In this document: positions 1-64,000 of the stretch, one piece after another
Layout: each line of letters begins with the position of its first letter
Numbering within the stretch: the stretch's first letter is position 1
IMG/VR virus record: IMGVR_UViG_3300013131_000024
Coordinates: 45,858-109,857 of that record
Source: a virus
Direction: 5' to 3' (one strand)
Length of the DNA stretch: 64,000 nt
Made by a program: the position numbers and the translations under genes
The notes under the pieces: model-generated
What the model was told of the DNA's origin: nothing
Databases searched by the model: none
What the model saw: only the letters and a program-made list of their open reading frames with translations

Positions 1-140
1 TCGCCGAGTTGATTGTTAATGAATGTCTTGAAGTGATTGACAGCAGAAATAGGAAGCAGTTTCATCCAACTTCTATCTGCGGTGAACTATTGTACAATGT
101 TGCAAAAGATGTGAAACAACATTTCGGAGTTGAAGAATGA
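1..140 (+). CDS. C-terminal part of small phage protein (tandem family, copy 1)
   Basis: Partial gene entering from the left edge; the frame from base 3 is open and ends in TGA at 138-140. The visible end contains AELIVNECLEV and finishes QHFGVEE. Both blocks recur in the next genes, so this is the first visible member of a tandem family. The last four bases overlap the next start (ATGA). Function unknown; no catalytic motif is visible. Confidence 0.75.
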   Translation, partial: AELIVNECLEVIDSRNRKQFHPTSICGELLYNVAKDVKQHFGVEE

Positions 141-373
141 ACAAACGATTACTACGCTTATTCAATGAAGCAGGATTCCATCAGCCAGAAATGGAACGAT
201 TGGGAATTGAAGACAAGTTTGAAAAATTCACCGAGTTGATTGTCAGGGAATGTATGGCAATTAACAAAGTAGAAACAATAGCCTTGGATCTACCCGATTA
301 CAATTTAGGTGTGATAGAAGGCTACAGGAGAGCCAGAGAAAATATCAGTATACATTTTGGAGTTGAAGAATGA
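137..373 (+). CDS. small phage protein, tandem family copy 2
   Basis: 78 residues, start overlapping the previous stop (ATGA). It begins MNKRLLRLFNEAGF, has a central KFTELIVRECMAI block and ends IHFGVEE, so it is a paralogue of its neighbours. The conserved ELIV(N/R)EC block followed by HFGVEE looks like a small helical protein. The function is unknown. Proteins of this general appearance are frequent in T4-like marine phages (family knowledge, not checked by search). Confidence 0.8.
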   Translation: MNKRLLRLFNEAGFHQPEMERLGIEDKFEKFTELIVRECMAINKVETIALDLPDYNLGVIEGYRRARENISIHFGVEE

Positions 374-603
374 ACGAACGATTCAAGCAAATAGCCCAAG
401 AAGTGTTTTTCGACGAATCCACTACCGGTAAGCCTGGCCAAAAGATGTATATTTTTGGTGAACTCAAGATGCAAAAGTTCGCCGAGTTGATTGTTAATGA
501 ATGTCTTGAAATCGTAGAAGATGAAGACGATGGTAGTCAGGATACTTTAGCAGTCCGTTGGGCCATGCACAGAATCCGTAAACATTTCGGAGTTGAAGAA
601 TGA
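370..603 (+). CDS. small phage protein, tandem family copy 3
   Basis: 77 residues. It carries KFAELIVNECLEIV at about residues 36-49 and the same RKHFGVEE tail as its neighbours. The DNA encoding the ELIVNECLE block is nearly identical to bases 1-33, indicating recent duplication rather than old divergence. ATGA overlaps exist at both ends, so it is translationally coupled within one operon. Function unknown. Confidence 0.8.
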   Translation: MNERFKQIAQEVFFDESTTGKPGQKMYIFGELKMQKFAELIVNECLEIVEDEDDGSQDTLAVRWAMHRIRKHFGVEE

Positions 604-872
604 ATGAACGATTAAAAAAACTAATGCGGGATCATGGCGTACACAAATACATCAGCGAGGAATGCCAAAGTCGTATTGAGTTGGTCACTAAGTTAGTAGT
701 AGAAGAGTGCGCTCAATTATGCATGAGTCAAGCTGATCGTAGGAACATTCGAGCTGCATTTGACCTACCCGTTGAAAGTAATGTGAAGTATCCTAGTCCT
801 GAAGATCACGGCAGTATAACTTCACAGTACGAAAGAAAATATAATATACCACAAGCAGGAGAAGTAAATTGA
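600..872 (+). CDS. small phage protein, tandem family copy 4 (divergent)
   Basis: 90 residues beginning MNERLKKLMRDHGVH, with a related ELVTKLVVEECAQLC block near residues 27-41. The C-terminal half differs from copies 1-3 and lacks the HFGVEE tail. It is coupled upstream by an ATGA overlap and its stop overlaps the next TTG start. This is the divergent end of the tandem family. Function unknown. Confidence 0.75.
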   Translation: MNERLKKLMRDHGVHKYISEECQSRIELVTKLVVEECAQLCMSQADRRNIRAAFDLPVESNVKYPSPEDHGSITSQYERKYNIPQAGEVN

Positions 873-1273
873 AAATCGGTTTTAGTCTAGGTCGTTGTGT
901 TCGCGATATCGTCAATGGTGAAGTCAGCATAGATGACGTGGCTTTTATTATCACTGCTACCAGTATTCACGATCGCGAACATATTGATCGTGTTATAGAT
1001 GTTTACATTACAGAACCCAATTATCTCTTAGGCTTAGATTATAATAAGTGTCTAGAAACTGCACAGGACCTGTGGGATAGTAATCGTTTGTTGCAGCCAC
1101 GCAAACAAGGCCTGCATAGACACATGCAACCTGAGAACGCTGTCTGGGTTGACATCTTTCCCACGGCACTGAGCAATAACGAATCAGTTAAGAAATCGTG
1201 GGATGCATATAGATTTATGCTACATATGGTAGAGAACGTGGATAATGAAGCCACAGAAGTTTTTAAAACATAG
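869..1273 (+). CDS. hypothetical protein, TTG start
   Basis: 134 residues. The TTG at 869 is chosen because AGGAG lies about 8 bases upstream (aggagaagtaaattg) and there is no suitable ATG before it. It starts MKIGFSLGRCVRDI and contains an acidic and aromatic C-terminal half. No recognised motif or membrane segment. It lies in the same operon as the preceding small genes (4-base overlap). Function unknown. Confidence 0.75.
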   Translation: MKIGFSLGRCVRDIVNGEVSIDDVAFIITATSIHDREHIDRVIDVYITEPNYLLGLDYNKCLETAQDLWDSNRLLQPRKQGLHRHMQPENAVWVDIFPTALSNNESVKKSWDAYRFMLHMVENVDNEATEVFKT

Positions 1274-1281
1274 GAGGCAGT

Positions 1282-1470
1282 ATGGATATAAAAAATGGTT
1301 CGAGATGGGTGGGCACAGAAGGCAGGGTTTTCGTAGTAATTAATAGAACAAACTTAGAAGGTAAAGATTGGATCTATTATAGATCAGAACAACCTGTAGA
1401 TCATTTACCCGAAGAATTCAGCTGTTATGAAGAAAGTTTTCTTGGCAGATTTACACTTTTGCCAGAATGA
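1282..1470 (+). CDS. hypothetical small protein
   Basis: 62 residues starting MDIKNGSRWVGTEGRVF, preceded by a good Shine-Dalgarno (taggaggcagtatg). The beginning resembles a small beta-barrel fold (GSRW...G..F.V), as seen in many short phage proteins, but no named family is recognised. The stop overlaps the next ATG by four bases. Confidence 0.75.
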   Translation: MDIKNGSRWVGTEGRVFVVINRTNLEGKDWIYYRSEQPVDHLPEEFSCYEESFLGRFTLLPE

Positions 1471-1745
1471 TAAATCTAAGATTAGAAATCCTAAATCCCT
1501 GGAGCCGAGATAGATTTAAAAATCTAGGCTCTGTTTCTGGAAAAATCACTCAAAATAAAAGTTGGGAGTTAGAACATACATTCTGCGATAGTGTAATTTT
1601 TGACATAGAATTTAAATTTACAACCAAACAGGATCATGCTGGGTTAGAGTTAGTTTTTGGCATTTTAGGCTACGAAGTTCATTTTAGGATATGCGATAAC
1701 AGGCATTGGGACTATGAAAACGATCGCTGGGCAGTGTATAATTAA
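1467..1745 (+). CDS. hypothetical protein
   Basis: 92 residues, coupled to the previous gene by a 4-base overlap. It is rich in aromatic and charged residues and its C-terminal segment reads HWDYENDRW. No signal peptide, membrane helix or recognised motif. Function unknown. The next gene follows after about 50 bases that contain TATAAT-like stretches without a convincing -35 element. Confidence 0.7.
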   Translation: MINLRLEILNPWSRDRFKNLGSVSGKITQNKSWELEHTFCDSVIFDIEFKFTTKQDHAGLELVFGILGYEVHFRICDNRHWDYENDRWAVYN

Positions 1746-1798
1746 CATATACTATAATTTCAGAGATGATAAGTAATAGTGAATCCAAAGGAGCTGCT

Positions 1799-2368
1799 GT
1801 GTCCAAAAAGTTCGACGATTTTAATGCCGAAGATCGCATCGACATCAAATTACTGGAAAATTCCATACATTTTCTCACAGGTGAAATAGACCAAGAATCT
1901 GTGGATAAATGCATCAAATGGATAACCTACGAAAATTTAGATACTCGATCAGAAAAAATTCTTACTCTTTACATCAATTCCACAGGCGGAGATTTGTATT
2001 CTGCTTTTGCCTTGATTGATGTAATGAAAAACAGTGAACATCCTGTTAGAACTATCGCTATAGGTGCTGTGATGAGTGCGGCATTTTTGATCGCAGCATC
2101 AGGTACCAAAGGACAGAGATTCGCTGCTCGCAATGTCAGTTATATGTGCCACCAATTTACGGAAAATGTTGATGCCAAATATCATGATATTAAGGCCGCG
2201 ATGAAAGGTAATGAAATGTGTAATGATATGATGGTTGCTGTATTGAAGGAAGCTACGGGGTTAGCACCTAGCATTATCAAGAAAAAACTACTGCCCGCCA
2301 GTGATGTGTATCTAACTGCTGATGAAGCTGTAGAATTAAAGATCGCTGACAATATTTTAGAAAGATAA
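1799..2368 (+). CDS. clpP: ClpP-type serine protease
   Basis: ClpP-family peptidase: the proteolytic chamber that degrades proteins fed to it by a Clp ATPase. With the chosen start the protein has 189 residues, a normal ClpP length. The triad is visible: Ser in GAVMSAAF (about residue 93), His in YMCHQF (about 118), Asp in PASDVYLT (about 169), followed by TADEAVELKIAD. The oxyanion-loop sequence STGGD is present. The GTG at 1799 is preferred because AAAGGAG sits 5 bases upstream; an in-frame ATG at 1766 has no ribosome site. No Clp ATPase is in this window, so it probably works with a host ATPase. Phage ClpP proteins may process virion proteins or alter host proteolysis (inference). Confidence 0.92.
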   Translation: MSKKFDDFNAEDRIDIKLLENSIHFLTGEIDQESVDKCIKWITYENLDTRSEKILTLYINSTGGDLYSAFALIDVMKNSEHPVRTIAIGAVMSAAFLIAASGTKGQRFAARNVSYMCHQFTENVDAKYHDIKAAMKGNEMCNDMMVAVLKEATGLAPSIIKKKLLPASDVYLTADEAVELKIADNILER

Positions 2369-2370
2369 AC

Positions 2371-2616
2371 ATGAGCAAAGTAATAGCCATAGACGGCAAA
2401 GCTAAAAAGGATCAAGAGCGGAAAGAATCTATGTTAGAAGTATTGAAAGTCATAGAACAGCAGATAGAAGAAGGCAATATCAAAGAGTTCGTGGCCTGCT
2501 CTATGAACGAAGATGGCAAAGCGCAGGTGCATGCTAGCTGCTTAGATCTCGTAGGCGGCGTGGGCATGTTTGAAGTTGGCAAGCACTTACTGATCGAAAG
2601 CGACAGAATGTTGTAA
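2371..2616 (+). CDS. hypothetical small protein after clpP
   Basis: 81 residues starting MSKVIAIDGKAKKDQE, two bases after the clpP stop, hence co-transcribed. The N-terminal half is highly charged and helical; the C-terminal half has a VGGVGMFEVGKHLL block. No enzyme motif. It is the last gene before a terminator-like hairpin at 2617-2645. Function unknown. Confidence 0.75.
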   Translation: MSKVIAIDGKAKKDQERKESMLEVLKVIEQQIEEGNIKEFVACSMNEDGKAQVHASCLDLVGGVGMFEVGKHLLIESDRML

Positions 2617-2645
2617 AAATGCCACATTATATGGGCATTTTTTCA
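2617..2645 (+). terminator. Rho-independent terminator after clpP operon
   Basis: An AATGCC...GGGCATT stem is followed by a run of T (GGGCATTTTTTC), immediately after the stop of the gene ending at 2616. It closes the left-hand operon. Confidence 0.7.
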
Positions 2646-2743
2646 TTGACAAATAAATAAACAGACAATACAATAGATACATGGTTAGTTGATGTTGTTG
2701 AAAAAGCAACAGCTCTTAATTTTTCCAAAAAGAAAAATAGGGG

Positions 2744-2772
2744 TTGACAACAGAACTAAATATTTGTATACT
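2744..2772 (+). promoter_or_regulatory. sigma70-like promoter
   Basis: TTGACA at 2744-2749, a 17-base spacer and TATACT at 2767-2772. It reads into the 46-codon ORF at 2824 and is bounded downstream by a strong terminator at 2992-3026. Confidence 0.7.
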
Positions 2773-2823
2773 TAGATCATGCGTTGGAAATAGCGCAGAA
2801 ATTTTAAAGGAAAAACAAAGCAA

Positions 2824-2964
2824 ATGAAAACAGTAGGATCGTTATCAAGACATTATTGTATAGCCAAACAGGTAGGCATGCCCACCTCTTGGTCTGCGAT
2901 TAGTCTGTTCAATAATGATCGTACACCAGAGCTATGTCAGGGGTCCATGGAGACGATGAGTTAA
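2824..2964 (+). CDS. small ORF (46 aa) in its own promoter-terminator cassette
   Basis: ATG at 2824 preceded by aaaggaaaaacaaagcaa, a plausible ribosome site. The product begins MKTVGSLSRHYCIAKQVG and ends SMETMS. It lies between a consensus promoter and a consensus terminator, so this short transcript is a discrete unit. It may encode a small regulatory peptide, or the transcript may act as an RNA. No family is recognised. Confidence 0.5.
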   Translation: MKTVGSLSRHYCIAKQVGMPTSWSAISLFNNDRTPELCQGSMETMS

Positions 2965-2991
2965 CGTAAAAATAACTCAAACTTCAAAAGG

Positions 2992-3026
2992 ACCCCAGGA
3001 CTAAACACCCTGGGGTTTTTGTTTTT
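2992..3026 (+). terminator. Rho-independent terminator
   Basis: A perfect GC-rich stem ACCCCAGG / CCTGGGGT with an 8-base loop is followed by TTTTTGTTTTT. One of the strongest terminators in the window. Confidence 0.85.
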
Positions 3027-3038
3027 ATAAGGAGAACT

Positions 3039-3215
3039 ATGCAGTATAATGAAATTGAATTTGATAAGTTGAGTAAGAGAATCGTTGAACAGGCTTACGC
3101 TTCTGCTGGTCAGGTACTAGACGAAGAGCAGAAACGCAAACTTATTCAAGATAAGTTTGACCGAGCCCGTGCCATGCACGAAGCTCAACAGAAGAGTCCA
3201 ATCTACGAAGATTAA
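3039..3215 (+). CDS. hypothetical small protein (58 aa)
   Basis: ATG at 3039 has a strong ribosome site (aaggagaactatg). The product begins MQYNEIEFDKLSKRIVEQ, is highly charged and predicted helical, and ends KSPIYED. No motif recognised. It sits between the terminator at 3026 and the structured non-coding stretch that precedes the tRNA promoter. Confidence 0.65.
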   Translation: MQYNEIEFDKLSKRIVEQAYASAGQVLDEEQKRKLIQDKFDRARAMHEAQQKSPIYED

Positions 3216-3421
3216 GACTCGAGTGTGGATGGGAAACGAGGTCCCAGCGACACACTGTAATAAAAACGTAAACGGGCGGCCTAGTGGATGGAATCCCTCT
3301 TGTGGGACTAAAAATACTAGCGTAATTAAGCATTCCCCATTCGCCCTGCGACGGCGTCTAAAATCATAGAGGAGAATGCTTAATTACACACTCTCCTACT
3401 CCATTTGACAAGGAGGACAGG
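3216..3421 (+). other. non-coding, strongly structured segment before tRNA array
   Basis: No convincing gene. Nested hairpins are visible: GTGTG (3223) with CACAC (3251) enclosing TGGGA with TCCCA. Next comes an ATCCC/GGGA element near 3290-3310. Then a 14-bp perfect inverted repeat GTAATTAAGCATTC (3322-3335) pairs with GAATGCTTAATTAC (3374-3387). It could be a regulatory RNA, a processed leader or a recombination site; no family is recognised. Confidence 0.5.
3322..3387. repeat. 14-bp perfect inverted repeat
   Basis: Arms 3322-3335 and 3374-3387 are exact reverse complements, separated by 38 bases. They end 35 bases before the -35 box of the tRNA promoter. Confidence 0.85.
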
Positions 3422-3450
3422 TTGACATAGTCTACGGAGAGTGTTATAAT
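3422..3450 (+). promoter_or_regulatory. consensus sigma70-like promoter of tRNA array
   Basis: TTGACA at 3422-3427, a 17-base spacer and TATAAT at 3445-3450. The predicted start falls a few bases before tRNA-Tyr (3459). This perfect consensus probably drives the first block of tRNAs with host RNA polymerase. Confidence 0.85.
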
Positions 3451-3458
3451 ATGTCTTT

Positions 3459-3545
3459 GGAGGTGTGTGCCGAGCGGCGAAGGCAAGTGACTGTAAATCA
3501 CCCACATCAGAAACACCGTAGGTTCGATTCCTACCGCCTCCACCA
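3459..3545 (+). tRNA. trnY: tRNA-Tyr (GTA)
   Basis: 7-bp acceptor GGAGGTG/CGCCTCC, anticodon loop CTGTAAA giving GTA, long variable arm as expected for bacterial Tyr, encoded CCA. First gene of the array. Confidence 0.93.
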
Positions 3546-3551
3546 AAATTT

Positions 3552-3626
3552 GGTCCTATAGTTTATCGGTTAGAATAATGGCCTGTCACGCCGTAGGGAC
3601 GAGTTCGATTCTCGTTGGGACCGCCA
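3552..3626 (+). tRNA. trnD: tRNA-Asp (GTC)
   Basis: Acceptor GGTCCTA/TGGGACC with discriminator G, anticodon GTC in CTGTCAC, T-arm with GTTCGATTC, encoded CCA. Confidence 0.93.
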
Positions 3627-3635
3627 AAGTTTTAT

Positions 3636-3713
3636 TCCGGGATACCGTTCTAGGTGAGGCGGGTCTGACTGTTAATCAGAAATAGATTGGTTCGAATCCA
3701 ATTCCCGGAGCCA
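3636..3713 (+). tRNA. trnN: tRNA-Asn (GTT)
   Basis: Acceptor TCCGGGA/TCCCGGA, discriminator G, anticodon GTT in CTGTTAA, encoded CCA. Followed by a homing endonuclease gene. Confidence 0.92.
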
Positions 3714-3728
3714 TTTGAAAGGTAGAGT

Positions 3729-3736
3729 GATAAATA
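3729..3736 (+). promoter_or_regulatory. late-promoter-like motif GATAAATA
   Basis: Matches the T4-type late -10 element (TATAAATA) at 7 of 8 positions, 30 bases upstream of the HNH gene at 3767. Only the motif is seen; activity is inferred. Confidence 0.4.
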
Positions 3737-3766
3737 AATATGTAAAATATTTTAAGGCTCTACCAT

Positions 3767-4210
3767 ATGAATTATAAGGGAACAAAAGACAAGACTTATG
3801 TCTGTCAGCATTGTAAAACAGAGTTTGGTTTTAAAGGTTATAGTAGCAATCATAAATTTTGCAGTTTAGATTGTTCTTATGCTTATCAATCAGCTCGAAA
3901 AGAAAGTTTAAAAGAGCATCGATATCAAAAATGGTTATCCGGAAAAGATATTGGTGTTAAAAATCCTCGTAAATTAATTAGAGATTTTTTAATTATACGC
4001 GATGGATATAGATGTAGTTGTTGTGGAATTGATAGTTGGAATGGTAAAGAAATAACACTCTGGACAGATCATATCGACGGAGATGCTACTAATAATCACC
4101 CAACTAACTTTAGATTAATCTGTCCTAACTGCGATAGCCAATCAGATACGTTTGGCGGCAAAAATTACGGTAAAGGAAGAAAATCTAGAGGTTTACCACA
4201 ATATGGTTAA
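3767..4210 (+). CDS. HNH homing-type endonuclease
   Basis: 147 residues. The N-terminal zinc ribbon reads CQHC ... FCSLDC, then a basic linker, then an HNH nuclease core: CSCCGI, DHIDGDATNN, NFRLICPNC. The DHxxG...N...N arrangement and paired CxxC motifs identify the HNH fold. Such genes are mobile and often lie in or beside phage tRNA genes. This one sits between tRNA-Asn and tRNA-Glu without interrupting either. No intron is evident, so it is a free-standing homing-type nuclease. A late-like motif lies upstream. Confidence 0.88.
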   Translation: MNYKGTKDKTYVCQHCKTEFGFKGYSSNHKFCSLDCSYAYQSARKESLKEHRYQKWLSGKDIGVKNPRKLIRDFLIIRDGYRCSCCGIDSWNGKEITLWTDHIDGDATNNHPTNFRLICPNCDSQSDTFGGKNYGKGRKSRGLPQYG

Positions 4211-4221
4211 GTAAAATTAAT

Positions 4222-4296
4222 GCACCGTTCGTCTATCGGTTAGGACACCCGCCTTTCACGCAGGTAAGAGGAGTTCGATTCTCCTACGGTGTACCA
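4222..4296 (+). tRNA. trnE: tRNA-Glu (TTC)
   Basis: Acceptor GCACCGT/ACGGTGT (one G-U), anticodon TTC in CTTTCAC, encoded CCA. Confidence 0.92.
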
Positions 4297-4303
4297 GTTT
4301 TAT

Positions 4304-4379
4304 GCGGCATTAGTACAGTTGGTAGTACATCTGCTTGCCAAGCAGAAGGTCACCAGTTCGAGCCTGGTATGCCGCTCCA
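4304..4379 (+). tRNA. trnG: tRNA-Gly (GCC)
   Basis: Acceptor GCGGCAT/ATGCCGC, anticodon GCC in TTGCCAA, T-arm GTTCGAGCC, encoded CCA. Confidence 0.92.
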
Positions 4380-4387
4380 AAGTTTTT

Positions 4388-4486
4388 GCCTCTGTAGCTT
4401 AATGGTAAAGAAGGGAGCTTATACCTCCCCAAAGCACAGGCCAGATAAGCCTGAGTGTGCAGGTTCGAGTCCTGCCAGAGGCACCA
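4388..4486 (+). tRNA. tRNA with anticodon TAT (Ile) and abnormally long variable arm
   Basis: Acceptor GCCTCTG/CAGAGGC, discriminator A and encoded CCA. The anticodon stem GGGAG/CTCCC closes a 7-base loop CTTATAC, giving TAT (AUA, Ile). The variable region is about 29 bases with its own CAGGC/GCCTG hairpin, typical of Ser/Leu/Tyr tRNAs, not Ile. The T-arm is normal. Either an unusual class II Ile tRNA or an insertion in the variable loop. Confidence 0.7.
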
Positions 4487-4492
4487 GTTAAT

Positions 4493-4569
4493 GGCTCCGT
4501 AGTTCAGTCCGGCAGAACGTTGGTCTCCAAAACCAAATGTCGGTGGTTCAAATCCATCCGGGGTCGCCA
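4493..4569 (+). tRNA. trnW: tRNA-Trp (CCA)
   Basis: Acceptor GGCTCCG/CGGGGTC, anticodon CCA in CTCCAAA with stem TTGGT/ACCAA, discriminator G, encoded CCA. Confidence 0.92.
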
Positions 4570-4575
4570 AATGAT

Positions 4576-4652
4576 GTGAGGGTGCCAGAGAGGCCTAATG
4601 GCGCAGTCTGCAAAACTGTTGTTCGTCGGTTCGAATCCGACTCCTCACTCCA
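4576..4652 (+). tRNA. trnC: tRNA-Cys (GCA)
   Basis: Acceptor GTGAGGG/TCCTCAC, discriminator T (typical Cys U73), anticodon GCA in CTGCAAA, encoded CCA. Confidence 0.92.
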
Positions 4653-4656
4653 GAAT

Positions 4657-4737
4657 GCCCCTATGGCCAAATTGGTAAAGGCGGCTCTCTCAAAAGGAGT
4701 GTCATAACTATCGGTTCGAATCCGATTAGGGGCACCA
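4657..4737 (+). tRNA. trnL: tRNA-Leu (CAA)
   Basis: Acceptor GCCCCTA/TAGGGGC, Leu-type D-arm (GGCCAAATTGGTAAAGGC), anticodon loop CTCAAAA giving CAA, encoded CCA. The variable region is short for Leu (about 9 bases), so the isotype is slightly less sure. Confidence 0.8.
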
Positions 4738-4745
4738 AAGATTAT

Positions 4746-4835
4746 GGAAGTGTGGCAGAGCCCGGCTTAATGCACCTGTCTTGAAAACAGACGATCCGAA
4801 AGGGTCCGTGAGTTCGAATCTCACCGCTTCCACCA
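4746..4835 (+). tRNA. trnS: tRNA-Ser (TGA)
   Basis: Acceptor GGAAGTG/CGCTTCC, anticodon TGA in CTTGAAA, long variable arm, encoded CCA. Confidence 0.92.
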
Positions 4836-4839
4836 AATT

Positions 4840-4913
4840 GCCCGGATAGTTAAATGGTATAACGGTCGCTTGATAAGCGATTATTCCAAGTTCAATTCTT
4901 GGTCTGGGCACCA
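4840..4913 (+). tRNA. trnI: tRNA-Ile (GAT)
   Basis: Acceptor GCCCGGA/TCTGGGC, anticodon GAT in TTGATAA, encoded CCA. The next 134 bases to tRNA-Lys hold only mini-ORFs of 16 codons or fewer with ribosome-site-like AAGGAG/AGGAG and no supported gene. Confidence 0.92.
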
Positions 4914-5047
4914 ACCTTAAGGAGAACGCAAAATGGGGCGGTCGCAGTTTTACTCTTGCTGGTAGTATTGATATATTATATTGACAAAAATTTAAAATAG
5001 GAGAATGTTATGGAAAGTGATAAATCTGACAAAGGTCCCAAACCTTT

Positions 5048-5122
5048 GGGGGTGTGGTGAAATGGTATCACAGCAGACTTTTAATCTGCCAATTTCGGGT
5101 TCGAGTCCCGGCGCCCCTACCA
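5048..5122 (+). tRNA. trnK: tRNA-Lys (TTT)
   Basis: Acceptor GGGGGTG/CGCCCCT, anticodon TTT in CTTTTAA, discriminator A, encoded CCA whose last bases begin an inverted repeat. Confidence 0.92.
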
Positions 5123-5190
5123 TATAAAAACACATTCTCTGCTGGGCATGAATCAGATTCTCTAGCGGGTATGAATGTGTTTCTATATGG
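5120..5190. repeat. 18-bp inverted repeat between tRNA-Lys and tRNA-Met
   Basis: Arms 5120-5137 and 5173-5190 are reverse complements with one mismatch (CCATATAaAAACACATTC versus CCATATAgAAACACATTC). Inside the loop two 19-base direct repeats (5135-5153 and 5158-5176) share 15 positions. The arms end exactly on the flanking tRNA CCA end and acceptor start. It could present a processing signal or be a remnant of a mobile element. Confidence 0.75.
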
Positions 5191-5263
5191 TAATGTAGCA
5201 TAACGGTAGTGCAGCACCTTCATACGGTGCCCAGTGAAAGTTCGACTCTTTCCATTACCACCA
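5189..5263 (+). tRNA. tRNA with CAT anticodon (Met, or Ile2)
   Basis: Acceptor GGTAATG/CATTACC, anticodon CAT in TTCATAC with stem GCACC/GGTGC, encoded CCA. Elongator Met versus lysidine-modified Ile cannot be decided from sequence alone. Confidence 0.85.
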
Positions 5264-5278
5264 GGATTAAATAAGTGT

Positions 5279-5524
5279 ATGAAAGAGCTACTGAAAAATC
5301 TGCCGCAGCTATTGGCTGCGATGCCAGAGCTAGTAAAGTACTTAAAATACATTCCAATCCTCATGATCCTCGCGGGCCTTGGCTACGGAGTAGTCTACTT
5401 CGTCCAGAATCGCAAGGATCCATATCAATGCGTTAACAATCACGTCTTTGAACAGTTGAGATTAGACAGCGATGTCTATGTGTTCAAAGGCGGAACTTGT
5501 ATCGATGCCAAAGATTTAAAATAA
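5279..5524 (+). CDS. small single-pass membrane protein
   Basis: 81 residues from the ATG at 5279. A longer in-frame start at 5234 would lie inside tRNA-Met and is rejected. An amphipathic N-terminus (MKELLKNLPQLLAAMPELV) is followed by one hydrophobic helix, about residues 22-40 (YIPILMILAGLGYGVVYFV). A cysteine-containing tail of about 40 residues follows. It is likely anchored in the inner membrane; two tail cysteines could form a disulfide. It lies between tRNA genes on the same strand. Function unknown. Confidence 0.65.
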   Translation: MKELLKNLPQLLAAMPELVKYLKYIPILMILAGLGYGVVYFVQNRKDPYQCVNNHVFEQLRLDSDVYVFKGGTCIDAKDLK

Positions 5525-5529
5525 ACTGT

Positions 5530-5603
5530 TGGGGTGTAGTGTAATGGTAACACCACAGACTTTGACTCTGTAATTCTAGGTTCGAGCCCTAGCACCCCTG
5601 CCA
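5530..5603 (+). tRNA. trnQ: tRNA-Gln (TTG)
   Basis: Acceptor TGGGGTG/CACCCCT with an open first pair (weak U1-72 pair is common in Gln), anticodon TTG in CTTTGAC, discriminator G, encoded CCA. Starts 5 bases after the preceding stop. Confidence 0.88.
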
Positions 5604-5604
5604 T

Positions 5605-5678
5605 GCTCTTATAGTTAAATGGCAGAACACATCCTTGGTAAGGATGCGATACAAGTTCGATTCTTGTTAGGAGCACCA
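5605..5678 (+). tRNA. trnT: tRNA-Thr (GGT)
   Basis: Acceptor GCTCTTA/TAGGAGC, anticodon GGT in TTGGTAA with stem CATCC/GGATG, encoded CCA. Only one base separates it from tRNA-Gln. Confidence 0.92.
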
Positions 5679-5682
5679 TATT

Positions 5683-5757
5683 CGGCCTGTAGCTCAGTGG
5701 AAGAGTTCTGGTCTTCGAAACCAGCAGTCGGGAGTTCGAATCTCTCCAGGCCGGCCA
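5683..5757 (+). tRNA. trnR: tRNA-Arg (TCG)
   Basis: Acceptor CGGCCTG/CAGGCCG, discriminator G, anticodon TCG in CTTCGAA with stem CTGGT/ACCAG, encoded CCA. Confidence 0.92.
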
Positions 5758-5772
5758 TTTAAGGAGAAAACT

Positions 5773-5979
5773 ATGAAACCAACTTTATTCAAGAATCGTT
5801 TCAATAACGAGCGTTTTATCTGCGACAACCCTCGCTTGACCGAAAACATCGACGGTGTTGAATATGTTGTGGTCCATCGTCCTAATGAGCATCGTGAATT
5901 TAAAATGCGTCGTGATGCACTAGAAAAAATTAATGCGCCTGTAGCTCAGTCGGACCAGAGCACTACGCTACGAACGTAG
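5773..5979 (+). CDS. hypothetical protein running into a tRNA gene
   Basis: 68 residues with a good ribosome site (aaggagaaaactatg). It begins MKPTLFKNRFNNERF and contains DGVEYVVVHRPNEHREF. The last 15 codons are read from the tRNA-Arg (ACG) gene (tail APVAQSDQSTTLRT). The natural C-terminus may therefore have been replaced when the tRNA was inserted, or the dual use is real. No recognised function. Confidence 0.65.
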   Translation: MKPTLFKNRFNNERFICDNPRLTENIDGVEYVVVHRPNEHREFKMRRDALEKINAPVAQSDQSTTLRT

Positions 5980-6012
5980 GGGTCGGAGGTTCGAATCCTT
6001 CCAGGCGTGCCA
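5935..6012 (+). tRNA. trnR: tRNA-Arg (ACG)
   Basis: Acceptor GCGCCTG/CAGGCGT, anticodon ACG in CTACGAA with stem CTACG/CGTAG, discriminator G, encoded CCA. Overlaps the 3' end of the upstream CDS by 45 bases. Confidence 0.92.
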
Positions 6013-6018
6013 AACAAT

Positions 6019-6094
6019 GGTGTCCTTAATGTAGTGGCCTGCATACTAGTCTGTGAAACTGGAAGTACCGGATCGATACCGGTAGGACACCCCA
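6019..6094 (+). tRNA. trnH: tRNA-His (GTG)
   Basis: Has the His-specific extra G at position -1 (6019) opposite C73 (6091), acceptor GTGTCCT/AGGACAC, anticodon GTG in CTGTGAA, encoded CCA. Confidence 0.92.
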
Positions 6095-6103
6095 AAAGAA
6101 CAA

Positions 6104-7042
6104 TTAAAGATTTAAACAAAATTCTATTCGAATTTCTTTGTTGATATGAGATACAAACAATTCATGTATATTAGAGGGCGGATCAAGTATTGTTCCTAAA
6201 GGTAGCTCTAACGGTAAATTACTTGGCAATCTTTCGTAAGATTTACACCACGATTGAAATCTTTTACTTGCATATAATCGTTTTCTTGTATAATCTATAT
6301 CTATGGTAATACCGCCATTAGATCCGAGACGTCCTGTACAATCAAACTCGTTAGGATTATCTTCATCGTAAAATGATCGAAGAACACTTTTACCTAGAAT
6401 GGATTGATCTAACAGCACCAAGTATTGATAAACTGAATATTTTTCATAATCATAATTTGCCAAAAAATCTTCTTGATCAAATTCTAACCAATTGTCAAAT
6501 TGCAAATATCTATCAGTGGGCGTTATGTCAAAACTGGTAAATGGATATTTGGTTAAAGCATAATTTTTATTATCTGTAATAGTAATTTTTTCTAAAAGAT
6601 GAACTGAATCATTGATTAAATTTATCAAGGAAAACCATTGATTATAATCTATGAATTCTGGAATTGTGAATTTAGAATTATATACATTTTCCACAGATTT
6701 ATTTAGGTGCAGAGTATCTCTAGCGAATAAAGCATTGTAAACAAAGAATCTGTGTAATTCATTTAGAATATTTTGATCGTAATTAAATTCTGTGGGAATC
6801 GTAGTAGGAAATTTTAAACCAAATCTTTCTAATTCTGATAAGGCAAATTGTATAAACTTCCAAGATTGTATAATTTGAGATTCGTGTATATAATATTCTT
6901 CTAATGATGCAAAATCTTTTTTACATTCATAAGATTGTTTTTTGCTATTAAAAAAATTAAACCATTTAAAATGCACTTTGTGATCTGTGAATATTCGAAT
7001 CGCAATGTGTTGATCATTAAGAAAATGTAATTTTAAAAACAT
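6104..7042 (-). CDS. hypothetical protein, minus strand inside tRNA array
   Basis: 312 residues, the only clear minus-strand gene within the array. It is very AT-rich and Lys/Asn/Phe-rich like the island genes at 15-38 kb, and unlike its tRNA-array neighbours. It starts MFLKLHFLNDQHIAIRIF; the C-terminal third has FDCTGRLGSNGGITIDIDY. No transmembrane segment or known motif is visible. Its composition and orientation suggest later insertion between tRNA-His and tRNA-Phe. Function unknown. Confidence 0.8.
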   Translation of the reverse strand: MFLKLHFLNDQHIAIRIFTDHKVHFKWFNFFNSKKQSYECKKDFASLEEYYIHESQIIQSWKFIQFALSELERFGLKFPTTIPTEFNYDQNILNELHRFFVYNALFARDTLHLNKSVENVYNSKFTIPEFIDYNQWFSLINLINDSVHLLEKITITDNKNYALTKYPFTSFDITPTDRYLQFDNWLEFDQEDFLANYDYEKYSVYQYLVLLDQSILGKSVLRSFYDEDNPNEFDCTGRLGSNGGITIDIDYTRKRLYASKRFQSWCKSYERLPSNLPLELPLGTILDPPSNIHELFVSHINKEIRIEFCLNL

Positions 7043-7065
7043 AAATTATTTAATATCATCGCTTC

Positions 7066-7141
7066 GCCAACTTAGCTGATGTGGTCATAGCGGCGGTCTG
7101 AAGAACCGTGGAAAGACGTTCGATTCGTCTAGTTGGCACCA
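7066..7141 (+). tRNA. trnF: tRNA-Phe (GAA)
   Basis: Acceptor GCCAACT/AGTTGGC, anticodon GAA in CTGAAGA, encoded CCA. Confidence 0.9.
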
Positions 7142-7144
7142 CAT

Positions 7145-7222
7145 GCGGATGTGATGGAATTTGGTATACATATCAGACTTAAAATCTGAGTTCTGAGGGT
7201 TCGAATCCCTCCATCCGCACCA
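7145..7222 (+). tRNA. trnL: tRNA-Leu (TAA)
   Basis: Acceptor GCGGATG/CATCCGC, anticodon TAA in CTTAAAA with stem CAGA/TCTG, T-arm GGGTTCGAATCCC, encoded CCA. Variable arm short for Leu. Confidence 0.87.
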
Positions 7223-7227
7223 AACAT

Positions 7228-7299
7228 GCCTCTGCCGATGGAGCGGTGCCAGGTCTTCTAAACCAGGTTATGGGAGTTCGAATCTCTCCAGAGGCGCCA
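7228..7299 (+). tRNA. trnR: tRNA-Arg (TCT)
   Basis: Acceptor GCCTCTG/CAGAGGC, anticodon TCT in CTTCTAA; the anticodon stem has one mismatch. Discriminator G, encoded CCA. Confidence 0.82.
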
Positions 7300-7307
7300 T
7301 ATATCAG

Positions 7308-7336
7308 TTGACAAAGCATAGAATAGACTATATAAT
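7308..7336 (+). promoter_or_regulatory. sigma70-like promoter
   Basis: TTGACA at 7308-7313, a 17-base spacer and TATAAT at 7331-7336. Directed at the second tRNA block; the first downstream element is the interrupted tRNA-Leu 5' half. Confidence 0.8.
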
Positions 7337-7369
7337 ATACTTTGTTCATTAAAAATTTCTAGTTGTTAT

Positions 7370-7405
7370 GCCCCGGTGGTGGAATGGTAGACACGCTTTT
7401 CTGTG
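7370..7405 (+). pseudogene. 5' half of a class II (Leu-like) tRNA interrupted by an HNH gene
   Basis: GCCCCGG acceptor strand followed by a Leu-type D-arm (TGGTGGAATGGTAGACACGC) and the beginning of an anticodon stem. The tRNA pattern then stops and the HNH gene begins. A possible acceptor partner CTGGGGC-ACCA lies at 7964-7974, beyond the HNH gene and the next tRNA. Boundary of the half-gene is approximate. Confidence 0.65.
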
Positions 7406-7412
7406 TGTTTAG

Positions 7413-7420
7413 CATAAATA
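7413..7420 (+). promoter_or_regulatory. late-promoter-like motif CATAAATA
   Basis: A 7/8 match to the T4-type late element, ending 5 bases before the HNH start codon at 7426. No Shine-Dalgarno lies between. Confidence 0.4.
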
Positions 7421-7425
7421 AATGT

Positions 7426-7869
7426 ATGAAAAACATTTATGAATACATTTCACTCCCGAGGGTTGAAAGACAGTCTCATCTCAAATTGGATGAGCCGTGT
7501 CTAGAAAGAGGAGCAGGTAGTTATTATTTCAAAGGGCTTTTAGCTCATTGTTTAGATACTACAGTTCCTACAGGACATAAGATACATTTATGTCATGCTT
7601 GTCATAACGGTGCTTGTGGTAATCCCAATCATATGTATTGGGGTACAGCACAAGAAAATCGTTTAGATCAAGTTGAAAATAACGGCAAAACAATTTGGGA
7701 GAGAACTGTCGAAAAACACGGCTTAGAAAAAGCGAAAGCTATGAACAAACGTGTTGGAAATAAAAATGGTTCTGGCAATAAGGGTAAACCTAAAAGCGAG
7801 GAACATAAAGCAAAAATTGCCGCAAACCGTAAAGGTGGGCGACAAAAGAAACATGCGGACGTGATGTAA
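7426..7869 (+). CDS. HNH homing endonuclease inserted in tRNA region
   Basis: 147 residues. The ATG at 7426 is preferred; the longer TTG-started version would translate the tRNA fragment. It carries an HNH_3-type zinc-binding homing endonuclease core: IHLCHACHNGACGNPNHMYWG, then TAQENRLDQVENN. A basic DNA-binding tail follows, with SEEHKAKIAANRKGG resembling a NUMOD repeat. The stop lies inside tRNA-Leu (TAG). Its position directly behind a truncated tRNA 5' half suggests it invaded a tRNA gene. Confidence 0.87.
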   Translation: MKNIYEYISLPRVERQSHLKLDEPCLERGAGSYYFKGLLAHCLDTTVPTGHKIHLCHACHNGACGNPNHMYWGTAQENRLDQVENNGKTIWERTVEKHGLEKAKAMNKRVGNKNGSGNKGKPKSEEHKAKIAANRKGGRQKKHADVM

Positions 7870-7938
7870 CTGGTAGCCATGCGAGTCTTAGAAGCTCGTG
7901 CCTTGTGCGTGTGAGTTCGAGTCTCACCGTCCGCACCA
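7855..7938 (+). tRNA. trnL: tRNA-Leu (TAG)
   Basis: Acceptor GCGGACG/CGTCCGC, anticodon TAG in CTTAGAA with stem CGAGT/GCTCG, class II variable arm, encoded CCA. Its 5' end overlaps the last codons of the HNH gene. Confidence 0.9.
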
Positions 7939-7943
7939 AGTTT

Positions 7944-7974
7944 GCCCTATGGACTTAACCGACCTGGGGCACCA
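7944..7974 (+). pseudogene. tRNA remnant with acceptor 3' strand
   Basis: GCCCTAT at the 5' end and CTGGGGC-ACCA at the 3' end enclose only about 13 bases, so the D, anticodon and T arms are missing. The 3' strand can pair with GCCCCGG at 7370 with one G-U, so it may be the displaced 3' end of that interrupted tRNA. Confidence 0.5.
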
Positions 7975-7979
7975 TTAAA

Positions 7980-8149
7980 AAATAGCATTAGCGGGTATCG
8001 CTTGTGGACGCACAGGCTCACGAAGATTAGGGCCATCTACTTCTTCTGAAAAAACCGTGGACAATGGCTTATGAGGAGAATCGAACTCCACTCAGAAATC
8101 CGTCCCATCCCGTAGGGTGTAATGTTATTCTTTAATGGTAAAGTTTTTT
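7980..8149. other. non-coding stretch with a minus-strand tRNA-like fragment
   Basis: No ORF of note. On the minus strand, positions 8090 to 8064 read GGAG-TTCGATT-CTCC followed by TCATAAG and CCA, which resembles a T-arm plus acceptor end. No matching 5' acceptor or anticodon arm is found. Possibly the relic of an inverted tRNA gene. Confidence 0.35.
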
Positions 8150-8228
8150 CCGGGTGTAGCTTAGTCTGGCTTAAAGCGCCTGCTTTGGGAGCAGGAGATC
8201 GTGAGTTCGAATCCCACTTCCCGGACCA
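8150..8228 (+). tRNA. trnP: tRNA-Pro (TGG)
   Basis: Anticodon TGG in TTTGGGA with a perfect CCTGC/GCAGG stem, T-arm GTGAGTTCGAATCCCAC, encoded CCA. The acceptor CCGGGTG/TTCCCGG has two non-standard inner pairs. Confidence 0.88.
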
Positions 8229-8234
8229 GTAAAT

Positions 8235-8309
8235 GCATCGTTAGTTCAGCGGTAGAACGTCGTCCTTACAAGGCGAATGTCAGTGGTTCGACTCCATTAC
8301 GATGCACCA
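8235..8309 (+). tRNA. trnV: tRNA-Val (TAC)
   Basis: Acceptor GCATCGT/ACGATGC, anticodon TAC in CTTACAA, encoded CCA. Confidence 0.92.
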
Positions 8310-8314
8310 ATGCC

Positions 8315-8406
8315 GGAAGGATGGCTGAGAGGCTTAAGGCAGCAGGTTGCTAACCTGTCGATTCGGGTAACTGGGTCCGAGGGTTCGAATCCCTCTTCTT
8401 CCACCA
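8315..8406 (+). tRNA. trnS: tRNA-Ser (GCT)
   Basis: Acceptor GGAAGGA/TTCTTCC, anticodon GCT in TTGCTAA with stem CAGG/CCTG, long variable arm, encoded CCA. Confidence 0.92.
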
Positions 8407-8425
8407 ATTTTAAAAAGGAAACTAA

Positions 8426-8605
8426 ATGTTAAGACCAACCGCAAATTACAAGATGTCCAAACCTACCAAAACTATGTTGGCATCGAGAAGATTTAATTCA
8501 GAAACACAAAGACATGACTGGAAAAGATCTATGATTCAGGCTGAATTAGCTGCTCTTATTCAACCTAAAAGAGAAAAAGGTCGTCGAGAGAACAAAGGTG
8601 AATAA
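8426..8605 (+). CDS. small basic protein (59 aa)
   Basis: ATG at 8426 with ribosome site aaaaaggaaactaa. Product begins MLRPTANYKMSKPTKTML and is rich in Arg/Lys, ending KGRRENKGE. Its length is just below common ORF cut-offs. It is likely a real gene because the next gene overlaps its stop region and shares the operon. A nucleic-acid-binding role is possible from charge only. Confidence 0.65.
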   Translation: MLRPTANYKMSKPTKTMLASRRFNSETQRHDWKRSMIQAELAALIQPKREKGRRENKGE

Positions 8606-8606
8606 C

Positions 8607-8789
8607 ATGGAAGATTCTCAAAATATTAAAAGAACCGGAACTTGTGGTTGTGGGCGATCACCAACTGGTGATTGTATTGGTTGGCACAGTCTATCTGAAG
8701 ATATGTATCAACATCAAAAACTGCTTTGGATAGAAGAAGAAATGCGTAAAGATCAGGAAGCAGCACACTTAAAGGAGACTGGCAGATGA
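8607..8789 (+). CDS. small CxC...C...H protein (CDGSH-like cysteine pattern)
   Basis: 60 residues. ATG at 8607 is preferred over GTG at 8598 because AAAGGTG lies 6-7 bases upstream. The N-terminus has TCGCGRSPTGDCIGWH: spacing C-x-C...C-x-G-x-H resembles the CDGSH-type 2Fe-2S binding pattern, although the exact signature is not present. The C-terminal half is an acidic helix. A small metal- or Fe-S-binding protein is plausible; the function is not known. The stop overlaps the next start. Confidence 0.65.
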   Translation: MEDSQNIKRTGTCGCGRSPTGDCIGWHSLSEDMYQHQKLLWIEEEMRKDQEAAHLKETGR

Positions 8790-8983
8790 GAGATAAACTG
8801 ATAGATGCATTGAGAGTTCATTTTGCAGGTAATTTGTTAAAACATAAAATGAATGTAGAAGTTATGTTAAATAATCCAATCGCAATCCATGATCATACTG
8901 ATTGGATGACTGCTATCGAATCGGAGATTGCACAAATAGCAGAATACGAAGATAAATTAGAAGTATTGAATAAACATTTTTAA
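8786..8983 (+). CDS. hypothetical small protein
   Basis: 65 residues starting MRDKLIDALRVHFAGN, overlapping the previous gene by 4 bases and ending 3 bases before tRNA-Ala. Mostly helical and amphipathic. Proteins with the same general layout (MRDKLIDALR....H..NVEV.LNNP) are, as I recall, common in T4-like cyanophages; function unknown. Confidence 0.75.
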   Translation: MRDKLIDALRVHFAGNLLKHKMNVEVMLNNPIAIHDHTDWMTAIESEIAQIAEYEDKLEVLNKHF

Positions 8984-8986
8984 ATT

Positions 8987-9060
8987 GGGGGATTAGTTAA
9001 ATGGGATAACATCGGCTTTGCAAGCCGAGATTGAGAGTTCGATTCTCTCATCCTCCACCA
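8987..9060 (+). tRNA. trnA: tRNA-Ala (TGC)
   Basis: Acceptor GGGGGAT/ATCCTCC, anticodon TGC in TTTGCAA with stem TCGGC/GCCGA, encoded CCA. Confidence 0.92.
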
Positions 9061-9064
9061 ATAT

Positions 9065-9138
9065 GCCCTTTTAGTATAATGGTAATACAGTGGATTTGTA
9101 ATCCTCTGATGGCAGTTCGATTCTGTCAAGGGGCACCA
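9065..9138 (+). tRNA. trnT: tRNA-Thr (TGT)
   Basis: Acceptor GCCCTTT/AAGGGGC, anticodon TGT in TTTGTAA (one stem mismatch), encoded CCA. Confidence 0.9.
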
Positions 9139-9154
9139 AGATTACCAAAATGTC

Positions 9155-9182
9155 TTGACACAGACACAAAACAGTGTATAAT
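9155..9182 (+). promoter_or_regulatory. sigma70-like promoter
   Basis: TTGACA at 9155-9160, a 16-base spacer and TATAAT at 9177-9182. Transcription would start close to the GCAA-loop hairpin at 9190. Confidence 0.8.
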
Positions 9183-9189
9183 AAGTTTT

Positions 9190-9440
9190 GTTGTGTAGCA
9201 ATACACAACCGGTGAAGTGAAAGGTAGATGAGGATAGACGCCTAGTATGGTTTCATACCATACGAACTTATCTGGCAAAGACGACTTGAAAACGTCTCCG
9301 TGCTTGAGTGAGCTGATCCAAATATCTTTAACTAGACTGTCAATTGCTGATCGGAAATATTCAGGTCTCTGTAGCCTGTCTATTGCACGTTGTCCAGACC
9401 GACGATATCGCACAATAGGTCTTGTCAATTGTCCGGTCTA
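9190..9440 (+). ncRNA. possible structured non-coding RNA or long leader
   Basis: About 250 bases between two consensus promoters without a supported gene. It starts with a perfect 8-bp hairpin GTTGTGTA-GCAA-TACACAAC (9190-9209) capped by a GNRA loop. A GTATGGT/ACCATAC hairpin follows near 9247-9265 and a GACG/CGTC element near 9280-9297. An open frame upstream of 9493 crosses it but has no ribosome site and an atypical product. No RNA family recognised. Alternatively it is a long 5' leader of the next gene. Confidence 0.45.
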
Positions 9441-9444
9441 TTAC

Positions 9445-9473
9445 TTGACCTTTCATCGATCCGTCATTATAAT
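9445..9473 (+). promoter_or_regulatory. sigma70-like promoter upstream of coiled-coil gene
   Basis: TTGACC at 9445-9450, a 17-base spacer and TATAAT at 9468-9473, about 20 bases before the ATG at 9493. It gives the coiled-coil gene its own start, separate from the promoter at 9155. Confidence 0.7.
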
Positions 9474-9492
9474 TGTAAAAAGAGAGACACAA

Positions 9493-10065
9493 ATGAATAT
9501 CACACTACGCAAAGCAAATGCAGTACAAAACAGCATCAATGATGCACTAAAAAACATTAAGGTTGATCTTAATGTTGAGATTAACGAGTTTCAAAATATC
9601 GAAGATGTTATTGGCAAAGCCAATAACACTTTGGTCGAAAATGATGCACGTCGTCAAAAGTTGACTATGGCTTTGTACAATATCCGTGCTTTAGTAGGTA
9701 CTGCAAATGCTGCGAGTGGAATTGACACTGCGCTGGCCAAGGCAGCGTTCATCGATAAACGTATTGGCCAATTAGAGCAATTGGCGAGCTCTACTGAGAT
9801 GACTTCTTTAGAAATCATTAAAGGCAAGATTGAAAAGATCAAAAGTCTCAAGGACGAAGCTCGTAGCCGTATCTATGGCTATGGAGACACGGTAACAACT
9901 TCTGTTCTCAGCAAAGAACAGATCGCACAGGCCAAATCAGAAATCCTTAATCTGAAAAAGCAAAAGCAAAAGCTCAACGATGAGATCCTTGAGCTGAATA
10001 TCAAAACCGATATTCCATTATCAGATGATACTGTAGAATTACTACAAACAGAAGGATTACTATGA
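9493..10065 (+). CDS. coiled-coil protein of unknown function
   Basis: 190 residues from the ATG at 9493, the first codon after a promoter at 9445-9473. The earlier start at 9247 is unlikely because it would lie in the structured leader. It is almost entirely helical. Residues about 1-90 include NNTLVENDARRQKL and an alanine-rich stretch; residues 95-170 are heptad-rich with repeated Lys/Glu (LNLKKQKQKLNDEILEL). No enzyme motif. A structural or scaffolding role is plausible, but the family is not recognised. Confidence 0.7.
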   Translation: MNITLRKANAVQNSINDALKNIKVDLNVEINEFQNIEDVIGKANNTLVENDARRQKLTMALYNIRALVGTANAASGIDTALAKAAFIDKRIGQLEQLASSTEMTSLEIIKGKIEKIKSLKDEARSRIYGYGDTVTTSVLSKEQIAQAKSEILNLKKQKQKLNDEILELNIKTDIPLSDDTVELLQTEGLL

Positions 10066-10071
10066 TATTGC

Positions 10072-10145
10072 CGCGGGTTATAGAAAAGGCATCTTACCAG
10101 TCTCATAAGCTGGAGTTGGGGGTTCGAGTCCCTCACCCGCAACCA
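10072..10145 (+). tRNA. tRNA with CAT anticodon (Met-type)
   Basis: Anticodon CAT in CTCATAA with stem CCAGT/GCTGG. T-arm GGGGGTTCGAGTCCCTC and encoded CCA. The acceptor CGCGGGT/ACCCGCA has an unpaired first position, as in initiator tRNAs, so initiator Met is possible. Confidence 0.82.
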
Positions 10146-10174
10146 GTTATAGATAAAGATACTTATTTGAATAA

Positions 10175-10663
10175 ATGAATATCGCAATAATAATCGATTG
10201 TTGGAAAGATACACCAACTACATTGCATCATATAATTCTCTCTAAAATATTTAGATCGACAAGATTCGTTTATTTAAATATTAAGAAATTTTTAAGTTCA
10301 GATTTAATAGATGTAATAATTATTTCTTCCTACGACGACAAAGATACTACTCCTACTATTTTAAACATAGACAAGAAAAAATTCTTTTTTTTACACGAAG
10401 AACAATTAATAGAATTTTTAAAAAATAATTCAGTTAAAAATATCTATATGTGTGGTTGTGCCTGGGATAGTTGTGTAAGAGATCGTCCTCTTGGTTATTT
10501 GAATGTCTATAAAATTATTAATTCATTGAACTTAGATATTAGTGTTTTAGTAAAATATAACTGTGTTAAAAACTTAGATGACACATATTTTGTAAAATCA
10601 AAAAATGATGACTGGGTAAAAACCAGTGTAAAAAATATTTTTAAATACTATCCAAAATGTTAA
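10175..10663 (+). CDS. hypothetical protein, weak isochorismatase-like look
   Basis: 162 residues. It starts MNIAIIIDCW, and near residue 90 has IYMCGCAWDSCVRDRPLGY. An N-terminal Asp after a hydrophobic strand and a later CG....CV..rplG segment recall cysteine hydrolases of the isochorismatase fold. The middle is not conserved enough to assign. Composition is AT-rich like the island genes. It lies between tRNA-Met and a decayed tRNA. Function uncertain. Confidence 0.6.
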   Translation: MNIAIIIDCWKDTPTTLHHIILSKIFRSTRFVYLNIKKFLSSDLIDVIIISSYDDKDTTPTILNIDKKKFFFLHEEQLIEFLKNNSVKNIYMCGCAWDSCVRDRPLGYLNVYKIINSLNLDISVLVKYNCVKNLDDTYFVKSKNDDWVKTSVKNIFKYYPKC

Positions 10664-10670
10664 AGAATAT

Positions 10671-10740
10671 GTGGGAGTAGCTCGGTTGGTAGAGCATTTG
10701 CCTTTCAAGCAAGATGTCGTGAGTTCAAGTCTCGCAACCA
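10671..10740 (+). pseudogene. decayed tRNA copy (tRNA-Gly-like, anticodon changed to TTC)
   Basis: Closely resembles the intact tRNA-Gly (TCC) at 10838 through D-arm, anticodon arm and T-arm. The anticodon loop is CTTTCAA instead of CTTCCAA. After the T-stem (GTGAG/CTCGC) the acceptor 3' strand is missing and AACCA follows directly, so GTGGGAG at the 5' end has no partner. Likely a decaying duplicate. Confidence 0.7.
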
Positions 10741-10745
10741 ATTAG

Positions 10746-10820
10746 CTCGCTGTAGTTCAATGGACAGAACGATTCTCTCCTAAAGAATAAATCCAGGTTC
10801 GATTCCCGGTGGCGAGGCCA
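10746..10820 (+). tRNA. trnR: tRNA-Arg (CCT)
   Basis: Acceptor CTCGCTG/TGGCGAG, anticodon CCT in CTCCTAA with stem ATTCT/AGAAT, discriminator G, encoded CCA. Confidence 0.9.
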
Positions 10821-10837
10821 GTGTTAAATAGTTTTAT

Positions 10838-10913
10838 GCGGGTGTAGCTCAGTTGGTAGAGCACTTGCCTTCCAAGCAAGATGTCGAGAGTTCGAGACTC
10901 TTCGCCCGCTCCA
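10838..10913 (+). tRNA. trnG: tRNA-Gly (TCC)
   Basis: Acceptor GCGGGTG/CGCCCGC, anticodon TCC in CTTCCAA with stem CTTGC/GCAAG, discriminator T, encoded CCA. Last tRNA of the main array. Confidence 0.93.
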
Positions 10914-10918
10914 AATAT

Positions 10919-11494
10919 ATGCAAGTAATAGACTATAACGATACATTCCGTAAGTTTGATTTCAGTTCTGTTATAACAGCGGCTGATAACGATGTTGCTA
11001 TAGGAATCGTGAAAAATATCATCGCAGATGGCAATTATTTTACCAACAGTCCAAAATATCAAACTAAAGAAAACATCTTCAAAAGAAAAGAAACTGTATG
11101 GTTGAAATACCGTATGAGTTTTTTGTTTTCAGTTTTTATGTACCTAGGTCGTGAAGTAAAAGTTTCTAACATGATGGCCTGGTCATTCATGACTAATTTA
11201 GAGGGTGCCGAAGACCGTGAAAAATTATGGCACCATCATTGGCATCCTTCCAGACCAGATGCTAAGATGATGAGTGGAGTTTTTTATCTGCATATCCCCG
11301 ACGATGTCAAAGACAGAGATTATGCAGGCACAGAAATGGCACCAAACGGCATAGATGCAGATGGAAAGTTTTTTGTCCGCCCTGCAGACTATCAATGGCT
11401 TATATATCCCAGCGATCAATGGCATAGACCCGGCATCGTCCAAAGTAACCAATACAGATTCGTGTTGGCAGCAGACGTAGAATATTACGATTGA
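10919..11494 (+). CDS. 2OG/Fe(II)-dependent dioxygenase-like protein
   Basis: 191 residues from ATG 10919 (a longer frame starts inside tRNA-Gly and is rejected). Probable 2-oxoglutarate and Fe(II)-dependent hydroxylase with the jelly-roll core in the C-terminal half. It shows HHHWHPSRPD near residues 105-114, SGVFYLHIP near 119-127, WHRPG near 168-172 (second His) and QYRFVLAADV with the Arg expected to bind 2OG. Phage proteins of this type with SG.fYLh.P and WHRpG are common in T4-like marine phages. The substrate is unknown. Translation starts 6 bases after tRNA-Gly without a visible ribosome site. Confidence 0.82.
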   Translation: MQVIDYNDTFRKFDFSSVITAADNDVAIGIVKNIIADGNYFTNSPKYQTKENIFKRKETVWLKYRMSFLFSVFMYLGREVKVSNMMAWSFMTNLEGAEDREKLWHHHWHPSRPDAKMMSGVFYLHIPDDVKDRDYAGTEMAPNGIDADGKFFVRPADYQWLIYPSDQWHRPGIVQSNQYRFVLAADVEYYD

Positions 11495-11519
11495 CAACAG
11501 CACTTTTTGGTGCTATAAT
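11491..11519 (+). promoter_or_regulatory. sigma70-like promoter
   Basis: TTGACA at 11491-11496, a 17-base spacer and TATAAT at 11514-11519. It begins inside the stop of the dioxygenase gene and serves the 11541-13105 operon. Confidence 0.85.
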
Positions 11520-11540
11520 ACAACATCAAGGAGTGAAAAA

Positions 11541-12080
11541 ATGAACCCGTGGATCCAAAATGTATCTCTCAGCGATGTTAAGAAAGGAAATCATATCCAT
11601 GCCGGCATTAACAGTATGCTGATTCAAATTGTAGATCCAGGTATGGAGTTTCCTACACCTAGTTATCAGTTTCGAGAGATTCATCAATTCTTGTTTCTTG
11701 ATGTTGAAGAAAAGGACGAAGTTTTGGAAGAAGAGATGCGTTGCAGTCAGACTCAGGCAGATCAGCTTGTCTCTCTGCTACACAGAGCATTCGAGAATCG
11801 TATGAACGTTGTTGTTCATTGTGTAGCAGGTGTTTGTCGTTCGGGTGCTGTCTGCGAAGTAGGTGTAATGATGGGCTTCCGTGATACCGAAGTATTTCGT
11901 TCGCCTAATCTGCTAGTCAAGCACAAGATGATGAAGTGCCTAGGTTGGACCTACGACGAGCAGGAGCCTCACACAATTAATGGGGCTCCTGTCGAAGAAG
12001 ATTGGACCAACGACAACGAAAAGGTTTTTACCTTAGCAGCAGCTCGTCGTGAGCGCAGACAGCGTGAAGGAGATATCTAA
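11541..12080 (+). CDS. dual-specificity/tyrosine phosphatase-like protein
   Basis: 179 residues. It contains the CX5R phosphatase loop VVHCVAGVCRSG with Cys94 and Arg100. A preceding acidic segment (DVEEKDEVLEEE) could carry the general acid. The size fits a minimal dual-specificity phosphatase domain plus a charged C-terminal tail ending in RRERRQREGD. It may dephosphorylate proteins or other phosphate esters in the infected cell; the substrate is unknown. First gene after the promoter at 11491, with ribosome site aaggagtgaaaaaatg. Its stop overlaps the next ATG. Confidence 0.85.
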   Translation: MNPWIQNVSLSDVKKGNHIHAGINSMLIQIVDPGMEFPTPSYQFREIHQFLFLDVEEKDEVLEEEMRCSQTQADQLVSLLHRAFENRMNVVVHCVAGVCRSGAVCEVGVMMGFRDTEVFRSPNLLVKHKMMKCLGWTYDEQEPHTINGAPVEEDWTNDNEKVFTLAAARRERRQREGDI

Positions 12081-12487
12081 TGGAGTATCTCGTCCAGGCC
12101 AGAAACAAGAGGACTAAAGAGTTTATCGAAGCGATATTGCCTTCAATGATCAAACAACTGAGATTACAAAATAGTCGAAAAGCTCTATTCGTAAAAATCA
12201 GCAAGAGTGACATCGAAAGCAATAATATGGGACAGACTGCTTATATTCAAGCCGTAGATGGGATTGTAGTTATAATCAGTCCTCAATCCAGAGAAAAGAT
12301 GGGATTGACTCTAGCACACGAAATGATACATGTTAAACAGATGGCCAAAGGTGTGTTAAAAACTTATAATGGAGTTTCGTACTGGAGAGGTAAGAGGGTA
12401 GGTAAAAAAGTTAAATATCTGGATCAACCTTGGGAAATAGAAGCTTTTAGTAAACAGGAATTAATTTTTCGTAGGGCTATAGAATAA
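12080..12487 (+). CDS. HExxH zinc metallopeptidase-like (SprT-like) protein
   Basis: 135 residues. LTLAHEMIHVKQM at about residues 77-89 gives the zincin motif HEMIH (His80, Glu81, His84). The surrounding pattern (a beta segment GIVVIISP, then the HExxH helix, then WRGKR and PWEIEA) resembles SprT-like or small phage metallopeptidases in which a later Glu or His supplies the third ligand. Probably a cytoplasmic peptidase, as no signal peptide is visible. It overlaps the upstream phosphatase stop and is in the same operon. Confidence 0.78.
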   Translation: MEYLVQARNKRTKEFIEAILPSMIKQLRLQNSRKALFVKISKSDIESNNMGQTAYIQAVDGIVVIISPQSREKMGLTLAHEMIHVKQMAKGVLKTYNGVSYWRGKRVGKKVKYLDQPWEIEAFSKQELIFRRAIE

Positions 12488-12499
12488 AAGGAGGGCATT

Positions 12500-13105
12500 A
12501 TGCCAAGTGTGTTTTTAGTTTCAGACACGCACTTTGGACACGCTGGCGTTTGCCGTTTTACACGGGACGATGGTATTACAAAGTTGCGTCCGTGGGATGA
12601 CCCCGCGGAGATGGACGAAGCTATGGTCAAGGCTTGGAACGAACGGGTCAAGCCCACAGACAAAGTTTACCATTTGGGCGATGTTGTGATCAACCGTAAG
12701 GCGTTGACGACATTGAGTCGTTTGAACGGTGACAAGGTATTGATCCGTGGAAACCATGATATCTTTCGTGATACAGACTATGCCAAGTACTTCCGTGAGC
12801 TTCGTGCTTACCACGTTATGAACGGTATGATATTGAGCCATATTCCAGTACACGAAGCATCGTTAGGACGTTTTGGTGTAAACATACACGGGCACTTACA
12901 TTCAAATCGTGTAAAGAAAGCTCGTGGAGTAGATGCTAGAACGGGCGAGGTCTTGTACAGCGATGAGATTGATGTTAGATATCATTGCGTGTGCGTAGAG
13001 CAAACTCCAGATTTTGCGCCTATACTTTTTGAAGATGTTATTAAACGCATCGAAGAAGAAGGTGGAAAAATAGGGTTTAGGAACGGCAACGGACCTATAA
13101 TGTGA
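12500..13105 (+). CDS. calcineurin-like metallophosphoesterase
   Basis: 201 residues with a strong ribosome site (aaaggagggcattatg). All core motifs of the calcineurin-like phosphoesterase fold are present in order: SDTHFGH (D9, H11), HLGDVV, RGNHD, a histidine in SHIPVHE and HGHLHS at the end. The family binds two metals and hydrolyses phosphomono- or diesters. Its neighbour is a protein-phosphatase-like gene. The specific substrate is unknown. Last gene before a strong terminator. Confidence 0.9.
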   Translation: MPSVFLVSDTHFGHAGVCRFTRDDGITKLRPWDDPAEMDEAMVKAWNERVKPTDKVYHLGDVVINRKALTTLSRLNGDKVLIRGNHDIFRDTDYAKYFRELRAYHVMNGMILSHIPVHEASLGRFGVNIHGHLHSNRVKKARGVDARTGEVLYSDEIDVRYHCVCVEQTPDFAPILFEDVIKRIEEEGGKIGFRNGNGPIM

Positions 13106-13121
13106 CATTATCTACGTACTT

Positions 13122-13150
13122 TTAGGGCTCTTCGGAGCCCTATTTTTTTG
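13122..13150 (+). terminator. Rho-independent terminator
   Basis: Perfect AGGGCTC-TTCG-GAGCCCT stem with a stable UUCG loop, followed by ATTTTTTTG. Confidence 0.92.
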
Positions 13151-13170
13151 GCTTTACTTCTTTAATACGA

Positions 13171-13178
13171 CATAAATA
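13171..13178 (+). promoter_or_regulatory. late-promoter-like motif CATAAATA
   Basis: A 7/8 match to the T4-type late element, 34 bases upstream of the fibre gene ATG at 13213 and directly after a terminator. The position fits a late structural gene. Confidence 0.5.
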
Positions 13179-13212
13179 TATTGAGTTAGGAAATTTCCAG
13201 GAGTTGAGAATT

Positions 13213-14619
13213 ATGCCCTTACAGATTCGCAGAGGCACTGAAGCAGAAAGAGTAGCCATGACACAACCTCTAGCACAAGGGGAGCTGCTTTATGTTACAA
13301 ATACACAAAGAATTTATGTTGGAAATGGATCCACTTTAGGGGGTATTCCTGTAACTGGATATACCGATGGTAATGCCAAGGACGCAGCAGCCACAATCTT
13401 CACTAGCGGATCTCACACTGGGATAAACTTTTCTTATAACACCGCAACTGACATTATAACTGCAACAGTAGATCTGTCAAATTATAATGGCACTATCAAT
13501 GCTTCTGCTCTAAAAGGAACTATCGTCGCTGACGATTCTACCATATTAGTCGATGCAGTTTCAGGAACAATTCCTGCAACAGTAATAAGTGGAACCGCCA
13601 CTATTAACGTCATTGGGAATACCACAGGATATCATACTGGTGATGTCAAAGGATCAGTATTTGCAGACGATTCTACCATATTAGTCGATGCTGTTGCCGG
13701 TTCATTTAATTTAGACGGAACTGTTAAAGGAAATATCGTTCCAGATGCAAATGAAGTTTATGATCTAGGATCAGTCACAAATCGTTTTAGAGACATTTAT
13801 CTAAGCGGTACTTCTATTAAATTAGGAAATGCAACCATAACCGCCACCGGTGCTGCTGTTGATCTTCCGGTAGGATCTACTGTCGGTGGTATATCTATAG
13901 CTAGTTCTGGAGATGGAGTAATTTCAGGCAGTAATTACAATATCAACATCATTCGAGATGACAGTACTGTAATAGTGAACTCTTCATCAGGAGTTATTAC
14001 AGCAGATACATTATACGGAACTTTATTTGGAACACTCGAAGGAGATGTAAGCGGATCAATATTTTCAGATGACAGCACTATCATGCTAGACGGCATTGAT
14101 AAAGTACTAACAGTCAATTCGATTAATACCACTGAGATAAATGCGGAGGCTTCTAGACTATTTGTTAAATCATCTAGTCCTCAACCCATAGATGCTGTTG
14201 CTATCACAGACGGATCTACTGCACCATATATAGGATTAAGTGTATCTAGAGGAACTATATCCTCTCCCACAAATACTAATGCTAACGATATTCTAGGAGG
14301 ATTTAAAATTGAAGGTTATAGAGCGGGCGTATATAAATTTGCATCTGGTATGGCTTCTATATGGGCTAGTGATGCTGATTATTCATATACTTATCCTAGA
14401 TCAACTTTTAATTTATTCACCGGCAACAACTCCAATATGTTAGCAATAGGTGCATCATTAGATGGTGCCGGAACTTGGACAGCTAACACGATAAAAACAG
14501 GCACGTACACTTCTGCTCCAGATACTAGACCTACTGGTTCAAAGGGCATGATTATTTTTAATGACACTACCGGAAAATTTCAAGGATTCGACGGTTCGAG
14601 TTGGGTTGATCTAAGTTAA
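13213..14619 (+). CDS. tail-fibre-like structural protein
   Basis: 468 residues. ATG 13213 is chosen over TTG 13204 because AGGAG lies about 9 bases upstream. The N-terminus PLQIRRGTEAERVAM ... GELLYVTNTQRIYVGNG is the type found at the start of phage fibre and tropism-determinant proteins. The middle consists of beta-rich repeats with the motif KGSVFADDSTILVDAV (several versions). Near residue 180 is DLGSVTNRFRDIYLSG, typical of fibre shafts. The C-terminus GMIIFNDTTGKFQGFDGSSWVDLS is typical of phage fibre ends. It probably forms a trimeric virion appendage. A late-like promoter lies upstream. Confidence 0.83.
   Translation: MPLQIRRGTEAERVAMTQPLAQGELLYVTNTQRIYVGNGSTLGGIPVTGYTDGNAKDAAATIFTSGSHTGINFSYNTATDIITATVDLSNYNGTINASALKGTIVADDSTILVDAVSGTIPATVISGTATINVIGNTTGYHTGDVKGSVFADDSTILVDAVAGSFNLDGTVKGNIVPDANEVYDLGSVTNRFRDIYLSGTSIKLGNATITATGAAVDLPVGSTVGGISIASSGDGVISGSNYNINIIRDDSTVIVNSSSGVITADTLYGTLFGTLEGDVSGSIFSDDSTIMLDGIDKVLTVNSINTTEINAEASRLFVKSSSPQPIDAVAITDGSTAPYIGLSVSRGTISSPTNTNANDILGGFKIEGYRAGVYKFASGMASIWASDADYSYTYPRSTFNLFTGNNSNMLAIGASLDGAGTWTANTIKTGTYTSAPDTRPTGSKGMIIFNDTTGKFQGFDGSSWVDLS
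13531..13691 (+). repeat. 26-bp exact direct repeat inside fibre gene
   Basis: GACGATTCTACCATATTAGT followed by CGATGC occurs at 13531-13556 and again at 13666-13691. It encodes the DDSTILVDA motif. A related version occurs in the fibre genes at 61490-61520 and 62830-62870, offering sites for recombination between fibres. Confidence 0.85.
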
Positions 14620-14640
14620 TTAATAGTATACTTTTCTGGG

Positions 14641-14648
14641 TATAAATA
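14641..14648 (+). promoter_or_regulatory. late-promoter motif TATAAATA abutting a start codon
   Basis: Exact T4-type late element inside the palindrome GGGTATAAATATCCC, ending 4 bases before ATG 14653. If used, the transcript would begin at or next to the start codon. Confidence 0.5.
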
Positions 14649-14652
14649 TCCC

Positions 14653-15294
14653 ATGAAAGATTATTACATCTGCTCCGCAAAATATCTTATTCTAGATATA
14701 TCATATCCATATGATGAAATGTTAGACGAAGCTAGAAGACTTAGCCATCGTTTCGTACCTCACAGATCAGCTTTATCTAAAGGTTGGGAATCTTTAACAC
14801 TGCATGGCCTAGGTGAAGATAAAACCGGAAGTTTTGAAGATTATGGATACAAGAACGGAGGAGATGCAGCTAAAGATATGTATTGGACTAAGGCAGCAGA
14901 TGAATCTCCGATAACGAAAAATTTTTTATTGAATAATTTTCCAAGTAAAAGATTCGGTAGAATTCGTCTAATGAAACTTAAGGCAGGTGGGTTTATCGGA
15001 CTTCACTCTGACAGTAGTAGACCTGTTATAGAAAATATAAATTTAGTACTAAACAATCCTCAACATTGTTTATGGATATGGGGGGATGGCACCGAAGTGT
15101 TTATGGATCCTGGCAAAGCCTACGCTATGAATGTTCATTATCAACATAGTGTTTACAACAATAGCTATGAAGATAGATATCACATGATTGTAACAAGACA
15201 CGATTCAACTGATAAATGGAAAGAGATAGTACTGAAAGCATCTAAAGAAACAGGAGAATTAGGCTATTTTGAAAAAATTGATTATCTACCTTAA
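14653..15294 (+). CDS. aspartyl/asparaginyl beta-hydroxylase-like 2OG oxygenase
   Basis: 213 residues; first gene of the enzyme island. The C-terminal half has the jelly-roll metal triad: GLHSDSSRP (His118, Asp120) and NVHYQHSVYN (His165), with Arg175 in EDRYHMIV as the likely 2OG-binding residue. The core (RIRLMKLKAGGFIGLHSD, then WIWGDG) matches the aspartyl/asparaginyl hydroxylase branch. It would hydroxylate a peptide or small molecule using Fe(II), 2OG and O2; the substrate is unknown. The stop overlaps convergently with the next minus-strand gene by 9 bases. No ribosome site is visible. Confidence 0.82.
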   Translation: MKDYYICSAKYLILDISYPYDEMLDEARRLSHRFVPHRSALSKGWESLTLHGLGEDKTGSFEDYGYKNGGDAAKDMYWTKAADESPITKNFLLNNFPSKRFGRIRLMKLKAGGFIGLHSDSSRPVIENINLVLNNPQHCLWIWGDGTEVFMDPGKAYAMNVHYQHSVYNNSYEDRYHMIVTRHDSTDKWKEIVLKASKETGELGYFEKIDYLP

Positions 15295-16692
15295 TATTAT
15301 TGGCGATGTCCAGTCTTTGCTATGCCATTTTGGTTTATTAAGAATGTTGATATCTGTTAAATTAAATTTACAGACTCGATCTTTATAAACTTGCGTAGAT
15401 TTATCGCAAAATCCATCTGCAGCTCTAGCAGAGAATGAAAGAAAAATTTCCGGATTTTTTTCTTGTAATTTATAAATTAATCTGTTCTCGGCTGCTATTC
15501 TATACTTAAGACTTGAAGTATAAGAGAGTGGTGTATAATTAAATACATCACTAACATTATAAAAAGTATTTGCAGTATTATCTACCCAATCAAGATTATA
15601 TGTGCCTAAATAATTTATTAAAATAAAACCATACTGAAGATTTTTAATTCTGTTCCAAGTCATGTCCCAATCGTAGAATTTTGATTTAAATTTTTCCCAT
15701 AATATATTAGATTGTATATAATATTCTTCAGGTATATGTATAGGACCCGATGGAAAATTTTTGTTGATAAAACTTTTATAAAATTCTCCGTAATTTTCTC
15801 CACTCCATTGGCTTATCATTAAGCTCATAAATTGTAGACATTGTGGGTTCACATCGGTAATTACGACTTTGGTTTTATTTGTTGTACCTAGAATATTTAA
15901 ATTATTAATCCAATTAAAACCTGTGCCTGTAGTGATATATTGCTCAATAGGACCTTGACAATTTATATTATCTAATAGACTATCTGAATTGTGCGAAGGA
16001 ACAAAATTAGATCCGAAAAATTGATAATAATATAAGTCAGCAACTTCTTTTAAAAAAACATGATCGTGTTCATAATAAAGATATTTTTTATAGTTCCTTA
16101 TATCGCCTAAATCTATTATTTTTTTTTCCTTTAACAATAATTTAGATATAAGATTCCACCCGTGCTTTTTACCCACATATGTTTTTTTATTTTTTCCTGT
16201 TTTAATCCAAAGAGGAACATAATCGTCGTGTACATTTTCTTCACTTCTTATTGGCTCTATCTGATCATGATATTCATCTTGTTCATAGCCCATCTCTGGC
16301 ATATCGATATCGGAATAGTCATATAAATTTAAAATATAGAACTGATGATGTAATTCGTAATAATATTCTTTTCTATCTAAAATGTGTCCTGCTAAACTAA
16401 AATCTGTAGAACAAAGTTTTTCAACAGACTCAAATAGTTTATCGTTCATTTTTAAACTTGTACCAGTCGAAATAAAAACAGCATACTTGTATTCTTCATA
16501 TACTGCCATTTTAGCTAATAGATCTTCAGATTCTCCTATGAGAATATCAAACCTTTCATGACATTTAAATATAAATTGATCTGTAAGATTAATTGATATC
16601 TCTTTAGCCCAGTTAGTTTGACAATTATTAGTATTATCAATAATGCAAAATACTATGGGTTTTTTCTTGCTAACACTAAATTTTATTGCCAT
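15286..16692 (-). CDS. large unknown island protein with Rossmann-like motif
   Basis: 468 residues, last gene of the minus-strand module 17932-15286. The N-terminal 110 residues alternate beta strands and helices (PIVFCIIDN, YKYAVFISTGTSL) and look like a nucleotide-sugar or Rossmann-type domain. Near residue 250 is TTGTGFNWINNL followed by TKVVITDVNPQCLQFM, reminiscent of a SAM-binding glycine loop and acidic strand end. A glycosyltransferase-like plus methyltransferase-like two-domain protein is one reading. No family is firmly recognised. Its start overlaps the preceding GNAT-like gene by 10 bases. Confidence 0.7.
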   Translation of the reverse strand: MAIKFSVSKKKPIVFCIIDNTNNCQTNWAKEISINLTDQFIFKCHERFDILIGESEDLLAKMAVYEEYKYAVFISTGTSLKMNDKLFESVEKLCSTDFSLAGHILDRKEYYYELHHQFYILNLYDYSDIDMPEMGYEQDEYHDQIEPIRSEENVHDDYVPLWIKTGKNKKTYVGKKHGWNLISKLLLKEKKIIDLGDIRNYKKYLYYEHDHVFLKEVADLYYYQFFGSNFVPSHNSDSLLDNINCQGPIEQYITTGTGFNWINNLNILGTTNKTKVVITDVNPQCLQFMSLMISQWSGENYGEFYKSFINKNFPSGPIHIPEEYYIQSNILWEKFKSKFYDWDMTWNRIKNLQYGFILINYLGTYNLDWVDNTANTFYNVSDVFNYTPLSYTSSLKYRIAAENRLIYKLQEKNPEIFLSFSARAADGFCDKSTQVYKDRVCKFNLTDINILNKPKWHSKDWTSPIILR

Positions 16693-17249
16693 TTTGGAAA
16701 CCTACTAAGTTGTCGTAAAAATTTTTCTGCATCTAATTGCCATACAGTTTGTAATGTTTCTCTATAAAATACTTGTCCTATATTTTTTAGGACACCTTGT
16801 TTTTCTAGAGCAGGACCAAATATATTGTTAACTCGACGCTGTGTTCCTACATCACTTTCGTTAGATGTTATGTAAAGCTTAGACGTTGGTGGAGCCCATT
16901 CAATACATTTGGGTATTAGAAATTGAGAAGTAGGATTTTGATATTCGGTTATAACTCTAATAGTTCTTAAGGCTCGTCCATACGAACCCTCTATTTCATC
17001 AGTTAATACACACGTTCTGGCTGCTATTCTATAACTTCCTTCTCCCATAACATCTTCGAAACTATGAGCAGCTACACTTCCGATTGGTTTAGATTTAAAA
17101 TACAATATCCAGACCTGTTTTTCTTTTTCATTATTAAAGCAATCAACTAATTTTTTCTGGCTACAATTATTCAAAAAACCTTTAGCTTTAGCTCTTTCAT
17201 AGAAATAAGATAAATCTAGATCTTCAGACCAAGGAATTACGTAGAACAT
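16683..17249 (-). CDS. GNAT-like acyltransferase
   Basis: 188 residues. The order of elements suggests a GNAT fold: an N-terminal helix pair, VWILYFKSKPIGSVAAHSF (beta2-beta4 hairpin), YRIAARTCVLTD, a central helix with GSYGRALRTIRVITEYQ, and a C-terminal FYRETLQTVWQLD. The classical Q/RxxGxG/A acetyl-CoA loop is not obvious (GSYGRA may replace it), so the assignment is moderate. It may transfer an acyl group to a product made by the island. It overlaps both neighbours in the operon, so it is co-expressed with the kinase-like and large unknown proteins. Confidence 0.6.
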   Translation of the reverse strand: MFYVIPWSEDLDLSYFYERAKAKGFLNNCSQKKLVDCFNNEKEKQVWILYFKSKPIGSVAAHSFEDVMGEGSYRIAARTCVLTDEIEGSYGRALRTIRVITEYQNPTSQFLIPKCIEWAPPTSKLYITSNESDVGTQRRVNNIFGPALEKQGVLKNIGQVFYRETLQTVWQLDAEKFLRQLSRFPKWQ

Positions 17250-17932
17250 AAAATCTTATCGATAAATTCAGACGAATAGTTATTCCTAAAACTATTCCAA
17301 CAAAGTTTTTCAAGTATTTTAAAACTTTGAGGTTCCTCCCATTTTATATTTAAGATGTCAAGATGTTTTTTCATTTCATTTTGTCTTGTAGAATATATAT
17401 GACTTTCAACGTCTTTTATACTGATGTTAGGTTCATCTTCGTGATACGTGAAAAAATAATTTATACTTTTTAGTTTTCCTTGGACTATAAAATAGCTACT
17501 TGGATGCATACTGAATTTGTATAGTTTTAAAAATTTATGAGCTTTAATTATGTCAATCATCTGCTCTTGCCAATTTGGTAAAACGATATCATAATTTTCA
17601 GTAGCGCATCCTGCCTGCTCCCAAAAATCAACACCGTCTATTTGTAAATATATTTTTCTTTCAGTATAATCTATATCCAAAATAAAAGGAACATGCATAG
17701 GAAATGAACTGTGCATTATTTTTAGGAATTTAACTTCTCTTTCCCACTTTTCCTCCATCTTATCTGGATCAATAATCTCATTCATTCCTTTATGATAATT
17801 ATTGTCGTTATAATACCATTGGACAAATGTTTTTTTGTCTTTGCTTATTAAGCTAGTGTAAATTAAATTATTTCGACAATTTCCCTTACCCGGAACATTG
17901 TTGTAATAGTATTCGTATTTCATAGATAGCAT
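17237..17932 (-). CDS. kinase-like (probably inactive) protein, paralogue A
   Basis: 231 residues. The pattern resembles a compact protein-kinase/aminoglycoside-kinase fold. EREVKFLKIM is an alphaC-like helix, FILDIDYTERKIYLQIDG a hinge-like beta hairpin, and WQEQMIDIIKAHKFL the alphaE region. Then comes MHPSSYFIVQGKLKSINYF in the place of the catalytic loop (normally HxD....N) and DFG. The catalytic Asp and DFG Asp are not preserved here (HPSS, INYF), so it may be a pseudokinase or a different phosphotransferase. The paralogue is the minus-strand gene at 26454-27146. First gene of the leftmost minus-strand module. Confidence 0.55.
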   Translation of the reverse strand: MLSMKYEYYYNNVPGKGNCRNNLIYTSLISKDKKTFVQWYYNDNNYHKGMNEIIDPDKMEEKWEREVKFLKIMHSSFPMHVPFILDIDYTERKIYLQIDGVDFWEQAGCATENYDIVLPNWQEQMIDIIKAHKFLKLYKFSMHPSSYFIVQGKLKSINYFFTYHEDEPNISIKDVESHIYSTRQNEMKKHLDILNIKWEEPQSFKILEKLCWNSFRNNYSSEFIDKILCST

Positions 17933-17943
17933 ATTAATTTATC

Positions 17944-17951
17944 AATAAATA
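17944..17951 (+). promoter_or_regulatory. late-promoter-like motif AATAAATA
   Basis: A 7/8 match to TATAAATA, 17 bases before ATG 17969, in the short divergent gap between the minus-strand module and the plus-strand radical SAM module. No Shine-Dalgarno precedes the ATG. Confidence 0.4.
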
Positions 17952-17968
17952 TCTCGACCAAAATAAAA

Positions 17969-19447
17969 ATGTTAAAATGTATATTGTTCAATGTAGCCAG
18001 CGGAACTAATTTCGCAGGAAATGGTAGATCCGTTGGGGTTTACAGAATCTCTCACCATCTTCGAGAAGAAGGTTGGGATGTAGAAGTTATAGATTTTGCT
18101 AACGAATGGAGTTTAGAAGATCTTAAATTACTTGCTAAATCAAGGATGCATGGCGGACTAAAATTTTTTGGATTCAGTCATATGTATTCAATATGGACTG
18201 AAACCTTAGAGAAATTTTGTCAATGGATTAAAAAAGAGTATAGTGACATAGTTCTAATATCTGGCTCTAGTGTATCACCTCAATTTACGTCTATACATTT
18301 AGATTTTTATATTCAAGGATTCGGAGAAAACGCTATAACAGCTTTACTATCATGGTTGTTTGGCAACGGACCTAAACCAATTTTTTCTATATTCAAAGCA
18401 AACGGAAAACCATTAATTGCTGCCAACGACAATTATCCTTCATATCCAAGGAGAAACTTAAATGTAATTTACGAAGATAGAGATTTTATCGAATCAGAAG
18501 AGTGGTTAGGCATAGAATTTTCTAGAGGATGTAAATTTAGTTGTGATTTTTGTAATTTTCCAGTATTAGGCGTAAAAGGTGATTATACCAGAGATGCCGA
18601 AAATTTTGAAATACAGATAAAAGATGCTTATGATAGATTTGGTGTTACTAACTATTTGGTATCAGACGAAACATTTAATGATCGTACAGAAAAAATTACT
18701 AAATTTGCAGATATAATAGATAAATTAGATTTTAAACCTTGGTTTAGCGGATTTATACGTCCTGATCTCTTAATTAACAGACCGCAGGACAGAGAAGAAC
18801 TGCTACGCATGAATTTTTTAGGTCACCATTATGGTATAGAAAGTTTTAATTACAAAGCAGTTAAATCTATTGGAAAAGGTATGAATCCTGAAAAGGTTAA
18901 ACAGGGTCTTATAGATGTTAGAAAATATTTTGAAAATAATGGAATTAAAAAATACAGAGCTTTATTAACTTTTATCATAGGTCTACCTCATGAAACAAAA
19001 GATGACATTGAACGAACCACTAGATGGTTGATAGAAAATTGGCAAGGACAGTCATGGACTCCCTTCGTTCTGGAGATCCCCGTTGGGGAACTTAATAGAA
19101 AAAGTAAGATGAGCATGAACTATGAGAAATATGGCTATAGAATTTTTCAAGGAGAGCACAAACATCTAGAGTATAAACAGGCAAGAGTATCTAAAGATTT
19201 GTTAATTTGGGAGCATGATCATATGAATTATTTCGATGCCTATGATTTATTTTACAAAATGATAGAATCAAGAAATGATTTAAATAATAATTTTACTTTA
19301 GCTCCTTGGGATCTAGCTATGATAGGTCTTCCAGGAAACGTCTATGATCGACTCATGTTACACAATTCATGTTTACAGGACAAAATTATAGAAGAAAATA
19401 GAATAAAATTTATACAAAGATACATAAGGAAAAAATTAGAATGTTAA
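17969..19447 (+). CDS. radical SAM protein with B12-domain-like N-terminus, copy 1
   Basis: 492 residues. The N-terminal 170 residues resemble the cobalamin-binding (Rossmann) domain of B12-radical SAM enzymes: MLKCILFNV, then HHLREEGWDVEVIDF, IVLISGSSVSP and YIQGFGENAI. The DxHxxG cobalamin-ligand motif is not seen. The radical SAM core has the 4Fe-4S triad C-x3-C-x2-C in RGCKFSCDFCNFP (Cys188, 192, 195). SAM-binding-type segments follow (DETFNDRTEKITKF, GFIRPDLL). The reaction is unknown; homologues methylate or rearrange unactivated carbons. The stop overlaps the next paralogue by 7 bases. First gene of an eight-gene plus-strand module. Confidence 0.87.
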   Translation: MLKCILFNVASGTNFAGNGRSVGVYRISHHLREEGWDVEVIDFANEWSLEDLKLLAKSRMHGGLKFFGFSHMYSIWTETLEKFCQWIKKEYSDIVLISGSSVSPQFTSIHLDFYIQGFGENAITALLSWLFGNGPKPIFSIFKANGKPLIAANDNYPSYPRRNLNVIYEDRDFIESEEWLGIEFSRGCKFSCDFCNFPVLGVKGDYTRDAENFEIQIKDAYDRFGVTNYLVSDETFNDRTEKITKFADIIDKLDFKPWFSGFIRPDLLINRPQDREELLRMNFLGHHYGIESFNYKAVKSIGKGMNPEKVKQGLIDVRKYFENNGIKKYRALLTFIIGLPHETKDDIERTTRWLIENWQGQSWTPFVLEIPVGELNRKSKMSMNYEKYGYRIFQGEHKHLEYKQARVSKDLLIWEHDHMNYFDAYDLFYKMIESRNDLNNNFTLAPWDLAMIGLPGNVYDRLMLHNSCLQDKIIEENRIKFIQRYIRKKLEC

Positions 19448-20910
19448 AATGTATTTTGTTTAACGTTGACAACGGTCCCTTAACTAGAAGACCAATAGGA
19501 GCACATAGAATAGCTCATTTTTTAAGAGAAAACAATTGGGATGCTGAAGTAATAGATTTTTTCAAATTTTGGAGTTTTGATCAACTACAACAATTAGCTA
19601 AACAAAAATTTACTCCAGATGTTAAATGGATCGGAATTTCTTATCTTTTTTTGTCATCTCCTATCGAATCTGTTGATAATTTTTTCTTGTGGGTAAAAAA
19701 GGAATATCCACATATAAAAATCATAGTAGGAAGCCCGATACAGTATAATCAAAAATCTGTGTACGTTGACTATAATATATCTGGGTTCGGAGAAAACGCT
19801 CTGTTAGAACTATTAAAATATCTTTTCAGCAATGGAGCGTCACCGAAATTTTCGTTGGCTACCCATGCCGGAAAACAGATACTAGCTAATGAAATGTACC
19901 CTTCTTATCCTATGAAGAGCCTCAATATAATCTATGAAGATAGAGACTTCATCCAGCCAGAAGAGTGGCTAGGCATTGAATTTGCTAGAGGTTGTAAATT
20001 TAGTTGTGCTTTCTGTAATTTTCCAGTTATAGGTGTTAAAGGAGATTACTCTCGAGATGCGGAAGATTTCGAAGTACAGATCAAGGATGCCTATGATAGA
20101 TTTGGTGTAGAGAACTACTGGGTTTCAGATGAAACGTTTAATGATCGCACGGAGAAAATCACCAAGTTCGCTGATGTTGTTGAAACACTTTCATTTACTC
20201 CATATTTTACCGGATTTATTAGACCTGACCTGTTAATCATTAGACCACAAGATAGAGAAGAACTTCTGCGAATGAATTTTTTAGGTCACTTTTACGGCGT
20301 TGAAACTTTTAATCAAGAAACTGGAAAAATTATAGGAAAAGGTATGGATCCTATTAAAATGAAAGAAGGATTGATAGCTATACGTAAATATTATGAACAA
20401 TATGAAAATAGAAGATATCGGGGCAGTATAAGTTTAATTGCAGGGCTACCTTACGAATCGATTGACAGTATTTTACAAACCAAAGATTGGTTGATAGAAA
20501 ATTGGCAAGGACAAAATTTTACCATGTATCCATTAGAGATTGGAGTTGATGAATTTGATAATCCATCAAAAATAAGTAAAAATTGGAAAAAATATGGTTA
20601 TGTAGATGCATCTAACGATCCTGATATAGGACACCATTTCGCACACATAGGAAATATGCAAATGAATAAAATTTTTATTTGGAAAAATGATTTCACTAAT
20701 CTTAAAGAAGCCAGCGACATAGCGTATCTATATTGGAAAGAAAAATACAATACTGGAAACGATTTTAGACTTAGCAACTTTGCATTATTACATTTAGGAT
20801 TACCTAAAAACTTAGATGAAAAATTTTCTGTAAAAGATACCGAAGAGATAGAAATGTACTCGGCAAATAAAATTATACAAGATTATATAGAGAAAAAATT
20901 AAACAATTAG
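19441..20910 (+). CDS. radical SAM protein with B12-domain-like N-terminus, copy 2
   Basis: 489 residues, a tandem paralogue of the preceding gene. Both start MLKCILFNV and share long identical stretches around the core. Its cluster-binding triad is in RGCKFSCAFCNFP (Cys185, 189, 192), and DETFNDRTEKITKFADVV and GFIRPDLLI are conserved. The N-terminal Rossmann-type domain again lacks DxHxxG. C-terminal regions diverge more, suggesting different substrates. Duplication in tandem with a 7-base overlap implies joint function. Confidence 0.87.
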   Translation: MLKCILFNVDNGPLTRRPIGAHRIAHFLRENNWDAEVIDFFKFWSFDQLQQLAKQKFTPDVKWIGISYLFLSSPIESVDNFFLWVKKEYPHIKIIVGSPIQYNQKSVYVDYNISGFGENALLELLKYLFSNGASPKFSLATHAGKQILANEMYPSYPMKSLNIIYEDRDFIQPEEWLGIEFARGCKFSCAFCNFPVIGVKGDYSRDAEDFEVQIKDAYDRFGVENYWVSDETFNDRTEKITKFADVVETLSFTPYFTGFIRPDLLIIRPQDREELLRMNFLGHFYGVETFNQETGKIIGKGMDPIKMKEGLIAIRKYYEQYENRRYRGSISLIAGLPYESIDSILQTKDWLIENWQGQNFTMYPLEIGVDEFDNPSKISKNWKKYGYVDASNDPDIGHHFAHIGNMQMNKIFIWKNDFTNLKEASDIAYLYWKEKYNTGNDFRLSNFALLHLGLPKNLDEKFSVKDTEEIEMYSANKIIQDYIEKKLNN

Positions 20911-20920
20911 TTACGAAAAA

Positions 20921-21988
20921 ATGAAAAAATTGTCAGATACTCTTTCTGTTTGTGAATTTTGTTATAGACATGTGCCAGCCATACGATTTGAAAGAGATGG
21001 AGGAATCTGGTTGTGGAAAAAATGTAAATGGCATGGAGAATCAGAACATTTAGTCGAGCCTGATGCAAGTTTTTATTTAAATTATACCTACATAAGAAAA
21101 CAATTAGAAAGTTACATGATTGATATAACCAATAAATGTAATCTCACTTGTCCAAACTGTCATCAAGAACCGAATAATAATTCAAAAGATTTACCTATAA
21201 ATTTTTTTATAGATATCATATCATCATGGCCAGATAACGGTTGGCCAGTAGCACTTTGTGGGGCAGAACCGACTATTAGAAAAGATTTACCTGAATTTGT
21301 AGAAGCCATTAATTCTATGCCAAGAAAGAAACGTGATATTATTATCCTCACCAACGCTGTGCGACTGGCTGATGAAAATTATACGCAGCAATTTATTGCC
21401 TACAACAATATCTACTGGACTATTGGGTTAAACCATCCTGAATATCAAGGGCATAAGGTTAGAGAAAAACAAATTAAAGGAATTGAAAATTTAGTAAAAT
21501 ATAAACAAAAAATTAAGAATATCAGTTACACTTTAGAAATACTAGGACAAATGGAGTATTGTCTTGAAGAGTTACAAGAATTTTCAAAAAAATATTGTAA
21601 GGCCTTTAGAGTAAGGACAGGTGTTGATATTGGCAGATATCCAGGAGGTCCAAAAGTGTATATGTCAGATTTAGTCAAAGAAATGAATAGAGTGGCAGAA
21701 AAAAATAAATGGCCAATTGAAAAAATTAATGACCAAGGTAATAGAGCTCATTACGCTGTGTTAATTAATGATGTGCCAGTAAAAATTATTCAATGGCCAG
21801 ATGCACAAACATTAGATTTAAGAGAAATACAAACGGAAGCTTTTGGAGATTTTGTACCTAACAAACCAGCATCTCCGCTGATCCATCAAATTATTTTACG
21901 AGATGCACACATTAACAAAGGTCTTCCTCTATATGATACCATTCCACAGGAATATTTAGATAATTATGGCAATCATAGGAATCAATAA
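20921..21988 (+). CDS. radical SAM protein with Cys-rich N-terminal domain (Tes/COG1964-like)
   Basis: 355 residues. The N-terminal Cys-rich segment is CEFCYRHVPAIRFERDGG, then KKCKWHGESEHLVEPDASFY. This is the layout of the MJ0619/tetraether-synthase group, in which such a zinc- or Fe-binding domain precedes the radical SAM core. The core triad is NKCNLTCPNCH (Cys73, 77, 80). LCGAEPTIRKDLPEF is the expected second segment. Known relatives form C-C bonds between lipid tails or methylate pterin-type substrates; no substrate can be assigned here. It ends by overlapping the next gene by 23 bases. Confidence 0.82.
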   Translation: MKKLSDTLSVCEFCYRHVPAIRFERDGGIWLWKKCKWHGESEHLVEPDASFYLNYTYIRKQLESYMIDITNKCNLTCPNCHQEPNNNSKDLPINFFIDIISSWPDNGWPVALCGAEPTIRKDLPEFVEAINSMPRKKRDIIILTNAVRLADENYTQQFIAYNNIYWTIGLNHPEYQGHKVREKQIKGIENLVKYKQKIKNISYTLEILGQMEYCLEELQEFSKKYCKAFRVRTGVDIGRYPGGPKVYMSDLVKEMNRVAEKNKWPIEKINDQGNRAHYAVLINDVPVKIIQWPDAQTLDLREIQTEAFGDFVPNKPASPLIHQIILRDAHINKGLPLYDTIPQEYLDNYGNHRNQ

Positions 21989-22775
21989 TTTACCTTATAT
22001 AGATATGGAACCATACTTAGATATGGATATCTTTGAAAAATTACAGCCTGAAATCTACACAGGATTTTCGTTGGCTAGAGAATATGCCAAAGAAGGAACT
22101 TGGATGCAGCCTGGATTTTCTATGAAAGATATGAGCTATATTATAAATTGGAAACCAATATATAAAGCAATGGAAGAGTTTCAATCATTGCCGGACGACA
22201 ACCCAATTAAAAAGGAAGGAATAAAGTTAATGCCATCCGATTTCAAAGATTTTCGTCAAAGAAATATTTTTACAAGATATTTAAAAATGGCTATGGGAGC
22301 ATACGATCCTTACATTTATTATTTTTTATGGGAAGAAGGCGATTGGAATAACAGAGAAAAAGAACGTAAGATGACCGACGAAGCAAAATATTTTCCTTCT
22401 GTTGTAGAATGGGTATTGAATCTTCAAAAAACACAGATATTTGAACATATTGGTAGAGTAATATTTTTCCACTGTGAGGCAGACGGCATTCCATTTGAAC
22501 ATAGAGATCTAGATGCCCAAAACGGCATAGACATAATTAAACCTCATCGAAACGAATTTATACATATTAGACCTGATACAAAAAAATCATTTTATATTTG
22601 GGATCCAAAAAAGAAAAATAAAATTTATCTTAATACAAGAGCAGCATGGTGGAATGACGTGGACTGGCATGGAGGAGAGAGGATTATGGAACAGAGTTAT
22701 AGCTTACGTGTAGATGGCAGGTTTACCGATGAGTTTCGGAAACGTTTAGGTATAAATCACTTGGATAATTATTAA
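21966..22775 (+). CDS. double-stranded beta-helix (2OG/Fe(II)-type) protein, paralogue A
   Basis: 269 residues. A helical N-terminal half is followed by a jelly-roll with a candidate metal triad: FEHRDLD (His179, Asp181) and DWHGGE (His235), with SLRVDGR supplying Arg248. The segment NEFIHIRPDTKKSFYIWD sits between as core strands. It is a paralogue of the next gene, with the same layout and the same HGGE and (S/A)(L/I)R(V/I)DG motifs. Likely an Fe(II)-dependent oxygenase acting on an island product. It shares a stop-start overlap with both neighbours. Confidence 0.7.
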   Translation: MAIIGINNLPYIDMEPYLDMDIFEKLQPEIYTGFSLAREYAKEGTWMQPGFSMKDMSYIINWKPIYKAMEEFQSLPDDNPIKKEGIKLMPSDFKDFRQRNIFTRYLKMAMGAYDPYIYYFLWEEGDWNNREKERKMTDEAKYFPSVVEWVLNLQKTQIFEHIGRVIFFHCEADGIPFEHRDLDAQNGIDIIKPHRNEFIHIRPDTKKSFYIWDPKKKNKIYLNTRAAWWNDVDWHGGERIMEQSYSLRVDGRFTDEFRKRLGINHLDNY

Positions 22776-23548
22776 TGATAGGACTATACGGAAAAACTCA
22801 TTTTGAATTAGATGAATTTATAGATTTAACTGAGTTTGACAATATTCAATTGGATATTTTTAGAGGTATAGCCATAGCTAAATCTCTTGCAGATCATGGA
22901 TATCTAATATCCATGAAAATGTATAACGACGAGGATCTAAGTTCAACTCTTTCTGTTTTACCACTAATGGATGCATACAGAGATTTTTTGTCTCTACCTG
23001 AAAATAATGATGTGAAAATAATCGGAGACAAAATTTATAGAGAACATGGCTATAATGCATTAGCAACTTTTTTAAAATATACATATAAAGCTCACGACTT
23101 ATGTTCCCATTACTTATTTTGGGATTATCATCCGAACTGGAGATTAAACAAACATAATAGACAATTAACCAAATTATCAGAACATTTCTCACCATTAATT
23201 AATTACATTGACAGTTTAATTAGAAAAGAAATATTCATTAATATTGGAAGAGCGTATCTAATATCTTTTGACTCTAAAGGTCATTCTTTTGAACACAGAG
23301 ATCCGCACTTAGATCCAGATGTATCAGAAGATGTTTTTCCTGAATTCATACATATAAGACCTAATACAAAAAGACCGTTTTACATTTTTGATCATGAAAA
23401 AAATAAAAAACATTATGTTATGTCTAGAATAGGTTGGTGGAATGATAGAGACATACATGGCGGTGAGGCAATATCTGAACCAACATATGCTATTCGCATT
23501 GACGGAATTTTTACGGATAAATTTAAAAAACAATTATGCATTTTATAG
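22775..23548 (+). CDS. double-stranded beta-helix (2OG/Fe(II)-type) protein, paralogue B
   Basis: 257 residues, about the same architecture as the gene before it. Metal-ligand candidates are HSFEHRDPH (His-x-Asp) and DIHGGEAIS (His), with YAIRIDG for the Arg. PEFIHIRPNTKRPFYIFD aligns with the equivalent region of paralogue A. It starts on the last base of the previous stop and overlaps the next gene by 13 bases. Probable Fe(II)/2OG oxygenase of unknown substrate; it could form a heteromer with paralogue A. Confidence 0.7.
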   Translation: MIGLYGKTHFELDEFIDLTEFDNIQLDIFRGIAIAKSLADHGYLISMKMYNDEDLSSTLSVLPLMDAYRDFLSLPENNDVKIIGDKIYREHGYNALATFLKYTYKAHDLCSHYLFWDYHPNWRLNKHNRQLTKLSEHFSPLINYIDSLIRKEIFINIGRAYLISFDSKGHSFEHRDPHLDPDVSEDVFPEFIHIRPNTKRPFYIFDHEKNKKHYVMSRIGWWNDRDIHGGEAISEPTYAIRIDGIFTDKFKKQLCIL

Positions 23549-24039
23549 ATAATTATAAAGATTGGATAGATTCGTCTTTAACTAATTACCTTTTGAACAA
23601 CGAAGGAATCTTAAGGCCAAATATAGGAACTAATCCCGATGTCGAAGAATTTAAAAATGCTGAAAAAGCAGGATACGATCTTAGAAAAACATGGTGGCAC
23701 ATTTATGAACCAAATATTTTGCCATTTACAATTAAATTACCTATAGAATCGAATAGATCGTCGATATGGTGGTTCATTAAACTACTACCGGGAGGAATGA
23801 TGCCCATGCATCGAGATCCTCATGTAAGATTTGATAATGTAAAAAATCCTACAAGGTACTGGATGCCTCTACAAGATTACGAACCGGGCCATATTTTTGT
23901 CTATAATAATGTCGTTCTTACCGATTACAAAGCTGGAGATCTTTGGAGCTACGGGGACAGCGATGAGCTTCATGGCGCTTGCAACATCAGTTATATTCCA
24001 AGGTTAACATTTCTTTTTACGATATATGACATCCCATGA
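23536..24039 (+). CDS. 2OG/Fe(II) oxygenase-like, small jelly-roll protein, copy 1
   Basis: 167 residues. WWFIKLLPGGMMPMHRDPH gives His92 and Asp94; DELHGACNIS gives His146; the following PRLTFLFTIYD supplies Arg156. This complete HxD...H...R set on a minimal jelly-roll indicates a 2OG/Fe(II) oxygenase. Between them RYWMPLQDYEPGHIFVYNN is shared with the gene at 24632, its closest paralogue. It overlaps both neighbours by a few bases. Confidence 0.78.
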   Translation: MHFIDNYKDWIDSSLTNYLLNNEGILRPNIGTNPDVEEFKNAEKAGYDLRKTWWHIYEPNILPFTIKLPIESNRSSIWWFIKLLPGGMMPMHRDPHVRFDNVKNPTRYWMPLQDYEPGHIFVYNNVVLTDYKAGDLWSYGDSDELHGACNISYIPRLTFLFTIYDIP

Positions 24040-24635
24040 TATACACTTTAAATTTAAAATATGATGTGGAAGAATCTAGAAAATATCTAGAAATTCTCAA
24101 CGAAAAATTTTATAATCTTCATTGGTTCTATAGAAAACATCATAATGAACCAAGAGTCATAGAGAAAAAAAATGCTATGGATGATGTACACGGATGGGGT
24201 CTACAAACAATATACGATGATCAATTTTTTCCCTACCATTGTGATATAGATCCTCATAACGAAACAGCCGAATATTTTAAAGATACTCCTATGGTATTTG
24301 GATTTTTCTATAGATTCAAAAATTTATTCAAAAATCCTTATAGATCTTTCTTGATGAATTTCCCAGGACATCATCATATAGGAAAATGGCTTCCGACTAA
24401 ACCCTTGCACGGAAAGATTTTTCTTCCGATATATTCTAATGAAGAATCTGTTTTAATAACTTATAGTCAACCAATGGTTCAAATGAAATTTGAAGTGGGG
24501 AAAATATATTTGATAGATATGACGACACACCACGGTGAATTCAGAAACGATGGGGATTCTAAGATTTCTTTTATAACCTTTAATGTTCTTCCTGAGACCT
24601 TTAATAAAATTTTAGAATTACAAGGAACAGTATGA
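24036..24635 (+). CDS. 2OG/Fe(II) oxygenase-like jelly-roll protein, divergent
   Basis: 199 residues. Metal-ligand candidates are FPYHCDIDPHN (His68, Asp70) and DMTTHHGEFRND (His165 or 166). The position usually holding the 2OG-binding Arg reads SKISFITFNV, so Lys may replace Arg or another co-substrate is used. It lies between two clear paralogues of a different subgroup (23536 and 24632), each overlapping it by 4 bases. Substrate unknown. Confidence 0.65.
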   Translation: MIYTLNLKYDVEESRKYLEILNEKFYNLHWFYRKHHNEPRVIEKKNAMDDVHGWGLQTIYDDQFFPYHCDIDPHNETAEYFKDTPMVFGFFYRFKNLFKNPYRSFLMNFPGHHHIGKWLPTKPLHGKIFLPIYSNEESVLITYSQPMVQMKFEVGKIYLIDMTTHHGEFRNDGDSKISFITFNVLPETFNKILELQGTV

Positions 24636-25156
24636 GGTATATAGAAAATTATAACTCTTGGATCACTAGCGATCTCATGAACCATTTAGAAACACATGAC
24701 GGTGATACTAGATACGTCTATCAACCAGAACGTTGGAAAACAGGAAACTCTATTTTAGAAGAATTCAATGAAAGATGCAGAAAAGCATACTCAAAAAATC
24801 CACCATGTTTTCAACAGTTCAATTCTAATTCTAAAGACATGGAAAATTTTCCAATAATTTTACCAGACCTCCCTGAAAAAAGATCTAACTGTCATTGGTG
24901 GTTTGTTAAATTACTTCCCGGACAATTCCAAGCTATGCACGTTGATCCTCATTTATTAGAGGTAAAAAATCCGCTGAGATATACCTTATTTCTACAAGAT
25001 TTTATACCGGGGCACATATTTGTATGGGATGATAAAATAATTACAAATTATAAAAAGGGAGATATGTATGAATGGAGTGATCCTATGATAGTTCACGGTC
25101 CGGCCAATATATCTTTTGAAAACAGATACACGTTGCAGATAACTCTTTATGATTGA
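24632..25156 (+). CDS. 2OG/Fe(II) oxygenase-like, small jelly-roll protein, copy 2
   Basis: 174 residues. WWFVKLLPGQFQAMHVDPH provides His103 and Asp105, MIVHGPANIS provides His155, and ENRYTLQITLYD provides Arg165. It is the paralogue of the gene at 23536 (shared WWF(I/V)KLLPG, PGHIFV, H....NIS). Last gene of the plus-strand module; it converges with the next module with 10 bases of overlap. Confidence 0.78.
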   Translation: MRYIENYNSWITSDLMNHLETHDGDTRYVYQPERWKTGNSILEEFNERCRKAYSKNPPCFQQFNSNSKDMENFPIILPDLPEKRSNCHWWFVKLLPGQFQAMHVDPHLLEVKNPLRYTLFLQDFIPGHIFVWDDKIITNYKKGDMYEWSDPMIVHGPANISFENRYTLQITLYD

Positions 25157-25740
25157 TATCCAAGAATATGCAACAGATAATTCGATTCTAAGCCACCATT
25201 AATACCAGTATGCCACTCTCTATAGTTCTTCCATTTAAAAATAGAACCCCAGGGAACTTCATACAGATAGTCGGTGCCTATAATTAATATGTGTCCCATA
25301 GTAGGATTATTTAGAAAAATACTATATCTTACTGGAGTACCTTTTTTTAAATACTCTGTCTCGTCGTCGTCTACATCCCAATGATGCGGCGCATAAAATC
25401 CAGGATCTAATCTGCTGATCCATGCTCGATGAACTCCACCTAGTCTAAGATAAAAAGATACATCATCTACTAATTCTTGTTCGAAATCTTCTCCTGGATA
25501 ATAGTTGGTCCATCTTATAGAGGAAGGATTGAAATTGGCATTTTTCCATATTTTATAGATCTCATTATAGTTAGATTCGCTTTTATTCCATCTATCATAA
25601 TCTGTTGTAAGAATAGTTCCCGATCGACTAGAAAGATTATTAACGATTTGAGATAAATCTTTTCTTCTATATGTGCTAAGAAAGACTGAACTTTTTAAAT
25701 TTAGTAATCTTAAATCATAGTGTGATGATAAATTTTGCAT
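25147..25740 (-). CDS. 2OG/Fe(II) oxygenase-like jelly-roll protein (minus module)
   Basis: 197 residues from the ATG at 25740, which overlaps the upstream stop as TAATG on the minus strand (a longer start at 25764 is possible). FYAPHHWDVDD supplies His120 and Asp122; REWHTGING supplies His177. The Arg normally found near the end is absent (GLESNYLLHILG), as in the gene at 24036. TPVRYSIFLNNPTMGHILI matches the equivalent strand pair of the plus-strand paralogues. Substrate unknown. Confidence 0.68.
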   Translation of the reverse strand: MQNLSSHYDLRLLNLKSSVFLSTYRRKDLSQIVNNLSSRSGTILTTDYDRWNKSESNYNEIYKIWKNANFNPSSIRWTNYYPGEDFEQELVDDVSFYLRLGGVHRAWISRLDPGFYAPHHWDVDDDETEYLKKGTPVRYSIFLNNPTMGHILIIGTDYLYEVPWGSIFKWKNYREWHTGINGGLESNYLLHILGYQS

Positions 25741-26453
25741 TATTCTAAATACCCAAAAGCCCATAATCTCTCATGGCACCACCAGCAATTCCCGCAGTGA
25801 GTACCTAAATGTAAATGATTCTCACAACTCCTAGTTTTTACGAACAATTCTTTTTCTATGTCTAAAAATCTATACATTTCTGCAATATCTTTTTTATTAA
25901 GATTTACGAACGGAACATATGCTCTATCATCAATAGAGACATCATCGGCCCTAATATTAATATCTACTACTATAAATCTTTGATCTGTATTTTCATCCAT
26001 TGGTATTGAAATACCATAAAGAGATTTTTCTATCTCATCGCTTCGGAATTTATTATGCCAATCCGGCTGCTGATCAGGAAAATCTTTCCAAACTTTGTAA
26101 GGAGGAAATTTTGTAAGACCTACATAAATTAAATCAACTTCGCGAATATCTAATTTTTTCCTATAAAGATCAAAAAGAGATTGAGGACGTTGTAAAACTA
26201 CTGTGTCTTTAATATATGAAAAATTCTTATTACCTGTTAATCTTGAACAAGTTTCTACTATCATATCCACATGACATTCCATGGCAGGTCTTCTTTCGGG
26301 AGCAAACATTGTATAGATATGTAAATGTTGTTTTAGATTTTTCATTAAAATATATAATAGTAATGCACTATCTGCCCCACCAGATACACTCACACCTACT
26401 GATCTGTCTTCGTATAAGATGATCGGATTACCGTTTACATATATCGTTCGCAT
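25740..26453 (-). CDS. QueC-like PP-loop ATP pyrophosphatase, copy 1
   Basis: 237 residues. The PP-loop SVSGGADSALL (Ser24-Ser29) binds ATP for adenylation of a carboxylate or amide. The C-terminal zinc knuckle SCENHLHLGTHCGNCWWCHER has the Cys...CGxCxxCxxR layout of QueC, the enzyme that makes 7-cyano-7-deazaguanine. Other ExsB/asparagine-synthetase-type enzymes share the PP-loop, so the natural substrate here may differ. Paralogue: plus-strand gene at 27855. It overlaps the oxygenase-like gene downstream (TAATG). Confidence 0.82.
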   Translation of the reverse strand: MRTIYVNGNPIILYEDRSVGVSVSGGADSALLLYILMKNLKQHLHIYTMFAPERRPAMECHVDMIVETCSRLTGNKNFSYIKDTVVLQRPQSLFDLYRKKLDIREVDLIYVGLTKFPPYKVWKDFPDQQPDWHNKFRSDEIEKSLYGISIPMDENTDQRFIVVDINIRADDVSIDDRAYVPFVNLNKKDIAEMYRFLDIEKELFVKTRSCENHLHLGTHCGNCWWCHERLWAFGYLE

Positions 26454-27146
26454 TTAATTTCTCAAATTTAAATTTTTATAGATAGCAGGAAATGGATTTT
26501 CTAACCACGTTTTTCCTAATTGCCGATTCATAGTTAGTTCAAAAAAAACTTTGAAATCTATCATGCCATCGGCTGTAGTCGCTTCTTGGAATCTTCCTGT
26601 GGAATCAATTCCTATCATATCTTTTATTTTAGAACATTCTATATATCTTTCTTCTATGCCGACACAGGAATAAAAATCAAAGGTTTTTATGACATCATTC
26701 TTTAAGTAAAAGCAATGAGGATATAATGCTAATTTATAATATCCTTCTGAAATTATATCATTTACAATTTTAAAAATTTGTTCTCGCCAGTCGGAGCAGT
26801 AAACTTCTAATGGTTTTTTATGTTTAAACAATACATGATTAATTGTTGTATCCCCCCACTCTAAGAAAATTTTTCGATTGATATAATCAATATCATAAAG
26901 AATTGGTGCCCACAAATATCCTTGAAATTTTTGTATGTGAAAACATTCTCTTTCAAAGAAGAAATCAATAACTTCACTCGAAATGTCTTGAGCATTGTCT
27001 TTTCTATAGGAACTATTCTCATCCCATAACATACACATGACATTATTTTCAGGATTTACCAAAGGAGTGTACATAACATTAGTACTCCATGTACTACCAT
27101 CATCTATTACCTTATAAAAATATTTCCAATTAGTAGTATCAATCAT
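26454..27146 (-). CDS. kinase-like protein, paralogue B
   Basis: 230 residues, related to the gene at 17237-17932 by the same order of blocks. These are PILYDIDYINRKIFLEWGD (hinge-like hairpin), WREQIFKIVNDII, and YKLALYPHCFYLKNDVIKTFDFY in the catalytic and DFG region. Here FDF retains an Asp at the DFG-like position, but the HxD catalytic Asp is not evident (ALYPHC). So it is a degenerate or atypical phosphotransferase. It is encoded between a 2OG oxygenase-like gene (overlap 4 bases) and the QueC-like gene. Confidence 0.55.
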   Translation of the reverse strand: MIDTTNWKYFYKVIDDGSTWSTNVMYTPLVNPENNVMCMLWDENSSYRKDNAQDISSEVIDFFFERECFHIQKFQGYLWAPILYDIDYINRKIFLEWGDTTINHVLFKHKKPLEVYCSDWREQIFKIVNDIISEGYYKLALYPHCFYLKNDVIKTFDFYSCVGIEERYIECSKIKDMIGIDSTGRFQEATTADGMIDFKVFFELTMNRQLGKTWLENPFPAIYKNLNLRN

Positions 27147-27811
27147 ATAACATTAACAATAAAATTTTTACCTAAGATATCCGACAGCTGAGAAATTTCA
27201 TTTTTTTCTATAAGAAGTTCTACAACATTATCATAAATTTTAAAATTTGAAATTTTGCCTGATTTATTAGCTTGATTGAGCCACTTACTAGCTGTTTGAT
27301 CAAATTCAAATCTTTGGTCGTCTGCTGATAGATCTGAGGTTATTGTTATTCTAATGGGATTTTCTAATTTATTTTTTATAAGTAATTTTCTTACAACTAG
27401 TTGTACTCTGTGTATTCTTCCTAAATTAGCAGCACTGTGCAATCTGCCAGCATCCATTTCGTACCAAAATCCATCTTGAAAGATTTTATGTACAACATTG
27501 TTTTCTAGATCTATAAAATATGACTCCTCACTTTGTATATTAAGATGATATCTATCATCTATATCAGCATGAGATTGATAACATGTAGCAGGATATAAGA
27601 CTATTATTCTAGCTTCACCATGAGGATAGGGCAAAGTTTTAAGAATATTATTCCATAAGGTGTTTTTATATTCATCTTTAATCGACCATGAATCGTAAAA
27701 AAAATCCCCGTTTGGTTGATTTAATGTTGTTTTATCGTGGAAGATAAAACTTTCATCGGCACCTTCTTTGATTAAATTTAAGTTTACAGAATGACAAAGT
27801 TTAACTAGCAT
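27143..27811 (-). CDS. aspartyl/asparaginyl hydroxylase-like 2OG oxygenase
   Basis: 222 residues. GEARIIVLYPATCYQSHADID supplies His81 and Asp83, AGRLHSAANLG supplies His125, and RIHRVQLVVRK supplies Arg135, a complete 2OG/Fe(II) set in the beta-hydroxylase style. The remaining C-terminal 80 residues form an extra domain of unknown type (EKNEISQLSDILGKNF). First gene of the minus-strand module 27811-25147; a divergent plus-strand module starts about 40 bases away. Confidence 0.78.
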   Translation of the reverse strand: MLVKLCHSVNLNLIKEGADESFIFHDKTTLNQPNGDFFYDSWSIKDEYKNTLWNNILKTLPYPHGEARIIVLYPATCYQSHADIDDRYHLNIQSEESYFIDLENNVVHKIFQDGFWYEMDAGRLHSAANLGRIHRVQLVVRKLLIKNKLENPIRITITSDLSADDQRFEFDQTASKWLNQANKSGKISNFKIYDNVVELLIEKNEISQLSDILGKNFIVNVI

Positions 27812-27843
27812 AGTGAAAAATATTTATGTACTATTATTATCGT

Positions 27844-27850
27844 GTAAATA
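27844..27850 (+). promoter_or_regulatory. late-promoter-like motif GTAAATA next to a start codon
   Basis: Partial match to TATAAATA, ending 4 bases before ATG 27855. No ribosome site is visible. Suggestive only. Confidence 0.25.
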
Positions 27851-27854
27851 TATT

Positions 27855-28541
27855 ATGGAACTTTATCTAGATCCAAATTGGAAAAAAATCGGAATCAGTA
27901 TCAGCGGTGGTGCAGATAGTGCTCTATTAGCATTTCTAATCTGTTCAAATACAAATGCAGACATACATTTTACTAATCAAATACGTATGTGGAGGACACG
28001 ACCTTGGCAAGAACATGTAGCAGATACTGTTATCGATTGGTTCAAAAATCGATTTAAAAATAATTTCTATCTTCATAGAAATTTAATACCACCAGAATTA
28101 GAGTGGTCCGAAAATGGTCCGACATTTATCGACGAATACGGAAAAATAAAAAGTGGTAATCGAGTAATATTGAGATCTCACAATGAATATGTGGCTCACA
28201 GATATAAATTAGATGCATTGTATGGAGGAGTAAATCAAAATCCATCGATCAATATCGAAGGTTCTCTAAAAGATAGAGACGAGGAAAACTCTTATCTATC
28301 TCCGTATTTTATACATGATGGGATTCATATTTGTCATCCGTTAGTAAATGTGAAAAAAGACTTTATTATAAAACAATATGTTAAACATGAGATACTCGAT
28401 CTCCTTGACATTACTCGTAGTTGCGAGGGAGAATTTGAGGATATAAACTATAAAACATACATACCCGGACAAGTTGTTCCAACTTGCGGAAAATGTTTTT
28501 GGTGCAAAGAAAGAGAATGGGGCATCGAACATGCAAAGTAA
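27855..28541 (+). CDS. QueC-like PP-loop ATP pyrophosphatase, copy 2
   Basis: 228 residues from ATG 27855 (an upstream GTG at 27813 is less likely). The PP-loop is SISGGADSALL (Ser17-Ser22). The C-terminal zinc site is SCEGEFEDIN...PTCGKCFWCKERE. Compared with copy 1 there is an extra 20-residue insertion between the first Cys and the CGKC block. Probable ATP-dependent amidation or nitrile-forming enzyme of the QueC type; the substrate is unknown. It overlaps the twitch radical SAM gene by 11 bases, so the two products may act in sequence. Confidence 0.82.
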   Translation: MELYLDPNWKKIGISISGGADSALLAFLICSNTNADIHFTNQIRMWRTRPWQEHVADTVIDWFKNRFKNNFYLHRNLIPPELEWSENGPTFIDEYGKIKSGNRVILRSHNEYVAHRYKLDALYGGVNQNPSINIEGSLKDRDEENSYLSPYFIHDGIHICHPLVNVKKDFIIKQYVKHEILDLLDITRSCEGEFEDINYKTYIPGQVVPTCGKCFWCKEREWGIEHAK

Positions 28542-29787
28542 AACATTTTGTATGCATCCGTTTACAGGATTGGCAACAAGAGAAGATGGAGCGATAAAGG
28601 TATGTTGCCGTAGTCATCCTATAGGATTCATTCAGAATTCAGATCTAGAAGAAATTTGGAACAATGATACTATCAAACGCATTCGTGAGCAGGTATTAAA
28701 CAACGAGCGGCCACCAGAATGCGAACCTTGTTTTAATTTAGAGGATCAAGGTGTTGAAAGTCTCCGACAACGGCATATTAGAGGAAACATTCCCGAAGCT
28801 AGAATTAACTTATATCCGAAAGCATTAGAAAAATTAGATTCAGATTATTCAATGCCTTTTGAAATTCCAACTATGGAGTTAAAATTGAATAATCTATGTA
28901 ATTTAAAATGTAGAATGTGTCATCCTATGGACAGTACCAGTTGGAATGATTGGGGAGAGATTAAAGAATTCTACAAAAACGAAAATCACATTATGTTCAA
29001 AATGATAGAAGATCATGGACTAGAACAAAAACCATTTTTAGATCAGTTCCAGGATAATCCGGAATGGTGGAAAAAATTAGAAAAGTTGTTACCTTATTTT
29101 CGCCGAGTAGAGTTCGCCGGCGGTGAACCTCTTATGGATCCACAGCATTATAAAATTTTAGATATGTTATCTCATTATGGAGATAATATAGAAATTAAAT
29201 ATGCTACCAATTTAACATTGTTAGGAAAAAGCAATAGAACTATTTGGCAATATTGGCCTAAATTTAAAAGTGTAGCAGTAAACGTTAGTATCGACGGCAT
29301 AGGAGATGTGTATGAATATATTAGAGGAAATGCTCGTTGGTCTGAACTAATACATAATGTTAAACAGATACAACAAATCCCCAACATAAGCAGAATAGTT
29401 GGTGCAGTTACTGTTCAAGTTTCTAACATAATGCAACTAGACAAGATCTGCGAATATTTTTTAAATGATTTAGGTATAGTATTTCATACTCATAGAGTAG
29501 AATATCCTCGAGTGCTTTCAGCTCAAGTTTTACCGAACGATCTTAGAAAGGTCTGTATAGAAAGATTAAAATCTGTTTCTGAACGTGTACATAAATTTAA
29601 ATTAGTTTTAGAACATCCTCGATTGATAGAATATACTTTAGGTCAACTGAGAGATAATATAAATTATCTCGAAGCCAGAGATCAAAGTTTTAGATGGCAA
29701 GACTGTATAGAGTTCAATCAAAGATTAGATAAGACAAGAAGTCAAAGTTTTATCTCTGTTAATCCTGAGTTTAAACCTTATGTATAA
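28531..29787 (+). CDS. twitch-domain radical SAM protein, copy 1
   Basis: 418 residues from ATG 28531. The N-terminal twitch-type Cys domain, KTFCMHPFTGLATREDG, has Cys7, then KVCCRSH (Cys25/26) and CEPCFN near residue 70, expected to bind an auxiliary Fe-S cluster. The radical SAM core follows with NLCNLKCRMCHP (Cys123, 127, 130) and FAGGEPL. The layout matches phage twitch-type radical SAM proteins, whose reactions are unknown. It overlaps the next radical SAM gene by 8 bases. Paralogue: minus-strand gene 32463-33878. Confidence 0.87.
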   Translation: MQSKTFCMHPFTGLATREDGAIKVCCRSHPIGFIQNSDLEEIWNNDTIKRIREQVLNNERPPECEPCFNLEDQGVESLRQRHIRGNIPEARINLYPKALEKLDSDYSMPFEIPTMELKLNNLCNLKCRMCHPMDSTSWNDWGEIKEFYKNENHIMFKMIEDHGLEQKPFLDQFQDNPEWWKKLEKLLPYFRRVEFAGGEPLMDPQHYKILDMLSHYGDNIEIKYATNLTLLGKSNRTIWQYWPKFKSVAVNVSIDGIGDVYEYIRGNARWSELIHNVKQIQQIPNISRIVGAVTVQVSNIMQLDKICEYFLNDLGIVFHTHRVEYPRVLSAQVLPNDLRKVCIERLKSVSERVHKFKLVLEHPRLIEYTLGQLRDNINYLEARDQSFRWQDCIEFNQRLDKTRSQSFISVNPEFKPYV

Positions 29788-30676
29788 AATCACTTCTGCA
29801 TGGCCGCATCAAGACCAATTAAAAATAGAATGGAATTTAGGCAAACGTTGTAATTACGATTGTAGTTACTGTCCTGCAGAAATACATGACAACTTTAGTC
29901 CGCATACTGATATCAACATTTTAGAAAAAACTGTTGACAGATTGTCTGATCTAGGCAAGCCTCTAAGAATAAGCCTCACAGGAGGGGAGCCTTGCGTTCA
30001 TCCGGATATAGAAGAGTTATTCGATTATCTCAAGAGAAAAAATATATTTTGGGTAAACATAACAACTAACGGGACGAGGGGATATCGTTGGTATTTAGAC
30101 AACGAAATGTTTTTTAACCATATTGTTTTTAGTTTACATTTCGAATTTGATTATACAAGAGTAGTAGATACTATTTTAAAATATTACGATTCTACAGAAC
30201 GTGAGTTTTTAGTCAATGTAATGGCACATCATAATTATATGCCTCAGGTCAAAACTGTTGTTAGTAAATTTAAACAATTAGGTATAAAATTTGCTGTTCG
30301 AAGAATTCGATGGACAGAAGGCGACCATAATATATTTGATGATCTAAGATATGAAGGCAAAGACTTAGAATGGATACTACAAGAACATTCTACTGCCAAA
30401 CCTAATTGCAGAATTAATGATGAAACGATAGTACATGCCAACGATATAATAAAATTACATCTTAATAAATTCAAAGGTTGGCAGTGTAATGCTGGTCTCG
30501 AAAGCTTAATGATCAACTGGGATGGAGAAGTACATCGTGCTACTTGTAGAGTAGGCGGTAGCCTAGGAAACATATACCAAGGTACATTCAAAATTCCAAC
30601 AGAGCCGATAATCTGCACCAGAGATTGGTGCACCTGTGCAGCTGATATTCCATTAACTAAAAATGTTATTAACTAA
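29780..30676 (+). CDS. radical SAM protein, CNYxCxYC subgroup, copy 1
   Basis: 298 residues. GKRCNYDCSYCPAE carries the triad Cys24, 28, 31. SLTGGEPCVHPDIEEL and NITTNGTRG are the expected SAM-contact segments. The C-terminal region has GWQCNAGLESLMINWDGEV, ATCRVGG and CTRDWCTCAAD, a SPASM-like set of cysteines for an auxiliary cluster. Paralogues lie at 31492, 35566 and 37943 (minus strand), all sharing the GW.CN.G segment. It is paired in the operon with the twitch radical SAM and an SGNH-type protein. Confidence 0.87.
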   Translation: MYKITSAWPHQDQLKIEWNLGKRCNYDCSYCPAEIHDNFSPHTDINILEKTVDRLSDLGKPLRISLTGGEPCVHPDIEELFDYLKRKNIFWVNITTNGTRGYRWYLDNEMFFNHIVFSLHFEFDYTRVVDTILKYYDSTEREFLVNVMAHHNYMPQVKTVVSKFKQLGIKFAVRRIRWTEGDHNIFDDLRYEGKDLEWILQEHSTAKPNCRINDETIVHANDIIKLHLNKFKGWQCNAGLESLMINWDGEVHRATCRVGGSLGNIYQGTFKIPTEPIICTRDWCTCAADIPLTKNVIN

Positions 30677-31505
30677 TCTTGATACAAATCGATACAAGAG
30701 ATTTTTTTCTTTTGGTTGTAGTTTTACTAATTATTTCTGGCCTACGTGGGCTGATATAATTGGTCGACAAATAGATCATTACGAAAATTGGGGGAAGGGT
30801 GGAGCCGGGAATCAGTTCATCTTTAACTCACTAATTGAATGTCATAGACGAAATAAGTTTACCAAAGAAGATCTTGTTGTAGTGATGTGGACCAGTTGTA
30901 GTAGAGAAGACCGATATGTTAACAACGAGTGGTTAGTGGCCGCTTCAGAAAACAGAGAAGAAATATATGGTAAAGAATGGATGAAAAAGTTTGGTCAACA
31001 AAGCAAAGGTTTAATGATAAGAGATTTTGCTGTTATAGATGCGTCTCAAAAACTTTTAGATTCGTTCGGATGCGATTGGTTAAACTTATGTAGTTTGCCT
31101 CTGATTAGATTTGATTTTGAAAAAGCAGAACAAGATATTAAAAAAAATTATATAACTCTGGATGAAATAGAAAATAGATGGTGTAAACAACAACTGTCGT
31201 TATCAGAAGGAGGATCATATAGAGATCATTATCTAACAGATATAGACGTAGTAGATCTGTACAAAGATATCTTTACAAAAATAAAAAGACCTTTATACGA
31301 AATAGTACGTAAAAACAAGCCCAGACCTAATTTTGGAGATCAACATCCTAGCCCCCTAGAGGCCTTATCTTACATAAATGAAGTTGTTGATAATAATTTA
31401 GACGTCCTTGAATATTGTAATCATTGGAACGATATAGTTTTCAATATTAAAAATAAATCATCAATACCTGTTAAGTTTTTTAGACCGGCACCTATAAGAT
31501 TTTAA
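30663..31505 (+). CDS. SGNH/GDSL-like protein, copy 1
   Basis: 280 residues. Block I reads FFSFGCSFTNYFWPTWAD with the nucleophile Ser in GCS. GKGGAGNQFIFNSL supplies the Gly/Asn oxyanion residues (block II/III), and FGDQHPSPLEAL supplies a terminal D..H. These match SGNH hydrolases (esterases, acyltransferases). Probably an O-acyl esterase or transferase working with the neighbouring radical SAM proteins. It overlaps the upstream radical SAM gene by 14 bases and converges with the next minus-strand gene with 14 bases of overlap. Confidence 0.72.
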   Translation: MLLTNLDTNRYKRFFSFGCSFTNYFWPTWADIIGRQIDHYENWGKGGAGNQFIFNSLIECHRRNKFTKEDLVVVMWTSCSREDRYVNNEWLVAASENREEIYGKEWMKKFGQQSKGLMIRDFAVIDASQKLLDSFGCDWLNLCSLPLIRFDFEKAEQDIKKNYITLDEIENRWCKQQLSLSEGGSYRDHYLTDIDVVDLYKDIFTKIKRPLYEIVRKNKPRPNFGDQHPSPLEALSYINEVVDNNLDVLEYCNHWNDIVFNIKNKSSIPVKFFRPAPIRF

Positions 31506-32466
31506 ATTTAGTTGTGTTTATTTCTGGCTGACAAAAACATTTGTTTCTAGTACATGTTGTCGGAATAATTTTAGGATTAAAATTATTCTTAAAATTTTTA
31601 TCGAATATATTAAATTGATAAGGAAGGTCATAAAGATTTTCTCCACACGCTCCTTGGATAGAACCAGATTTATCAATATATAATGTATCTATTCCGATAT
31701 TACATTTCCAACCGTCAAAAGAGTTTAAAGAATTTAATGAAATCCAATTATGCGGAACTTTTTTTGTGCTATTATCATTAAATGTGACTGTACTTTTTTT
31801 ATCTGGAATAGTTTGAGCTTTTAACCACCAGAAGACATTTGGAATTCTTTTTAGTGATTTAGACAAATATTTTTTTTGATCTTCGGTATATCTTATAGAA
31901 TGATGATGCACTTCTTGAGCATCTATAGGCCAACTTTTATTACTGCCTTTCAAAGTCTCAATTAAATGAACGCACTGATTCCATGCTGTTGGATCCATTA
32001 ATACTTTTACAGACAAACTCTTGTTTTTACTGTAAAGTAAATCTCCAACTTTTATTATGTGGGCAGGATCAACAAACTGGTGATGACAGCTTATCATCGT
32101 GTGATCAAAATTCTGACCATTTTCATCCCACCATTTCAATGTCCTACTCCCATTGGTAGAAATGCTTATCAAAGTGTTATAATTTTCTTTAAAGTATGAA
32201 ACAAAATCTGTAAGATTCGGCCAAATAGTTGGTTCTCCACCGATAATATGAAAATAAAAACGTTCTTTATTTTGATGTTGTTTATAATAATTTAATAAAT
32301 GACTTAAATTATCAATTAGAAGATCGTAATCCGGCCAACGATGAGTTCCTTCGTTTGATCCGGGAAAGCAATACCAACATCGATGATTACATACGTTGAA
32401 CAAGAATAATTCAATTCTTAAATAATTATTCGGTAAATTGGATTCTATTTTAATAATTTCTTTCAT
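31492..32466 (-). CDS. radical SAM protein, CNxxCWYC subgroup, copy 2
   Basis: 324 residues. NVCNHRCWYCFPGSNEGTH carries Cys26, 30, 33. HIIGGEPTIWPNLTDF and ISTNGSRT follow. The C-terminus has GWKCNIGIDTLYIDKSGSI, GACGEN and CTRNKCFCQPE as a SPASM-like cysteine set. Closest relative in the window is the gene at 35566-36570 (shared CFPGSN/CWPGSN..GTH). Last gene of the long minus-strand module; overlaps the twitch gene upstream by 4 bases. Confidence 0.87.
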   Translation of the reverse strand: MKEIIKIESNLPNNYLRIELFLFNVCNHRCWYCFPGSNEGTHRWPDYDLLIDNLSHLLNYYKQHQNKERFYFHIIGGEPTIWPNLTDFVSYFKENYNTLISISTNGSRTLKWWDENGQNFDHTMISCHHQFVDPAHIIKVGDLLYSKNKSLSVKVLMDPTAWNQCVHLIETLKGSNKSWPIDAQEVHHHSIRYTEDQKKYLSKSLKRIPNVFWWLKAQTIPDKKSTVTFNDNSTKKVPHNWISLNSLNSFDGWKCNIGIDTLYIDKSGSIQGACGENLYDLPYQFNIFDKNFKNNFNPKIIPTTCTRNKCFCQPEINTTKFKIL

Positions 32467-33878
32467 AATAAATTGCTTAGTTCCGGAAATGTTATTTTAA
32501 AATCTAATTTACGTTGATTATCTAAAGTCGTTATATATTCTCTAAAATCAGGTAATAAATTTGTATGGTCTTCACTGTCCATCCAATCGAGAATTCCTTC
32601 CCAGCGTTTCCAACCATATGAATTTACTTCCCAGAAGTCTTCATCTTTGGTATAATTATGCCAAAGCCATTCTTTTAATTCGTTGAATAAATTTCGAATT
32701 TCTTCTTTATGTTCTTTTGGCAAAACTTTCAAACTTAGCCAGGTCGGAATCCATACGAGATGTGCGCTGAACAATCCTCCGCTATGTATCTCTCCTACTA
32801 TGTTTTGATTAAGATTAATTTTCTTAAAATTTTGTGAAATCTTCCATTTTATAAAATCAGGTATATGTTTGATATTCAACAATTGAACTGCACATGCGAT
32901 TGTTGTTTCGATGTTTTCTGGAGCATTGTCAAGCAAATGCAAATTTTTTACTACGGTTTCCCAATCGGTCGGATATCGAATATAATGCAATCTATCCCCC
33001 ATACCATCTATGCTGAATCCAAATTTCACTTTTTTAAAATTTTTCCATAGATTTATTGTATTCTCATCTAGAAGTAATCCGTTGCTATTATATCTAAGTT
33101 CGATATCTTTTGCATATCCCTGTTTTATTATTTCTTCCAAGAATCTCCTGTGTTCTTTAATCATTAGAGGTTCACCACCTGCAAAATAAATTTGTTTTAT
33201 GTTAGGAATTTGTTCATAAATTTCTTTCCAAAAATTTAAATTCTCATGCCACAGATTATTAAATTTGTCTTGCTGCCAGCTCAATTGTTTTTTGATTAAA
33301 GAACTATTGAATAAAGGATAAATCTTTTTATGATCCTCTACCCATTTGCTGCTGTCATGCGGACTACACATAACACATTTTAAATTACAGGTATGACCTA
33401 ATCTTAAATCAATATAATGTAATTTATAAGGAACCCTACCGTCTAGGTCTGTCTGGGCAATTAATGATGGAATATCTATGCCTTGCTTATGCCATACGCC
33501 AGTTTCCCAAATACGTTTACTTACAACTCCGTTTTGTTCTTCTTCGAAACATTTTTTACAACTTAAAGGAATTTTTCCTTCTAACATCGTTTGTCTAACA
33601 TTTCGCATGTATTCGCTGTTAAATGATTCCGATGGCGAATCTTTAGAAAAATTTGCAGATTCTCCAGTTTCTGTTTTTACAAGACCTACATTATAATTTC
33701 CATCTTTGGCACCACTGGCATTTGCAACACAACATATTCGCATATCTCCATTCGGTCTAGTAGCCAAATGTATCCATGGAAGAACACAGAAGCTAGGGCT
33801 TCCACTAATGTCTTCTATTTGTTTTTGCCAACTACCTAACTGTGATTCTTGAGATTGCATCCAGAATATTTTATTCAT
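32463..33878 (-). CDS. twitch-domain radical SAM protein, copy 2
   Basis: 471 residues. The N-terminal twitch domain is SFCVLPWIHLATRPNGDMRICC (Cys31, 49, 50), then SCKKCFEEE (Cys107, 110). The radical SAM core has GHTCNLKCVMCSPHDSSKW (Cys164, 168, 171) and FAGGEPLM. FSIDGMGDRLHYIRY matches the region SIDGIGDVYEYIRG of copy 1 at 28531. It overlaps the next radical SAM gene downstream by 4 bases and the upstream one by 8. Confidence 0.87.
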   Translation of the reverse strand: MNKIFWMQSQESQLGSWQKQIEDISGSPSFCVLPWIHLATRPNGDMRICCVANASGAKDGNYNVGLVKTETGESANFSKDSPSESFNSEYMRNVRQTMLEGKIPLSCKKCFEEEQNGVVSKRIWETGVWHKQGIDIPSLIAQTDLDGRVPYKLHYIDLRLGHTCNLKCVMCSPHDSSKWVEDHKKIYPLFNSSLIKKQLSWQQDKFNNLWHENLNFWKEIYEQIPNIKQIYFAGGEPLMIKEHRRFLEEIIKQGYAKDIELRYNSNGLLLDENTINLWKNFKKVKFGFSIDGMGDRLHYIRYPTDWETVVKNLHLLDNAPENIETTIACAVQLLNIKHIPDFIKWKISQNFKKINLNQNIVGEIHSGGLFSAHLVWIPTWLSLKVLPKEHKEEIRNLFNELKEWLWHNYTKDEDFWEVNSYGWKRWEGILDWMDSEDHTNLLPDFREYITTLDNQRKLDFKITFPELSNLL

Positions 33879-34962
33879 TGAATTGATCTAATTTTAAAAA
33901 TTGGTCTTTGCTTTTGCTTATTTGATGATTTTTAAAAACTCCACAGGTTCTCGAACATGCCCTGAGCGGACTATTTTCAAAAGAATCTATCCATAGTGTT
34001 TGCCACTGATCGCTGTCGACAATCTCTTCTATAGTTTTATTTTGCAAATTAAAATTCTCTAGTCCTCCAAACTTATCTATAAATTCAAAAAACGTTTGGC
34101 GACTATCTTCTTGAAATGAATGAACTAGCTGATCGGATTTTGTATAAATGTAAGGAACTGCGCCTACAAAACAGCAGGGCCATAAATACCCATTAGCATC
34201 GATGAAAATACTCTTTGTTTTTTCTACATCGCAATTTATTTTTACTTCGCTGAAAATTTTTCTATAATTTTCTACAGTTTTTTTATCAATAAAAGCTAAT
34301 TTATGAACCGTAGGCATTTCTAATTTATGTGAAACTTTTCCTTCTTTGTTATAAACTTCATAATAAGGGGTTCCAATAAATCTACTTGTTTGTTTTTCAA
34401 AGAAACTATCGAATCCGAGAGTTTTTGCTAATTTTTTACATTCTTCTAATTGATGTTCATTGTGCTTAAATGTAATAAAAACCCATCGTGCATTTCCCCC
34501 TGCTTCGATAAATGATTTTGAATTATCGATAATTTTGTTCCAGTCAGTTCCGATTCTGTAAAGGGAATGCGTATCGGCTAGGCCATCTAACGCAAAATGC
34601 ACTAAATGATTAGTCGGTAATGCAAGTGCAAGGTCTTTCCACCATTTTGTTGACCTAGCTCCGCCATTTGTATGGATATCAATTTTTATTTTTGGAGATA
34701 CTTTTTTAATATATTCTGTTATAGGTATAAGATCTTGGTTAAGTATAGGATCTCCAAAATTTCCGCACATAGAAATCTGATGCAATTGAGATAACAAATC
34801 AGGTGAAACTATTTTTTTAAAAAAATCTAAATCAACATCTTTTACCTTCAAAATAGGATTAGGCAACCCTCCATGATGATTTCTCGCACACATAGGACAA
34901 CTTGCCTGACAATTAGAGGATAGCTCAAGATGTAATTCTTTTAAATCTTCGTATCGATACAT
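33871..34962 (-). CDS. radical SAM/SPASM-like protein
   Basis: 363 residues. HLELSSNCQASCPMCARNHHGG carries the triad Cys18, 22, 25. CGNFGDPILNQDL replaces the usual GGEP block and DIHTNGGARS follows, a pattern seen in SPASM-type enzymes. C-terminal cysteines KINCDVEKTK, GYLWPCCFVG and RACSRTCGVF would hold auxiliary clusters. It is distinct from the other island subgroups, suggesting a separate reaction. Its start shares a base with the methyltransferase stop upstream. Confidence 0.85.
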   Translation of the reverse strand: MYRYEDLKELHLELSSNCQASCPMCARNHHGGLPNPILKVKDVDLDFFKKIVSPDLLSQLHQISMCGNFGDPILNQDLIPITEYIKKVSPKIKIDIHTNGGARSTKWWKDLALALPTNHLVHFALDGLADTHSLYRIGTDWNKIIDNSKSFIEAGGNARWVFITFKHNEHQLEECKKLAKTLGFDSFFEKQTSRFIGTPYYEVYNKEGKVSHKLEMPTVHKLAFIDKKTVENYRKIFSEVKINCDVEKTKSIFIDANGYLWPCCFVGAVPYIYTKSDQLVHSFQEDSRQTFFEFIDKFGGLENFNLQNKTIEEIVDSDQWQTLWIDSFENSPLRACSRTCGVFKNHQISKSKDQFLKLDQFNE

Positions 34963-35576
34963 TATACTTTACCTATGATCATGAATCTTTTATATAAAGA
35001 TAATTCTAATTCTCTCGACCAAAGAACTTGGATATTAGATTGTTTTATAAATTCTTCTAGAGAACCGGCTGTCCTCACATGTTCTGGTATGTTATAGTTG
35101 TTGCTTTGTAAAACAATTATACTGTTTTGAGGTTGGCCACTGAGCCATAGATCGTATTGATCCTGCGTAATATGTTCGCAACTGGTATTGATAATGATAT
35201 CAGCATCACTTCGCATAATACACATGTCTGCGGTTACTGCTCTAAAACGACCTCCCATTTCTTCTTTCTTATTCATCATAGTTGCTATAGATTCACAGTC
35301 TGGATCTATATCAATGCTACGAATATTACTGATAGGAATATCGCTTTGGAACAACATACTGGCCAACACTCCTACCCATCCGCCGTGTACGTCGACACTT
35401 AATGGAAAGTCTAAAACTTTGTTTATTTCAGTATAGATATAATATTCTAAGTTTTCAATTAACCATTCTTTGCTTTGTATTTGTCCTCGCCAGAATGCAT
35501 CAAGGGTACGCATAGGATCCTTGCTTTCACGAATAGCACACATCCAATAATGTAAATGTTCTGTATCAATTTGCAT
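34962..35576 (-). CDS. class I SAM-dependent methyltransferase-like
   Basis: 204 residues from the ATG at 35576, which overlaps the upstream radical SAM stop region by 11 bases; a longer frame to 35645 is rejected. Rossmann motifs: PLSVDVHGGWVGVLASMLF (motif I, glycine loop), IRSIDIDPDCESI (motif II, acidic strand end), then FRAVTADMCI and DIIINTSCEHI (motif IV). A small-molecule or protein methyltransferase is likely; the acceptor is unknown. It lies between two radical SAM genes in the minus-strand module. Confidence 0.78.
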   Translation of the reverse strand: MQIDTEHLHYWMCAIRESKDPMRTLDAFWRGQIQSKEWLIENLEYYIYTEINKVLDFPLSVDVHGGWVGVLASMLFQSDIPISNIRSIDIDPDCESIATMMNKKEEMGGRFRAVTADMCIMRSDADIIINTSCEHITQDQYDLWLSGQPQNSIIVLQSNNYNIPEHVRTAGSLEEFIKQSNIQVLWSRELELSLYKRFMIIGKV

Positions 35577-36570
35577 GAATAGGTATAATCTTTTTACTGT
35601 TGTTAATCTTTCTCTTCGGCATGACAGTTTCAACACTGCAAACACAAGAAGTTTGACTACATATCGCTGGTTTAATAGAGGGATTAAATTTTTTTGTAAA
35701 GTCTATATCATAAAGATTGTATGAGAAGTCATTTCCATATAAAACTTGATTACAACTTCCTTGTATGTTACCTTCTTTTGATACATTGACCCAATGAACA
35801 CCTACACTACATTCCCATCCATAAAAATTATTCAACTTTTTTAGTAGGATTTCGTTGTCCTTAAACTTATGTTTTTTATTATTTAAATCAGTTACCACTA
35901 CAGAACTTCTATAATATTTGTTATTTTTCCAAAAGAAAAACGGATTTACTTTACGTGCTCTATGTTTAGATAAAATTTTCTTTTGTTCTTCTGTATAATC
36001 TACAGTATTGTCGATAATTTCAACATACCTAATAGTCCATCTACGTCTACTACCTTTTAAGTATTCAACCAATTCTAAACACTTGTCCCATTCACGGGGA
36101 TCCATCATTACTGATACACTTACTACAATATTTTTCTCATACAAATGATCACATAGATTTCTAAATTCTTCCTTGTCGACAAATTCATGATGGCAACTCA
36201 TATGCACTCGATCAAAATACTTTGCGTTCTGTTCCCACCAGTCTAATTTCTTAGAACCGTTAGATGTCATAGATATTAAACAATTAAATTCTTCTTTAAG
36301 AAACTTTATAAACTCTGGTAATTTAGGCCAATGCGTAGGTTCACCGCCACAAAAATGAACATCGAATACTTTTTTATCTGTATAAGTTTTATAATAATTT
36401 ATAAAATGAGAAATATTTTGTTTTATTACATCTATATCAGGAAATTTATGAGTACCTACATTTGACCCTGGCCAACAATACCAACATTTGTAATTACAGT
36501 AATTGCCGAGATTTATGTCAATGTTTAATACTTCTTCTCGCCAATTATTCTTTATTTCGATTATATCCAT
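35566..36570 (-). CDS. radical SAM protein, CNYxCWYC subgroup, copy 3
   Basis: 334 residues. GNYCNYKCWYCWPGSNVGTH carries Cys25, 29, 32. HFCGGEPTHWPKLPEF and MTSNGSKK follow. The C-terminus has GWECSVGVHWVNVSKEGNI, GSCNQ and CSQTSCVCSVE. It is a close paralogue of 31492-32466. The basic C-terminal tail PKRKINNSKKIIPIHAN is an extra. It overlaps the SGNH-like gene upstream by 26 bases. Confidence 0.87.
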   Translation of the reverse strand: MDIIEIKNNWREEVLNIDINLGNYCNYKCWYCWPGSNVGTHKFPDIDVIKQNISHFINYYKTYTDKKVFDVHFCGGEPTHWPKLPEFIKFLKEEFNCLISMTSNGSKKLDWWEQNAKYFDRVHMSCHHEFVDKEEFRNLCDHLYEKNIVVSVSVMMDPREWDKCLELVEYLKGSRRRWTIRYVEIIDNTVDYTEEQKKILSKHRARKVNPFFFWKNNKYYRSSVVVTDLNNKKHKFKDNEILLKKLNNFYGWECSVGVHWVNVSKEGNIQGSCNQVLYGNDFSYNLYDIDFTKKFNPSIKPAICSQTSCVCSVETVMPKRKINNSKKIIPIHAN

Positions 36571-37267
36571 ATTGTACCATTTTAATATTTAATCTTGTCT
36601 TATCTCCTGGATAGTCGGTAATGATATCAGTTAGAGTATTTGCAAATAACTCATTTCCTTTTAAGGTATAATGATTACCTGACGGTTTTTTAAAATTTAA
36701 AAAATATTTTTCCTGTTCTTCTGCATATGTGTATAAAGGTATACCAATAGTAACTCCTTTATCAAAAGTATAATTAGAATAATCCCCATCAAACCCAAAA
36801 AAATGTACAATCTTTTCTATACTATATTTTTTAACTATATCGTCTAGTTCCTTAAACCATTGATGTACTGCCCAATTATAAAAATCAAATGACATTAGAT
36901 GTTTGTAATATTGAAATGCAGCTTGATGCACTTCATCGGGCATCTTATATTCTTTATCGTTTACATTAATTAACCTAGTTTCGACACTTCGAAAATTAAG
37001 ACCTACATCGTTATCATTCGGAATTCGATATGGTTCTGTATGACATACTATCAGTATTTTGGGTATGCTAATTTCCAATTCTTTTAAAATAATTTTCCTG
37101 TAAGACCACCAAGATCCGCCCGGCATTCCTTTGCCTCTCGGTTGTCTTTTTGAATTAAATGTCTCTCCTGTTAAATTACTAACTAGAATTTGAGGCCAGT
37201 GATATTTCTTGTTTCTGTCTGAACAAAAACTATCTCCGACTATTAATATATCATTCCAATTATACAT
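36545..37267 (-). CDS. SGNH/GDSL-like protein, copy 2
   Basis: 240 residues. Block I is ILIVGDSFCSD with the expected GDS(F) nucleophile. KGMPGGSWWSYRKII lies in the block II region and SGNHYTLKGNELFANTL at the end supplies an N-H-Y catalytic-His-like segment. Likely an esterase or acyltransferase of the SGNH fold. It differs from the copies at 30663 and 37299 in having the classical GDS motif. No signal peptide is visible, so it is cytoplasmic. Confidence 0.7.
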   Translation of the reverse strand: MYNWNDILIVGDSFCSDRNKKYHWPQILVSNLTGETFNSKRQPRGKGMPGGSWWSYRKIILKELEISIPKILIVCHTEPYRIPNDNDVGLNFRSVETRLINVNDKEYKMPDEVHQAAFQYYKHLMSFDFYNWAVHQWFKELDDIVKKYSIEKIVHFFGFDGDYSNYTFDKGVTIGIPLYTYAEEQEKYFLNFKKPSGNHYTLKGNELFANTLTDIITDYPGDKTRLNIKMVQYGYNRNKE

Positions 37268-37298
37268 GCTTATACTTTACATCCGTCTAAATTTATTT

Positions 37299-37955
37299 CT
37301 AATCGCACTTAGCTCGATCTCTTAAGAAATGTTTTACAACTCCGTAAGGTTTATGATACGGAATATCGTTGCTTATATTTAAAAACTCTAAAATCTGTTT
37401 GGCAAATGCTTGATTGCATTCTATACCCGGATGACATTTATCAAGAGCATAAGGATAAAATTCACTTAATCTAATAATATAAACAGGAATATGTCTAACT
37501 GTGTCATTTGACAATGTTAATATTGTGTTTATAGAATCTTTAACAATTAAATTATATGTTTGTATATTTTTAGATTTTAAAAACACGTTAGCATGGTTAA
37601 CAAATAATTTTGACATTAGATTAGCATCAAAAACATCATAAAAATCTTTGTAGTACTCGCAATCAGATCTTACATTAATATCAATGACGCGATCTTGTTT
37701 TATAATTGCACTTCGATCTGGGTACGACCATAAAATAAAAACAGTATCTGTTTCAATAAAATTAAAATTAAGTATAGTATTCCAGATTCGTTTATTACTA
37801 GATCCCGGACTAGCCATGTTTATACAATGTCTATTCATATATTTTGCAAGAATAGTAGGCCATCCTAATTGACTAGGAGTAGGACACGGGTTAACACAAT
37901 CAGGAAGACCTTGTCCATATGTCAACGAGCATCCAAAAGTTATCAATCTTTCCAT
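37299..37955 (-). CDS. SGNH/GDSL-like protein, copy 3
   Basis: 218 residues. Block I is LITFGCSLTYGQGLPD (nucleophile Ser in GCS, as in the copy at 30663). Block II is NMASPGSSNKRIWNTI, and LDKCHPGIECNQAFA supplies the terminal D..HP. The set indicates an SGNH hydrolase or acyltransferase. It overlaps the upstream radical SAM gene by 13 bases and is separated by 31 bases from the SGNH gene downstream. Confidence 0.75.
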   Translation of the reverse strand: MERLITFGCSLTYGQGLPDCVNPCPTPSQLGWPTILAKYMNRHCINMASPGSSNKRIWNTILNFNFIETDTVFILWSYPDRSAIIKQDRVIDINVRSDCEYYKDFYDVFDANLMSKLFVNHANVFLKSKNIQTYNLIVKDSINTILTLSNDTVRHIPVYIIRLSEFYPYALDKCHPGIECNQAFAKQILEFLNISNDIPYHKPYGVVKHFLRDRAKCD

Positions 37956-38926
37956 TTTGGTATCTTACTGTCTGCTGAACTAACACATGTTGGGGTGATA
38001 CAAATTTTTGATTCTTTAAAAAGTTCAAAATTAGTTATAGTACCTAATGATATATCTTGACAACTATACGATCTTTTAACTTCACTACCTCTTATTATGA
38101 TACTTTGATATCCTGAATTGCAATTCCATCCGGTGAATTTGTTAAATCCGTAAGCATTAAATCGTTCAGCTTGATCAATTAAATATTCTTTTTCGTTTTT
38201 ATCGTAAAGAGATATCTGATACACATCTTCACCGTTCGTTTGTTGAGGAAATCCGGTTTTCATCAGTCTGGTCATCTCATCGGTATAACCATCTACTACA
38301 CAACTTGCAGTAGGATCACTCTGCGGTTTTAAAGTCACATTGATTCCTCTTCGATATAATCGTTCGCAACGTTCGTATAATTCGTAAAATTTTTCCGGTA
38401 CCATTACTTGATTAACTGTTAAGAAAACATTTTCATAAATTAACTGTAAACATTTATCTCCAAATTCTTGTTCTTTAGCATGTTCTGCATGATAACTAGC
38501 AGTTATACTACGGCGTTGTAAATCTTTAGTAATACTACACCAAGATCCCCACCATTTCGACCCTGGACTAAGGTTCGTAGTCATATGAACACTTTGGTAT
38601 GGGGTTGTTGGACCATCATCTAAATATTGTATTAGATGTAAGAGATCTTTATAAGCAGTAGGTTCTCCGCCGCTAAAACTCCAATGAAACTCCATGAAAT
38701 CATTTTGCCTAGCCTGACGTTTAATTTCATCTATGGTGCGTTTATAAACTGCAAGTTCTTGATGGTCAAGTTCATCGCTTCGAGCATAAGGCCAACAATA
38801 AGAACAATTATAATTACAGAATCTTCCCAATATCCAGCTTACAGAAAACAAAGGACGAGACAACATAGTTCGTTGTCCAAATTTAACAATATGTTGAAAA
38901 GGAATTTTTTGAAAATCGTGCGTCAT
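37943..38926 (-). CDS. radical SAM protein, CNYxCxYC subgroup, copy 4
   Basis: 327 residues; first gene of the eight-gene minus-strand module. GRFCNYNCSYCWPYARSDELD carries Cys37, 41, 44. WSFSGGEPTAYKDLLHL and MTTNLSPGSKWW follow. The C-terminal region has GWNCNSGYQSIIIRGSEVKRSYSC and CITPTCVSSAD, a reduced SPASM-like cysteine set. It lies next to a promoter region and the tRNA-like gene on the opposite strand. Confidence 0.87.
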   Translation of the reverse strand: MTHDFQKIPFQHIVKFGQRTMLSRPLFSVSWILGRFCNYNCSYCWPYARSDELDHQELAVYKRTIDEIKRQARQNDFMEFHWSFSGGEPTAYKDLLHLIQYLDDGPTTPYQSVHMTTNLSPGSKWWGSWCSITKDLQRRSITASYHAEHAKEQEFGDKCLQLIYENVFLTVNQVMVPEKFYELYERCERLYRRGINVTLKPQSDPTASCVVDGYTDEMTRLMKTGFPQQTNGEDVYQISLYDKNEKEYLIDQAERFNAYGFNKFTGWNCNSGYQSIIIRGSEVKRSYSCQDISLGTITNFELFKESKICITPTCVSSADSKIPKWKD

Positions 38927-38954
38927 AAACTGCTAATATTTAACCTATAAAAGG

Positions 38955-38983
38955 TTGCTTTAAAGATTTTAAGGTTATATAAT
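38955..38983 (+). promoter_or_regulatory. sigma70-like promoter of tRNA-like gene
   Basis: TTGCTT at 38955-38960, a 17-base spacer and TATAAT at 38978-38983. The predicted start coincides with the 5' end of the tRNA-like gene at 38990. Confidence 0.65.
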
Positions 38984-38989
38984 ATACTT

Positions 38990-39100
38990 GTGGTCGTGAG
39001 TGGAATTGGCAGACCTCCGGTCCGTTGCGAAACGCACTTGGGTTATGGGGCGCCGTCTTAGACACAGCCTTTGTAGGTTCGAATCCTACCGACCACACCA
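38990..39100 (+). tRNA. tRNA-like gene of 111 nt, Leu-type D-arm, anticodon unassigned
   Basis: Perfect acceptor GTGGTCG/CGACCAC, discriminator A, encoded CCA and perfect T-arm GTAGG-TTCGAAT-CCTAC. The D-arm GAGTGGAATTGGCAGACCTC is of class II Leu type. The stretch between D-arm and T-arm is about 55 bases and no clean 5-bp anticodon stem with a 7-base loop is evident; the best candidate loop is TTGCGAAA on an imperfect stem. It may contain a small insertion or be a decayed gene. Confidence 0.6.
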
Positions 39101-39143
39101 TATTCTATGATAAGTAGAATACTACTAACAAAAGGAAAACATT

Positions 39144-39347
39144 ATGTCAAATACAGTAGAACAATTAAAAGCAGCGTTTGAAGAATTCTTAGCTGAAGAT
39201 TCAAAATTTTCTTCGGGAAATAATGCAGCAGGTACACGTAGTCGTAAAGCATTACAGGAAGTAGCCAAACTTGTCAAGGCTCGTCGCAATGAAATCACCG
39301 AAGAAAAAAACGCTCGCAAAGAAGCCAAAGCCTCAACAAAGGGCTGA
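39144..39347 (+). CDS. histone H1/Hc1-like small nucleoprotein
   Basis: 67 residues with ribosome site aaaggaaaacattatg. SGNNAAGTRSRKALQEVAKL near residues 24-43 followed by KARRNEITEEKNARKEAKA matches the pattern of short bacterial histone H1-like proteins (GN.AAGTR.RK....). The C-terminal tail is Lys/Ala-rich. It probably binds and compacts DNA, phage or host. It lies 2 bases upstream of the next gene and is thus in an operon with thyX. Confidence 0.68.
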   Translation: MSNTVEQLKAAFEEFLAEDSKFSSGNNAAGTRSRKALQEVAKLVKARRNEITEEKNARKEAKASTKG

Positions 39348-39348
39348 T

Positions 39349-39849
39349 ATGGATGACAAGGACCTACTGACCTTCGGTGGTACAGACAGCATTACGGTTA
39401 CTGACACTATTACTCTTGACCTAGACTTTGGTGCTGCCCAACCAGCTTTAACTACTATAGGGTTCGATACTATTAGTTTAGATGATATAGTCAATACATC
39501 ATCGACCATAACATTGCCTTCTTCCTCAACGTACACAATTAATACCGGAGGTAGTAGTTCTATAGGTGGAGGAGTATACACTACTTCTGGTACAGGTTAT
39601 ACTTGGAATCAAAGCTATGCCCCTACAGTTAATATTGACAACGATGGTGTCAATATTAAAGATGGTGGTGATCTTAAGATAGGCAATAAAAGTCTCAAAG
39701 AGTTTATGACCAAGATGGAAGAACGTTTGTCCATTTTGGTCCCGGATCCAGAAAGACTAGAAAAGTTTGAAGCACTGAAAAAAGCCTACGAACACTACAA
39801 AACTATGGAAGCACTGTGTTTTCCAGACGAGAAAGACAAGAAAGAATGA
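39349..39849 (+). CDS. conserved-type phage protein with beta-repeat and helical C-terminus
   Basis: 166 residues from ATG 39349 (2 bases after the previous stop); a longer frame to 39271 would overlap the histone-like gene and is rejected. The N-terminal 90 residues are Thr/Ser-rich beta sequence. Then VNIDNDGVNIKDGGDLKIGNKSLKEFM leads into an amphipathic helix EERLSILVPDPERLEKFEALKKAYEHYKTM. The GVNIK..GDLKIGNKSL block is, to my knowledge, common in T4-like marine phages and suggests a virion-associated protein. Function unknown. Confidence 0.72.
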   Translation: MDDKDLLTFGGTDSITVTDTITLDLDFGAAQPALTTIGFDTISLDDIVNTSSTITLPSSSTYTINTGGSSSIGGGVYTTSGTGYTWNQSYAPTVNIDNDGVNIKDGGDLKIGNKSLKEFMTKMEERLSILVPDPERLEKFEALKKAYEHYKTMEALCFPDEKDKKE

Positions 39850-40529
39850 ATGTTAAACTGGTATCCTATTCACAACCAACAGCGGAATTTGCAGATATGG
39901 GAATCGCAGATGCGCAGGAACTCATTGCGTATTGCGCCCGTGTCAGCAACCCATCAAACCAATTCAATACAGAGACATCAGAGAAGCTTATACGATATCT
40001 TGTTAAACACGCACACTGGAGTCCCCTTGAAATGGTTTCAGCCTGTGTTGAAATTACCACAACAAGAGATATTGCTAGACAGATCCTTAGACACAGATCA
40101 TTCTCCTTCCAAGAGTTCAGTCAGCGATATGCTGACCCTACTAAAGATCTCTCGTTCGTACTGCGAGAAGCACGACTCCAAGATCCAAAGAACAGACAGA
40201 ACAGCGTCCCTTTGGACGGTACACTCGGCCATGCAATCGTACAAGACGAATGGGAACGCAGACAAAAAGAGCTTATCTCAATGGCCAGACAAACCTATGA
40301 ATGGGCTATCAATAAAGGCATAGCCAAAGAACAGGCTCGTGCTGTACTACCAGAAGGTCTAATCGAAAGCAAACTTTATATGAACGGTACTCTGCGTTCA
40401 TGGGTTCATTTTATTGAATTGCGTTCCGGCAATGGTACACAGAAAGAACATCAGTTAGTGGCGCTGGCCTGTGCTAAAGCTATCTCTGCTATTTTTCCTA
40501 TGACCGAAAGTTTAATACAAAATGCATGA
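39846..40529 (+). CDS. thyX: flavin-dependent thymidylate synthase ThyX
   Basis: 227 residues. ThyX makes dTMP from dUMP using methylenetetrahydrofolate, FAD and NADPH, for phage DNA synthesis. The signature RHRSFSFQEFSQRY (residues 82-95) is present, as are HWSPLEMVSACVEI before it and LRSWVHFIELR near the end. Length fits the family (about 220-250). The ATG at 39846 overlaps the previous stop (ATGA); a GTG-started extension is rejected. The stop overlaps the next gene. Confidence 0.95.
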   Translation: MNVKLVSYSQPTAEFADMGIADAQELIAYCARVSNPSNQFNTETSEKLIRYLVKHAHWSPLEMVSACVEITTTRDIARQILRHRSFSFQEFSQRYADPTKDLSFVLREARLQDPKNRQNSVPLDGTLGHAIVQDEWERRQKELISMARQTYEWAINKGIAKEQARAVLPEGLIESKLYMNGTLRSWVHFIELRSGNGTQKEHQLVALACAKAISAIFPMTESLIQNA

Positions 40530-40905
40530 TGAACTGTATATGTTCTGCAAGAATTACGAAGTGCAGATACTAAACGATCAGAAACGCAGGGCAAGATATC
40601 ACCCTCCCCGTTTTTTTACAGATCCAGAACGTGCTGATCTTATTCGTAATGATGTCGTAGAGTATGAAACTGAAAAAGTCATCACTATGGATATTCCAGA
40701 AAGCAGACTACGTGCATTGATTGAAATGGAAAGACGCTTCTTCAAATGGCAGAATCACAACAGAGGCGAAATAGATATGTTCCAAACACTAATGGACAAA
40801 GAGCGAGAAGAAGCACACTATCGTCATACCAATCCTGCCGTCCAAAAAGCCTATGAGCAGTATTCAATCATGCTCAATCTAGCTGGCTACCAAAGAAAAT
40901 TTTGA
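40522..40905 (+). CDS. hypothetical protein downstream of thyX
   Basis: 127 residues, overlapping thyX by 8 bases. It begins MHDELYMFCKNYEVQIL; the rest is highly charged with FKWQNHNRGEIDMFQ and a helical tail. No motif recognised. Last gene of the thyX operon; a promoter follows at 40924. Confidence 0.78.
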   Translation: MHDELYMFCKNYEVQILNDQKRRARYHPPRFFTDPERADLIRNDVVEYETEKVITMDIPESRLRALIEMERRFFKWQNHNRGEIDMFQTLMDKEREEAHYRHTNPAVQKAYEQYSIMLNLAGYQRKF

Positions 40906-40923
40906 TTCATTTTGATATAATCA

Positions 40924-40952
40924 TTGACAGGTTTTGACAGAGATCGTATAAT
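40924..40952 (+). promoter_or_regulatory. consensus sigma70-like promoter
   Basis: TTGACA at 40924-40929, a 17-base spacer and TATAAT at 40947-40952. Reads into the operon beginning at 40979. Confidence 0.85.
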
Positions 40953-40978
40953 TAAGTTGTTCGACAGAAAGAAATTAT

Positions 40979-41794
40979 ATGAGAAACTATTGGACTTGCT
41001 CAAAATTTGCGGATTGGATCCGCGGTACTACCAAAATCAAATGTGGTACAGGTAAAGAATGGCGTGAATGGGAAGAGGCTGCTAAGGCCCGATATCCCGT
41101 TCGTTGGTGGATTGCAGAAGAGGGTTTAGATAAACTGCAAGACGTTTGGTGCTATATTCCTGAAAGGATCAACGATGTACGCTATTATGTCAACAATCGC
41201 TGGATCACTAAGGCCCACGCTCTCACTGCTCACCCAAATGATATTCCTCGTGGCGAGTGGCGTGATGTTGGCAACCGTTTTCTTCCATGTCTTTTTAACG
41301 AACTTGTGGATTTTGTTGAAGTAGAGCAGGCCTGGCATCACTGTGTTTGGGATGATGAAGCTCGTAAAAAATATAATTATCCTTGGTGGCGTCGTTGGTA
41401 TCGCAACTGGCGCTGTCCAGAAGCTGGTATCGCCTATCTACATTGGGCCATGACCCTAACCAACGAGGAGTTTTTGGATGAAGATCAAAAACACCTAGCC
41501 GAACCAACCTATCAGGCCAAAGCTGCTCGAGAAATCCTAGAGCTTTACACCTGGTGGAAAGAAGTCTACCCAAAGCGTCCTGATGTATACGATGCCAGCG
41601 GGTGGAGTGCTTACTGTGATATGCGTCGTGAGAAAGGTTATCATCTTCTTGATATGGAGGAAAAAACTCCTGAAGAAGCAGAAATGCGGGATACTGCCTT
41701 AGCCAAAAGTAATGAAATAGAAGCAGCATACAATAAAGAAGATGAAGAAATGATGATCCGTCTTATAAAAATCCGTGAATCACTTTGGACCTAA
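40979..41794 (+). CDS. conserved-type phage hypothetical protein (Trp-rich)
   Basis: 271 residues, strikingly rich in Trp and Tyr (WWIAEEGLD, YPWWRRWYRNWRCPEAGIAY). The pattern MRNYWTCSKFADWIRGT at the start followed by GT.KEW..W is familiar from T4-like marine phages, but the function is unknown. No catalytic motif, signal or membrane segment. First gene of an early-type operon from the promoter at 40924. Confidence 0.8.
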   Translation: MRNYWTCSKFADWIRGTTKIKCGTGKEWREWEEAAKARYPVRWWIAEEGLDKLQDVWCYIPERINDVRYYVNNRWITKAHALTAHPNDIPRGEWRDVGNRFLPCLFNELVDFVEVEQAWHHCVWDDEARKKYNYPWWRRWYRNWRCPEAGIAYLHWAMTLTNEEFLDEDQKHLAEPTYQAKAAREILELYTWWKEVYPKRPDVYDASGWSAYCDMRREKGYHLLDMEEKTPEEAEMRDTALAKSNEIEAAYNKEDEEMMIRLIKIRESLWT

Positions 41795-41795
41795 T

Positions 41796-42017
41796 ATGGC
41801 TATAATTGATAAGAACGCTAAAAGCACAGACGAGCTGTATTCAAAATATTTACAATTTACAGGTCTTATGCTTGAAGAATACGATGCGATAGAAATAGCA
41901 GCTATTATGGCTGTTCAGGCTCTTAGTTTATATCGTACTTGCATGTCTGAGGAAGATTATCAACGTATGGTTAAAAGTATATACGATCAAAGAGATCAAG
42001 TTCAAACTTTTGAATAA
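41796..42017 (+). CDS. hypothetical small helical protein
   Basis: 73 residues from ATG 41796 (the longer GTG frame overlaps the preceding gene). Begins MAIIDKNAKSTDELYSKY; central EIAAIMAVQALSLYRT helix. Resembles small helical phage proteins of unknown role. Starts one base after the upstream stop, so it is translationally coupled. Confidence 0.72.
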   Translation: MAIIDKNAKSTDELYSKYLQFTGLMLEEYDAIEIAAIMAVQALSLYRTCMSEEDYQRMVKSIYDQRDQVQTFE

Positions 42018-42018
42018 T

Positions 42019-42363
42019 ATGGAAACACAAACACCAGCAGAAGGCATACTCAAGAAAAACGATTGGGGTGATGCGAAAATGTATCATGTGGTCTGCGATT
42101 GCGGAGCAGACGATCACACTCAAGATCTCTGGATCGAAGCCGAAGACATAGGAATAACTGTAATTATCTATGCTACTGTAAAATCTCCTTGGTGGTCTAT
42201 GAATCGTTTTAAACAAATTTGGAAATTACTTACAGATGGTTATTTAGAACAACAAACTGTGCTAACCATGAATGAACAAACTGCTTTTAATTATTCAGAA
42301 ACATTAAAGAAAGCTATTCAAGATGTCCGACAATTCAGAGAAGACCGTGTCAAAAAGTCCTGA
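42019..42363 (+). CDS. hypothetical protein with CDCG motif
   Basis: 114 residues from ATG 42019. YHVVCDCGADDHTQDLWIEAED lies near residues 22-44: a beta hairpin with a C-x-C and acidic/His residues that could bind metal. The C-terminal half is helical. No named family recognised, though the CDC(G).DH start is frequent in phage hypothetical proteins. Overlaps the next gene by 41 bases. Confidence 0.72.
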   Translation: METQTPAEGILKKNDWGDAKMYHVVCDCGADDHTQDLWIEAEDIGITVIIYATVKSPWWSMNRFKQIWKLLTDGYLEQQTVLTMNEQTAFNYSETLKKAIQDVRQFREDRVKKS

Positions 42364-42886
42364 TCGACATACCTTCCAAAAGGAAGGATACGTCAAACGG
42401 CAGGAAGAAAAGGGCGAACCCATCAACGAAGACTATCTAGATTATTTCGAAAAGATAATCGAAGAATCTAATCATAAGTTTGACGATCCCCAAAGCAGAA
42501 TCCGTAATATGGAGTACGATCTCCTAACCACTGATTGGATTCTGGAAAAAGTTCGAGCCAACGAAGCCTATGCCCAAAACTTATATGCGGCCATGTGTAA
42601 TAATGGTTTTATTCGTTTAGAAGTTATCCCCGTTCTTTTAGAAGAAGAATGGTCATGCTCTTGGCGTTATGCCGGAGGTATAATCGCAGACATGAGACAA
42701 GAAGGCGACTACATTGATTGGTACTGTTCTGGTATTCGAGATATATCGCACGATGAAGAAGAAAACAAAGTCTGGGGCAATAGACAGTATGTATCAGAAG
42801 GCATGATAACTGACGAGATCCGGACAGATCTCCAGAGTCTTGGTTGGGCAGTGGCGCCTGATGGAGATTGGACTAAATTTGAATAA
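42323..42886 (+). CDS. hypothetical acidic phage protein
   Basis: 187 residues. The first 14 codons overlap the previous gene. It contains MCNNGFIRLEVIPVLLEEEWSCSWRYAGG and YIDWYCSGIRDISHDEE, with a C-terminal DLQSLGWAVAPDGDW. Acidic and cysteine-containing; the NGFIR..V.......WSCSWR..G pattern looks like that of T4-like marine phage proteins of unknown function. Confidence 0.75.
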   Translation: MSDNSEKTVSKSPDRHTFQKEGYVKRQEEKGEPINEDYLDYFEKIIEESNHKFDDPQSRIRNMEYDLLTTDWILEKVRANEAYAQNLYAAMCNNGFIRLEVIPVLLEEEWSCSWRYAGGIIADMRQEGDYIDWYCSGIRDISHDEEENKVWGNRQYVSEGMITDEIRTDLQSLGWAVAPDGDWTKFE

Positions 42887-42911
42887 CTTAATAGGAGAAA
42901 AGTGAAAGAAA

Positions 42912-43106
42912 ATGACCTGGGAACTGTATGAGGTCTGGACCGAAGATGAAGACGGTCATCAAGAATTAATTGATACAACCAAAAGCAAAAAGGAAGCAGA
43001 GGATATCGCTCAAAGAACTTTGATAGAAGGTGCTTATTTGGTTTTGGTTATGAAAGAAACCCAAGACGGTGAAATAGAAGAAATAGACCGATTGACATTG
43101 GGTTAA
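42912..43106 (+). CDS. hypothetical small protein
   Basis: 64 residues, starting MTWELYEVWTEDEDGHQEL. It is a small alpha/beta protein with TKSKKEAEDIAQRTL helix and a final strand. Preceded by a weak purine-rich ribosome site. The promoter at 43092 begins within its last codons. Function unknown. Confidence 0.7.
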   Translation: MTWELYEVWTEDEDGHQELIDTTKSKKEAEDIAQRTLIEGAYLVLVMKETQDGEIEEIDRLTLG

Positions 43107-43120
43107 TTTGGTGTTATAAT
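43092..43120 (+). promoter_or_regulatory. consensus sigma70-like promoter
   Basis: TTGACA at 43092-43097, a 17-base spacer and TATAAT at 43115-43120, upstream of the gene at 43150. Confidence 0.85.
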
Positions 43121-43149
43121 ATATACACTGTAAACAATAGGAGCAATAA

Positions 43150-44334
43150 ATGGCTAAGTCTGCAATTAAGACTCGTGTTTCCAAAAAACACGTAGCAGAA
43201 CATCGATCAAATTCTAAACGAGATCTTAGTCCAAAATGGGATGGACATGAAACGATGTCCACCGACGATTTTTATATGCACTTTCGTCGTTCTATGAATT
43301 ACTATCGAGTAGAGTTCAGTGGACGCGATCTCAAACCGAAAGTCATTAATTGGATGGGTGCTAACGGTTATACCAAAGACCAAATCAAAGCATTTAAAGA
43401 TACCAAAGACTTTCGCTGTAATGGAACTATGGGCGCGATCGCAGCTAATCTTTTGCGTGGAATGCCTGTCGTTCGTAAAGATTTTAACGAAGGTCGTAGC
43501 ACTGAAAAATGGCTTCGTGAATCAATTGACAAAATTATATTAGAAGGCAAAGACGATTACGAGCCCGAAGTAGTTGAAGATAAAGCTGCCGTTCCTGTAA
43601 TGTCGATCCAGGATCGAGTCCGTGAAGCCACCTTTGCAATGACTGAAGAACTAGAAGAAACTATTGAGTCATTCAGCCAAGATCCGGAAGCATTTGATCC
43701 TAAATCGTTCAAAGTTCTTAATCTCCTGCGAGGGAAACAGACCAAAGCTGCTCACGCTCGTATTATCAAAGATTACTACCAACGACAATATAATGAATAT
43801 ATTGAGCTACAAGAAGGTAAATGCGAACAGCTCAAAGAAGCTTATCGTCATCTAAGCAAGGCTCAGATAAAGAAAATCGTAGCGTTTTATCAAGAAATCC
43901 TCTCAGCCTGCGATATGCTGATGCAGGAAGCTAAGGTCAATCGTAAGCCTCGTGCTAAAAAGTCTAAACCTGTTGAGAAGATCGTTGAAAAACTAAAGTA
44001 TCTTAAACAAGATGATAAACTTAAACTTGTTTCTATCAATCCAACTGATATCGTAGGCTGTAAAGAATTATGGGTTTTTAATATTAAAACACGTAAATTA
44101 GGTAGATATTCTGCATCAGAGTTTGGAGAAATAAGTATTAAAGGAACATCCATCACTGGCTTTGATGATATCCGATCTGTACAAAAGACTTTGCGTAAAC
44201 CGGAAGATCAGTTAAAAGAATTTAAAAATGCCGGTAAAGTAGCATTGCGGAAGTTCTTAGAAGATATTAAAGCTGTAGATATCAAACTAAATGGACGTAT
44301 TAATGAAGATACAATACTGTTAAAAACTCAGTAA
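43150..44334 (+). CDS. large basic phage protein of unknown function
   Basis: 394 residues with ribosome site caataggagcaataaatg. N-terminal region AKSAIKTRVSKKHVAEHRSNS is basic; then MSTDDFYMHFRRSMNYYRVEF and LKPKVINWMGANGYTKDQIKAF. The middle is helical and charged, with RKPRAKKSKPVEKIVEK. The C-terminus has a beta-rich ELWVFNIKTRKLGRYSA segment. Nucleic-acid binding is plausible from charge. The family is not named; it has the look of conserved T4-like marine phage proteins. Single-gene unit between promoter and terminator. Confidence 0.8.
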   Translation: MAKSAIKTRVSKKHVAEHRSNSKRDLSPKWDGHETMSTDDFYMHFRRSMNYYRVEFSGRDLKPKVINWMGANGYTKDQIKAFKDTKDFRCNGTMGAIAANLLRGMPVVRKDFNEGRSTEKWLRESIDKIILEGKDDYEPEVVEDKAAVPVMSIQDRVREATFAMTEELEETIESFSQDPEAFDPKSFKVLNLLRGKQTKAAHARIIKDYYQRQYNEYIELQEGKCEQLKEAYRHLSKAQIKKIVAFYQEILSACDMLMQEAKVNRKPRAKKSKPVEKIVEKLKYLKQDDKLKLVSINPTDIVGCKELWVFNIKTRKLGRYSASEFGEISIKGTSITGFDDIRSVQKTLRKPEDQLKEFKNAGKVALRKFLEDIKAVDIKLNGRINEDTILLKTQ

Positions 44335-44349
44335 ATAGTAAAGTAGATC

Positions 44350-44380
44350 CTAAAAAGCGGGCTACGGCCCGCTTTTTTAT
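44350..44380 (+). terminator. Rho-independent terminator
   Basis: Perfect AGCGGGC-TACG-GCCCGCT stem with a UACG loop, followed by TTTTTAT. Confidence 0.92.
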
Positions 44381-44385
44381 TGGCA

Positions 44386-44393
44386 GATAAATA
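44386..44393 (+). promoter_or_regulatory. late-promoter-like motif GATAAATA abutting a start codon
   Basis: A 7/8 match to the late element, ending 7 bases before ATG 44401 and directly behind a terminator. No ribosome site separates them. Confidence 0.5.
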
Positions 44394-44400
44394 TAATACT

Positions 44401-45501
44401 ATGAGCAATAATCACATCGATCGAGCATTAGCAGCGTTAGGCGACGCTATAAAAGCGATAGAATCTAACACCGTTATAGATTATAAAGAACTTTCTAGAA
44501 AATTTCCATTGAAATCTCTAAGTGGAGATCATATAGTTGGAGGTAAAATCCAGAACTTTTCTAGTTCAGGTATTACAGATAATTCAAATAAAACACAACT
44601 TACTATTAATAATGATGGTGTTCATATTGCTACACTAACTGTAGATAAAATAGATAATCTAAGTGTAAGCGGCACTCTAAAAACAAAGATATTAGAAGTT
44701 GATGAAATCAAAGCAGATATAAAATTTGAGAAAAATGTTCCTATAGTATTCTCGGCCGATGATTTAGATGGTAAAGGTTTGCTTTGGGCTGGCAAGGGAT
44801 TTACAAAACAATTTGTATTTTCATCTAACCCTGACAGATTTTTTATGTCAGAAAATTTAGAATTTGCCAAAGGCAAAAGCATCACAGTTAATAATGTTAA
44901 ATTAATAGATGAAAAATCAATAGGTCCTAGTATAACCAAAAGTAATTTGCAAGAATTAGGAAGATTAAAAGGTTTAATCGTTGATGGCTCTATGGTTATA
45001 GATCAATACATAGTTTATAGCAGTGATACAAATAGATTAGGATTAGGTATAGAAGAACCTAATAGTGCTCTTAGTGTTGCTGAAGACGGTATAGAAATAG
45101 TCATAGGCACTAGAGATCATGTAAAAGGATATGTAGGTACATATGCGAGCAACGATTTTGATATCGTTACAGATAACACATCCAGATTATCTATAACTTC
45201 GGGCGGTAATATTACTTTAGGCAACCCTAAAATTGCTCCTGTAAAAGTTTCAGTTCATGGAAGACTATCAGTTAGAGTATCTACTCCGGATCCAGAAGTT
45301 GATTTACATGTGAATGGGTCTGTAAAATTCAATAACAAATTACAAACCGTAGGTAATCATTCCCCTACAGCTGGATCATACAATCCGGGAGACATAGTTT
45401 GGAATTCAGATCCAAAAATAAATCAATATGTTGGTTGGATATGTGTACAAGCTGGTAGTCCAGGAATATGGGAACCATTTGGAAAAATTGGAAATTCTTA
45501 A
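44401..45501 (+). CDS. fibre-like structural protein, copy 1
   Basis: 366 residues from ATG 44401 (a TTG-started extension overlaps the promoter and terminator). N-terminal helical HIDRALAALGDAIKAIES precedes a beta-rich body. Shared with the next gene: GKG(L/I)LW(A/S)G.G..KQF(V/I)F, DRFF.SEN, ITKSNL.E.GRLKGLIVDG and the end GDIVWN.DP...(F/Y)VGW(V/I)C. The GDIVWN...VGW.C ending is typical of phage fibres. Probably a virion appendage component expressed late. Confidence 0.78.
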   Translation: MSNNHIDRALAALGDAIKAIESNTVIDYKELSRKFPLKSLSGDHIVGGKIQNFSSSGITDNSNKTQLTINNDGVHIATLTVDKIDNLSVSGTLKTKILEVDEIKADIKFEKNVPIVFSADDLDGKGLLWAGKGFTKQFVFSSNPDRFFMSENLEFAKGKSITVNNVKLIDEKSIGPSITKSNLQELGRLKGLIVDGSMVIDQYIVYSSDTNRLGLGIEEPNSALSVAEDGIEIVIGTRDHVKGYVGTYASNDFDIVTDNTSRLSITSGGNITLGNPKIAPVKVSVHGRLSVRVSTPDPEVDLHVNGSVKFNNKLQTVGNHSPTAGSYNPGDIVWNSDPKINQYVGWICVQAGSPGIWEPFGKIGNS

Positions 45502-45503
45502 TT

Positions 45504-46346
45504 ATGACAGACAAAGCAAAACTAGAAACGTTGGCCAATCTTCTTAAAGAAATATTATCAGAGGGTCAAACTATAGATTCTGCAGAATTTCCTTACGTTA
45601 TTATCAAAGGAGATATTGAGGGCAAGGGTATTCTATGGTCTGGACAAGGACATAACAAGCAATTTATTTTTGCAAATGACCCGGATAGATTCTTCATATC
45701 TGAAAATATTGATTTAAACAAAGGTAAATGTATATCTATCAATAACATTAAACTCATAGACGAAAAAGAATTAGGATCATCAATAACTAAAAGTAATTTA
45801 CGAGAAGTTGGTAGACTTAAAGGTCTGATTGTAGACGGAGGTTTGAGCGTTAATCAATATCTTGTTTACGATGCCAATACAGATAGATTAGGTATAGGCA
45901 CTGATCAACCAAAAGCATCTCTAAGTATAGTAGATCAAAATATAGAATTATTATTGGGTTCGTCTGAACCCAATGTAGCAGTAATAGGATCATATAATTT
46001 TGTAGATTTAGATCTTGTCACTGATAATACTCCTAGAATCAAAATCCAAGCAGGCGGAAATATAGTTTTAGGAAATGCATCGGCCGGTGATATAAAAGTT
46101 ACGGTGCTAGGAAAACTAGGTGTAAATGTATCTAATCCCGATCCACGAAGTGCATTACATGTTAATGGTGCTATTAAATTTAATGACAAATTGCATCTAA
46201 ATGGTAGAGAACCGCCTACGAGTGGTGCATTTAATGAGGGAGATATTGTTTGGAACACTGATCCGCAACCAAACAAGTTCGTTGGTTGGGTATGTACTAA
46301 ATCTGGAAATCCTGGTTTGTGGAATGGATTCGGAAGAATTGAATAA
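45504..46346 (+). CDS. fibre-like structural protein, copy 2
   Basis: 280 residues from ATG 45504, two bases after the previous stop. It is a tandem paralogue of copy 1 lacking part of the N-terminal region. Shared blocks include GKGILWSGQGHNKQFIF, SITKSNLREVGRLKGLIVDG, ITNNI-type strands and GDIVWNTDPQPNKFVGWVC. It probably forms a heteromeric appendage with copy 1. The stop overlaps the next ATG (TAATG). Confidence 0.78.
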   Translation: MTDKAKLETLANLLKEILSEGQTIDSAEFPYVIIKGDIEGKGILWSGQGHNKQFIFANDPDRFFISENIDLNKGKCISINNIKLIDEKELGSSITKSNLREVGRLKGLIVDGGLSVNQYLVYDANTDRLGIGTDQPKASLSIVDQNIELLLGSSEPNVAVIGSYNFVDLDLVTDNTPRIKIQAGGNIVLGNASAGDIKVTVLGKLGVNVSNPDPRSALHVNGAIKFNDKLHLNGREPPTSGAFNEGDIVWNTDPQPNKFVGWVCTKSGNPGLWNGFGRIE

Positions 46347-46939
46347 TGCAGCATGTGTTGGTAGTAGGAAACGGAGAAAGTAGAAAAAATCTAAATATAA
46401 AAAACTTTACTCAAGACACCATAATAGGTTGCAATGCTTTACATAGAGACATAATTGTCGACCATTTAGTATGCTGCGATAGAAGAATGGTAGCAGAAGC
46501 TTTAGAAAATCCTCAAACAAAAAATACCAAAATATATGTAAGACACCATTGGTATCATTTTTTTAGAAAAATACAGAAGAATAAAAATATCAATCATCTT
46601 CCGCAAATACCGTATCAAGGAGAATATAAAAGAGATGATCCCGAACATTGGGGTAGTGGACCTTATGCAGTTCTGCTGGCTGCAACATTAGGGTTCCCAA
46701 ATATCGAAATGATAGGATTTGATTTATATTCTATAGATCATTCTGTGAATAACATATACAAAAATAGTTCTAATTATTCTAGAGAAAATTCACAACCTGT
46801 CGATCCTTGTTATTGGATATATCAAATATCGCAGATTTTTAAATATTATCCGGATTCGAAATTCATATTACGAAACCACTCGGCCTGGCAAATGCCGAAA
46901 GAATGGATAAAAAATAACGTAGAGTTTATTGCGTTATAA
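46346..46939 (+). CDS. MptE/sialyltransferase-like protein
   Basis: 197 residues. VLVVGNGESRKNLNIKNF at the start (GNG.S loop), then TIIGCNALHRD, DHLVCCDRRMV, and later GSGPYAVLLAATLGFPNIEMIGFDLYS. This order (GNGxS, cN, SGxyA...A..LG...i...G.D.Y) recalls GT42 sialyltransferases and the MptE/DUF115 group. A sugar- or diphosphate-transferring enzyme is likely, in keeping with kdsA and the glycosyltransferase nearby. It is coupled to the fibre-like gene by TAATG, so the fibre may be its target (inference). Confidence 0.62.
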   Translation: MQHVLVVGNGESRKNLNIKNFTQDTIIGCNALHRDIIVDHLVCCDRRMVAEALENPQTKNTKIYVRHHWYHFFRKIQKNKNINHLPQIPYQGEYKRDDPEHWGSGPYAVLLAATLGFPNIEMIGFDLYSIDHSVNNIYKNSSNYSRENSQPVDPCYWIYQISQIFKYYPDSKFILRNHSAWQMPKEWIKNNVEFIAL

Positions 46940-46942
46940 ATA
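46935..46942 (+). promoter_or_regulatory. late-promoter motif TATAAATA
   Basis: Exact match, overlapping the stop of the previous gene, 106 bases upstream of queD. The intervening leader contains AGAGG...CCTCT pairing. Confidence 0.4.
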
Positions 46943-47048
46943 TTCTAGTAGTATAATATCTACATAGAGGCCTTAAATGACGCTCACCCCTCTCTAAATA
47001 CTCTGCGTGTCATCAAACTTACTCGCTTATTTGTACAGGAGGCAAGAG

Positions 47049-47576
47049 ATGGCGAAATTCTATTCAACAAAAACTTACGGTAACGACAGAGGATTGTCCT
47101 GCTGTTTTAGGCAGTGGCGTGCCACACATAGCCATTGTTCAACCTTACATGGTTATTCGATCGGAATCAAACTGATTTTTGAGTGTGATACACTAGATGA
47201 TAAAAACTGGTGTATGGACTTTGGCGGTCTCAAAGAATTCAAAGCATGGGCCGATCATATGTTCGATCATACTTTGGTCATAGCAGAAGATGATCCAATG
47301 CTGGATCGATTCAAAGCAATGAGCGGTTGGAGTTCAAACCCAGAACATGACAACAATCCAGAACGTGTACAGATAGAACCATATCGCAGATCGGGTGTCT
47401 GTGATCTACGTATTGTTCCGGGAGTGGGCTGTGAGATGTTTGCTAAGATGTGTTTTGACAAAATGGCAGAACTACTAGCATCAGGAAATATGCGTTATCC
47501 GATCAATCCCAGTGTGCGTATTAAATCTGTGGAAGTGTTTGAACATGGTGCTAACTCAGCAATATATGAAGGATAA
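47049..47576 (+). CDS. queD: 6-carboxytetrahydropterin synthase / PTPS family (QueD-like)
   Basis: 175 residues from ATG 47049, with a perfect AGGAGG upstream; a GTG-started extension is rejected. Zinc ligands and signature: HSHCSTLHGYS near residues 24-34. MDFGGLKEFK, FDHTLV and C-terminal VEVFEHGANSA follow, all diagnostic for the 6-pyruvoyl-tetrahydropterin synthase/QueD fold. QueD converts dihydroneopterin triphosphate to carboxytetrahydropterin, the second step to 7-deazaguanine bases. Longer than minimal QueD. Phages use this route for DNA base modification or queuosine; FolE and a clear QueE are not in the window. Confidence 0.88.
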   Translation: MAKFYSTKTYGNDRGLSCCFRQWRATHSHCSTLHGYSIGIKLIFECDTLDDKNWCMDFGGLKEFKAWADHMFDHTLVIAEDDPMLDRFKAMSGWSSNPEHDNNPERVQIEPYRRSGVCDLRIVPGVGCEMFAKMCFDKMAELLASGNMRYPINPSVRIKSVEVFEHGANSAIYEG

Positions 47577-47584
47577 TATGTACT

Positions 47585-47592
47585 CATAAATA
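47585..47592 (+). promoter_or_regulatory. late-promoter-like motif CATAAATA abutting a start codon
   Basis: A 7/8 match to the late element, ending 5 bases before ATG 47598 with no ribosome site between. Confidence 0.45.
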
Positions 47593-47597
47593 ATTCT

Positions 47598-48428
47598 ATG
47601 CGTACATTTAATATCAATCAAATTAAGGTCAGCAATGAGAATAAATTTTTTCTCATTGCTGGTCCATGTCAAATAGAATCTCTAGATCATGCTCACGAAA
47701 CTGCTGGTCAAATAAAAGAAATCTGCGATATACTAGATATAGATTTAATTTACAAAAGTAGTTTTGACAAGGCAAATAGATCTAGTATCAATACTAAGAG
47801 AGGATGTGGTCTTGAAAAAGGACTTAAAATTCTATCTAGTATCAAGCAATCTATAGGGGTGCCCGTACTTACAGATATTCACGAAACATGGCAGGCCGAA
47901 TTGGTTGCCAGTGCAGGTATAGATGTTTTGCAGATTCCCGCATTTCTCTGCAGACAAACAGATTTATTATTAGCGGCCGGTGCCACAGGCAAAGCGGTCA
48001 ATGTTAAGAAAGGACAATTCTTAGCACCTCACGATATGAAAAATGTCGCAGAAAAAATTGCATCCACAGGCAACGAACGTGTGATGCTCTGTGAAAGAGG
48101 ATATACTCATGGATACAATAATCTTGTGGTCGACATGCGTAGTCTACCTATTATGGCACGCTCTGGTTATCCCGTGGTCTTTGATGCAACACATTCTGTG
48201 CAGCAACCTGGAGGTATGGGAACAACGTCAGGTGGAGATCGCGAAATGGTGCCCTACTTGGCGAGAGCTGCTGTAGCCACAGGCTGTGTAGCCGGAATAT
48301 TTATGGAAGTCCATGAAGACCCCGATTCAGCTCCCAGCGATGGACCTAATATGATTAAAATTAACAACCTTAGATCCGTTTTAGAAGATTTGGTAGCTAT
48401 AGATGGAATTGTCAAAAGAAGAACGTAA
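47598..48428 (+). CDS. kdsA: 3-deoxy-8-phosphooctulonate synthase
   Basis: 276 residues, normal KdsA length. It condenses arabinose-5-phosphate with phosphoenolpyruvate to Kdo-8-phosphate, the precursor of the inner-core sugar of lipopolysaccharide. Motifs: [63 protein letters not shown] and EVHEDPD...SDGPN. All phosphate- and PEP-binding segments are intact. The phage copy may remodel host LPS or feed a Kdo-type sugar into virion glycans. It overlaps the glycosyltransferase gene by 26 bases. Confidence 0.94.
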
Positions 48429-49197
48429 GCGTCTCAAACAAGAGGCCAAAGCCGCTAAATTAAATCGTTTGGCGGAAAGGGAAACAAATCCCATTGCCGG
48501 AAACTTAACGGTACTGTGTGTTAGATTTGGTCAAAAATATGGAAGAGAATATGTAGAAAAGTTAAGGAATATGGTAGACAGACATCTTACTATTCCTTAT
48601 GAATTTGTTTGCTTAACAGACGACCAGCATTCTATTTCGGGAGTTAGAAGCATACATCAAGCCAATGCCAATTATCAAAAAGGTTGGTGGCACAAGGTAC
48701 ATATGTTTGATCCAAAATTACCATTGTCAGGAAGAATTTTGTATTTTGATCTCGATGTAGTCATTCATAACAACATAGATAAACTTGCTTCATTTCAAAT
48801 AGATCATTTTATAGGTATACATGATTTTAATAGAAAATTTCATCCCACGTGGAAGTATTTGAATAGTTCTGTGTTAGCATGGACTCATGGTACACAGAAT
48901 CATATATACGATCAATTTAAAGAAAAGCCAACAGAAGCTATGCGAATGCAGGGAGATCAAGATTGGATATGGAAGCTATCTGCAAATCGAATAAAGTTTT
49001 GGCCTAGAGAATGGATTCAAAGTTATAAATGGGAAATTCGCAGTCGAGAAGAATTACATCTAATAAACGGAAAAAGACAATTCAAAGAAGTAAAAGACAA
49101 AGTAAATGTGCCTACAGATTGTTCGGTGATCGTTTTTCATGGTGAACCAAATCCTTGCGAAGTTAAGGACAAATTTGTCATTGACAATTGGTGCTAA
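48403..49197 (+). CDS. GT-A-type glycosyltransferase
   Basis: 264 residues. After a basic N-terminus ([19 protein letters not shown]) the GT-A core begins with [16 protein letters not shown]. The metal-binding DxD is in [29 protein letters not shown] and [12 protein letters not shown] are the usual acceptor-side segments. It transfers a sugar from a nucleotide sugar to an unknown acceptor. Overlap with kdsA suggests a related pathway, for instance LPS or fibre glycosylation. Confidence 0.82.
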
Positions 49198-49209
49198 TTC
49201 TTGTATAAT
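49181..49209 (+). promoter_or_regulatory. consensus sigma70-like promoter directly before uvsE
   Basis: TTGACA at 49181-49186, a 17-base spacer and TATAAT at 49204-49209. The -10 box ends 6 bases before ATG 49216, so the expected transcript begins at the start codon itself. Confidence 0.8.
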
Positions 49210-49215
49210 AAAAGT

Positions 49216-50241
49216 ATGACTAAACGTATAGGCTTCGCTTGCAAATGGATCGACCGTCCCGATCAGGTCGATGGGATTAAATCCAAAGACGACTGTAAAA
49301 AATACAATACAGGTTCTACTACCGTAGCTTGGTTAAATAGACAGACTAAGGAAGTGGCCGTAGAAAAGCTCTGGACATTAATGGAGCAAAATATCGAATC
49401 GTGCCGCTTACTTGTAGAACGAGTAGGAGCATTAGATGAAAATCTTAGAATGGTACGACTCAGTAGCGATATTCTTCCTGTATACACTGAGCCTAATTGG
49501 AGCTGGTTTTGGAGGACTGCTGACGTCAGAGCTGAAGCAGAAAAAAGATTTAGACAAGTCGGAGGTTTGGCTCGCTCGCGTAATGTTCGGCTCAGTTTTC
49601 ATCCTGGGCAGTTTTGCGTGTTGGCATCTGATAACCCTGATATTGTCAACAGAAGTATAGAGGAATTTGAATATCATGTGGACATGGCTCGCTGGATGGG
49701 ATATGGTCAAACGTTTCAAGACTTTAAGATCAATGTTCACATCGCAGGCAGACAAGGCCCAATGGGAATCGTTGCTGCGCTGGCTCGCATGACTCCCGAA
49801 GCCCGCAACACATTAACCATCGAGAACGACGAAATTTCATGGGGCACTGATGCTAGTCTGGAACTGATAGAGCACTGTGCTCTGGTATTAGACATACACC
49901 ATCATTGGATACACACAGGAGAATATATTGAAGCGACTGATGACCGTGTTAAAAGGATTATTGACAGTTGGCGCGGTGTGCGTCCTGTCATACATTATAG
50001 TGTTTCACGGAAAGAGCATCTTACTAATCATTCCGGATACCAACGCCCCGATCTTCGGACGCTATTAGAAAGCGGACACAAAAAAGCAAAACTCAGAGCA
50101 CATTCTAATTACTACTGGAACACAGCAGTGAATGAATGGGCACTGAGTCATTGGGAATGGGCCGATATCATGGCAGAAAGTAAAGCAAAAAATCTTGCTT
50201 CGTTTGCGTTATACGAAGAAGCTAAAAGATTAGGCCTTTGA
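49216..50241 (+). CDS. uvsE: UV DNA damage endonuclease (UVDE)
   Basis: 341 residues from ATG 49216. It nicks DNA 5' to pyrimidine dimers and other lesions, an alternative to excision by UvrABC. The TIM-barrel family motifs are intact: IGFACKW, RLSSDILP, LSFHPGQFCVLAS, YHVDMARWMG, NVHIAGRQG, TIENDEISWG, LVLDIHHHW, PVIHYSVSR and KAKLRAHSNYYW, containing the His/Glu/Asp metal ligands. Useful to a phage in sunlit water. It has its own promoter and converges with the dockerin-like gene with 12 bases of overlap. Confidence 0.94.
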   Translation: MTKRIGFACKWIDRPDQVDGIKSKDDCKKYNTGSTTVAWLNRQTKEVAVEKLWTLMEQNIESCRLLVERVGALDENLRMVRLSSDILPVYTEPNWSWFWRTADVRAEAEKRFRQVGGLARSRNVRLSFHPGQFCVLASDNPDIVNRSIEEFEYHVDMARWMGYGQTFQDFKINVHIAGRQGPMGIVAALARMTPEARNTLTIENDEISWGTDASLELIEHCALVLDIHHHWIHTGEYIEATDDRVKRIIDSWRGVRPVIHYSVSRKEHLTNHSGYQRPDLRTLLESGHKKAKLRAHSNYYWNTAVNEWALSHWEWADIMAESKAKNLASFALYEEAKRLGL

Positions 50242-50535
50242 TTTTGGCTTGCGACCTGTTGCTTTCTTAACAGTTTCTTTGGCCTTGGTAGCTGCTTTTT
50301 TAGCACCTGCCTTGGCTTTTTCTTTAACTGCTACAGCATCGGCAGCATCAACCTTACCGTCCTTGTTGACATCTGCGGTTTCTTGCACACCACAGACTAC
50401 ATTTTGGACAGCAGCCTTAACATCAGCAGAGTCTACTTTACCATCATTGTTTACATCTAGTCCTTTAGAACTACGATTATAATAAATGAAAGCACCAATT
50501 ACCACTGCTGCGATTGCTAAAAGTACGATTTCCAT
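50230..50535 (-). CDS. membrane-anchored dockerin-like calcium-binding protein
   Basis: 101 residues with AAGGAG 8 bases before ATG. N-terminal hydrophobic helix VLLAIAAVVIGAFIYY (residues 4-19). Two EF-hand-type calcium loops of the dockerin I kind follow: DVNNDGKVDSADV (27-39) and DVNKDGKVDAADA (55-67). The Lys/Ala-rich tail (KAGAKKAATKAKETVKKATGRKPKSK) resembles DNA- or surface-binding tails. The paired loops are a full dockerin-like unit. The topology suggests an inner-membrane anchor with the calcium domain outside or inside. A cohesin partner is not visible here. Confidence 0.8.
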   Translation of the reverse strand: MEIVLLAIAAVVIGAFIYYNRSSKGLDVNNDGKVDSADVKAAVQNVVCGVQETADVNKDGKVDAADAVAVKEKAKAGAKKAATKAKETVKKATGRKPKSKA

Positions 50536-50563
50536 AGGTTTTTCTCCTTGTGGTTTATTTATA

Positions 50564-50572
50564 CGGTAAATA
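50564..50572 (+). promoter_or_regulatory. late-promoter-like motif (CGGTAAATA)
   Basis: GGTAAATA is a partial match to TATAAATA, ending 5 bases before the SOD ATG at 50578; no ribosome site is visible. Confidence 0.25.
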
Positions 50573-50577
50573 CTGAT

Positions 50578-51135
50578 ATGCTACATTTTATAAAAAGTTT
50601 AACTGAAAACACAGATCGTAGAGAAATCTATCAGGACAAATTAAAGTTCGCTAAAACCGAATTAGAGCCTGTGATGAGCGAAGCTACCATCAAATATCAT
50701 TATGATGGACTAGCAGCAAAATACTCAGAGAGATACAATAAGGGAGAAGGTGATGCAGATTTTAACTATGGTGGCGCTGTTCTACACAATCTATTTTTTA
50801 GCAATTTGGCCCCTCCCAGAGCTGCGAACAAACCCGAGGGGCTCAGTAAGACTGTAATAGATGATGTTTACCAAAGTTTTGATAAGTTTAAAGAAGCAGT
50901 GGAGAAAGAGTTCATGGCCGCTCAAGGATCCAATTGGATCTATATGGATACCTCCGGCGAACTGCACACGATACATAATCACGAATATAAAAAGACCATG
51001 AAGATTGCTCTGTTGATCGATGCTTGGGAACACTCGTGGGCCCTGGATTATCAACAGGACAAAGCCAAATACCTTAACAATATTTGGCGTATCATCAACT
51101 GGGACGTTGTTGATATCCGTTTACAAGGAGCGTAA
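50578..51135 (+). CDS. iron/manganese superoxide dismutase
   Basis: 185 residues from ATG 50578. It dismutates superoxide to oxygen and peroxide. All four metal ligands are recognisable: His41 in IKYHYDGLAAKY, His70 in YGGAVLHNLFF, and Asp148 and His152 in LIDAWEHSWALDYQ. The C-terminal YLNNIWRIINWDVV matches the family end. Slightly short of the 190-210 residues of host enzymes, with a longer N-terminal tail before the first ligand. SOD is rarely annotated in phages (general knowledge). It may protect the Fe-S and radical enzymes encoded nearby (inference). Confidence 0.87.
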   Translation: MLHFIKSLTENTDRREIYQDKLKFAKTELEPVMSEATIKYHYDGLAAKYSERYNKGEGDADFNYGGAVLHNLFFSNLAPPRAANKPEGLSKTVIDDVYQSFDKFKEAVEKEFMAAQGSNWIYMDTSGELHTIHNHEYKKTMKIALLIDAWEHSWALDYQQDKAKYLNNIWRIINWDVVDIRLQGA

Positions 51136-51136
51136 A

Positions 51137-51256
51137 ATGTTAGATACATTATTTTGGGTAGCAGTAGGTGCATTCGTTGGTTGGAATTTTCCGCAGCCTT
51201 TCTGGGCTAAGATCATCCAGGAAAAGATCCAAACTATGTTAAGTAAAAAATCTTAA
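51137..51256 (+). CDS. small membrane protein (39 aa)
   Basis: ATG 51137 has ribosome site aaggagcgtaaa; the longer frame starting at 51020 overlaps SOD and is rejected. Sequence MLDTLFWVAVGAFVGWNFPQ forms one short membrane helix, followed by a basic amphipathic tail ending MLSKKS. It lies between SOD and iscU, in the same operon. Role unknown. Confidence 0.65.
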   Translation: MLDTLFWVAVGAFVGWNFPQPFWAKIIQEKIQTMLSKKS

Positions 51257-51267
51257 GGAGAAATCAT

Positions 51268-51597
51268 ATGGCATACAGTGGGGCTGTTTTAGATCATTAT
51301 GAAAATCCTAGAAATGTTGGATCATTTGATAAAAATGATCCTACTGTAGGAACTGGGCTCGTGGGAGCACCAGCATGCGGGGATGTTCTCAAACTGCAAA
51401 TCAAAGTCAACGACGAAACGGGTATTATCGAAGATGCCAAGTTTAAGACCTATGGTTGTGGTAGTGCGATTGCAAGCAGCAGTTTGGTTACTACTTGGTT
51501 GAAAGGAAAAAGTCTCGACGAGGCAGAAGCGATTAAAAATAGTGAAATCGCTGAAGAATTAGCCTTGCCGCCGGTAAAATCCATTGCTCTATATTAG
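51268..51597 (+). CDS. iscU: IscU-type Fe-S scaffold protein, frameshifted near the C-terminus
   Basis: 109 residues as read, with ribosome site aaggagaaatcatatg. IscU scaffolds 2Fe-2S and 4Fe-4S clusters for transfer to apoproteins. AYSGAVLDHYENPRNVG, GAPACGD (Cys37) and YGCGSAIASSS (Cys64) are intact. After LPPVK the frame reads SIALY and stops. Shifting back one base at the AAAA run (51576-51579) continues as IHCSILAEDAIKAAIADYK to TAA at 51645-51647, exactly the expected IscU ending with the third cysteine. So this is either programmed -1 slippage, a sequence error, or a recent pseudogene. Confidence 0.85.
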   Translation: MAYSGAVLDHYENPRNVGSFDKNDPTVGTGLVGAPACGDVLKLQIKVNDETGIIEDAKFKTYGCGSAIASSSLVTTWLKGKSLDEAEAIKNSEIAEELALPPVKSIALY

Positions 51598-51647
51598 CAG
51601 AGGACGCGATAAAGGCTGCGATCGCTGATTATAAAAATAAAAAATAA
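51579..51647 (+). pseudogene. frame-shifted C-terminal segment of iscU
   Basis: Reading ATC CAT TGC from 51579 gives IHCSILAEDAIKAAIADYKNKK then TAA. It carries the cysteine that completes the three-cysteine cluster site of IscU. It is joined to the upstream frame only by a -1 shift at the A-run. Confidence 0.82.
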
Positions 51648-51701
51648 TTAGCTCCTAATATAGAGTGTAAAGCCAAAAATACCCCCTGTAAAAGTTTATT
51701 A

Positions 51702-51709
51702 GATAAATA
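51702..51709 (+). promoter_or_regulatory. late-promoter-like motif GATAAATA
   Basis: A 7/8 match to the late element, 16 bases upstream of ATG 51726; the T-rich/GGGGG context between them contains a possible ribosome site (tataggggg). Confidence 0.4.
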
Positions 51710-51725
51710 ATTATAGGGGGTAATC

Positions 51726-52454
51726 ATGAGTAAATGTGAGATATGCGAAAAAGAGTTTGTTCCTAAAAATGAAAGGAAACCATCTCGTACCTGTTCTAAA
51801 GAGTGTAAAAATGAACTAGCTAGAAGGAATACTATAAATCAATTTAGCGATCCTGCCGCAAGAGAAATACAAAGACAAAAAAGCCTAGCTCAGAAAAAAA
51901 ATCCTGAATATCAAAAAAAAGTAAAACGTGCGATGAAGGCCAGAACAGAAAGATGGGATAAACAAGGTCATCCTAGGCTAGGCATAAAACATCCAGAAAC
52001 GGCTAAAGAAAAAATAGGAAAAGCAAATAAAGGAAGATTTAAAGGAAAAACCTGGGAAGAAATATATGGCAAAGACATCGCTGCTAGAAGAAGATTAGAA
52101 AATTCTCTTTCAATGTCAAAAAAGAATGAAGTACTTTTAAAAGAAAAAAGAAGCAGTTTAGAAGAAAAAATTTTACCCTATCTAAATGATTATGAAAACA
52201 ATATACAAATAAGTTATTACAATGTAGATTTTCTAAATAGAGAAACCAATCATATAATAGAAATACACGGAGATTATTGGCACTGCAATCCAAAAATTTA
52301 TCCGGATGATTTTGTTCATCCATATTTTAAAATGACAGCTAAAGAAAGAAGAAATTTAGATCATCAAAGAAAACAATACCTCGAATCTTTAGGATATACA
52401 TTAACAATAGTATGGGAAAGTGATCTAGAAGAATTTATAGGAACACTGACATGA
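51726..52454 (+). CDS. EDxHD (Vsr-like) homing endonuclease
   Basis: 242 residues. N-terminal zinc ribbon CEICEKEF...TCSKECKNEL, then basic helical repeats with KHPETAKEKIGKANKGRFKG (NUMOD-type). The C-terminal nuclease core reads YNVDFLNRETNHIIEIHGDYWHCNP, followed by RKQYLESLGYTLTIVWESDLE. The V(D/E)F...IEIHGDYWH and E.....D arrangement fits the EDxHD family related to Vsr, as in phage intron-encoded I-Bth0305I. It lies between iscU and iscA and overlaps iscA by 4 bases, so it has invaded the Fe-S operon. No intron structure is evident. Confidence 0.82.
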   Translation: MSKCEICEKEFVPKNERKPSRTCSKECKNELARRNTINQFSDPAAREIQRQKSLAQKKNPEYQKKVKRAMKARTERWDKQGHPRLGIKHPETAKEKIGKANKGRFKGKTWEEIYGKDIAARRRLENSLSMSKKNEVLLKEKRSSLEEKILPYLNDYENNIQISYYNVDFLNRETNHIIEIHGDYWHCNPKIYPDDFVHPYFKMTAKERRNLDHQRKQYLESLGYTLTIVWESDLEEFIGTLT

Positions 52455-52771
52455 TATCTCTAACACCATTAGCAGCTGATAAAGTAAAATCTCACCTAAA
52501 GCATAGAGGTAAAGGCTACGGAATTAAAATCGGTGTTAAAACTACCGGTTGTTCCGGACTTGCCTATACTTTAGAATACGTTGACGATCCTATGCAAGAA
52601 GATTTAAGTTTTGTCAGCGAGGGGGTACACATATTTGTAGATCCCAAAGCCATGCCCTATTTAGAAGGATTAACCATGGATTGGACCAAAAAAGGTCTCA
52701 ACGAAGGATTCGATTTTATCAATCCCAACGAACGTGATCGTTGCGGGTGTGGAGAAAGTTTTAGAATTTAG
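52451..52771 (+). CDS. iscA: A-type Fe-S carrier (IscA/ErpA-like)
   Basis: 106 residues, normal length. TTGCSGLAYTLEYVD (Cys34) and the C-terminal pair RCGCGESFRI (Cys98, Cys100) form the three-cysteine carrier site. A-type carriers receive clusters from a scaffold such as IscU and deliver them to enzymes including radical SAM proteins. Separated from iscU by the homing endonuclease gene but on the same strand. It converges with the zinc-ribbon gene with 11 bases of overlap. Confidence 0.93.
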   Translation: MISLTPLAADKVKSHLKHRGKGYGIKIGVKTTGCSGLAYTLEYVDDPMQEDLSFVSEGVHIFVDPKAMPYLEGLTMDWTKKGLNEGFDFINPNERDRCGCGESFRI

Positions 52772-53048
52772 ATATTGGTAAATCTAAGCTAGCAGGCATA
52801 TCCCATATCTTCTTGCGCTCAACTCCTTTGCGTTGGGCGAATTTTTTTGCATCGCAATTAGAACAACAATGAAAATAATTGTTGTTTAATCTCTTACTAT
52901 GTATCTTTTTTAGTTCCCTTTTGAAAGTATCGTCGCAATTATCACATCTTAAAACAGCCAGTGTCTTTTTCCTTTTATAATTATGTTCAACACCAAGTTT
53001 GCTTAAACGAACATAATTTATAATTTCTATTTCTGTAGTTAAGAACAT
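52761..53048 (-). CDS. zinc-ribbon protein, homing-nuclease-associated type
   Basis: 95 residues. LRCDNCDDTFKREL near residue 34 and FHCCSNCDAKKFAQRKG near 63 form a four-cysteine zinc ribbon with basic residues. VRLSKLGVEHNYKRKKTLAVLRCDNC resembles the N-terminal ribbon modules of phage homing endonucleases, but no nuclease domain follows. It could be a truncated endonuclease or a small DNA/RNA-binding protein. Minus strand, convergent with iscA. Confidence 0.7.
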   Translation of the reverse strand: MFLTTEIEIINYVRLSKLGVEHNYKRKKTLAVLRCDNCDDTFKRELKKIHSKRLNNNYFHCCSNCDAKKFAQRKGVERKKIWDMPASLDLPISKF

Positions 53049-53120
53049 AAATGTATTTACATTAGGCTTATAAAATTTTGGGCTAAATACGTTAGCATTC
53101 GCTAATTTAGGATTAAAAAC

Positions 53121-56100
53121 ATGGCACGTAAAATTGTTGATATAGGATCCATAGGAAATGATGGTACTGGTGATAGTATCAGGGATTCGTTTAGGAAGGT
53201 AAATGATAACTTTCGTGAACTATATAGTTCACTAGGTTTAGGGGAAAATCTTACATTTGTAGGCTTAGATGACTCTCCCGACTCATATGTAGGTCAAAAT
53301 GATCCGGCCACGGGAAATACACCTTTATTGACCATTAATAATACCGAATCCGGTTTAGCTTTCAAAAAATTAGTTCCAGGAAATGGTATCAGTATAGATT
53401 TCATATCGAACCCAAGTGAAATAACAATAAATTCCGATTTCGCTGAAATTTCTGCAGACGAAACACCGCAATTGGGCGGCGATTTATCGATGAGATCCGG
53501 GGGTAATCAATTTAGAATCTATGATGCTGGTACTACGATTTCTCCGCTTTTACCGATATATAGACACGAGTTAGTAAACAAATCTTATGCTGATACTAAG
53601 ATAAGCAAGGCGGGTGCTAATGCTATAAATCCAGAAACCAATCAGCAAGATGCATCCTTTGGACGTATGAGCGGTCCGTTGATATTAGCTAGAGATCCGG
53701 AACCGGATGATGACATAACTTACGGTGGTTTAGTAGCCGCAACTAAAAGATACGTTGACAATGCTGCATTTGGCTCCAGCAGTAATTTATTTGTTGCATT
53801 AACTGGAGAAGATGATCGGATAGGAGTTTCAAAAGCATTACAAGGTCGTGCTTTGGCATATGCTTATAGAACATTAGAAGCAGCATTGAAACGTGCAGAA
53901 GAATTAGTAAACGAAGCGCCTGTACAAATTGGTCCATACAAAAAAGTACTGACATACAATAACGGAGCAGGGATTTGTACTTTAGATAATATTGATCCGT
54001 CCCCATCATCCGGTGCTGGTTTTAGTGGTACTATACGAATGAGTGTAGACACTGCAACTTTGAGTACGATAGGCACGAACTATTATCCTGGAGATGTCTT
54101 GACGATAGCAGGTGGATCAGGAGCTGGCCAATGTATTATCGAAGTATTATCTACTCTCACAACTCCTGGCTCAATATTAACCTACAGAATAGTCAGTACA
54201 GGTTCTTATACTTCCTTGCCCGGAGCTGTGAATGTCACTACAACTATAACCACTTCAGCGGCACCTGCCGGAGTAGGTGCGATAGGCGTAAACGCTAAAT
54301 TCAATTTAACTTATAAAGTTAATTCTGTATCTATTACAAATGGCGGTTCAGGTTATTCATTAGTTTCGGTAAGGATTATAGGTGGTGGAGGCACAGGAGC
54401 ATTTGGTACTGCTGTTGTAACTGGTGGGGTAATTACCAGTATTACCATAGACGACCAGGGGTCTGGATTCACAAGTTTTCCAACTCTAGATGTAAATCTT
54501 CCAAGATTTTTCATTAAGACAGAAGGATATAGAACTGACTTCACTGGAGATGTTACTACAAATACAGCCGAAGCGATCAGAGGTAGAGATCTAAGAGAAG
54601 GTCTACATCTAAGAGGTGAAACTTCAGGAGCCTTGGCACAAATATTGGCTCATTCTGGAGCGTTGGACAGCGAAGGTAGAGAAATATTTGATGTTGATAT
54701 TAAATTTGGTGTATTCCAAGAAGGTGAAACGATATCATATGGAGACATCAGCAAAGACATACAGATATCGATATTAGTTGAATCTGGAGAATATTACGAA
54801 AACTATCCTCTCAAGGTGCCAACAAATTGTTCGATCGTGGGAGATGAATTCCGTAGAGTTATTTTTAGACCTAAGGTAGGAACTTCTAGTTCTCCATGGG
54901 CCTTCCAAAAATTCAGAAGAGATACTGAAATTGACGGATTGACGACCGCGACGCAGCTATATGGATATCACTACTTACAAGATTCATCGCAACCGATATA
55001 CCCTAAAATAAACAATAAAGGTGCATATAAATCTGCGGCAGCACTACTAGATCTTAATCGTAGTTTTCTTCAAGAAGAAATCATAGCATGGATGGATTAT
55101 AACATTTTAAATGCTGTGGCTCCATTCTCGGCTAGTTTTCAATATAATTCAACTTTATGTAGACGAGATGTAGGATTGCTAGTAGATGCATTTGTATTCG
55201 ATTTAAAATATGGCAGTTATAATCGAACTATTTCTGCCGGTTTAAAGTATTACGAAAGTCAAAGTGCATTAATAGCCATAACTTCACAACTGAGTCAATA
55301 TCTAGCTGTACTGACACATCTAGAAGATCTGATGCAAGATGTCATAGATAACAATGAGGTAGTAGATAACAAACAAGATGCATTCCCTCAGATAATCGAT
55401 CTAGCTTATACATCCGAATTAGGATCTGACAGTGTTATCACAGCTCTTATCACAACATTGAAAGATGTTATCGACGGCTCTGGATCTGTAAATTATCCTA
55501 AAGAAAATCAAGATATGGATGTGTTCTTAGCCAATGACGCTGTAAGATGGCAAGCTATATCTGCCATAGGTCATGGTGGATTTATGGCTGTGTTAGATCC
55601 AGAAGGTCAGATACTTTCTCGTTCACCTTACTTTCAAGAATGTGCCAGCTTTTCTAGAAGCAAAGATGTGCAGGTATTTGCAGGAGGAATGTTAGTTGAC
55701 GGGTTCGCAGGCAATCTTGAATTCGTTATTGATACAGTTGTAAACCCTACAAGATTAGAAGTCAGTGGTCTAGACAGATTTCCACAACTTCCTTGTTCTT
55801 TTATAGTTGCTGACAGTGTTTATAGAATTAATTATATCAGAGACTTTGTGTATAATCCTAATGGGTCTATAGCAACCTTCGTTCTAGATGAAACCACACC
55901 CTGGCCGTATCCAGTATTTGTTTATGATCCAGCAGCGTGTTTTAGAGACGTAGGTTTAATATTAGATGGTTTAGGATATGACATCGTATTTGGAACCAAC
56001 TATTGGACTAGACAAAACGGTATCACATATCGATTAGCACAATCGGCGGTGGTTATTGAAGATCAGAGAGCCATCACTTTAGAGGCCATTGGATATGCAC

Positions 56101-59100
56101 ATGAATTAGTAAATGAAGAATTGACTTTGTATCCGAGCATACAAACCATAGTTAATCTCAGTGAAGCGACTATCAGCGATATCATTGATAGAGGAACAGC
56201 TTCAGCTCCGACTTTAACTTTCACTTTACCCCCAGGAGTTTCTTCTAACGTAACTAATGCATATAATCTGTTGTTGGCAAACAGAAGTTATATCGTGGCA
56301 GAAGTTCAGGGATGGGTAAATGCACAGGTAGCAGGAAATATTGCACCATGGACAACTGTCGACATTTATAATCAAAGTAAATTCCAATCCGACATAAGGT
56401 TCATAGTAGAATCTTTGATCCATGATTTAATTTATGGTGGAAACGCAGCTACTAGACATTGTTCTTTGAAATTTTACAATAATCTAACTGGAGTGGTTCA
56501 ACTAGCTGCTGGATATCCGGCAAGGTACGGCAGTGCTATCGCATATGCAAATTATCTAGCACAACGGGTAATACAAAATTTAGCGCCGGCTGTGTCCTAT
56601 TCGGGATTACCAAGACAGACCGGTTCCGCAGCATCGGGAGCTGAAGTTGCCATAGTAAACACGAGACTAACTGCTGTTCAAAATGCGGTTTCTGCGGGGA
56701 ATTTTGTCACTGCACAAACTTTCGTGGTACTATCAGCGCCAAGCACCAGCGGATACACTGCAAATAACATAACTGCTAGAAATCTTATACAATCGGCAAA
56801 GTCGGACATTCAGCAAGCGGTAGTAGATTATGTTGACGAAAACGGAAACAAATATGAGATTCTGTTTCCAGGTAATCGATCAATGTTGGCCAACGATCAT
56901 ACCCAAATCAACGATATGGGATATGGTGCTATAGCTACGAATGGTGGTTTGATAGAATTAGTATCTGTTTACACTTATTATTGCTACACATCTTATTATT
57001 CTGTAAACGGTGGACAGATTAGATCTATCAGTGGTTCTAGTGCGCACGGAATTTGGGCGTTAGTTGCTGAAGGAGCTGATCCATTAGAAGTTCCTACACC
57101 TACAACTCTATACGAAAATCTTGCACAGGCTTGTACTTGTTATTTTCCTAGTCCCGCATATGCAAATATTGTAGGCGGATTAGCAATTTATGTAACAAAC
57201 TACGAATATGAACCATTAGGAGGTTCCGAATTAGAAATACAACACGGAACAGAAATGTACAGATATCCTGTAACATCTATTTCGACACAGGACTTGCCAG
57301 CAGGTGTAGCTAGATTAAATCTTACATCCGGTGTAGGAGGAGCTGAAGGGTTAGCAGCTATTGTTTCAGATGGCACTAAGATGACTCTAAGGATGCTAAG
57401 TCAAGTATTGTTAACTGGAGGTTTAGAAAACGTAGCGGTAAGACCGTCAACTGGATTGAAACTGCGAGAAACCAATGAGACTGTTTATCGTGTTTTACAG
57501 TTTACTACAGCTGAAGACGAAAATGGTCCTTATGAATTGCTATTCAATACAGCCACTCCTACGATAATACAAGTATTGGCTACGATTACTACTATAGCCA
57601 CAAACGTGTGTACAACCAGTGGAAATCATAAATTAAGGACTGGAGATATTTTTATACCGCAAACAACTTCCAACGGATTAACCGCTGGTACAGTATATTA
57701 TATCACTGATGTACCGGAATATAATCAATTTACATTATCTCTAAGTCCCGGTGGAAGCACCGAAGTATTAGTCAATGGAACTGGTTTATCTATTAAAGGA
57801 GTCAAAACACATAGACTGTTAGAAAATTATACCATACAGTTATCTTCCACAGGCACACTACCTTTACCTTTGATAGCCGGTGATACGTATTATGTCATTG
57901 CAAATGATCTTACAGAAACAGAATTTTCTGTCTCTGCACAAAAACAAGGCAATGCAATTTCAATTACCACTTCAGGTAGTGGTATACAGAGATATAACAT
58001 AGATGGTTTAACTCTCACAGTACTAAGAGAAAACTATAATTATATCGACTTAACAATTAACACTCCCGGTGAATATGTAACTACCGGAACTGTTGTGACA
58101 ATCAGTGTTGCATCTCCGGCAGAAGTAACATGGAACAGTCATGGATTTTCTGGCGGTGAAGTAATAAAATTTACAACTACCGGTACATTGCCTACTGGTT
58201 TATCGACCACAAACAGATATTTTGTTTTAGCAGCTGGTATTACTCTAAACACTTTTAGAGTAAGTTTGGCTCCTTCAGGCACAGCGGTAGACACTACCCT
58301 AGCAGGTAGTGGCACCCACAGTGCAGGATTAGTTACTGGTAGAGTAGGAGATACTACTTTTGCAGTGGTAGCTGTAGGATCTGTAGAAATTCCTAGAGTC
58401 GCTGGATCAAGGATAGTATTCTTAGGTGAAGAATATGTTATCGCCAATTATGCTCCGGAATCAGTCACTAATGAACCTTTTGCTAGAGTGACTTTAGATA
58501 GACCCTTAGTTAATGCTATAAATGCATTTTCTTCTGCCTATACAATAAAATCGGCGGTGCCAATAAGGACAGCAGGATCTCTAGGAACACTGACTATTAG
58601 AATTGCGCTGACTAGATGTACTTCTCATGATTTGCTTGAAATAGGTACAGGCTCGTATGCAGATACAAACTATCCTAAAGAAATTTACGGTCCGTCTGTT
58701 AATCCTATCAATGAGGACGGTGAAGTTGATGAAAGAGATGTAGGTCGAGTATTCTATGTTACTACGGATCAATATGGAAACTTTTCAGTAGGTCCATACT
58801 TTAGAGTTGATCAAGGTACTGGAACTGTTACGTTCAGTGCTTCTATCGCTCTTTCAAATCTAGATGGTCTTGGATTCAAAATCGGTGTTCCGATTAAAGA
58901 ATTTTCAACTGATTCGGGCATGGTTGACAACGCCACTGATACAGTACCTACAGAAAATGCCACAAGAATTTACATTGAACGTCGTCTAGGTATTACTCAC
59001 GACGGTGCGATAGTTCCATCAGGACAATTAATTCCTACAGTTACTGGCGGATATATGTCCCTAGATGGTCAATTAGCTATGAAATCTAATATGAATCTAG

Positions 59101-60524
59101 GTTCATATAGAATTATTAATGTAGCTGATCCAATAAATCCTACAGATGTAGCAAACTTAAGAAGTATTAAAGTAAGTAATTTGCAAGGATTTTCACTGAG
59201 TAATGTCGATGCTGGTGATATTTTAGTATTCACTGGAGACGGCGACGGACTTGTGAATGCATCTGTGACTGGTGATATCAGTTTTAATTTAACCACAGGT
59301 ATAGATTCTGCATTAAATCAAGTTGATGTTCAAATAGTTGCAAACTCTATAGTCAATGCTGATATTAATTCTTCAGCAGCCATAGCTCAAAGTAAATTAG
59401 CTATGAGCGCGGCAACTACTAGAGCGAATGCCTCAGGCATCAGCCAAGCAGACCTAGGACTTGCTAGTTTTAACAATACGGATTTTGACATAACAAGTGG
59501 ATGGGTTAGCCTTAAAGGTAATTCGGTGGTATTAGGTGATCTAGCACAGATAGGCACTAAAAAAGTGTTAGGTAATTCAACTTTAGCTACCGCTAATGTG
59601 GCTGAAGTAGATTTTAGCACAGTGGTCGCCGACGGAGGTGCGATCAAGAAATCACAATACAGCAGTGTAGGATTCTTAAGAAGAACATCTGGCGTAAGTT
59701 TTGTCAGCGATGCTGATTACGCTATGGTTGCAGCATCTGCAGGATCATCAGGCACAGTAGGCGCTTCCGAAATTATAGTCAGAGACGGCAACGGTGATTT
59801 TGGCGGCCGGACAGCCGATCTACAGTCCATAAAAATAGACACTAATCTTGCCATAGATACTGCAACCATTGCGGCAGGCGGATATGTAAGATATTATGGA
59901 TGGGGGTCAGCTGGAGGTATATTGATCCAAGACAGTACCTTAGCTGCAGAAAAACTAACCGGTTATTGGAATGATCTACACCAGTTTAAAACTCAGAACG
60001 GTGTTTCGGACGCTCCTATAACCTGCTCTAGTATTCAAACTCTAACGTTGACTACCGGTGCCAGTACTACTAGCGGAAATATTACCGGTCGTTGGACATT
60101 AACAGGAACTTCTCCTAACGAATCTAGATTGCAGGCTACTTATTCAGCTGACTTGGCTGAAAATTATGAAGGTGATAAAGAGTATGAAGTAGGTACCGTT
60201 TTGGTATTCGGCGGCGAGAAAGAAGTTACAACTTCAAGTGCAAAAGGCGATACCAGAGTAGCAGGAGTGGTATCAAATACAGCAGCATTTACAATGTATG
60301 AAGCCTGTCCTGGATTGAAAAATCTAGTCGCTTTGCAGGGACGTGTACCATGTAAGGTAGTTGGAAAAATTACCAAAGGCGACATATTAATTACATCAGG
60401 AATACCAGGAGTAGCTGTAGCTGCTACAGGAGATGTTAAGGTCGGATCAGTAGTAGGCAAAGCCTTGAAAGATTATGATTCAGATCATATCGGTATGATA
60501 GAAATAGCAGTGGGGAGAACATAA
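53121..60524 (+). CDS. giant tail-fibre protein (2467 aa)
   Basis: N-terminus RKIVDIGSIGNDGTGDSIRDSFRKVNDNFRELYSSLG is the virion-attachment type shared with the gene at 62233. A long beta-rich shaft follows. Three related helical repeats occur near residues 678, 937 and 1086 (CRRDVGLLVDAFVFDLKYG, CFRDVGLILDGLGYDIVFG, SDIRFIVESLIHDLIYG). A domain near residue 2100-2200 reads NLDGLGFKIGVPIKEFS. The C-terminal end is SADLAENYEGDKEYEVGTVLVFGG...TRVAGVVS...LQGRVPCKVVGKITKGDILITS, ending GMIEIAVGRT. This conserved module occurs at the ends of many T4-like fibres. Function: host-receptor binding; largest gene in the window. Confidence 0.88.
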   Translation: MARKIVDIGSIGNDGTGDSIRDSFRKVNDNFRELYSSLGLGENLTFVGLDDSPDSYVGQNDPATGNTPLLTINNTESGLAFKKLVPGNGISIDFISNPSEITINSDFAEISADETPQLGGDLSMRSGGNQFRIYDAGTTISPLLPIYRHELVNKSYADTKISKAGANAINPETNQQDASFGRMSGPLILARDPEPDDDITYGGLVAATKRYVDNAAFGSSSNLFVALTGEDDRIGVSKALQGRALAYAYRTLEAALKRAEELVNEAPVQIGPYKKVLTYNNGAGICTLDNIDPSPSSGAGFSGTIRMSVDTATLSTIGTNYYPGDVLTIAGGSGAGQCIIEVLSTLTTPGSILTYRIVSTGSYTSLPGAVNVTTTITTSAAPAGVGAIGVNAKFNLTYKVNSVSITNGGSGYSLVSVRIIGGGGTGAFGTAVVTGGVITSITIDDQGSGFTSFPTLDVNLPRFFIKTEGYRTDFTGDVTTNTAEAIRGRDLREGLHLRGETSGALAQILAHSGALDSEGREIFDVDIKFGVFQEGETISYGDISKDIQISILVESGEYYENYPLKVPTNCSIVGDEFRRVIFRPKVGTSSSPWAFQKFRRDTEIDGLTTATQLYGYHYLQDSSQPIYPKINNKGAYKSAAALLDLNRSFLQEEIIAWMDYNILNAVAPFSASFQYNSTLCRRDVGLLVDAFVFDLKYGSYNRTISAGLKYYESQSALIAITSQLSQYLAVLTHLEDLMQDVIDNNEVVDNKQDAFPQIIDLAYTSELGSDSVITALITTLKDVIDGSGSVNYPKENQDMDVFLANDAVRWQAISAIGHGGFMAVLDPEGQILSRSPYFQECASFSRSKDVQVFAGGMLVDGFAGNLEFVIDTVVNPTRLEVSGLDRFPQLPCSFIVADSVYRINYIRDFVYNPNGSIATFVLDETTPWPYPVFVYDPAACFRDVGLILDGLGYDIVFGTNYWTRQNGITYRLAQSAVVIEDQRAITLEAIGYAHELVNEELTLYPSIQTIVNLSEATISDIIDRGTASAPTLTFTLPPGVSSNVTNAYNLLLANRSYIVAEVQGWVNAQVAGNIAPWTTVDIYNQSKFQSDIRFIVESLIHDLIYGGNAATRHCSLKFYNNLTGVVQLAAGYPARYGSAIAYANYLAQRVIQNLAPAVSYSGLPRQTGSAASGAEVAIVNTRLTAVQNAVSAGNFVTAQTFVVLSAPSTSGYTANNITARNLIQSAKSDIQQAVVDYVDENGNKYEILFPGNRSMLANDHTQINDMGYGAIATNGGLIELVSVYTYYCYTSYYSVNGGQIRSISGSSAHGIWALVAEGADPLEVPTPTTLYENLAQACTCYFPSPAYANIVGGLAIYVTNYEYEPLGGSELEIQHGTEMYRYPVTSISTQDLPAGVARLNLTSGVGGAEGLAAIVSDGTKMTLRMLSQVLLTGGLENVAVRPSTGLKLRETNETVYRVLQFTTAEDENGPYELLFNTATPTIIQVLATITTIATNVCTTSGNHKLRTGDIFIPQTTSNGLTAGTVYYITDVPEYNQFTLSLSPGGSTEVLVNGTGLSIKGVKTHRLLENYTIQLSSTGTLPLPLIAGDTYYVIANDLTETEFSVSAQKQGNAISITTSGSGIQRYNIDGLTLTVLRENYNYIDLTINTPGEYVTTGTVVTISVASPAEVTWNSHGFSGGEVIKFTTTGTLPTGLSTTNRYFVLAAGITLNTFRVSLAPSGTAVDTTLAGSGTHSAGLVTGRVGDTTFAVVAVGSVEIPRVAGSRIVFLGEEYVIANYAPESVTNEPFARVTLDRPLVNAINAFSSAYTIKSAVPIRTAGSLGTLTIRIALTRCTSHDLLEIGTGSYADTNYPKEIYGPSVNPINEDGEVDERDVGRVFYVTTDQYGNFSVGPYFRVDQGTGTVTFSASIALSNLDGLGFKIGVPIKEFSTDSGMVDNATDTVPTENATRIYIERRLGITHDGAIVPSGQLIPTVTGGYMSLDGQLAMKSNMNLGSYRIINVADPINPTDVANLRSIKVSNLQGFSLSNVDAGDILVFTGDGDGLVNASVTGDISFNLTTGIDSALNQVDVQIVANSIVNADINSSAAIAQSKLAMSAATTRANASGISQADLGLASFNNTDFDITSGWVSLKGNSVVLGDLAQIGTKKVLGNSTLATANVAEVDFSTVVADGGAIKKSQYSSVGFLRRTSGVSFVSDADYAMVAASAGSSGTVGASEIIVRDGNGDFGGRTADLQSIKIDTNLAIDTATIAAGGYVRYYGWGSAGGILIQDSTLAAEKLTGYWNDLHQFKTQNGVSDAPITCSSIQTLTLTTGASTTSGNITGRWTLTGTSPNESRLQATYSADLAENYEGDKEYEVGTVLVFGGEKEVTTSSAKGDTRVAGVVSNTAAFTMYEACPGLKNLVALQGRVPCKVVGKITKGDILITSGIPGVAVAATGDVKVGSVVGKALKDYDSDHIGMIEIAVGRT

Positions 60525-62219
60525 ATGGGATTCAACAATAATATTACTCCGGGAGCACCTCCATTATTATGGAGTAATATCTACGATGCATTTACACAGA
60601 TAAATGAAAATTTTGATATACTAGTAGCAACAATAGGTGCTGGCTCAGGTCTGACACCATTAAATTTTGAAACACTCGATACTAATGTATCTCCTTCGAC
60701 CGATAATCTTTACAGTCTAGGCACAGGAACATTTAGATGGAAGAACATAAGAACTGCACCCTTTATAGCAGGAGGTACTGATCAAGACAATGGATTATGG
60801 GCAGGATCTGCACAGATAAAAGGCATAGGAACCATAATCGATATCCCAGCGGGATCGACCGTCGACGGTTCTTTGATAATTGATCCTGATAAGACTTTTT
60901 TCAAGACTATAGATGTTGATAATAATTTAAGTCTAGTAGCAACGACTTTTGGTGATACGCTAAATCTATTATCCGGAGCGGGAATAAATTTAAATGTGAA
61001 TTCCGCCAGTGATTCTATCTCTATAGAAAACGATGGAATTATATCTATTACTAATGGCTTAGGCATCACAGTGGCAACAGCCGCAGGAATATCAACTATA
61101 ACTAATGCCGGTGTAAGAAGTATCTTTAATAGCACAGCTTTACCTGCAGGAAGATCATTGGGTGCAGGTATTAACATTAATGCTGGTTCGGGAGACAATC
61201 TAAGAATAACTAATGCTGGCATAATCAGTATTACTAATGGTGTTGGTATTACAGTGTCAACTGATGCTGCTACAGGCGAAGCAACTATTACTAATTCAGC
61301 TCCAGCGGTAAATGCATTTGCACAAATAGAGGTAAACGGTGATTCTTCAAATAGATTGGTTGCTGATGCTGTCAGCGACATACTTAATATTACCAGCGGA
61401 TTAGGTATTACATTATCGAAAACTGTAGGAACAGATACATTAGATATATCAGTGAATCCAATATTTGATTTGAAAGGTTCTGTATTTGGAGATGATTCAA
61501 GTATATTAGTCGATGCAGTCAGTAATATCATCAATGGTAATGTGAGAGCAACTACACTAAGAACTGAAGATGTTAAAATCATTTTAGGACAGGGAGCCAA
61601 CGCTGGAAATTATGGAGTGGGCATTGGTTATGATTCTGGTAAAACTAATCAAGGCGACGGTGCAGTGGCTGTGGGTTTGGAAGCTGGCAACAGCAATCAA
61701 GGAAATTACGCAGTCGCCGTAGGAAGAGATAGCGGTTATCAAAACCAGGCAACACAGGCGGTAGCCATAGGATTTGAAGCAGGTTTGAGCAGTCAGGGTT
61801 CAAATGCCATAGCCATAGGATATCGTGCAGGTTATAGTAATCAAACTAATGGTAGTATTGTGTTAAATGCCAGTGGTGCTGCACAAAATGCTGCTGCCTC
61901 TGGATTCTACGTTAATCCTATCCGTTCAACTACGTCGTCAGCAAGACCGATAGTTTATGATTCAACAACTAAAGAATTATTTTACACATCAACGTTGGAG
62001 TTTATCAACAGCACTATTTCAACTACTGATTCTAGTGGACTTATTATAGATGTGCAGACAACATTCAACACAGATGTCAGCATAGAAAATGATCTAGATG
62101 TTGTACAAAGATTAAGAGTACAAGGTAGTAGGGTCATTAATTTAAATGAACTGAAATCAGTAGTTGCGGAGAGTTCAAGTTTTTCAGACTTCCAAACAAG
62201 AATAGCAGCATTGGTATAA
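60525..62219 (+). CDS. tail-fibre protein with YadA-head-like repeats
   Basis: 564 residues, starting on the base after the previous stop. N-terminal NIYDAFTQINENFDILVATIG is the same attachment-type helix. The shaft contains IISITNGLGITV-type repeats and KGSVFGDDSSILVDAV. Residues about 365-450 contain at least five 15-residue repeats of the type NQGxxAVAVGxxAGxS, as in the head of trimeric YadA-like adhesins. It ends with a helix LNELKSVVAESSSFSDFQTRIAALV. Trimeric appendage; possible adhesin. Confidence 0.85.
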   Translation: MGFNNNITPGAPPLLWSNIYDAFTQINENFDILVATIGAGSGLTPLNFETLDTNVSPSTDNLYSLGTGTFRWKNIRTAPFIAGGTDQDNGLWAGSAQIKGIGTIIDIPAGSTVDGSLIIDPDKTFFKTIDVDNNLSLVATTFGDTLNLLSGAGINLNVNSASDSISIENDGIISITNGLGITVATAAGISTITNAGVRSIFNSTALPAGRSLGAGININAGSGDNLRITNAGIISITNGVGITVSTDAATGEATITNSAPAVNAFAQIEVNGDSSNRLVADAVSDILNITSGLGITLSKTVGTDTLDISVNPIFDLKGSVFGDDSSILVDAVSNIINGNVRATTLRTEDVKIILGQGANAGNYGVGIGYDSGKTNQGDGAVAVGLEAGNSNQGNYAVAVGRDSGYQNQATQAVAIGFEAGLSSQGSNAIAIGYRAGYSNQTNGSIVLNASGAAQNAAASGFYVNPIRSTTSSARPIVYDSTTKELFYTSTLEFINSTISTTDSSGLIIDVQTTFNTDVSIENDLDVVQRLRVQGSRVINLNELKSVVAESSSFSDFQTRIAALV

Positions 62220-62232
62220 TTGGAGCGACTAA

Positions 62233-64000
62233 ATGACTAAACAGGTAATTAACGTAGGCACAACAGCAAATGATAAAAAAGGCGACAGCCTACGTGCTGC
62301 GTTCCAAAAAGTAAATGCTAACTTTACAGAACTGTACACCGCATTAGGTCTAGACAGTGGTGGATTGAATCTAGGTGCTTTTGAATTTACAGGTAGTATT
62401 ATGAGTACTACTGACAGTACTCCTATCGTTATAGATCAGGCAACAACAATTACTAGTGATTTAACGGTCAGCGGTGATGTCCTCCCTAGTACAGCCAACG
62501 GTGGAGATCTAGGATCTTCGGCTCGACCCTGGCGTAGTCTTTATGTCAGCAACAACACTATTTTTATCGGTGGTAATGCTCTCAGCATAGACAGTAATGG
62601 TGATCTCACATTAAACAACAATCGCATCGTTCAGGAGAACGGTGAATTTCTAGTATTAGACAATCTCACAGATGTCAGTGCTAATTCACCTTCAGTGGGT
62701 GATGTGCTGGCGTGGAACGGTGGCTCTTGGGTCAATGCTGATCAGGCTACTGTGCCAACACTGACTAGTCAACTTACCAACGATTCAGGATTCATCACAG
62801 CAGCAAGTATTCCTACTGATTTCAAAGGATCAGTATTCGCCGACGACAGTACGTTGATGATAGATGCAGTAGATAATAAGATTTATGCCACAGGACTCAC
62901 AGTGGCAGTAGGAAATTTTGTCAATGTCAACAGCAACAATGTGGATGTAGAAAACATAAATGGTCTTGCTTCGCAGATCAATTTTACTGTTGGAGGTTAC
63001 AACAATCTAGTTATTGAAAATAATCTTGTGACAATACAAAATGTATCCTTGTCAGTGGCAGGTGATATAACATTAGGTGGTGCTATCCGTAGCGAAGGTG
63101 CTATCAACATAGACATCAATCTTACAGATTCTACCCTGCGTAGATGGACATTTAGTGAGGATGGTGATCTCACATTACCCAACAATCAAAAAATAGACGC
63201 TACGTCAGCAACTGTGCTGTCAGTGGGGTCTAGCAATGCCAGTGTGTATTTGGATTCAACCAACCGTGTGGCCAAGATCATAGCCAAGAAACATTTCAAC
63301 AGAAGTTTTGGCCAAGATGGAGTCACATTGACTTACACCAGTGCCACTGTGACTGCGGCGTTTGCGACCAATCAAGGTTTGTATTTCAAACAACTGTTGT
63401 CCAGGCTCACAGACTACTTTGTTGGAAACACGGAGTTTGTCTATGACTACAGCAATGTGACTCTCACAATCAACCCCGACGGAGAAAACCTTGCGTCCAC
63501 TGTGACCAATGTGGTTTCTGACGGAAGCGATCCGCCAACATACACCATCACACTGGCCACAGCACACGAAGAACCCATCATAATAAATTACATAGTATTT
63601 GACTACGACTACAACAACACCATAGGTTTGGATGTGGACAATGATTTCTTTGGAATAGCCACAGACAATGACGATTTAGATTTAAGGTCCGGCAGAGACA
63701 TAGATCTTATGGCGGCAGATGACATCCGTGTTCAGGCTGGTAGTTTTATGTCCATAGAACTGGTTAAAAACGATAATCAAGGCAACACCGATGGCATTGA
63801 GATCACAACCACCTCCGCTGCTGGTTATAAAAATTGGAAATTTCAATTTGATGGTGATCTCGCATTCCCAGATGCCACTGTGCAGACCACAGCATTCACT
63901 GGCACTGCCAACATCGCAAGAAACATAGAATCAGAAAATGATGTTAGTATCAAAGTCAATCTCACAGATTCTACACAGCGTATTTGGAGTTTTGGTGAGG
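62233..64000 (+). CDS. tail-fibre protein, 5' part (runs off window)
   Basis: Open from ATG 62233 to the right edge (589 codons seen, no stop). KQVINVGTTANDKKGDSLRAAFQKVNANFTELYTALG repeats the N-terminal module of the 2467-aa protein. GDLGSSARPWRSLYVSN near residue 95, KGSVFADDSTLMIDAVDNKI near residue 198 and NLTDSTLRRWTFSEDGDL are shaft motifs. The last is repeated at the right edge (NLTDSTQRIWSFGE). Third consecutive fibre gene. Confidence 0.85.
   Translation, partial: MTKQVINVGTTANDKKGDSLRAAFQKVNANFTELYTALGLDSGGLNLGAFEFTGSIMSTTDSTPIVIDQATTITSDLTVSGDVLPSTANGGDLGSSARPWRSLYVSNNTIFIGGNALSIDSNGDLTLNNNRIVQENGEFLVLDNLTDVSANSPSVGDVLAWNGGSWVNADQATVPTLTSQLTNDSGFITAASIPTDFKGSVFADDSTLMIDAVDNKIYATGLTVAVGNFVNVNSNNVDVENINGLASQINFTVGGYNNLVIENNLVTIQNVSLSVAGDITLGGAIRSEGAINIDINLTDSTLRRWTFSEDGDLTLPNNQKIDATSATVLSVGSSNASVYLDSTNRVAKIIAKKHFNRSFGQDGVTLTYTSATVTAAFATNQGLYFKQLLSRLTDYFVGNTEFVYDYSNVTLTINPDGENLASTVTNVVSDGSDPPTYTITLATAHEEPIIINYIVFDYDYNNTIGLDVDNDFFGIATDNDDLDLRSGRDIDLMAADDIRVQAGSFMSIELVKNDNQGNTDGIEITTTSAAGYKNWKFQFDGDLAFPDATVQTTAFTGTANIARNIESENDVSIKVNLTDSTQRIWSFGE

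Follow-up and report, generated by a model that had tools for sequence, protein, structure and literature searches.

A radical SAM-rich island in a freshwater phage has a conserved core, a reshuffled periphery and a Bdellovibrionota counterpart, and may encode a glycan pathway

Introduction

Radical SAM-rich islands have been noted in phage genomes since 2010. The Campylobacter phages CP220 and CPt10 encode 11-12 radical SAM proteins, for which a general boost of host metabolism was proposed (PMC2853527); for Baikal phages of methylotrophs that carry such proteins, the proposal was supply of PQQ for methanol dehydrogenase (PMC7678222). The host-recognition cluster of pelagimyophages is both radical SAM-rich and hypervariable (PMC7029224), and the T4-like marine genome TARA_ERS488813_N000010 has 12 radical SAM genes (PMC5332604). 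The guesses made so far are metabolic boosting, PQQ and Fe-S supply, and no product has been given.

Here we consider a 24-kb island of a freshwater phage, situated in a window of 64,000 nucleotides (the whole stretch of DNA analysed, IMGVR_UViG_3300013131_000024:45858-109857). The first-pass annotation described its density of radical and Fe(II) chemistry as unlike any known phage pathway, which is too strong, as radical SAM-rich modules have been published for several phages; we found, however, no published description of the conserved core or of the bacterial counterpart reported below.

Results

Organization and borders of the island

The island occupies positions 14653-38926 and contains 28 genes, not the 24 counted initially; 99.7% of it is coding, and 22 of the 27 gene junctions overlap. 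The strand runs are, in order, one gene on the plus strand, three on the minus, eight on the plus, four on the minus, four on the plus and eight on the minus, that is, the five alternating modules originally described plus g01 standing on its own 3' of the fibre gene. The GC content is approximately 0.32 inside the island and 0.40 in the flanks. A second contig spans both borders at 100% identity; thus, a chimeric assembly at the borders, a concern of the first-pass annotation, is ruled out. A scan of the island against Rfam gave no matches. The surroundings contain the following features.

f03, 13204..14619, plus strand: fibre-like gene with an Mtd_N domain, just 5' of the island (PF18454, 6e-10, over the cut-off)
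14641..14648, plus strand: T4-type late-promoter-like site TATAAATA, 4 nt before g01
~38990..39100, plus strand: tRNA-like sequence with a CCA end, upstream of g28, assigned by sequence
39816..40529, plus strand: ThyX-type thymidylate synthase, a conserved flank of g28 (phrog_85, 1.4e-73)
47598..48428, plus strand: KdsA, 3-deoxy-8-phosphooctulonate (Kdo-8-P) synthase (TIGR01362, 396 bits vs the cut-off of 314)
48403..49197, plus strand: glycosyltransferase with a GT8-like DLD motif, overlapping KdsA (phrog_1962, 4.5e-29)

The window contains three late-promoter-like sites vs 11.3 expected, all three directly 5' of genes, and over all loci such sites are found upstream of genes in the sense orientation 29 times and in the antisense orientation 14 times. 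The tRNA-like gene annotated at the right border is a sequence element that neither ARAGORN nor Rfam calls. ThyX adjoins the islands in 9 of 39 loci. KdsA, here 8.7 kb from the island, has family members in 7 of 21 island phages, in several of them approximately 9 kb from the g28 end. The record also encodes an S-adenosylhomocysteine hydrolase (SAHH; PF05221, 4e-131), which we rejected as a dedicated island partner, since it is present in only one of 11 island phages.

Radical SAM proteins

All ten radical SAM proteins initially reported score over the curated PF04055 cut-off, and each has the CX3CX2C motif.

g05, 17969..19447, plus strand: radical SAM (PF04055, 2.4e-14) with a sub-threshold B12-binding domain (PF02310, 3.3e-5)
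g06, 19441..20910, plus strand: radical SAM, paralogue of g05 (PF04055, 1.2e-10), sub-threshold B12-binding domain (PF02310, 2.1e-5)
g07, 20921..21988, plus strand: radical SAM with an HMPTM zinc ribbon (PF23545, 6e-12; PF04055, 1.3e-8)
g18, 28531..29787, plus strand: twitch radical SAM, core (NF033640, 340 bits), in 85% of loci, median identity 72%
g19, 29780..30676, plus strand: radical SAM, core, paired with g18 (PF04055, 2.2e-13), in 85% of loci
g21, 31492..32466, minus strand: radical SAM (PF04055, 1.2e-11)
g22, 32463..33878, minus strand: twitch radical SAM, core (NF033640, 406 bits), in 92% of loci
g23, 33871..34962, minus strand: radical SAM/SPASM, core (PF04055, 9e-8; PF13186), in 92% of loci
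g25, 35566..36570, minus strand: radical SAM (PF04055, 1.2e-11)
g28, 37943..38926, minus strand: radical SAM, marker of the pathway core (PF04055, 4.8e-12), in 92% of loci

The full-length NF033640 twitch family has a cut-off of 170 bits, which g18 and g22 pass and the other eight island radical SAM proteins do not. The PF02310 scores of g05 and g06 (24.1 and 24.8 bits vs the cut-off of 32.1) indicate resemblance only.

Oxygenase-type and other proteins

All eight proteins initially described as jelly-roll candidates have the HxD motif, and further support differs by protein.

g01, 14653..15294, plus strand: Asp/Asn beta-hydroxylase-type oxygenase (PF05118, 3.3e-10, over the cut-off)
g08, 21966..22775, plus strand: putative Fe(II) oxygenase with a conserved HRD...H (family A11, invariant H179, D181, H235)
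g09, 22775..23548, plus strand: paralogue of g08 (family A11, 33% identity to g08)
g10, 23536..24039, plus strand: jelly-roll oxygenase-type (family A10; hhalign 99.1% to family A14)
g11, 24036..24635, plus strand: HxD protein, oxygenase-like by motif
g12, 24632..25156, plus strand: jelly-roll oxygenase-type, g10 family
g13, 25147..25764, minus strand: jelly-roll oxygenase-type (family A14, hhalign 99.1% to g10/g12)
g16, 27143..27811, minus strand: oxygenase recurring in islands (PF05118, 0.0068, sub-threshold), in 82% of 39 loci

Only g01, whose relatives are present in phages and Bdellovibrionota, passes the PF05118 cut-off. The assignment of g08 and g09 is based on the conserved H, D and H, and profile comparison gives no link between their family and the other island oxygenases. 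The remaining genes are as follows.

g02, 15286..16692, minus strand: large protein with no library match and with relatives in Bdellovibrionota radical SAM islands (L188)
g03, 16683..17249, minus strand: GNAT-like at the motif level only, no library match, kept beside g04 in phage loci
g04, 17237..17932, minus strand: kinase-like (a profile built jointly with g15 hits chains of the kinase TTK, 7e-7)
g14, 25740..26453, minus strand: PP-loop ATPase with a QueC-like C-terminus (PF06508, 2.7e-8, over the cut-off)
g15, 26454..27146, minus strand: kinase-like (family A2, profiled with g04)
g17, 27813..28541, plus strand: PP-loop ATPase with invariant SGGADS and terminal Cys motif (family A3), in 56% of loci, its true start being probably near 27855
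g20, 30663..31505, plus strand: SGNH-like by motif only, no library match
g24, 34962..35576, minus strand: class-I SAM-dependent methyltransferase fold, core
g26, 36545..37267, minus strand: SGNH-like by motif only, no library match
g27, 37299..37955, minus strand: SGNH-like (FGCS...; conserved DxxHPG; family A12 invariants), no match in PDB

Thus, the initial observation of an island of radical enzymes was correct, including its two kinase-like proteins, the large protein g02 and the methyltransferase; g14 passes the QueC (PF06508) cut-off while the second PP-loop protein, g17, falls under it, and the three SGNH-like proteins and the GNAT-like one are assigned by motif, with no library matches. 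Despite passing PF06508 on its C-terminus, g14 scores 25 bits vs 150 required for the QueC equivalog TIGR00364, and QueD, QueE and FolE partners for a QueC pathway are absent from the island. The predicted structure of g24 (AlphaFold pLDDT 88) matches methyltransferases in Foldseek (1.8e-9); some of its best structural matches span the whole protein, and the protein N-terminal methyltransferases NTMT1/Ntm1 are among these. Profile searches of PDB brought no useful match for the oxygenase, SGNH, PLP-type, GT-A or g02 family.

Conserved core and variable periphery in phages

In a dereplicated set of 39 distinct phage loci, g28, g22, g23 and g24 are found in 92%, and additionally g18 and g19 in 85%, these two being adjacent in 24 loci. 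Homologues of the core genes, mostly approximately 57-72% identical, occur in dozens of distinct contigs, and this recurrence of the gene set excludes chance. A search seeded with g24 only yielded no fewer than 586 contigs of uncultivated phages; of the 28 long distinct loci obtained from this independent seed, 26 contain g28. Megablast of the whole island and tblastn of g05, g14, g25 and g24 against annotated phages gave no matches; for g24 these phages included CP220/CPt10 and the Vibrio phages K566/K567.

The accessory and tailoring genes are reshuffled among the loci, with one to six strand switches. As in a host-recognition-cluster island, the content is hypervariable, a fibre gene forms the left border, and there is no synteny among relatives. 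By sequence inspection, the neighbourhoods contain proteins resembling sugar epimerases, UDP-Glc dehydrogenases and aminotransferases, and some loci have desaturase-like genes. Hence the island is neither unique to this phage nor scattered in related ones, the other concern of the first-pass annotation; it consists of a conserved linked core and a variable periphery.

The Bdellovibrionota counterpart

A genome scan seeded with g19 gave no matches, and the query had to be built by aligning g18 with g22. The g28 gene is present in 22 of 369 Bdellovibrionota genomes, in an all-or-none pattern, usually accompanied by g22 and g23 and less regularly by g24. The chromosomal twitch islands of these bacteria (L188, L257, L293-L308) combine core genes, g01, g02 and GT-A and PLP-type partners in shuffled order, with up to 33 twitch proteins in one genome, and their g28 proteins occupy a separate side of the g28 tree from those of phages (100/99). 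Isolated twitch genes of other bacteria (Reichenbachiella, Nitratireductor, Hoeflea, Paenibacillus and others) have unrelated contexts and yielded no functional clue.

In L257 the core genes, in the order g28-g23-g22-g24, have neighbours that Pfam confirms as epimerase, asparagine synthase, GT2, acyltransferase-SGNH and GT2 genes. We observe a statistical linkage with glycosyltransferases, as 8 of 20 bacterial genomes have GT2 genes no more than 10 kb from g28, vs 1.81 expected (p = 2e-4); such genes are absent within this distance at the other 12 loci, some of which are on short contigs, accounting for the absence there. A recurrent 225-aa partner has a GT-A glycosyltransferase fold (AF2 pLDDT 91; Foldseek match to the WrtF fucosyltransferase, 7e-6). 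The present phage record has neither this protein nor the PLP-type enzyme.

Discussion

A possible glycan pathway and its alternatives

We suggest, with a probability of about one half, that the island is a phage version of a glycan or glycoconjugate biosynthesis pathway that is conserved but combinatorially variable, situated in the host-recognition (tail-fibre) region. The suggestion is based on the conserved core with its reshuffled accessory genes, the bacterial counterpart and its gene neighbours in L257, the GT2 genes near bacterial g28, the recurring GT-A-fold protein, the sugar-enzyme-like proteins of the neighbourhoods and the proximity and recurrence of KdsA, as well as from the fibre gene and the late-promoter-like site by g01 and from an analogous island in the Pelagibacter phage Mosig.

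As to the chemistry, order of steps, acceptor and benefit that we infer, the core radical SAM proteins (g28, g22, g23, g18, g19) and the methyltransferase g24 would make or remodel a sugar-containing precursor by C-H type reactions, e.g. dehydrogenation, epimerisation or methylation. The swappable Fe(II) oxygenases, kinase-like proteins, PP-loop ATPases, SGNH-like proteins and B12-type radical SAM proteins would then add strain-specific groups, and transferases, which are in the island in some phages and here might be KdsA and the GT8-like enzyme 9 kb off, would couple the product either to the surface of the virion or to the envelope of the host and would thereby alter phage recognition, superinfection or adsorption.

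Some observations count against a glycan. No glycosyltransferase or nucleotidyltransferase scores over any cut-off inside the present island, and no PF00535 (GT2) proteins are found in the 21 phage records. Unlike an O-antigen/LPS-type cluster, the island has sugar genes (KdsA and the glycosyltransferase) approximately 9 kb outside; the GT-A partner and the PLP-type enzyme are missing from this record, and 12 of the 20 bacterial g28 loci lack a nearby GT2 gene. In L257 and 8 of the 20 bacterial loci, though not in all, the core may be embedded in a cluster of the O-antigen/LPS type. Twitch/SPASM and Asp/Asn-hydroxylase enzymes are frequently peptide-acting. KdsA might belong to ordinary LPS synthesis and have no connection with the island, and g24 is structurally like NTMT1/Ntm1.

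A rival reading is a RiPP-like hypermodification of virion proteins, with the enzymes acting directly on fibre or capsid side chains. Radical SAM epimerases, C-methyltransferases and hydroxylases modify proteusin peptides; here several radical SAM proteins have SPASM/twitch features and weak similarity to peptide maturases, g01 is of the Asp/Asn hydroxylase type, the fold of g24 resembles NTMT1, and a fibre gene adjoins the island. However, at 99.7% coding the island has no room for a precursor peptide gene, and none conserved across loci was found among ORFs of at least 60 aa, the size range clustered; f04 (67 aa), which among the conserved small genes lies nearest, is missing from approximately three quarters of the loci and was rejected as a general precursor. 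Library scans gave no PqqD-like recognition domain, and the bacterial homologues are near glycosyltransferases above chance. We consider such protein modification unlikely.

Supply of a cofactor or small molecule to host metabolism, be it PQQ for methanol dehydrogenase or general boosting, has in its favour the SAHH gene, which is like the SAM-cycle genes reported for the Baikal phages. It is nevertheless improbable, since the best PqqE score in the island is approximately 24 bits vs the cut-off of 381, other Pqq families are not among the library hits, the rarity of SAHH (1 of 11 island phages) argues against it, and a reshuffled, divergent periphery is not expected of a cofactor pathway.

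Hypermodification of DNA or tRNA by the PP-loop/QueC-like, radical SAM, kinase-like and GNAT-like proteins has an equally low probability. The QueC-like PP-loops, a weak QueE-like PHROG match and the nearby ThyX and tRNA array point to it, but the radical SAM proteins are far under the QueE, TYW1 and viperin cut-offs, QueD and FolE families were not found in the island, and the bacterial counterparts are chromosomal, some amid polysaccharide genes. Finally, modification of envelope lipids, e.g. lipid A, by LpxO-like hydroxylases and kinases is very improbable: although PF05118 also takes in LpxO, PagP lies beside the radical SAM cluster of Vibrio phage K566, matches to HpnJ and lipid-ladder B12 radical SAM families occur below threshold, and some loci hold desaturase-like genes, every lipid-family match is far under its cut-off, and genes of a lipid-like type belong to the accessory set rather than the core.

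Returning to the glycan pathway, the first-pass interpretation, that the island makes or attaches a small molecule or modification, is partly supported: there is a single conserved, linked biosynthetic system in a neighbourhood fitting a virion or surface glycan as its putative product. Tentatively, this would be a combinatorial glycan-tailoring system of an undescribed kind, with a fixed radical SAM/methyltransferase core and swappable oxygenases, kinases and ligases providing each phage with its own hypermodified surface sugar; predatory Bdellovibrionota would share this system, and it would be abundant among phages of aquatic habitats. With the core (g28, g24, g23, g22, g18, g19), its spread and the Bdellovibrionota counterpart defined, what was a curiosity becomes a pathway that experiments can address. 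If the product is indeed a surface glycan, aquatic phages pair oxygen-sensitive radical chemistry with oxygen-dependent Fe(II) chemistry in varying their own or the host surface, which bears on host range, superinfection and natural-product enzymology.

Comparison with known systems

The TARA_ERS488813_N000010 genome, that of a T4-like phage from the environment, is as rich in radical SAM enzymes as the present one; the authors' interpretation is different, namely Fe-S metabolism (PMC5332604). The cultured Vibrio phages K566/K567, with 255-kb genomes, have radical SAM genes clustered on both strands and twitch-type homologues at 21-23% identity, whereas the neighbours of their cluster include NAD-metabolism genes and PagP. 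In CP220/CPt10, five of the radical SAM genes are packed, together with sugar-transferase-like genes, into a dense module that is exchangeable, but the homology is distant (24-29% identity), and their module has an amidinotransferase and a single strand.

The pelagimyophages, with the cultured Pelagibacter phage Mosig (EXVC030M), also have a hypervariable island with alternating strands among tail-fibre genes, in Mosig between the tail fibres and VrlC. Carbamoyltransferase, nitroreductases and aminotransferases are Mosig's own, its radical SAM similarity is weak and partial (25%), and the common core is not seen in it; the two islands share Asp/Asn hydroxylases, MoaA-like radical SAM proteins, a methyltransferase and a GNAT protein, and in pelagimyophages, too, radical SAM cassettes vary between related phages.

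Structure and borders of the island

The window is the final 64 kb of an IMG/VR record of 109,857 bases. The island comprises 28 genes (g01–g28 in map order) within 24,274 bases, 99.7% of them coding; neighbouring genes overlap at 22 of the 27 junctions, and the strand alternates in runs of +1, −3, +8, −4, +4 and −8. The GC content is about 0.32, against about 0.40 in the flanks, and the reading frames of all 28 genes are open. The surrounding features are as follows.

13204–14619, fibre-like gene with an Mtd_N domain, left border of the island
38990–39100, tRNA-like sequence, then ThyX (39816), right border
from 47598, Kdo-8-phosphate synthase (TIGR01362, 396 bits against a cut-off of 314)

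The tRNA-like sequence ends in CCA, and its acceptor stem and T arm are both good; neither ARAGORN nor Rfam yields a call at this position. A 7.5-kb array at 3459–10913 contains 29 tRNA genes, with most amino acids represented.

A chimeric assembly was one of two findings that, according to the first-pass annotation, would refute its reading. Over 12000–29444 and 22466–42000, which span both borders of the island, the window is matched at 100% identity by a separate contig, IMGVR_UViG_3300013126_002908; this counts against a chimera, although the contig possibly comes from the same population and hence is not fully independent. The island is real and intact.

Enzyme assignments

All ten radical SAM proteins recognized in the first-pass annotation score above the Pfam cut-off. 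Two of them, g18 and g22, belong to the twitch subfamily NF033640; the remaining eight do not reach any curated NCBIfam cut-off among the matches listed. By its predicted fold, g24 is a class-I methyltransferase (AlphaFold pLDDT 88; Foldseek E 1.8e-9), and the kinase-like pair g04/g15, used as a profile, matches kinase chains. Among the putative oxygenases, the assignment is solid for g01, good for g10, g12 and g13, and moderate for g16; g08, g09 and g11 are candidates by motif only. The earlier SGNH (g20, g26, g27) and GNAT (g03) labels agree with our own reading of the motifs, but no tool returned a hit. In Synechocystis salina (L227, 9125–13918), a 1597-residue protein appears to be a fusion of a sulfotransferase-like N-terminus with a twitch radical SAM protein.

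Recurrence in phages

With g22 and g25 as queries, viral contigs yielded 114 loci, or 63 once near-copies were removed; gene frequencies were calculated for 39 distinct loci, each at least 12 kb long. Genes g28, g24, g22 and g23 were each present in 92% of these, g18 and g19 in 85%, g16 in 82%, g17 and g13 in 56%, the other island genes being rarer. Identity was typically 57–72% for most core genes (g18, g19, g22–g24, g28), with 38% for g23; many accessory genes were at approximately 33–50%, g08 (65%) being among the exceptions. The loci had 3–13 radical SAM homologues each, and gene order and strand were reshuffled between them.

As the first loci had been found through g22 or g25, the test was repeated with g24 as the sole seed. 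At least 586 contigs encode g24; among 28 distinct long loci obtained in this way, g28 was present in 26, g23 in 27 and g22 in 23. Radical SAM matches numbered 6–14 in each of 20 larger contigs. Since the core recurs together, also from the g24 seed, the genes are not scattered in relatives, the other refuting finding named at the first pass. The island is a conserved system.

Elsewhere in the record of this phage, at 22.9–31.9 kb (L159, 2894–11919), lie genes for phage-encoded S-adenosylhomocysteine hydrolase and an IMPDH/GMP-reductase family enzyme, together with a GroEL-type chaperonin and a DnaK-like protein.

Counterpart in Bdellovibrionota

The g18/g22 alignment, used as a genome-scan query, matched many Bdellovibrionota. 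One genome had 33 twitch matches, with a cluster at 745–775 kb of a 916,837-base contig containing homologues of g01, g02, g18 and g19. On this Bdellovibrionia contig (L188), a 30-kb chromosomal island encodes about 15 of the twitch radical SAM proteins, and a 678-residue protein (L188, 18430–20466) seems to combine a 2OG oxygenase with a C-terminal domain resembling g02.

In a profile search, g28 was found in 22 of 369 Bdellovibrionota genomes, nearly all at E 1e-150 or better, with no match in the others at the 1e-30 limit. In most bacterial g28 loci g22 and g23 lie alongside; g24 and a GT-A-like 225-residue protein are often present, a PLP-type enzyme sometimes, and the order is again shuffled. 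A single well-supported branch (100/99) of the g28 tree divides phage from bacterial sequences, indicating that the exchange is old. The g28 core is also present in L180 and L190, MAG contigs binned to Rickettsiales and Gammaproteobacteria; L190, with a ThyX homologue and a bacterial-type g28, looks like a mis-binned phage.

Possible function

Several observations favour a glycan pathway. In the Bdellovibrionota locus L257, g28-g23-g22-g24 are flanked by genes of a sugar epimerase, asparagine synthase, GT2, acyltransferase-SGNH and a second GT2 (Pfam). Of 20 Bdellovibrionota genomes, 8 have a GT2 gene no more than 10 kb from g28; given genome size and GT2 number, 1.81 would be expected under random placement of GT2 genes (p = 1.9e-4). 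The recurrent 225-residue partner has a predicted GT-A glycosyltransferase fold (pLDDT 91.4); its nearest PDB entries are the WrtF fucosyltransferase, RmlT and GalNAc-transferases, at TM-scores of only about 0.4, and its closest named viral models are glycosyltransferases. Judging by the family score, the Kdo-8-phosphate synthase of the phage is a true one; its gene is overlapped by that of a GT8-like glycosyltransferase (47598–49197). Of 21 island phages, 7 encode a member of the same aldolase family as this synthase (PF00793), in several cases some 9 kb away from the g28 end, and inspection of recurrent neighbours revealed sugar-epimerase, UDP-glucose-dehydrogenase and aminotransferase types. 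On the other hand, no glycosyltransferase within the island itself exceeds any cut-off, and GT2 is missing near g28 at some bacterial loci in the 20 genomes; therefore, we estimate the probability of a glycan-related pathway at about one half.

As to whether the virion or the host is the target, a TATAAATA site is situated 4 nt upstream of g01. The window has 3 such sites versus 11 expected, each directly upstream of a gene, but across loci the enrichment is modest (29 sense, 14 antisense). The fibre gene and the site before g01 favour late, virion-linked expression. For similar phage regions, published proposals lean towards an O-antigen change that counters superinfection (PMC7029224).

Comparison with known systems

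The open-licence literature yielded no account of the island core, its Bdellovibrionota counterpart or the Kdo synthase linkage. For methylotroph phages from Baikal, which carry radical SAM as well as SAM-cycle genes, a role in PQQ supply has been proposed (PMC7678222); for the present island, PQQ supply fails on family tests. Twelve radical SAM genes are described for a T4-like Tara genome (PMC5332604). The Campylobacter phages CP220/CPt10 encode 11–12 radical SAM proteins and have an exchangeable module (PMC2853527), and radical SAM cassettes vary between pelagimyophage host-recognition clusters (PMC7029224). The cultured Pelagibacter phage Mosig has an island analogous to the one described here.

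Follow-up and report, generated by a model that had tools for sequence, protein, structure and literature searches.

The eight overlapping plus-strand genes at positions 17,969 to 25,156 are tentatively explained as one co-translated stretch of a larger, hypervariable, virus-specific modification island. The island belongs to a large, T4-like virus of bacteria and lies in a window (the whole stretch of DNA analysed) of 64,000 nucleotides. As a whole it may encode a mosaic pathway that functionalises C-H bonds of an amino-acid or peptide group, with a probable use at the virus-host interface. The probability of this reading, island and pathway taken together, is put at roughly 0.45.

Layout and conservation of the island

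The island is marked by a drop in GC content (30.4-32.4%, against 38-41% in both flanks) and is retained in mosaic form by contigs of related viruses. Its 24 kb hold ten radical SAM genes and about nine genes for jelly-roll (DSBH) proteins, besides genes for two kinase-fold proteins and for proteins of the PP-loop and SGNH-like types. The features are as follows, with fractions referring to long relatives.

14653..38926 (both strands): AT-rich island holding the eight genes, ~24 kb; GC drop and mosaic conservation
14653..15294 (+): AH13, Asp/Asn beta-hydroxylase-like 2OG oxygenase; PF05118 40.4 bits, cut-off 22.6; 34/53
15286..16692 (-): GT14 family, 468-aa accessory protein; 36/53
16683..17249 (-): GN, GNAT-like acyltransferase, constant core; weak FeeM similarity; 51/53
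17237..17932 (-): K1, kinase-fold pseudokinase, constant core; model, fold match and alignment; 53/53
17969..19447 (+): B12-domain-type radical SAM enzyme, copy 1; Radical_SAM 54.3 bits
19441..20910 (+): B12-domain-type radical SAM enzyme, copy 2; Radical_SAM 42.2 bits
20921..21988 (+): HMPTM-type radical SAM enzyme, N-terminal zinc ribbon; PF23545 45.3 bits (cut-off 27), PF04055 35.6 bits
21966..22775 (+): D1, 2OG/Fe(II) DSBH oxygenase; AF2 model and H179-x-D181...H235...R248; 53/53
22775..23548 (+): D1 paralogue, accessory; HxD...H...R intact in alignment
23536..24039 (+): D2-family DSBH oxygenase, copy a; HxD...H...R in alignment
24036..24635 (+): D18-family DSBH, HxD lost; alignment of 18 members
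24632..25156 (+): D2-family DSBH oxygenase, copy b, conserved downstream partner of D1; invariant H103, D105, H155, R165
25147..25764 (-): D4, DSBH oxygenase (HxD...H); alignment; 45/53
25740..26453 (-): QueC-like PP-loop ATPase; PF06508 34 bits, cut-off 22
26454..27146 (-): K2, second kinase-fold protein; profile against kinases and Bud32, E 4e-4 to 6e-4; 49/53
27143..27811 (-): AH8, Asp/Asn-hydroxylase-like DSBH; PF05118 16.7 bits, below cut-off 22.6; 41/53
27813..28541 (+): second PP-loop ATPase, QueC-like zinc site; PF06508 17.4 bits, below cut-off
28474..29787 (+): twitch-domain radical SAM; NF033640 340 bits, cut-off 170
29780..30676 (+): radical SAM (R9); Radical_SAM 51.1 bits
30663..31505 (+): SGNH-hydrolase-like protein; GCSFT motif by eye, no match in Pfam or NCBIfam
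31492..32466 (-): radical SAM (R16); 45.5 bits
32463..33878 (-): twitch-domain radical SAM; NF033640 405.7 bits, cut-off 170
33871..34962 (-): radical SAM with SPASM (R12); Radical_SAM 32.9 bits, SPASM 22.2 bits
35566..36570 (-): radical SAM, paralogue of 31492 (42.7% identity); 45.5 bits
37943..38926 (-): radical SAM, right end of the island; 46.8 bits
52451..52771 (+): A-type Fe-S carrier, outside the island; PF01521 62.9 bits, cut-off 26.3

A fibre-like gene (13204, judged by its repeats) adjoins the left edge, and 'fib' families flank the islands of relatives. A thymidylate synthase gene also adjoins the island. A QueD-like protein is encoded at 47007, and an AhcY-like protein, recognised by eye, is encoded elsewhere in the same virus (G000 30633-31919). 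Rfam gave no credible match at the right boundary.

All eight open reading frames were verified. Their order, three radical SAM genes followed by five jelly-roll genes with overlaps of 1-23 bases and a single 10-base gap, matches exactly the description in the first-pass annotation; the seven junctions are overlaps of 7, 23, 1, 13, 4 and 4 bases and the gap. The translational coupling proposed there is well supported, and the coupling of 20921, 21966 and a D2-family gene is kept across dozens of viral loci. In related viral loci the overlap between the HMPTM-type gene and D1 is kept in 36/36 cases, the D1-to-D2 junction is kept within 2 bases in 36/36, and K1 and GN overlap or abut in 58/58. 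Median dN/dS values of the families tested are 0.03-0.07, indicating strong purifying selection. These ratios and the conserved junctions argue that the arrangement is not a product of chance. A promoter scan found 70 sites where 76 +/- 8.5 were expected, a result that neither favours nor disfavours internal promoters.

The eight genes had also been taken for a single, self-contained pathway. Comparison of gene order with related viral loci does not support one such module: the B12-type radical SAM pair, 22775, 23536 and 24036 are gained and lost independently in relatives, and the genes that constantly accompany 21966 are found beyond the limits of the block, in many cases on the opposite strand. 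Across 78 related viral loci GN (16683), K1 (17237) and D1 (21966) are constant, usually joined by 26454, 25147, 27143 and 28474. The conserved coupled unit is 20921-21966-24632, with the HMPTM family directly upstream of D1 in 35/78 loci and D2 directly downstream in 36/78; the B12-type pair, 22775 and 24036 are cassettes that a locus may lack. The full eight-gene order recurs in L025 and L056 only, with inserts, and no gene fusions among island families were found.

Cassettes in the islands of relatives include a tryptophan halogenase, an aminotransferase, an AMP-binding enzyme, a sulfotransferase, TauD, a methyltransferase and SDRs; an amidinotransferase-like protein was noted there by eye. 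Each of 13 related virus records contains 8-17 radical SAM matches. K1 is present in 14/14 virus records, and GN matched 287 viral stretches. None of the 50,697 deposited phage records searched contains a core family. Two alignment scans of 84,980 prokaryote genomes, which required exact short patterns and so miss distant kin, found no cellular kin of K1 or GN.

Radical SAM enzymes, jelly-roll proteins and the core

The first three genes are radical SAM genes, as first annotated: each scores over the Radical_SAM cut-off and has a CxxxCxxC motif. In 17969 and 19441 a B12-binding domain is indicated in the expected N-terminal place, but at 24.1 and 24.8 bits it falls below the 32.1-bit cut-off, so that neither qualifies as a cobalamin-dependent (class B) methylase. 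Both zinc-ribbon and radical SAM models place 20921 in the HMPTM type. This protein is not Tes or TrsS, scoring 59.5 and 66.3 bits on NCBIfam equivalog models with cut-offs of 450 and 490.

All three proposed paralogous pairs are borne out, with 51.7% identity for 17969/19441, 33.0% for 21966/22775 and 38.6% for 23536/24632. Phylogenies had been suggested for dating the duplications. The 17969/19441 split predates the separation of this virus from L025/L056. The D1 tree, a quick-search tree with long branches, puts 22775 in a deep separate clade, so that it is not a recent tandem copy of 21966; its close orthologues occur only in L025/L084-type islands.

None of the five jelly-roll proteins of the block was matched by Pfam. 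HxD...H...R is present in 21966, 22775, 23536 and 24632, and 24036 lacks HxD, so that just four of the five genes counted in the first-pass annotation look catalytic. D1 is assigned to the 2OG/Fe(II) oxygenases by model and motif: its AF2 model (pLDDT 87.5) has the fold (VIA Z 11.1) and the motif is near-invariant. The assignments of 22775, 23536 and 24632 come from the motif. In 24036 HxD is replaced by G-K-W-L-type residues, a loss within its own clade that is shared with the orthologues in L019, L025 and L038, and judging from the alignment this protein is probably a non-catalytic jelly roll.

D1 is the best-conserved protein of the island; its identity across 79 viral loci is mostly 67-75%. 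Its structure resembles PHD2, AspH, L-proline cis-4-hydroxylase and a beta-hydroxylase of nucleoside-antibiotic biosynthesis, and its PDB matches include the nucleic-acid demethylase ALKBH5. Because the matches range from a nucleic-acid demethylase to hydroxylases of proteins and amino acids, the substrate cannot be read from the fold. The D2 and D4 profiles also match the beta-hydroxylase weakly, and 11/22 GN members weakly match FeeM (E 0.01-0.5 for both similarities).

The K1 model (pLDDT 90.4) matches Bud32 and kinases in Foldseek (E 4e-6; VIA Z 12). In 21 sequences S141, S146 and N158 are invariant where the catalytic Asp (HxD), Asn and DFG-Asp are expected; K1 is thus kinase-like in fold and does not qualify as an active protein-kinase-like kinase. 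The 468-residue protein at 15286 has no match in Pfam or PDB and its fold was not found. The A-type Fe-S carrier family is also present in 4/7 relatives tested.

Proposed pathway and competing explanations

In the proposed pathway the island products would act in sequence on a single substrate bearing amino-acid or peptide groups. Radical SAM enzymes and 2OG/Fe oxygenases would functionalise unactivated C-H bonds, the putative cobalamin-type enzymes performing C-methylation-like steps and the HMPTM- and twitch-type enzymes other steps. PP-loop and GNAT-like proteins would form amide or acyl bonds, and kinase-fold proteins would be scaffolds or substrate binders. The virus would supply the Fe-S clusters, presumably through the A-type carrier, and exchange of accessory cassettes between viruses would vary the final structure. 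A bias toward amino acids or peptides is suggested by the Asp/Asn-hydroxylase match of 14653, the likenesses of D1, the cassettes of relatives and the FeeM-like GNAT. Use at the virus-host interface, as tail-fibre decoration or host-surface change, is the weakest step of the proposal; the grounds for it are the fibre-like genes next to the island and a variability like that of published host-recognition clusters, and the tie to the fibres is one of position only. The radical SAM and DSBH proteins could also catalyse unrelated reactions. In an unlikely narrower form, the virus would modify its own virion protein, e.g. a tail fibre, adding hydroxyl, methyl, halogen and acyl groups through a chain of radical SAM and 2OG enzymes with a pseudokinase as their scaffold; cassette swaps would vary the encounter with the host.

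Modification of a host-surface glycan (LPS or capsule) that blocks co-infection, as proposed for pelagimyophage host-recognition clusters, is unlikely. Those hypervariable islands combine tail fibres, glycosyltransferases and radical SAM cassettes (PMC7029224), and SGNH-like proteins, the SDRs of relatives and the adjacent fibre-like gene would fit. However, no island ORF matches a glycosyltransferase in Pfam, a GT4-like protein (G000, by eye) and another at 48403 lie outside the island, Glycos_transf_2 is missing from 7/8 virus records, the present virus (G000) included, and the enzyme families lean toward amino-acid or peptide chemistry. A decidedly unlikely explanation is that infection yields a small diffusible product derived from an amino acid (a signal, an inhibitor or a metallophore). 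The halogenase, aminotransferase, AMP-binding enzyme and amidinotransferase-like protein of relatives and the FeeM-like GNAT speak for it. Against it, the island shows neither an exporter nor a carrier protein or assembly-line domain, and a lytic virus would gain little obvious from such a product.

Hypermodification of DNA or RNA bases is improbable, although QueC-like PP-loops in the island, the QueD-like protein, the adjoining thymidylate synthase and the ALKBH5-like matches of D1 point toward it. TGT/DpdA (PF01702) is absent in 8/8 records, which may be incomplete, while a control matched 14/14; Dpd-type 7-deazaguanine DNA modification is rejected on this result. The score of 25740 on the QueC equivalog TIGR00364 is 25.2 bits, far under the cut-off of 150.3, and 27813 is not listed. 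Searches for HMU-DNA-kinase (HMUDK) and TET/JBP gave no match, but their controls were silent too, so these null results are no evidence of absence. An auxiliary role in host metabolism, such as supply of the PQQ cofactor for methanol oxidation, is highly improbable. Radical SAM genes of T4-like freshwater viruses have been read as PQQ-related (PMC7678222) and the present virus encodes the AhcY-like protein, but 20921 scores 24.3 bits on the PqqE model TIGR02109 (cut-off 381), which speaks strongly against PQQ biosynthesis by this enzyme. Dozens of other enzymes would be left unexplained, and the island is too variable for a fixed cofactor.

The C-H functionalising chemistry of the island is very dense for a virus, and its GN-K1-D1 core is found only in uncultured viruses among those searched. 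If the substrate of the proposed pathway were found, it would explain the many radical SAM genes of large T4-like lake and sea viruses, a pattern reported since 2017, and would also yield new enzymes. Two clean handles for locating the complex are the conserved pseudokinase and the HxD-less jelly roll.

Comparison with known systems

The literature already describes both T4-like viruses rich in radical SAM genes and host-recognition islands that contain radical SAM cassettes. The first-pass annotation considered the combination of radical SAM and O2-dependent hydroxylation steps unusual, but it is not unprecedented: the polytheonamide pathway has both, in the epimerase PoyD and the Fe/2OG hydroxylase PoyI (PMC10373908). 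In that proteusin RiPP both act on one peptide, and enzyme classes are all that is shared. No precursor peptide, protease or exporter is seen here, and the overlapping island genes leave no space for a small precursor-peptide ORF; a substrate protein encoded farther away may nevertheless exist.

The T4-like marine virus TARA_ERS488813_N000010 (Nishimura et al. 2017) has 12 radical SAM genes, an A-type Fe-S carrier, cas4, grx and paaD (PMC5332604), and so resembles the present virus in its many radical SAM genes and virus-encoded carrier; gene order, DSBH partners and a conserved core are not reported in the part of the description used for this comparison. The Lake Baikal T4-like Methylophilaceae viruses VP_139 and VP_266 (Coutinho et al. 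2020; PMC7678222), likewise compared by description, share freshwater origin, radical SAM genes and SAM-cycle genes. Their radical SAM genes were read as PQQ synthesis, whereas 20921 is not PqqE.

The pelagimyophage and cyanomyophage host recognition cluster (HRC; Zaragoza-Solas et al. 2020; PMC7029224) is hypervariable and contains tail fibres, glycosyltransferases and radical SAM cassettes. It differs in that radical SAM and DSBH genes dominate here, glycosyltransferases are not found inside, and the constant GN-K1-D1 core is not described for it. The HRC sits between VrlC and gp14; the likeness here is one of mosaic content and fibre-like neighbours. Both are large hypervariable islands of T4-like viruses with fibre genes or fibre-like genes, in which radical SAM cassettes are gained and lost.

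The island and its surroundings

The eight plus-strand ORFs described in the first-pass annotation (17969-25156; ORFs are named by window start) are present and as tightly packed as it claimed, with junction overlaps of 7, 23, 1, 13, 4 and 4 bases and a single 10-base gap. The block sits inside an island (14653-38926) of 30-32% GC, with both flanks at 38-41%. The island contains ten Radical_SAM matches and the following features.

Other proteins encoded in the island
14653 and 27143: Asp-hydroxylase-like proteins
16683: GNAT-like protein (GN)
17237 (K1) and 26454 (K2): kinase-fold proteins
25147: double-stranded beta-helix (DSBH, jelly-roll) protein
two QueC-like PP-loop proteins
three SGNH-like proteins (named by eye)

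The exact left edge is marked by TATAAATA at 14641, the T4 late-promoter consensus, 12 bases upstream of the 14653 ATG; such octamers total three in 64 kb. Immediately right of the island end (approximately 38990-39100) is a tRNA-Leu-like sequence. It has a T-loop, an ACCA end and an acceptor stem in which all 7 bp pair, is not called by ARAGORN or Rfam, and may represent a degenerate tRNA or a former insertion site. To the left are 29 clustered tRNA genes representing most amino acids (3459-10913), another 2OG-oxygenase-like protein weakly matched in PHROGs (10853-11494) and, at 11541-12080, a small protein whose Cx5R motif resembles that of phosphatases. A few kb to the right are two tandem fibre-like genes, 52.8% identical (44380-46346), then a QueD-like protein (47007-47576; PHROG 2389), in a record where no TGT/DpdA was found. 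Region 53121-60524 encodes a tail-fibre-like protein of 2467 aa and, after it, one of 564 aa that has a stretch in common with Tenacibaculum phage pT24.

The window belongs to a record of 109,857 bases. In the remainder are genes, named by eye, for ribonucleotide reductase, for tail and PAAR-like proteins, for chaperones and for an AhcY-like protein. This content, with matches to structural-protein PHROGs, suggests a T4-like virus. DnaK-, GroES-, GroEL-, Hsp20- and ClpS-like genes, also named by eye, are consecutive at 25293-30089 of the full record (G000:C1). An A-type Fe-S carrier is encoded at 52451-52771; its family occurs in 5 of 8 records tested, and it likely supplies clusters to the viral radical SAM (rSAM) enzymes.

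Radical SAM, jelly-roll and kinase-fold proteins

ORFs 17969 and 19441 are rSAM proteins with an N-terminal B12-binding-like domain below the Pfam cut-off; 20921 is an rSAM protein carrying the HMPTM zinc ribbon (Pfam). A tree of the B12 rSAM proteins places 17969 among the first copies from two related viral loci, L025 and L056, and 19441 among their second copies (each 100/100). This paralogue pair therefore predates the divergence of these viruses.

None of the five downstream proteins has a Pfam match. The model of 21966 (input alignment of 17 sequences; pLDDT 87.5) is a 2OG/Fe(II) DSBH, with a VIA-align Z of 11.1 to 6n1f across 165 residues and of about 10 to PHD2, AspH, L-proline cis-4-hydroxylase and the beta-hydroxylase of a nucleoside-antibiotic pathway. 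The last is also the best, weak match (E about 0.3) of the 23536/24632 and 25147 profiles. In alignments, HxD...H...R is near-invariant in the 21966 family and also present in 22775, 23536 and 24632. Within the paralogue pair 21966/22775, 22775 falls in a deep clade separate from the 21966 orthologues, in a quick tree with long branches.

Of the five proposed jelly-roll proteins, 24036 stands apart. Across 24036 and the orthologues from L019, L025 and L038, HxD is replaced by GKWL, GKFL, GRWL and GKWT; distant relatives keep HxD at that site. Judged by these alignments, ORF 24036 reads as a jelly roll without iron, so that the block comprises three rSAM enzymes, four likely oxygenases and one probable pseudo-oxygenase. 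A 21966 paralogue of a related virus (L056:10804-11487), with HxD and the distal His gone, is a second jelly roll that has either decayed or been repurposed.

The K1 model is confident (pLDDT 90.4), and its kinase fold is identified by Foldseek (Bud32, E 4e-6) and VIA (Z 12). The sites of the catalytic Asp, Asn and DFG Asp, assigned by eye from the loop pattern, are Ser141, Ser146 and Asn158 in 21/21 sequences. The median dN/dS of 0.06 indicates strong purifying selection, and K1 is thus, on predicted fold and sequence, a maintained pseudokinase.

Conservation and gene order in related viruses

Scanning IMG/VR with 21966 gave 79 loci, the majority at 67-75% identity. Among the 53 of at least 18 kb, several of them near-copies of one another so that counts are non-independent, K1 and the 21966 family occur in 53, GN in 51, K2 in 49, the HMPTM rSAM in 47, the twitch rSAM (NF033640) and the 25147 family in 45 each, the 27143 family in 41, the 23536/24632 family in 40, the B12 rSAM in 30 and the 24036 family in 17. 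K1 and GN are contiguous in 58/58. The immediate upstream neighbour of the 21966 family is the HMPTM rSAM in 35/78 loci, and the 23536/24632 family lies downstream in 36/78. The former junction overlaps in 36/36 and the latter is within 2 bases in 36/36, although starts were set mechanically and overlap lengths are upper bounds.

The full order (two B12 rSAM, two 21966-family genes, then the 24036 family between two 23536/24632-family genes) is found only in L025 and L056, both with inserted genes, and in part in L084. A second, GN-anchored sample (287 stretches matched, 80 kept) has the same families in other orders. Cassettes seen only in relatives encode a tryptophan halogenase, a class-III aminotransferase, an AMP-binding enzyme, a sulfotransferase, TauD dioxygenases, methyltransferases and an amidinotransferase-like protein (by eye). 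Each of 13 related virus records has 8-17 Radical_SAM matches. K1, GN, 17969, 21966 and 24632 had no match among 50,697 phage records, and a pattern-first search of 84,980 prokaryote genomes, of correspondingly limited sensitivity, found neither K1 nor GN.

A possible shared pathway and known systems

Coupling, conservation and enzyme classes are borne out, but the common pathway first proposed is inferred. Block and island enzymes may share one, because they belong to classes that functionalise C-H bonds, form amides or transfer acyl groups, and because several top structural matches to the 21966 model act on amino-acid residues or peptides. K1 and 24036, which keep their folds and have lost catalytic residues, point to a complex in which some members act as scaffolds. 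The product may serve the virus-host interface, since the island adjoins fibre-like genes and resembles published host-recognition clusters.

No description of the core formed by GN, K1 and the 21966 family, of the paired kinase-fold proteins or of the DSBH-rSAM order was found in the open-licence literature. The rSAM genes of T4-like Baikal viruses were read as PQQ synthesis (Coutinho 2020, PMC7678222), a reading unsupported by model scores for this virus. A T4-like marine virus of 183 kb was described as encoding 12 rSAM proteins together with an A-type Fe-S carrier (Nishimura 2017, PMC5332604), and rSAM cassettes distinguish hypervariable host-recognition clusters (Zaragoza-Solas 2020, PMC7029224). 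The island is real and conserved. It is ordinary in kind, being one of the hypervariable islands of T4-like viruses, but unusual in content. Joining rSAM chemistry to O2-dependent hydroxylation, which had been thought unusual, has a precedent in the polytheonamides, where rSAM enzymes and an Fe/2OG hydroxylase act within a single pathway (PMC10373908).
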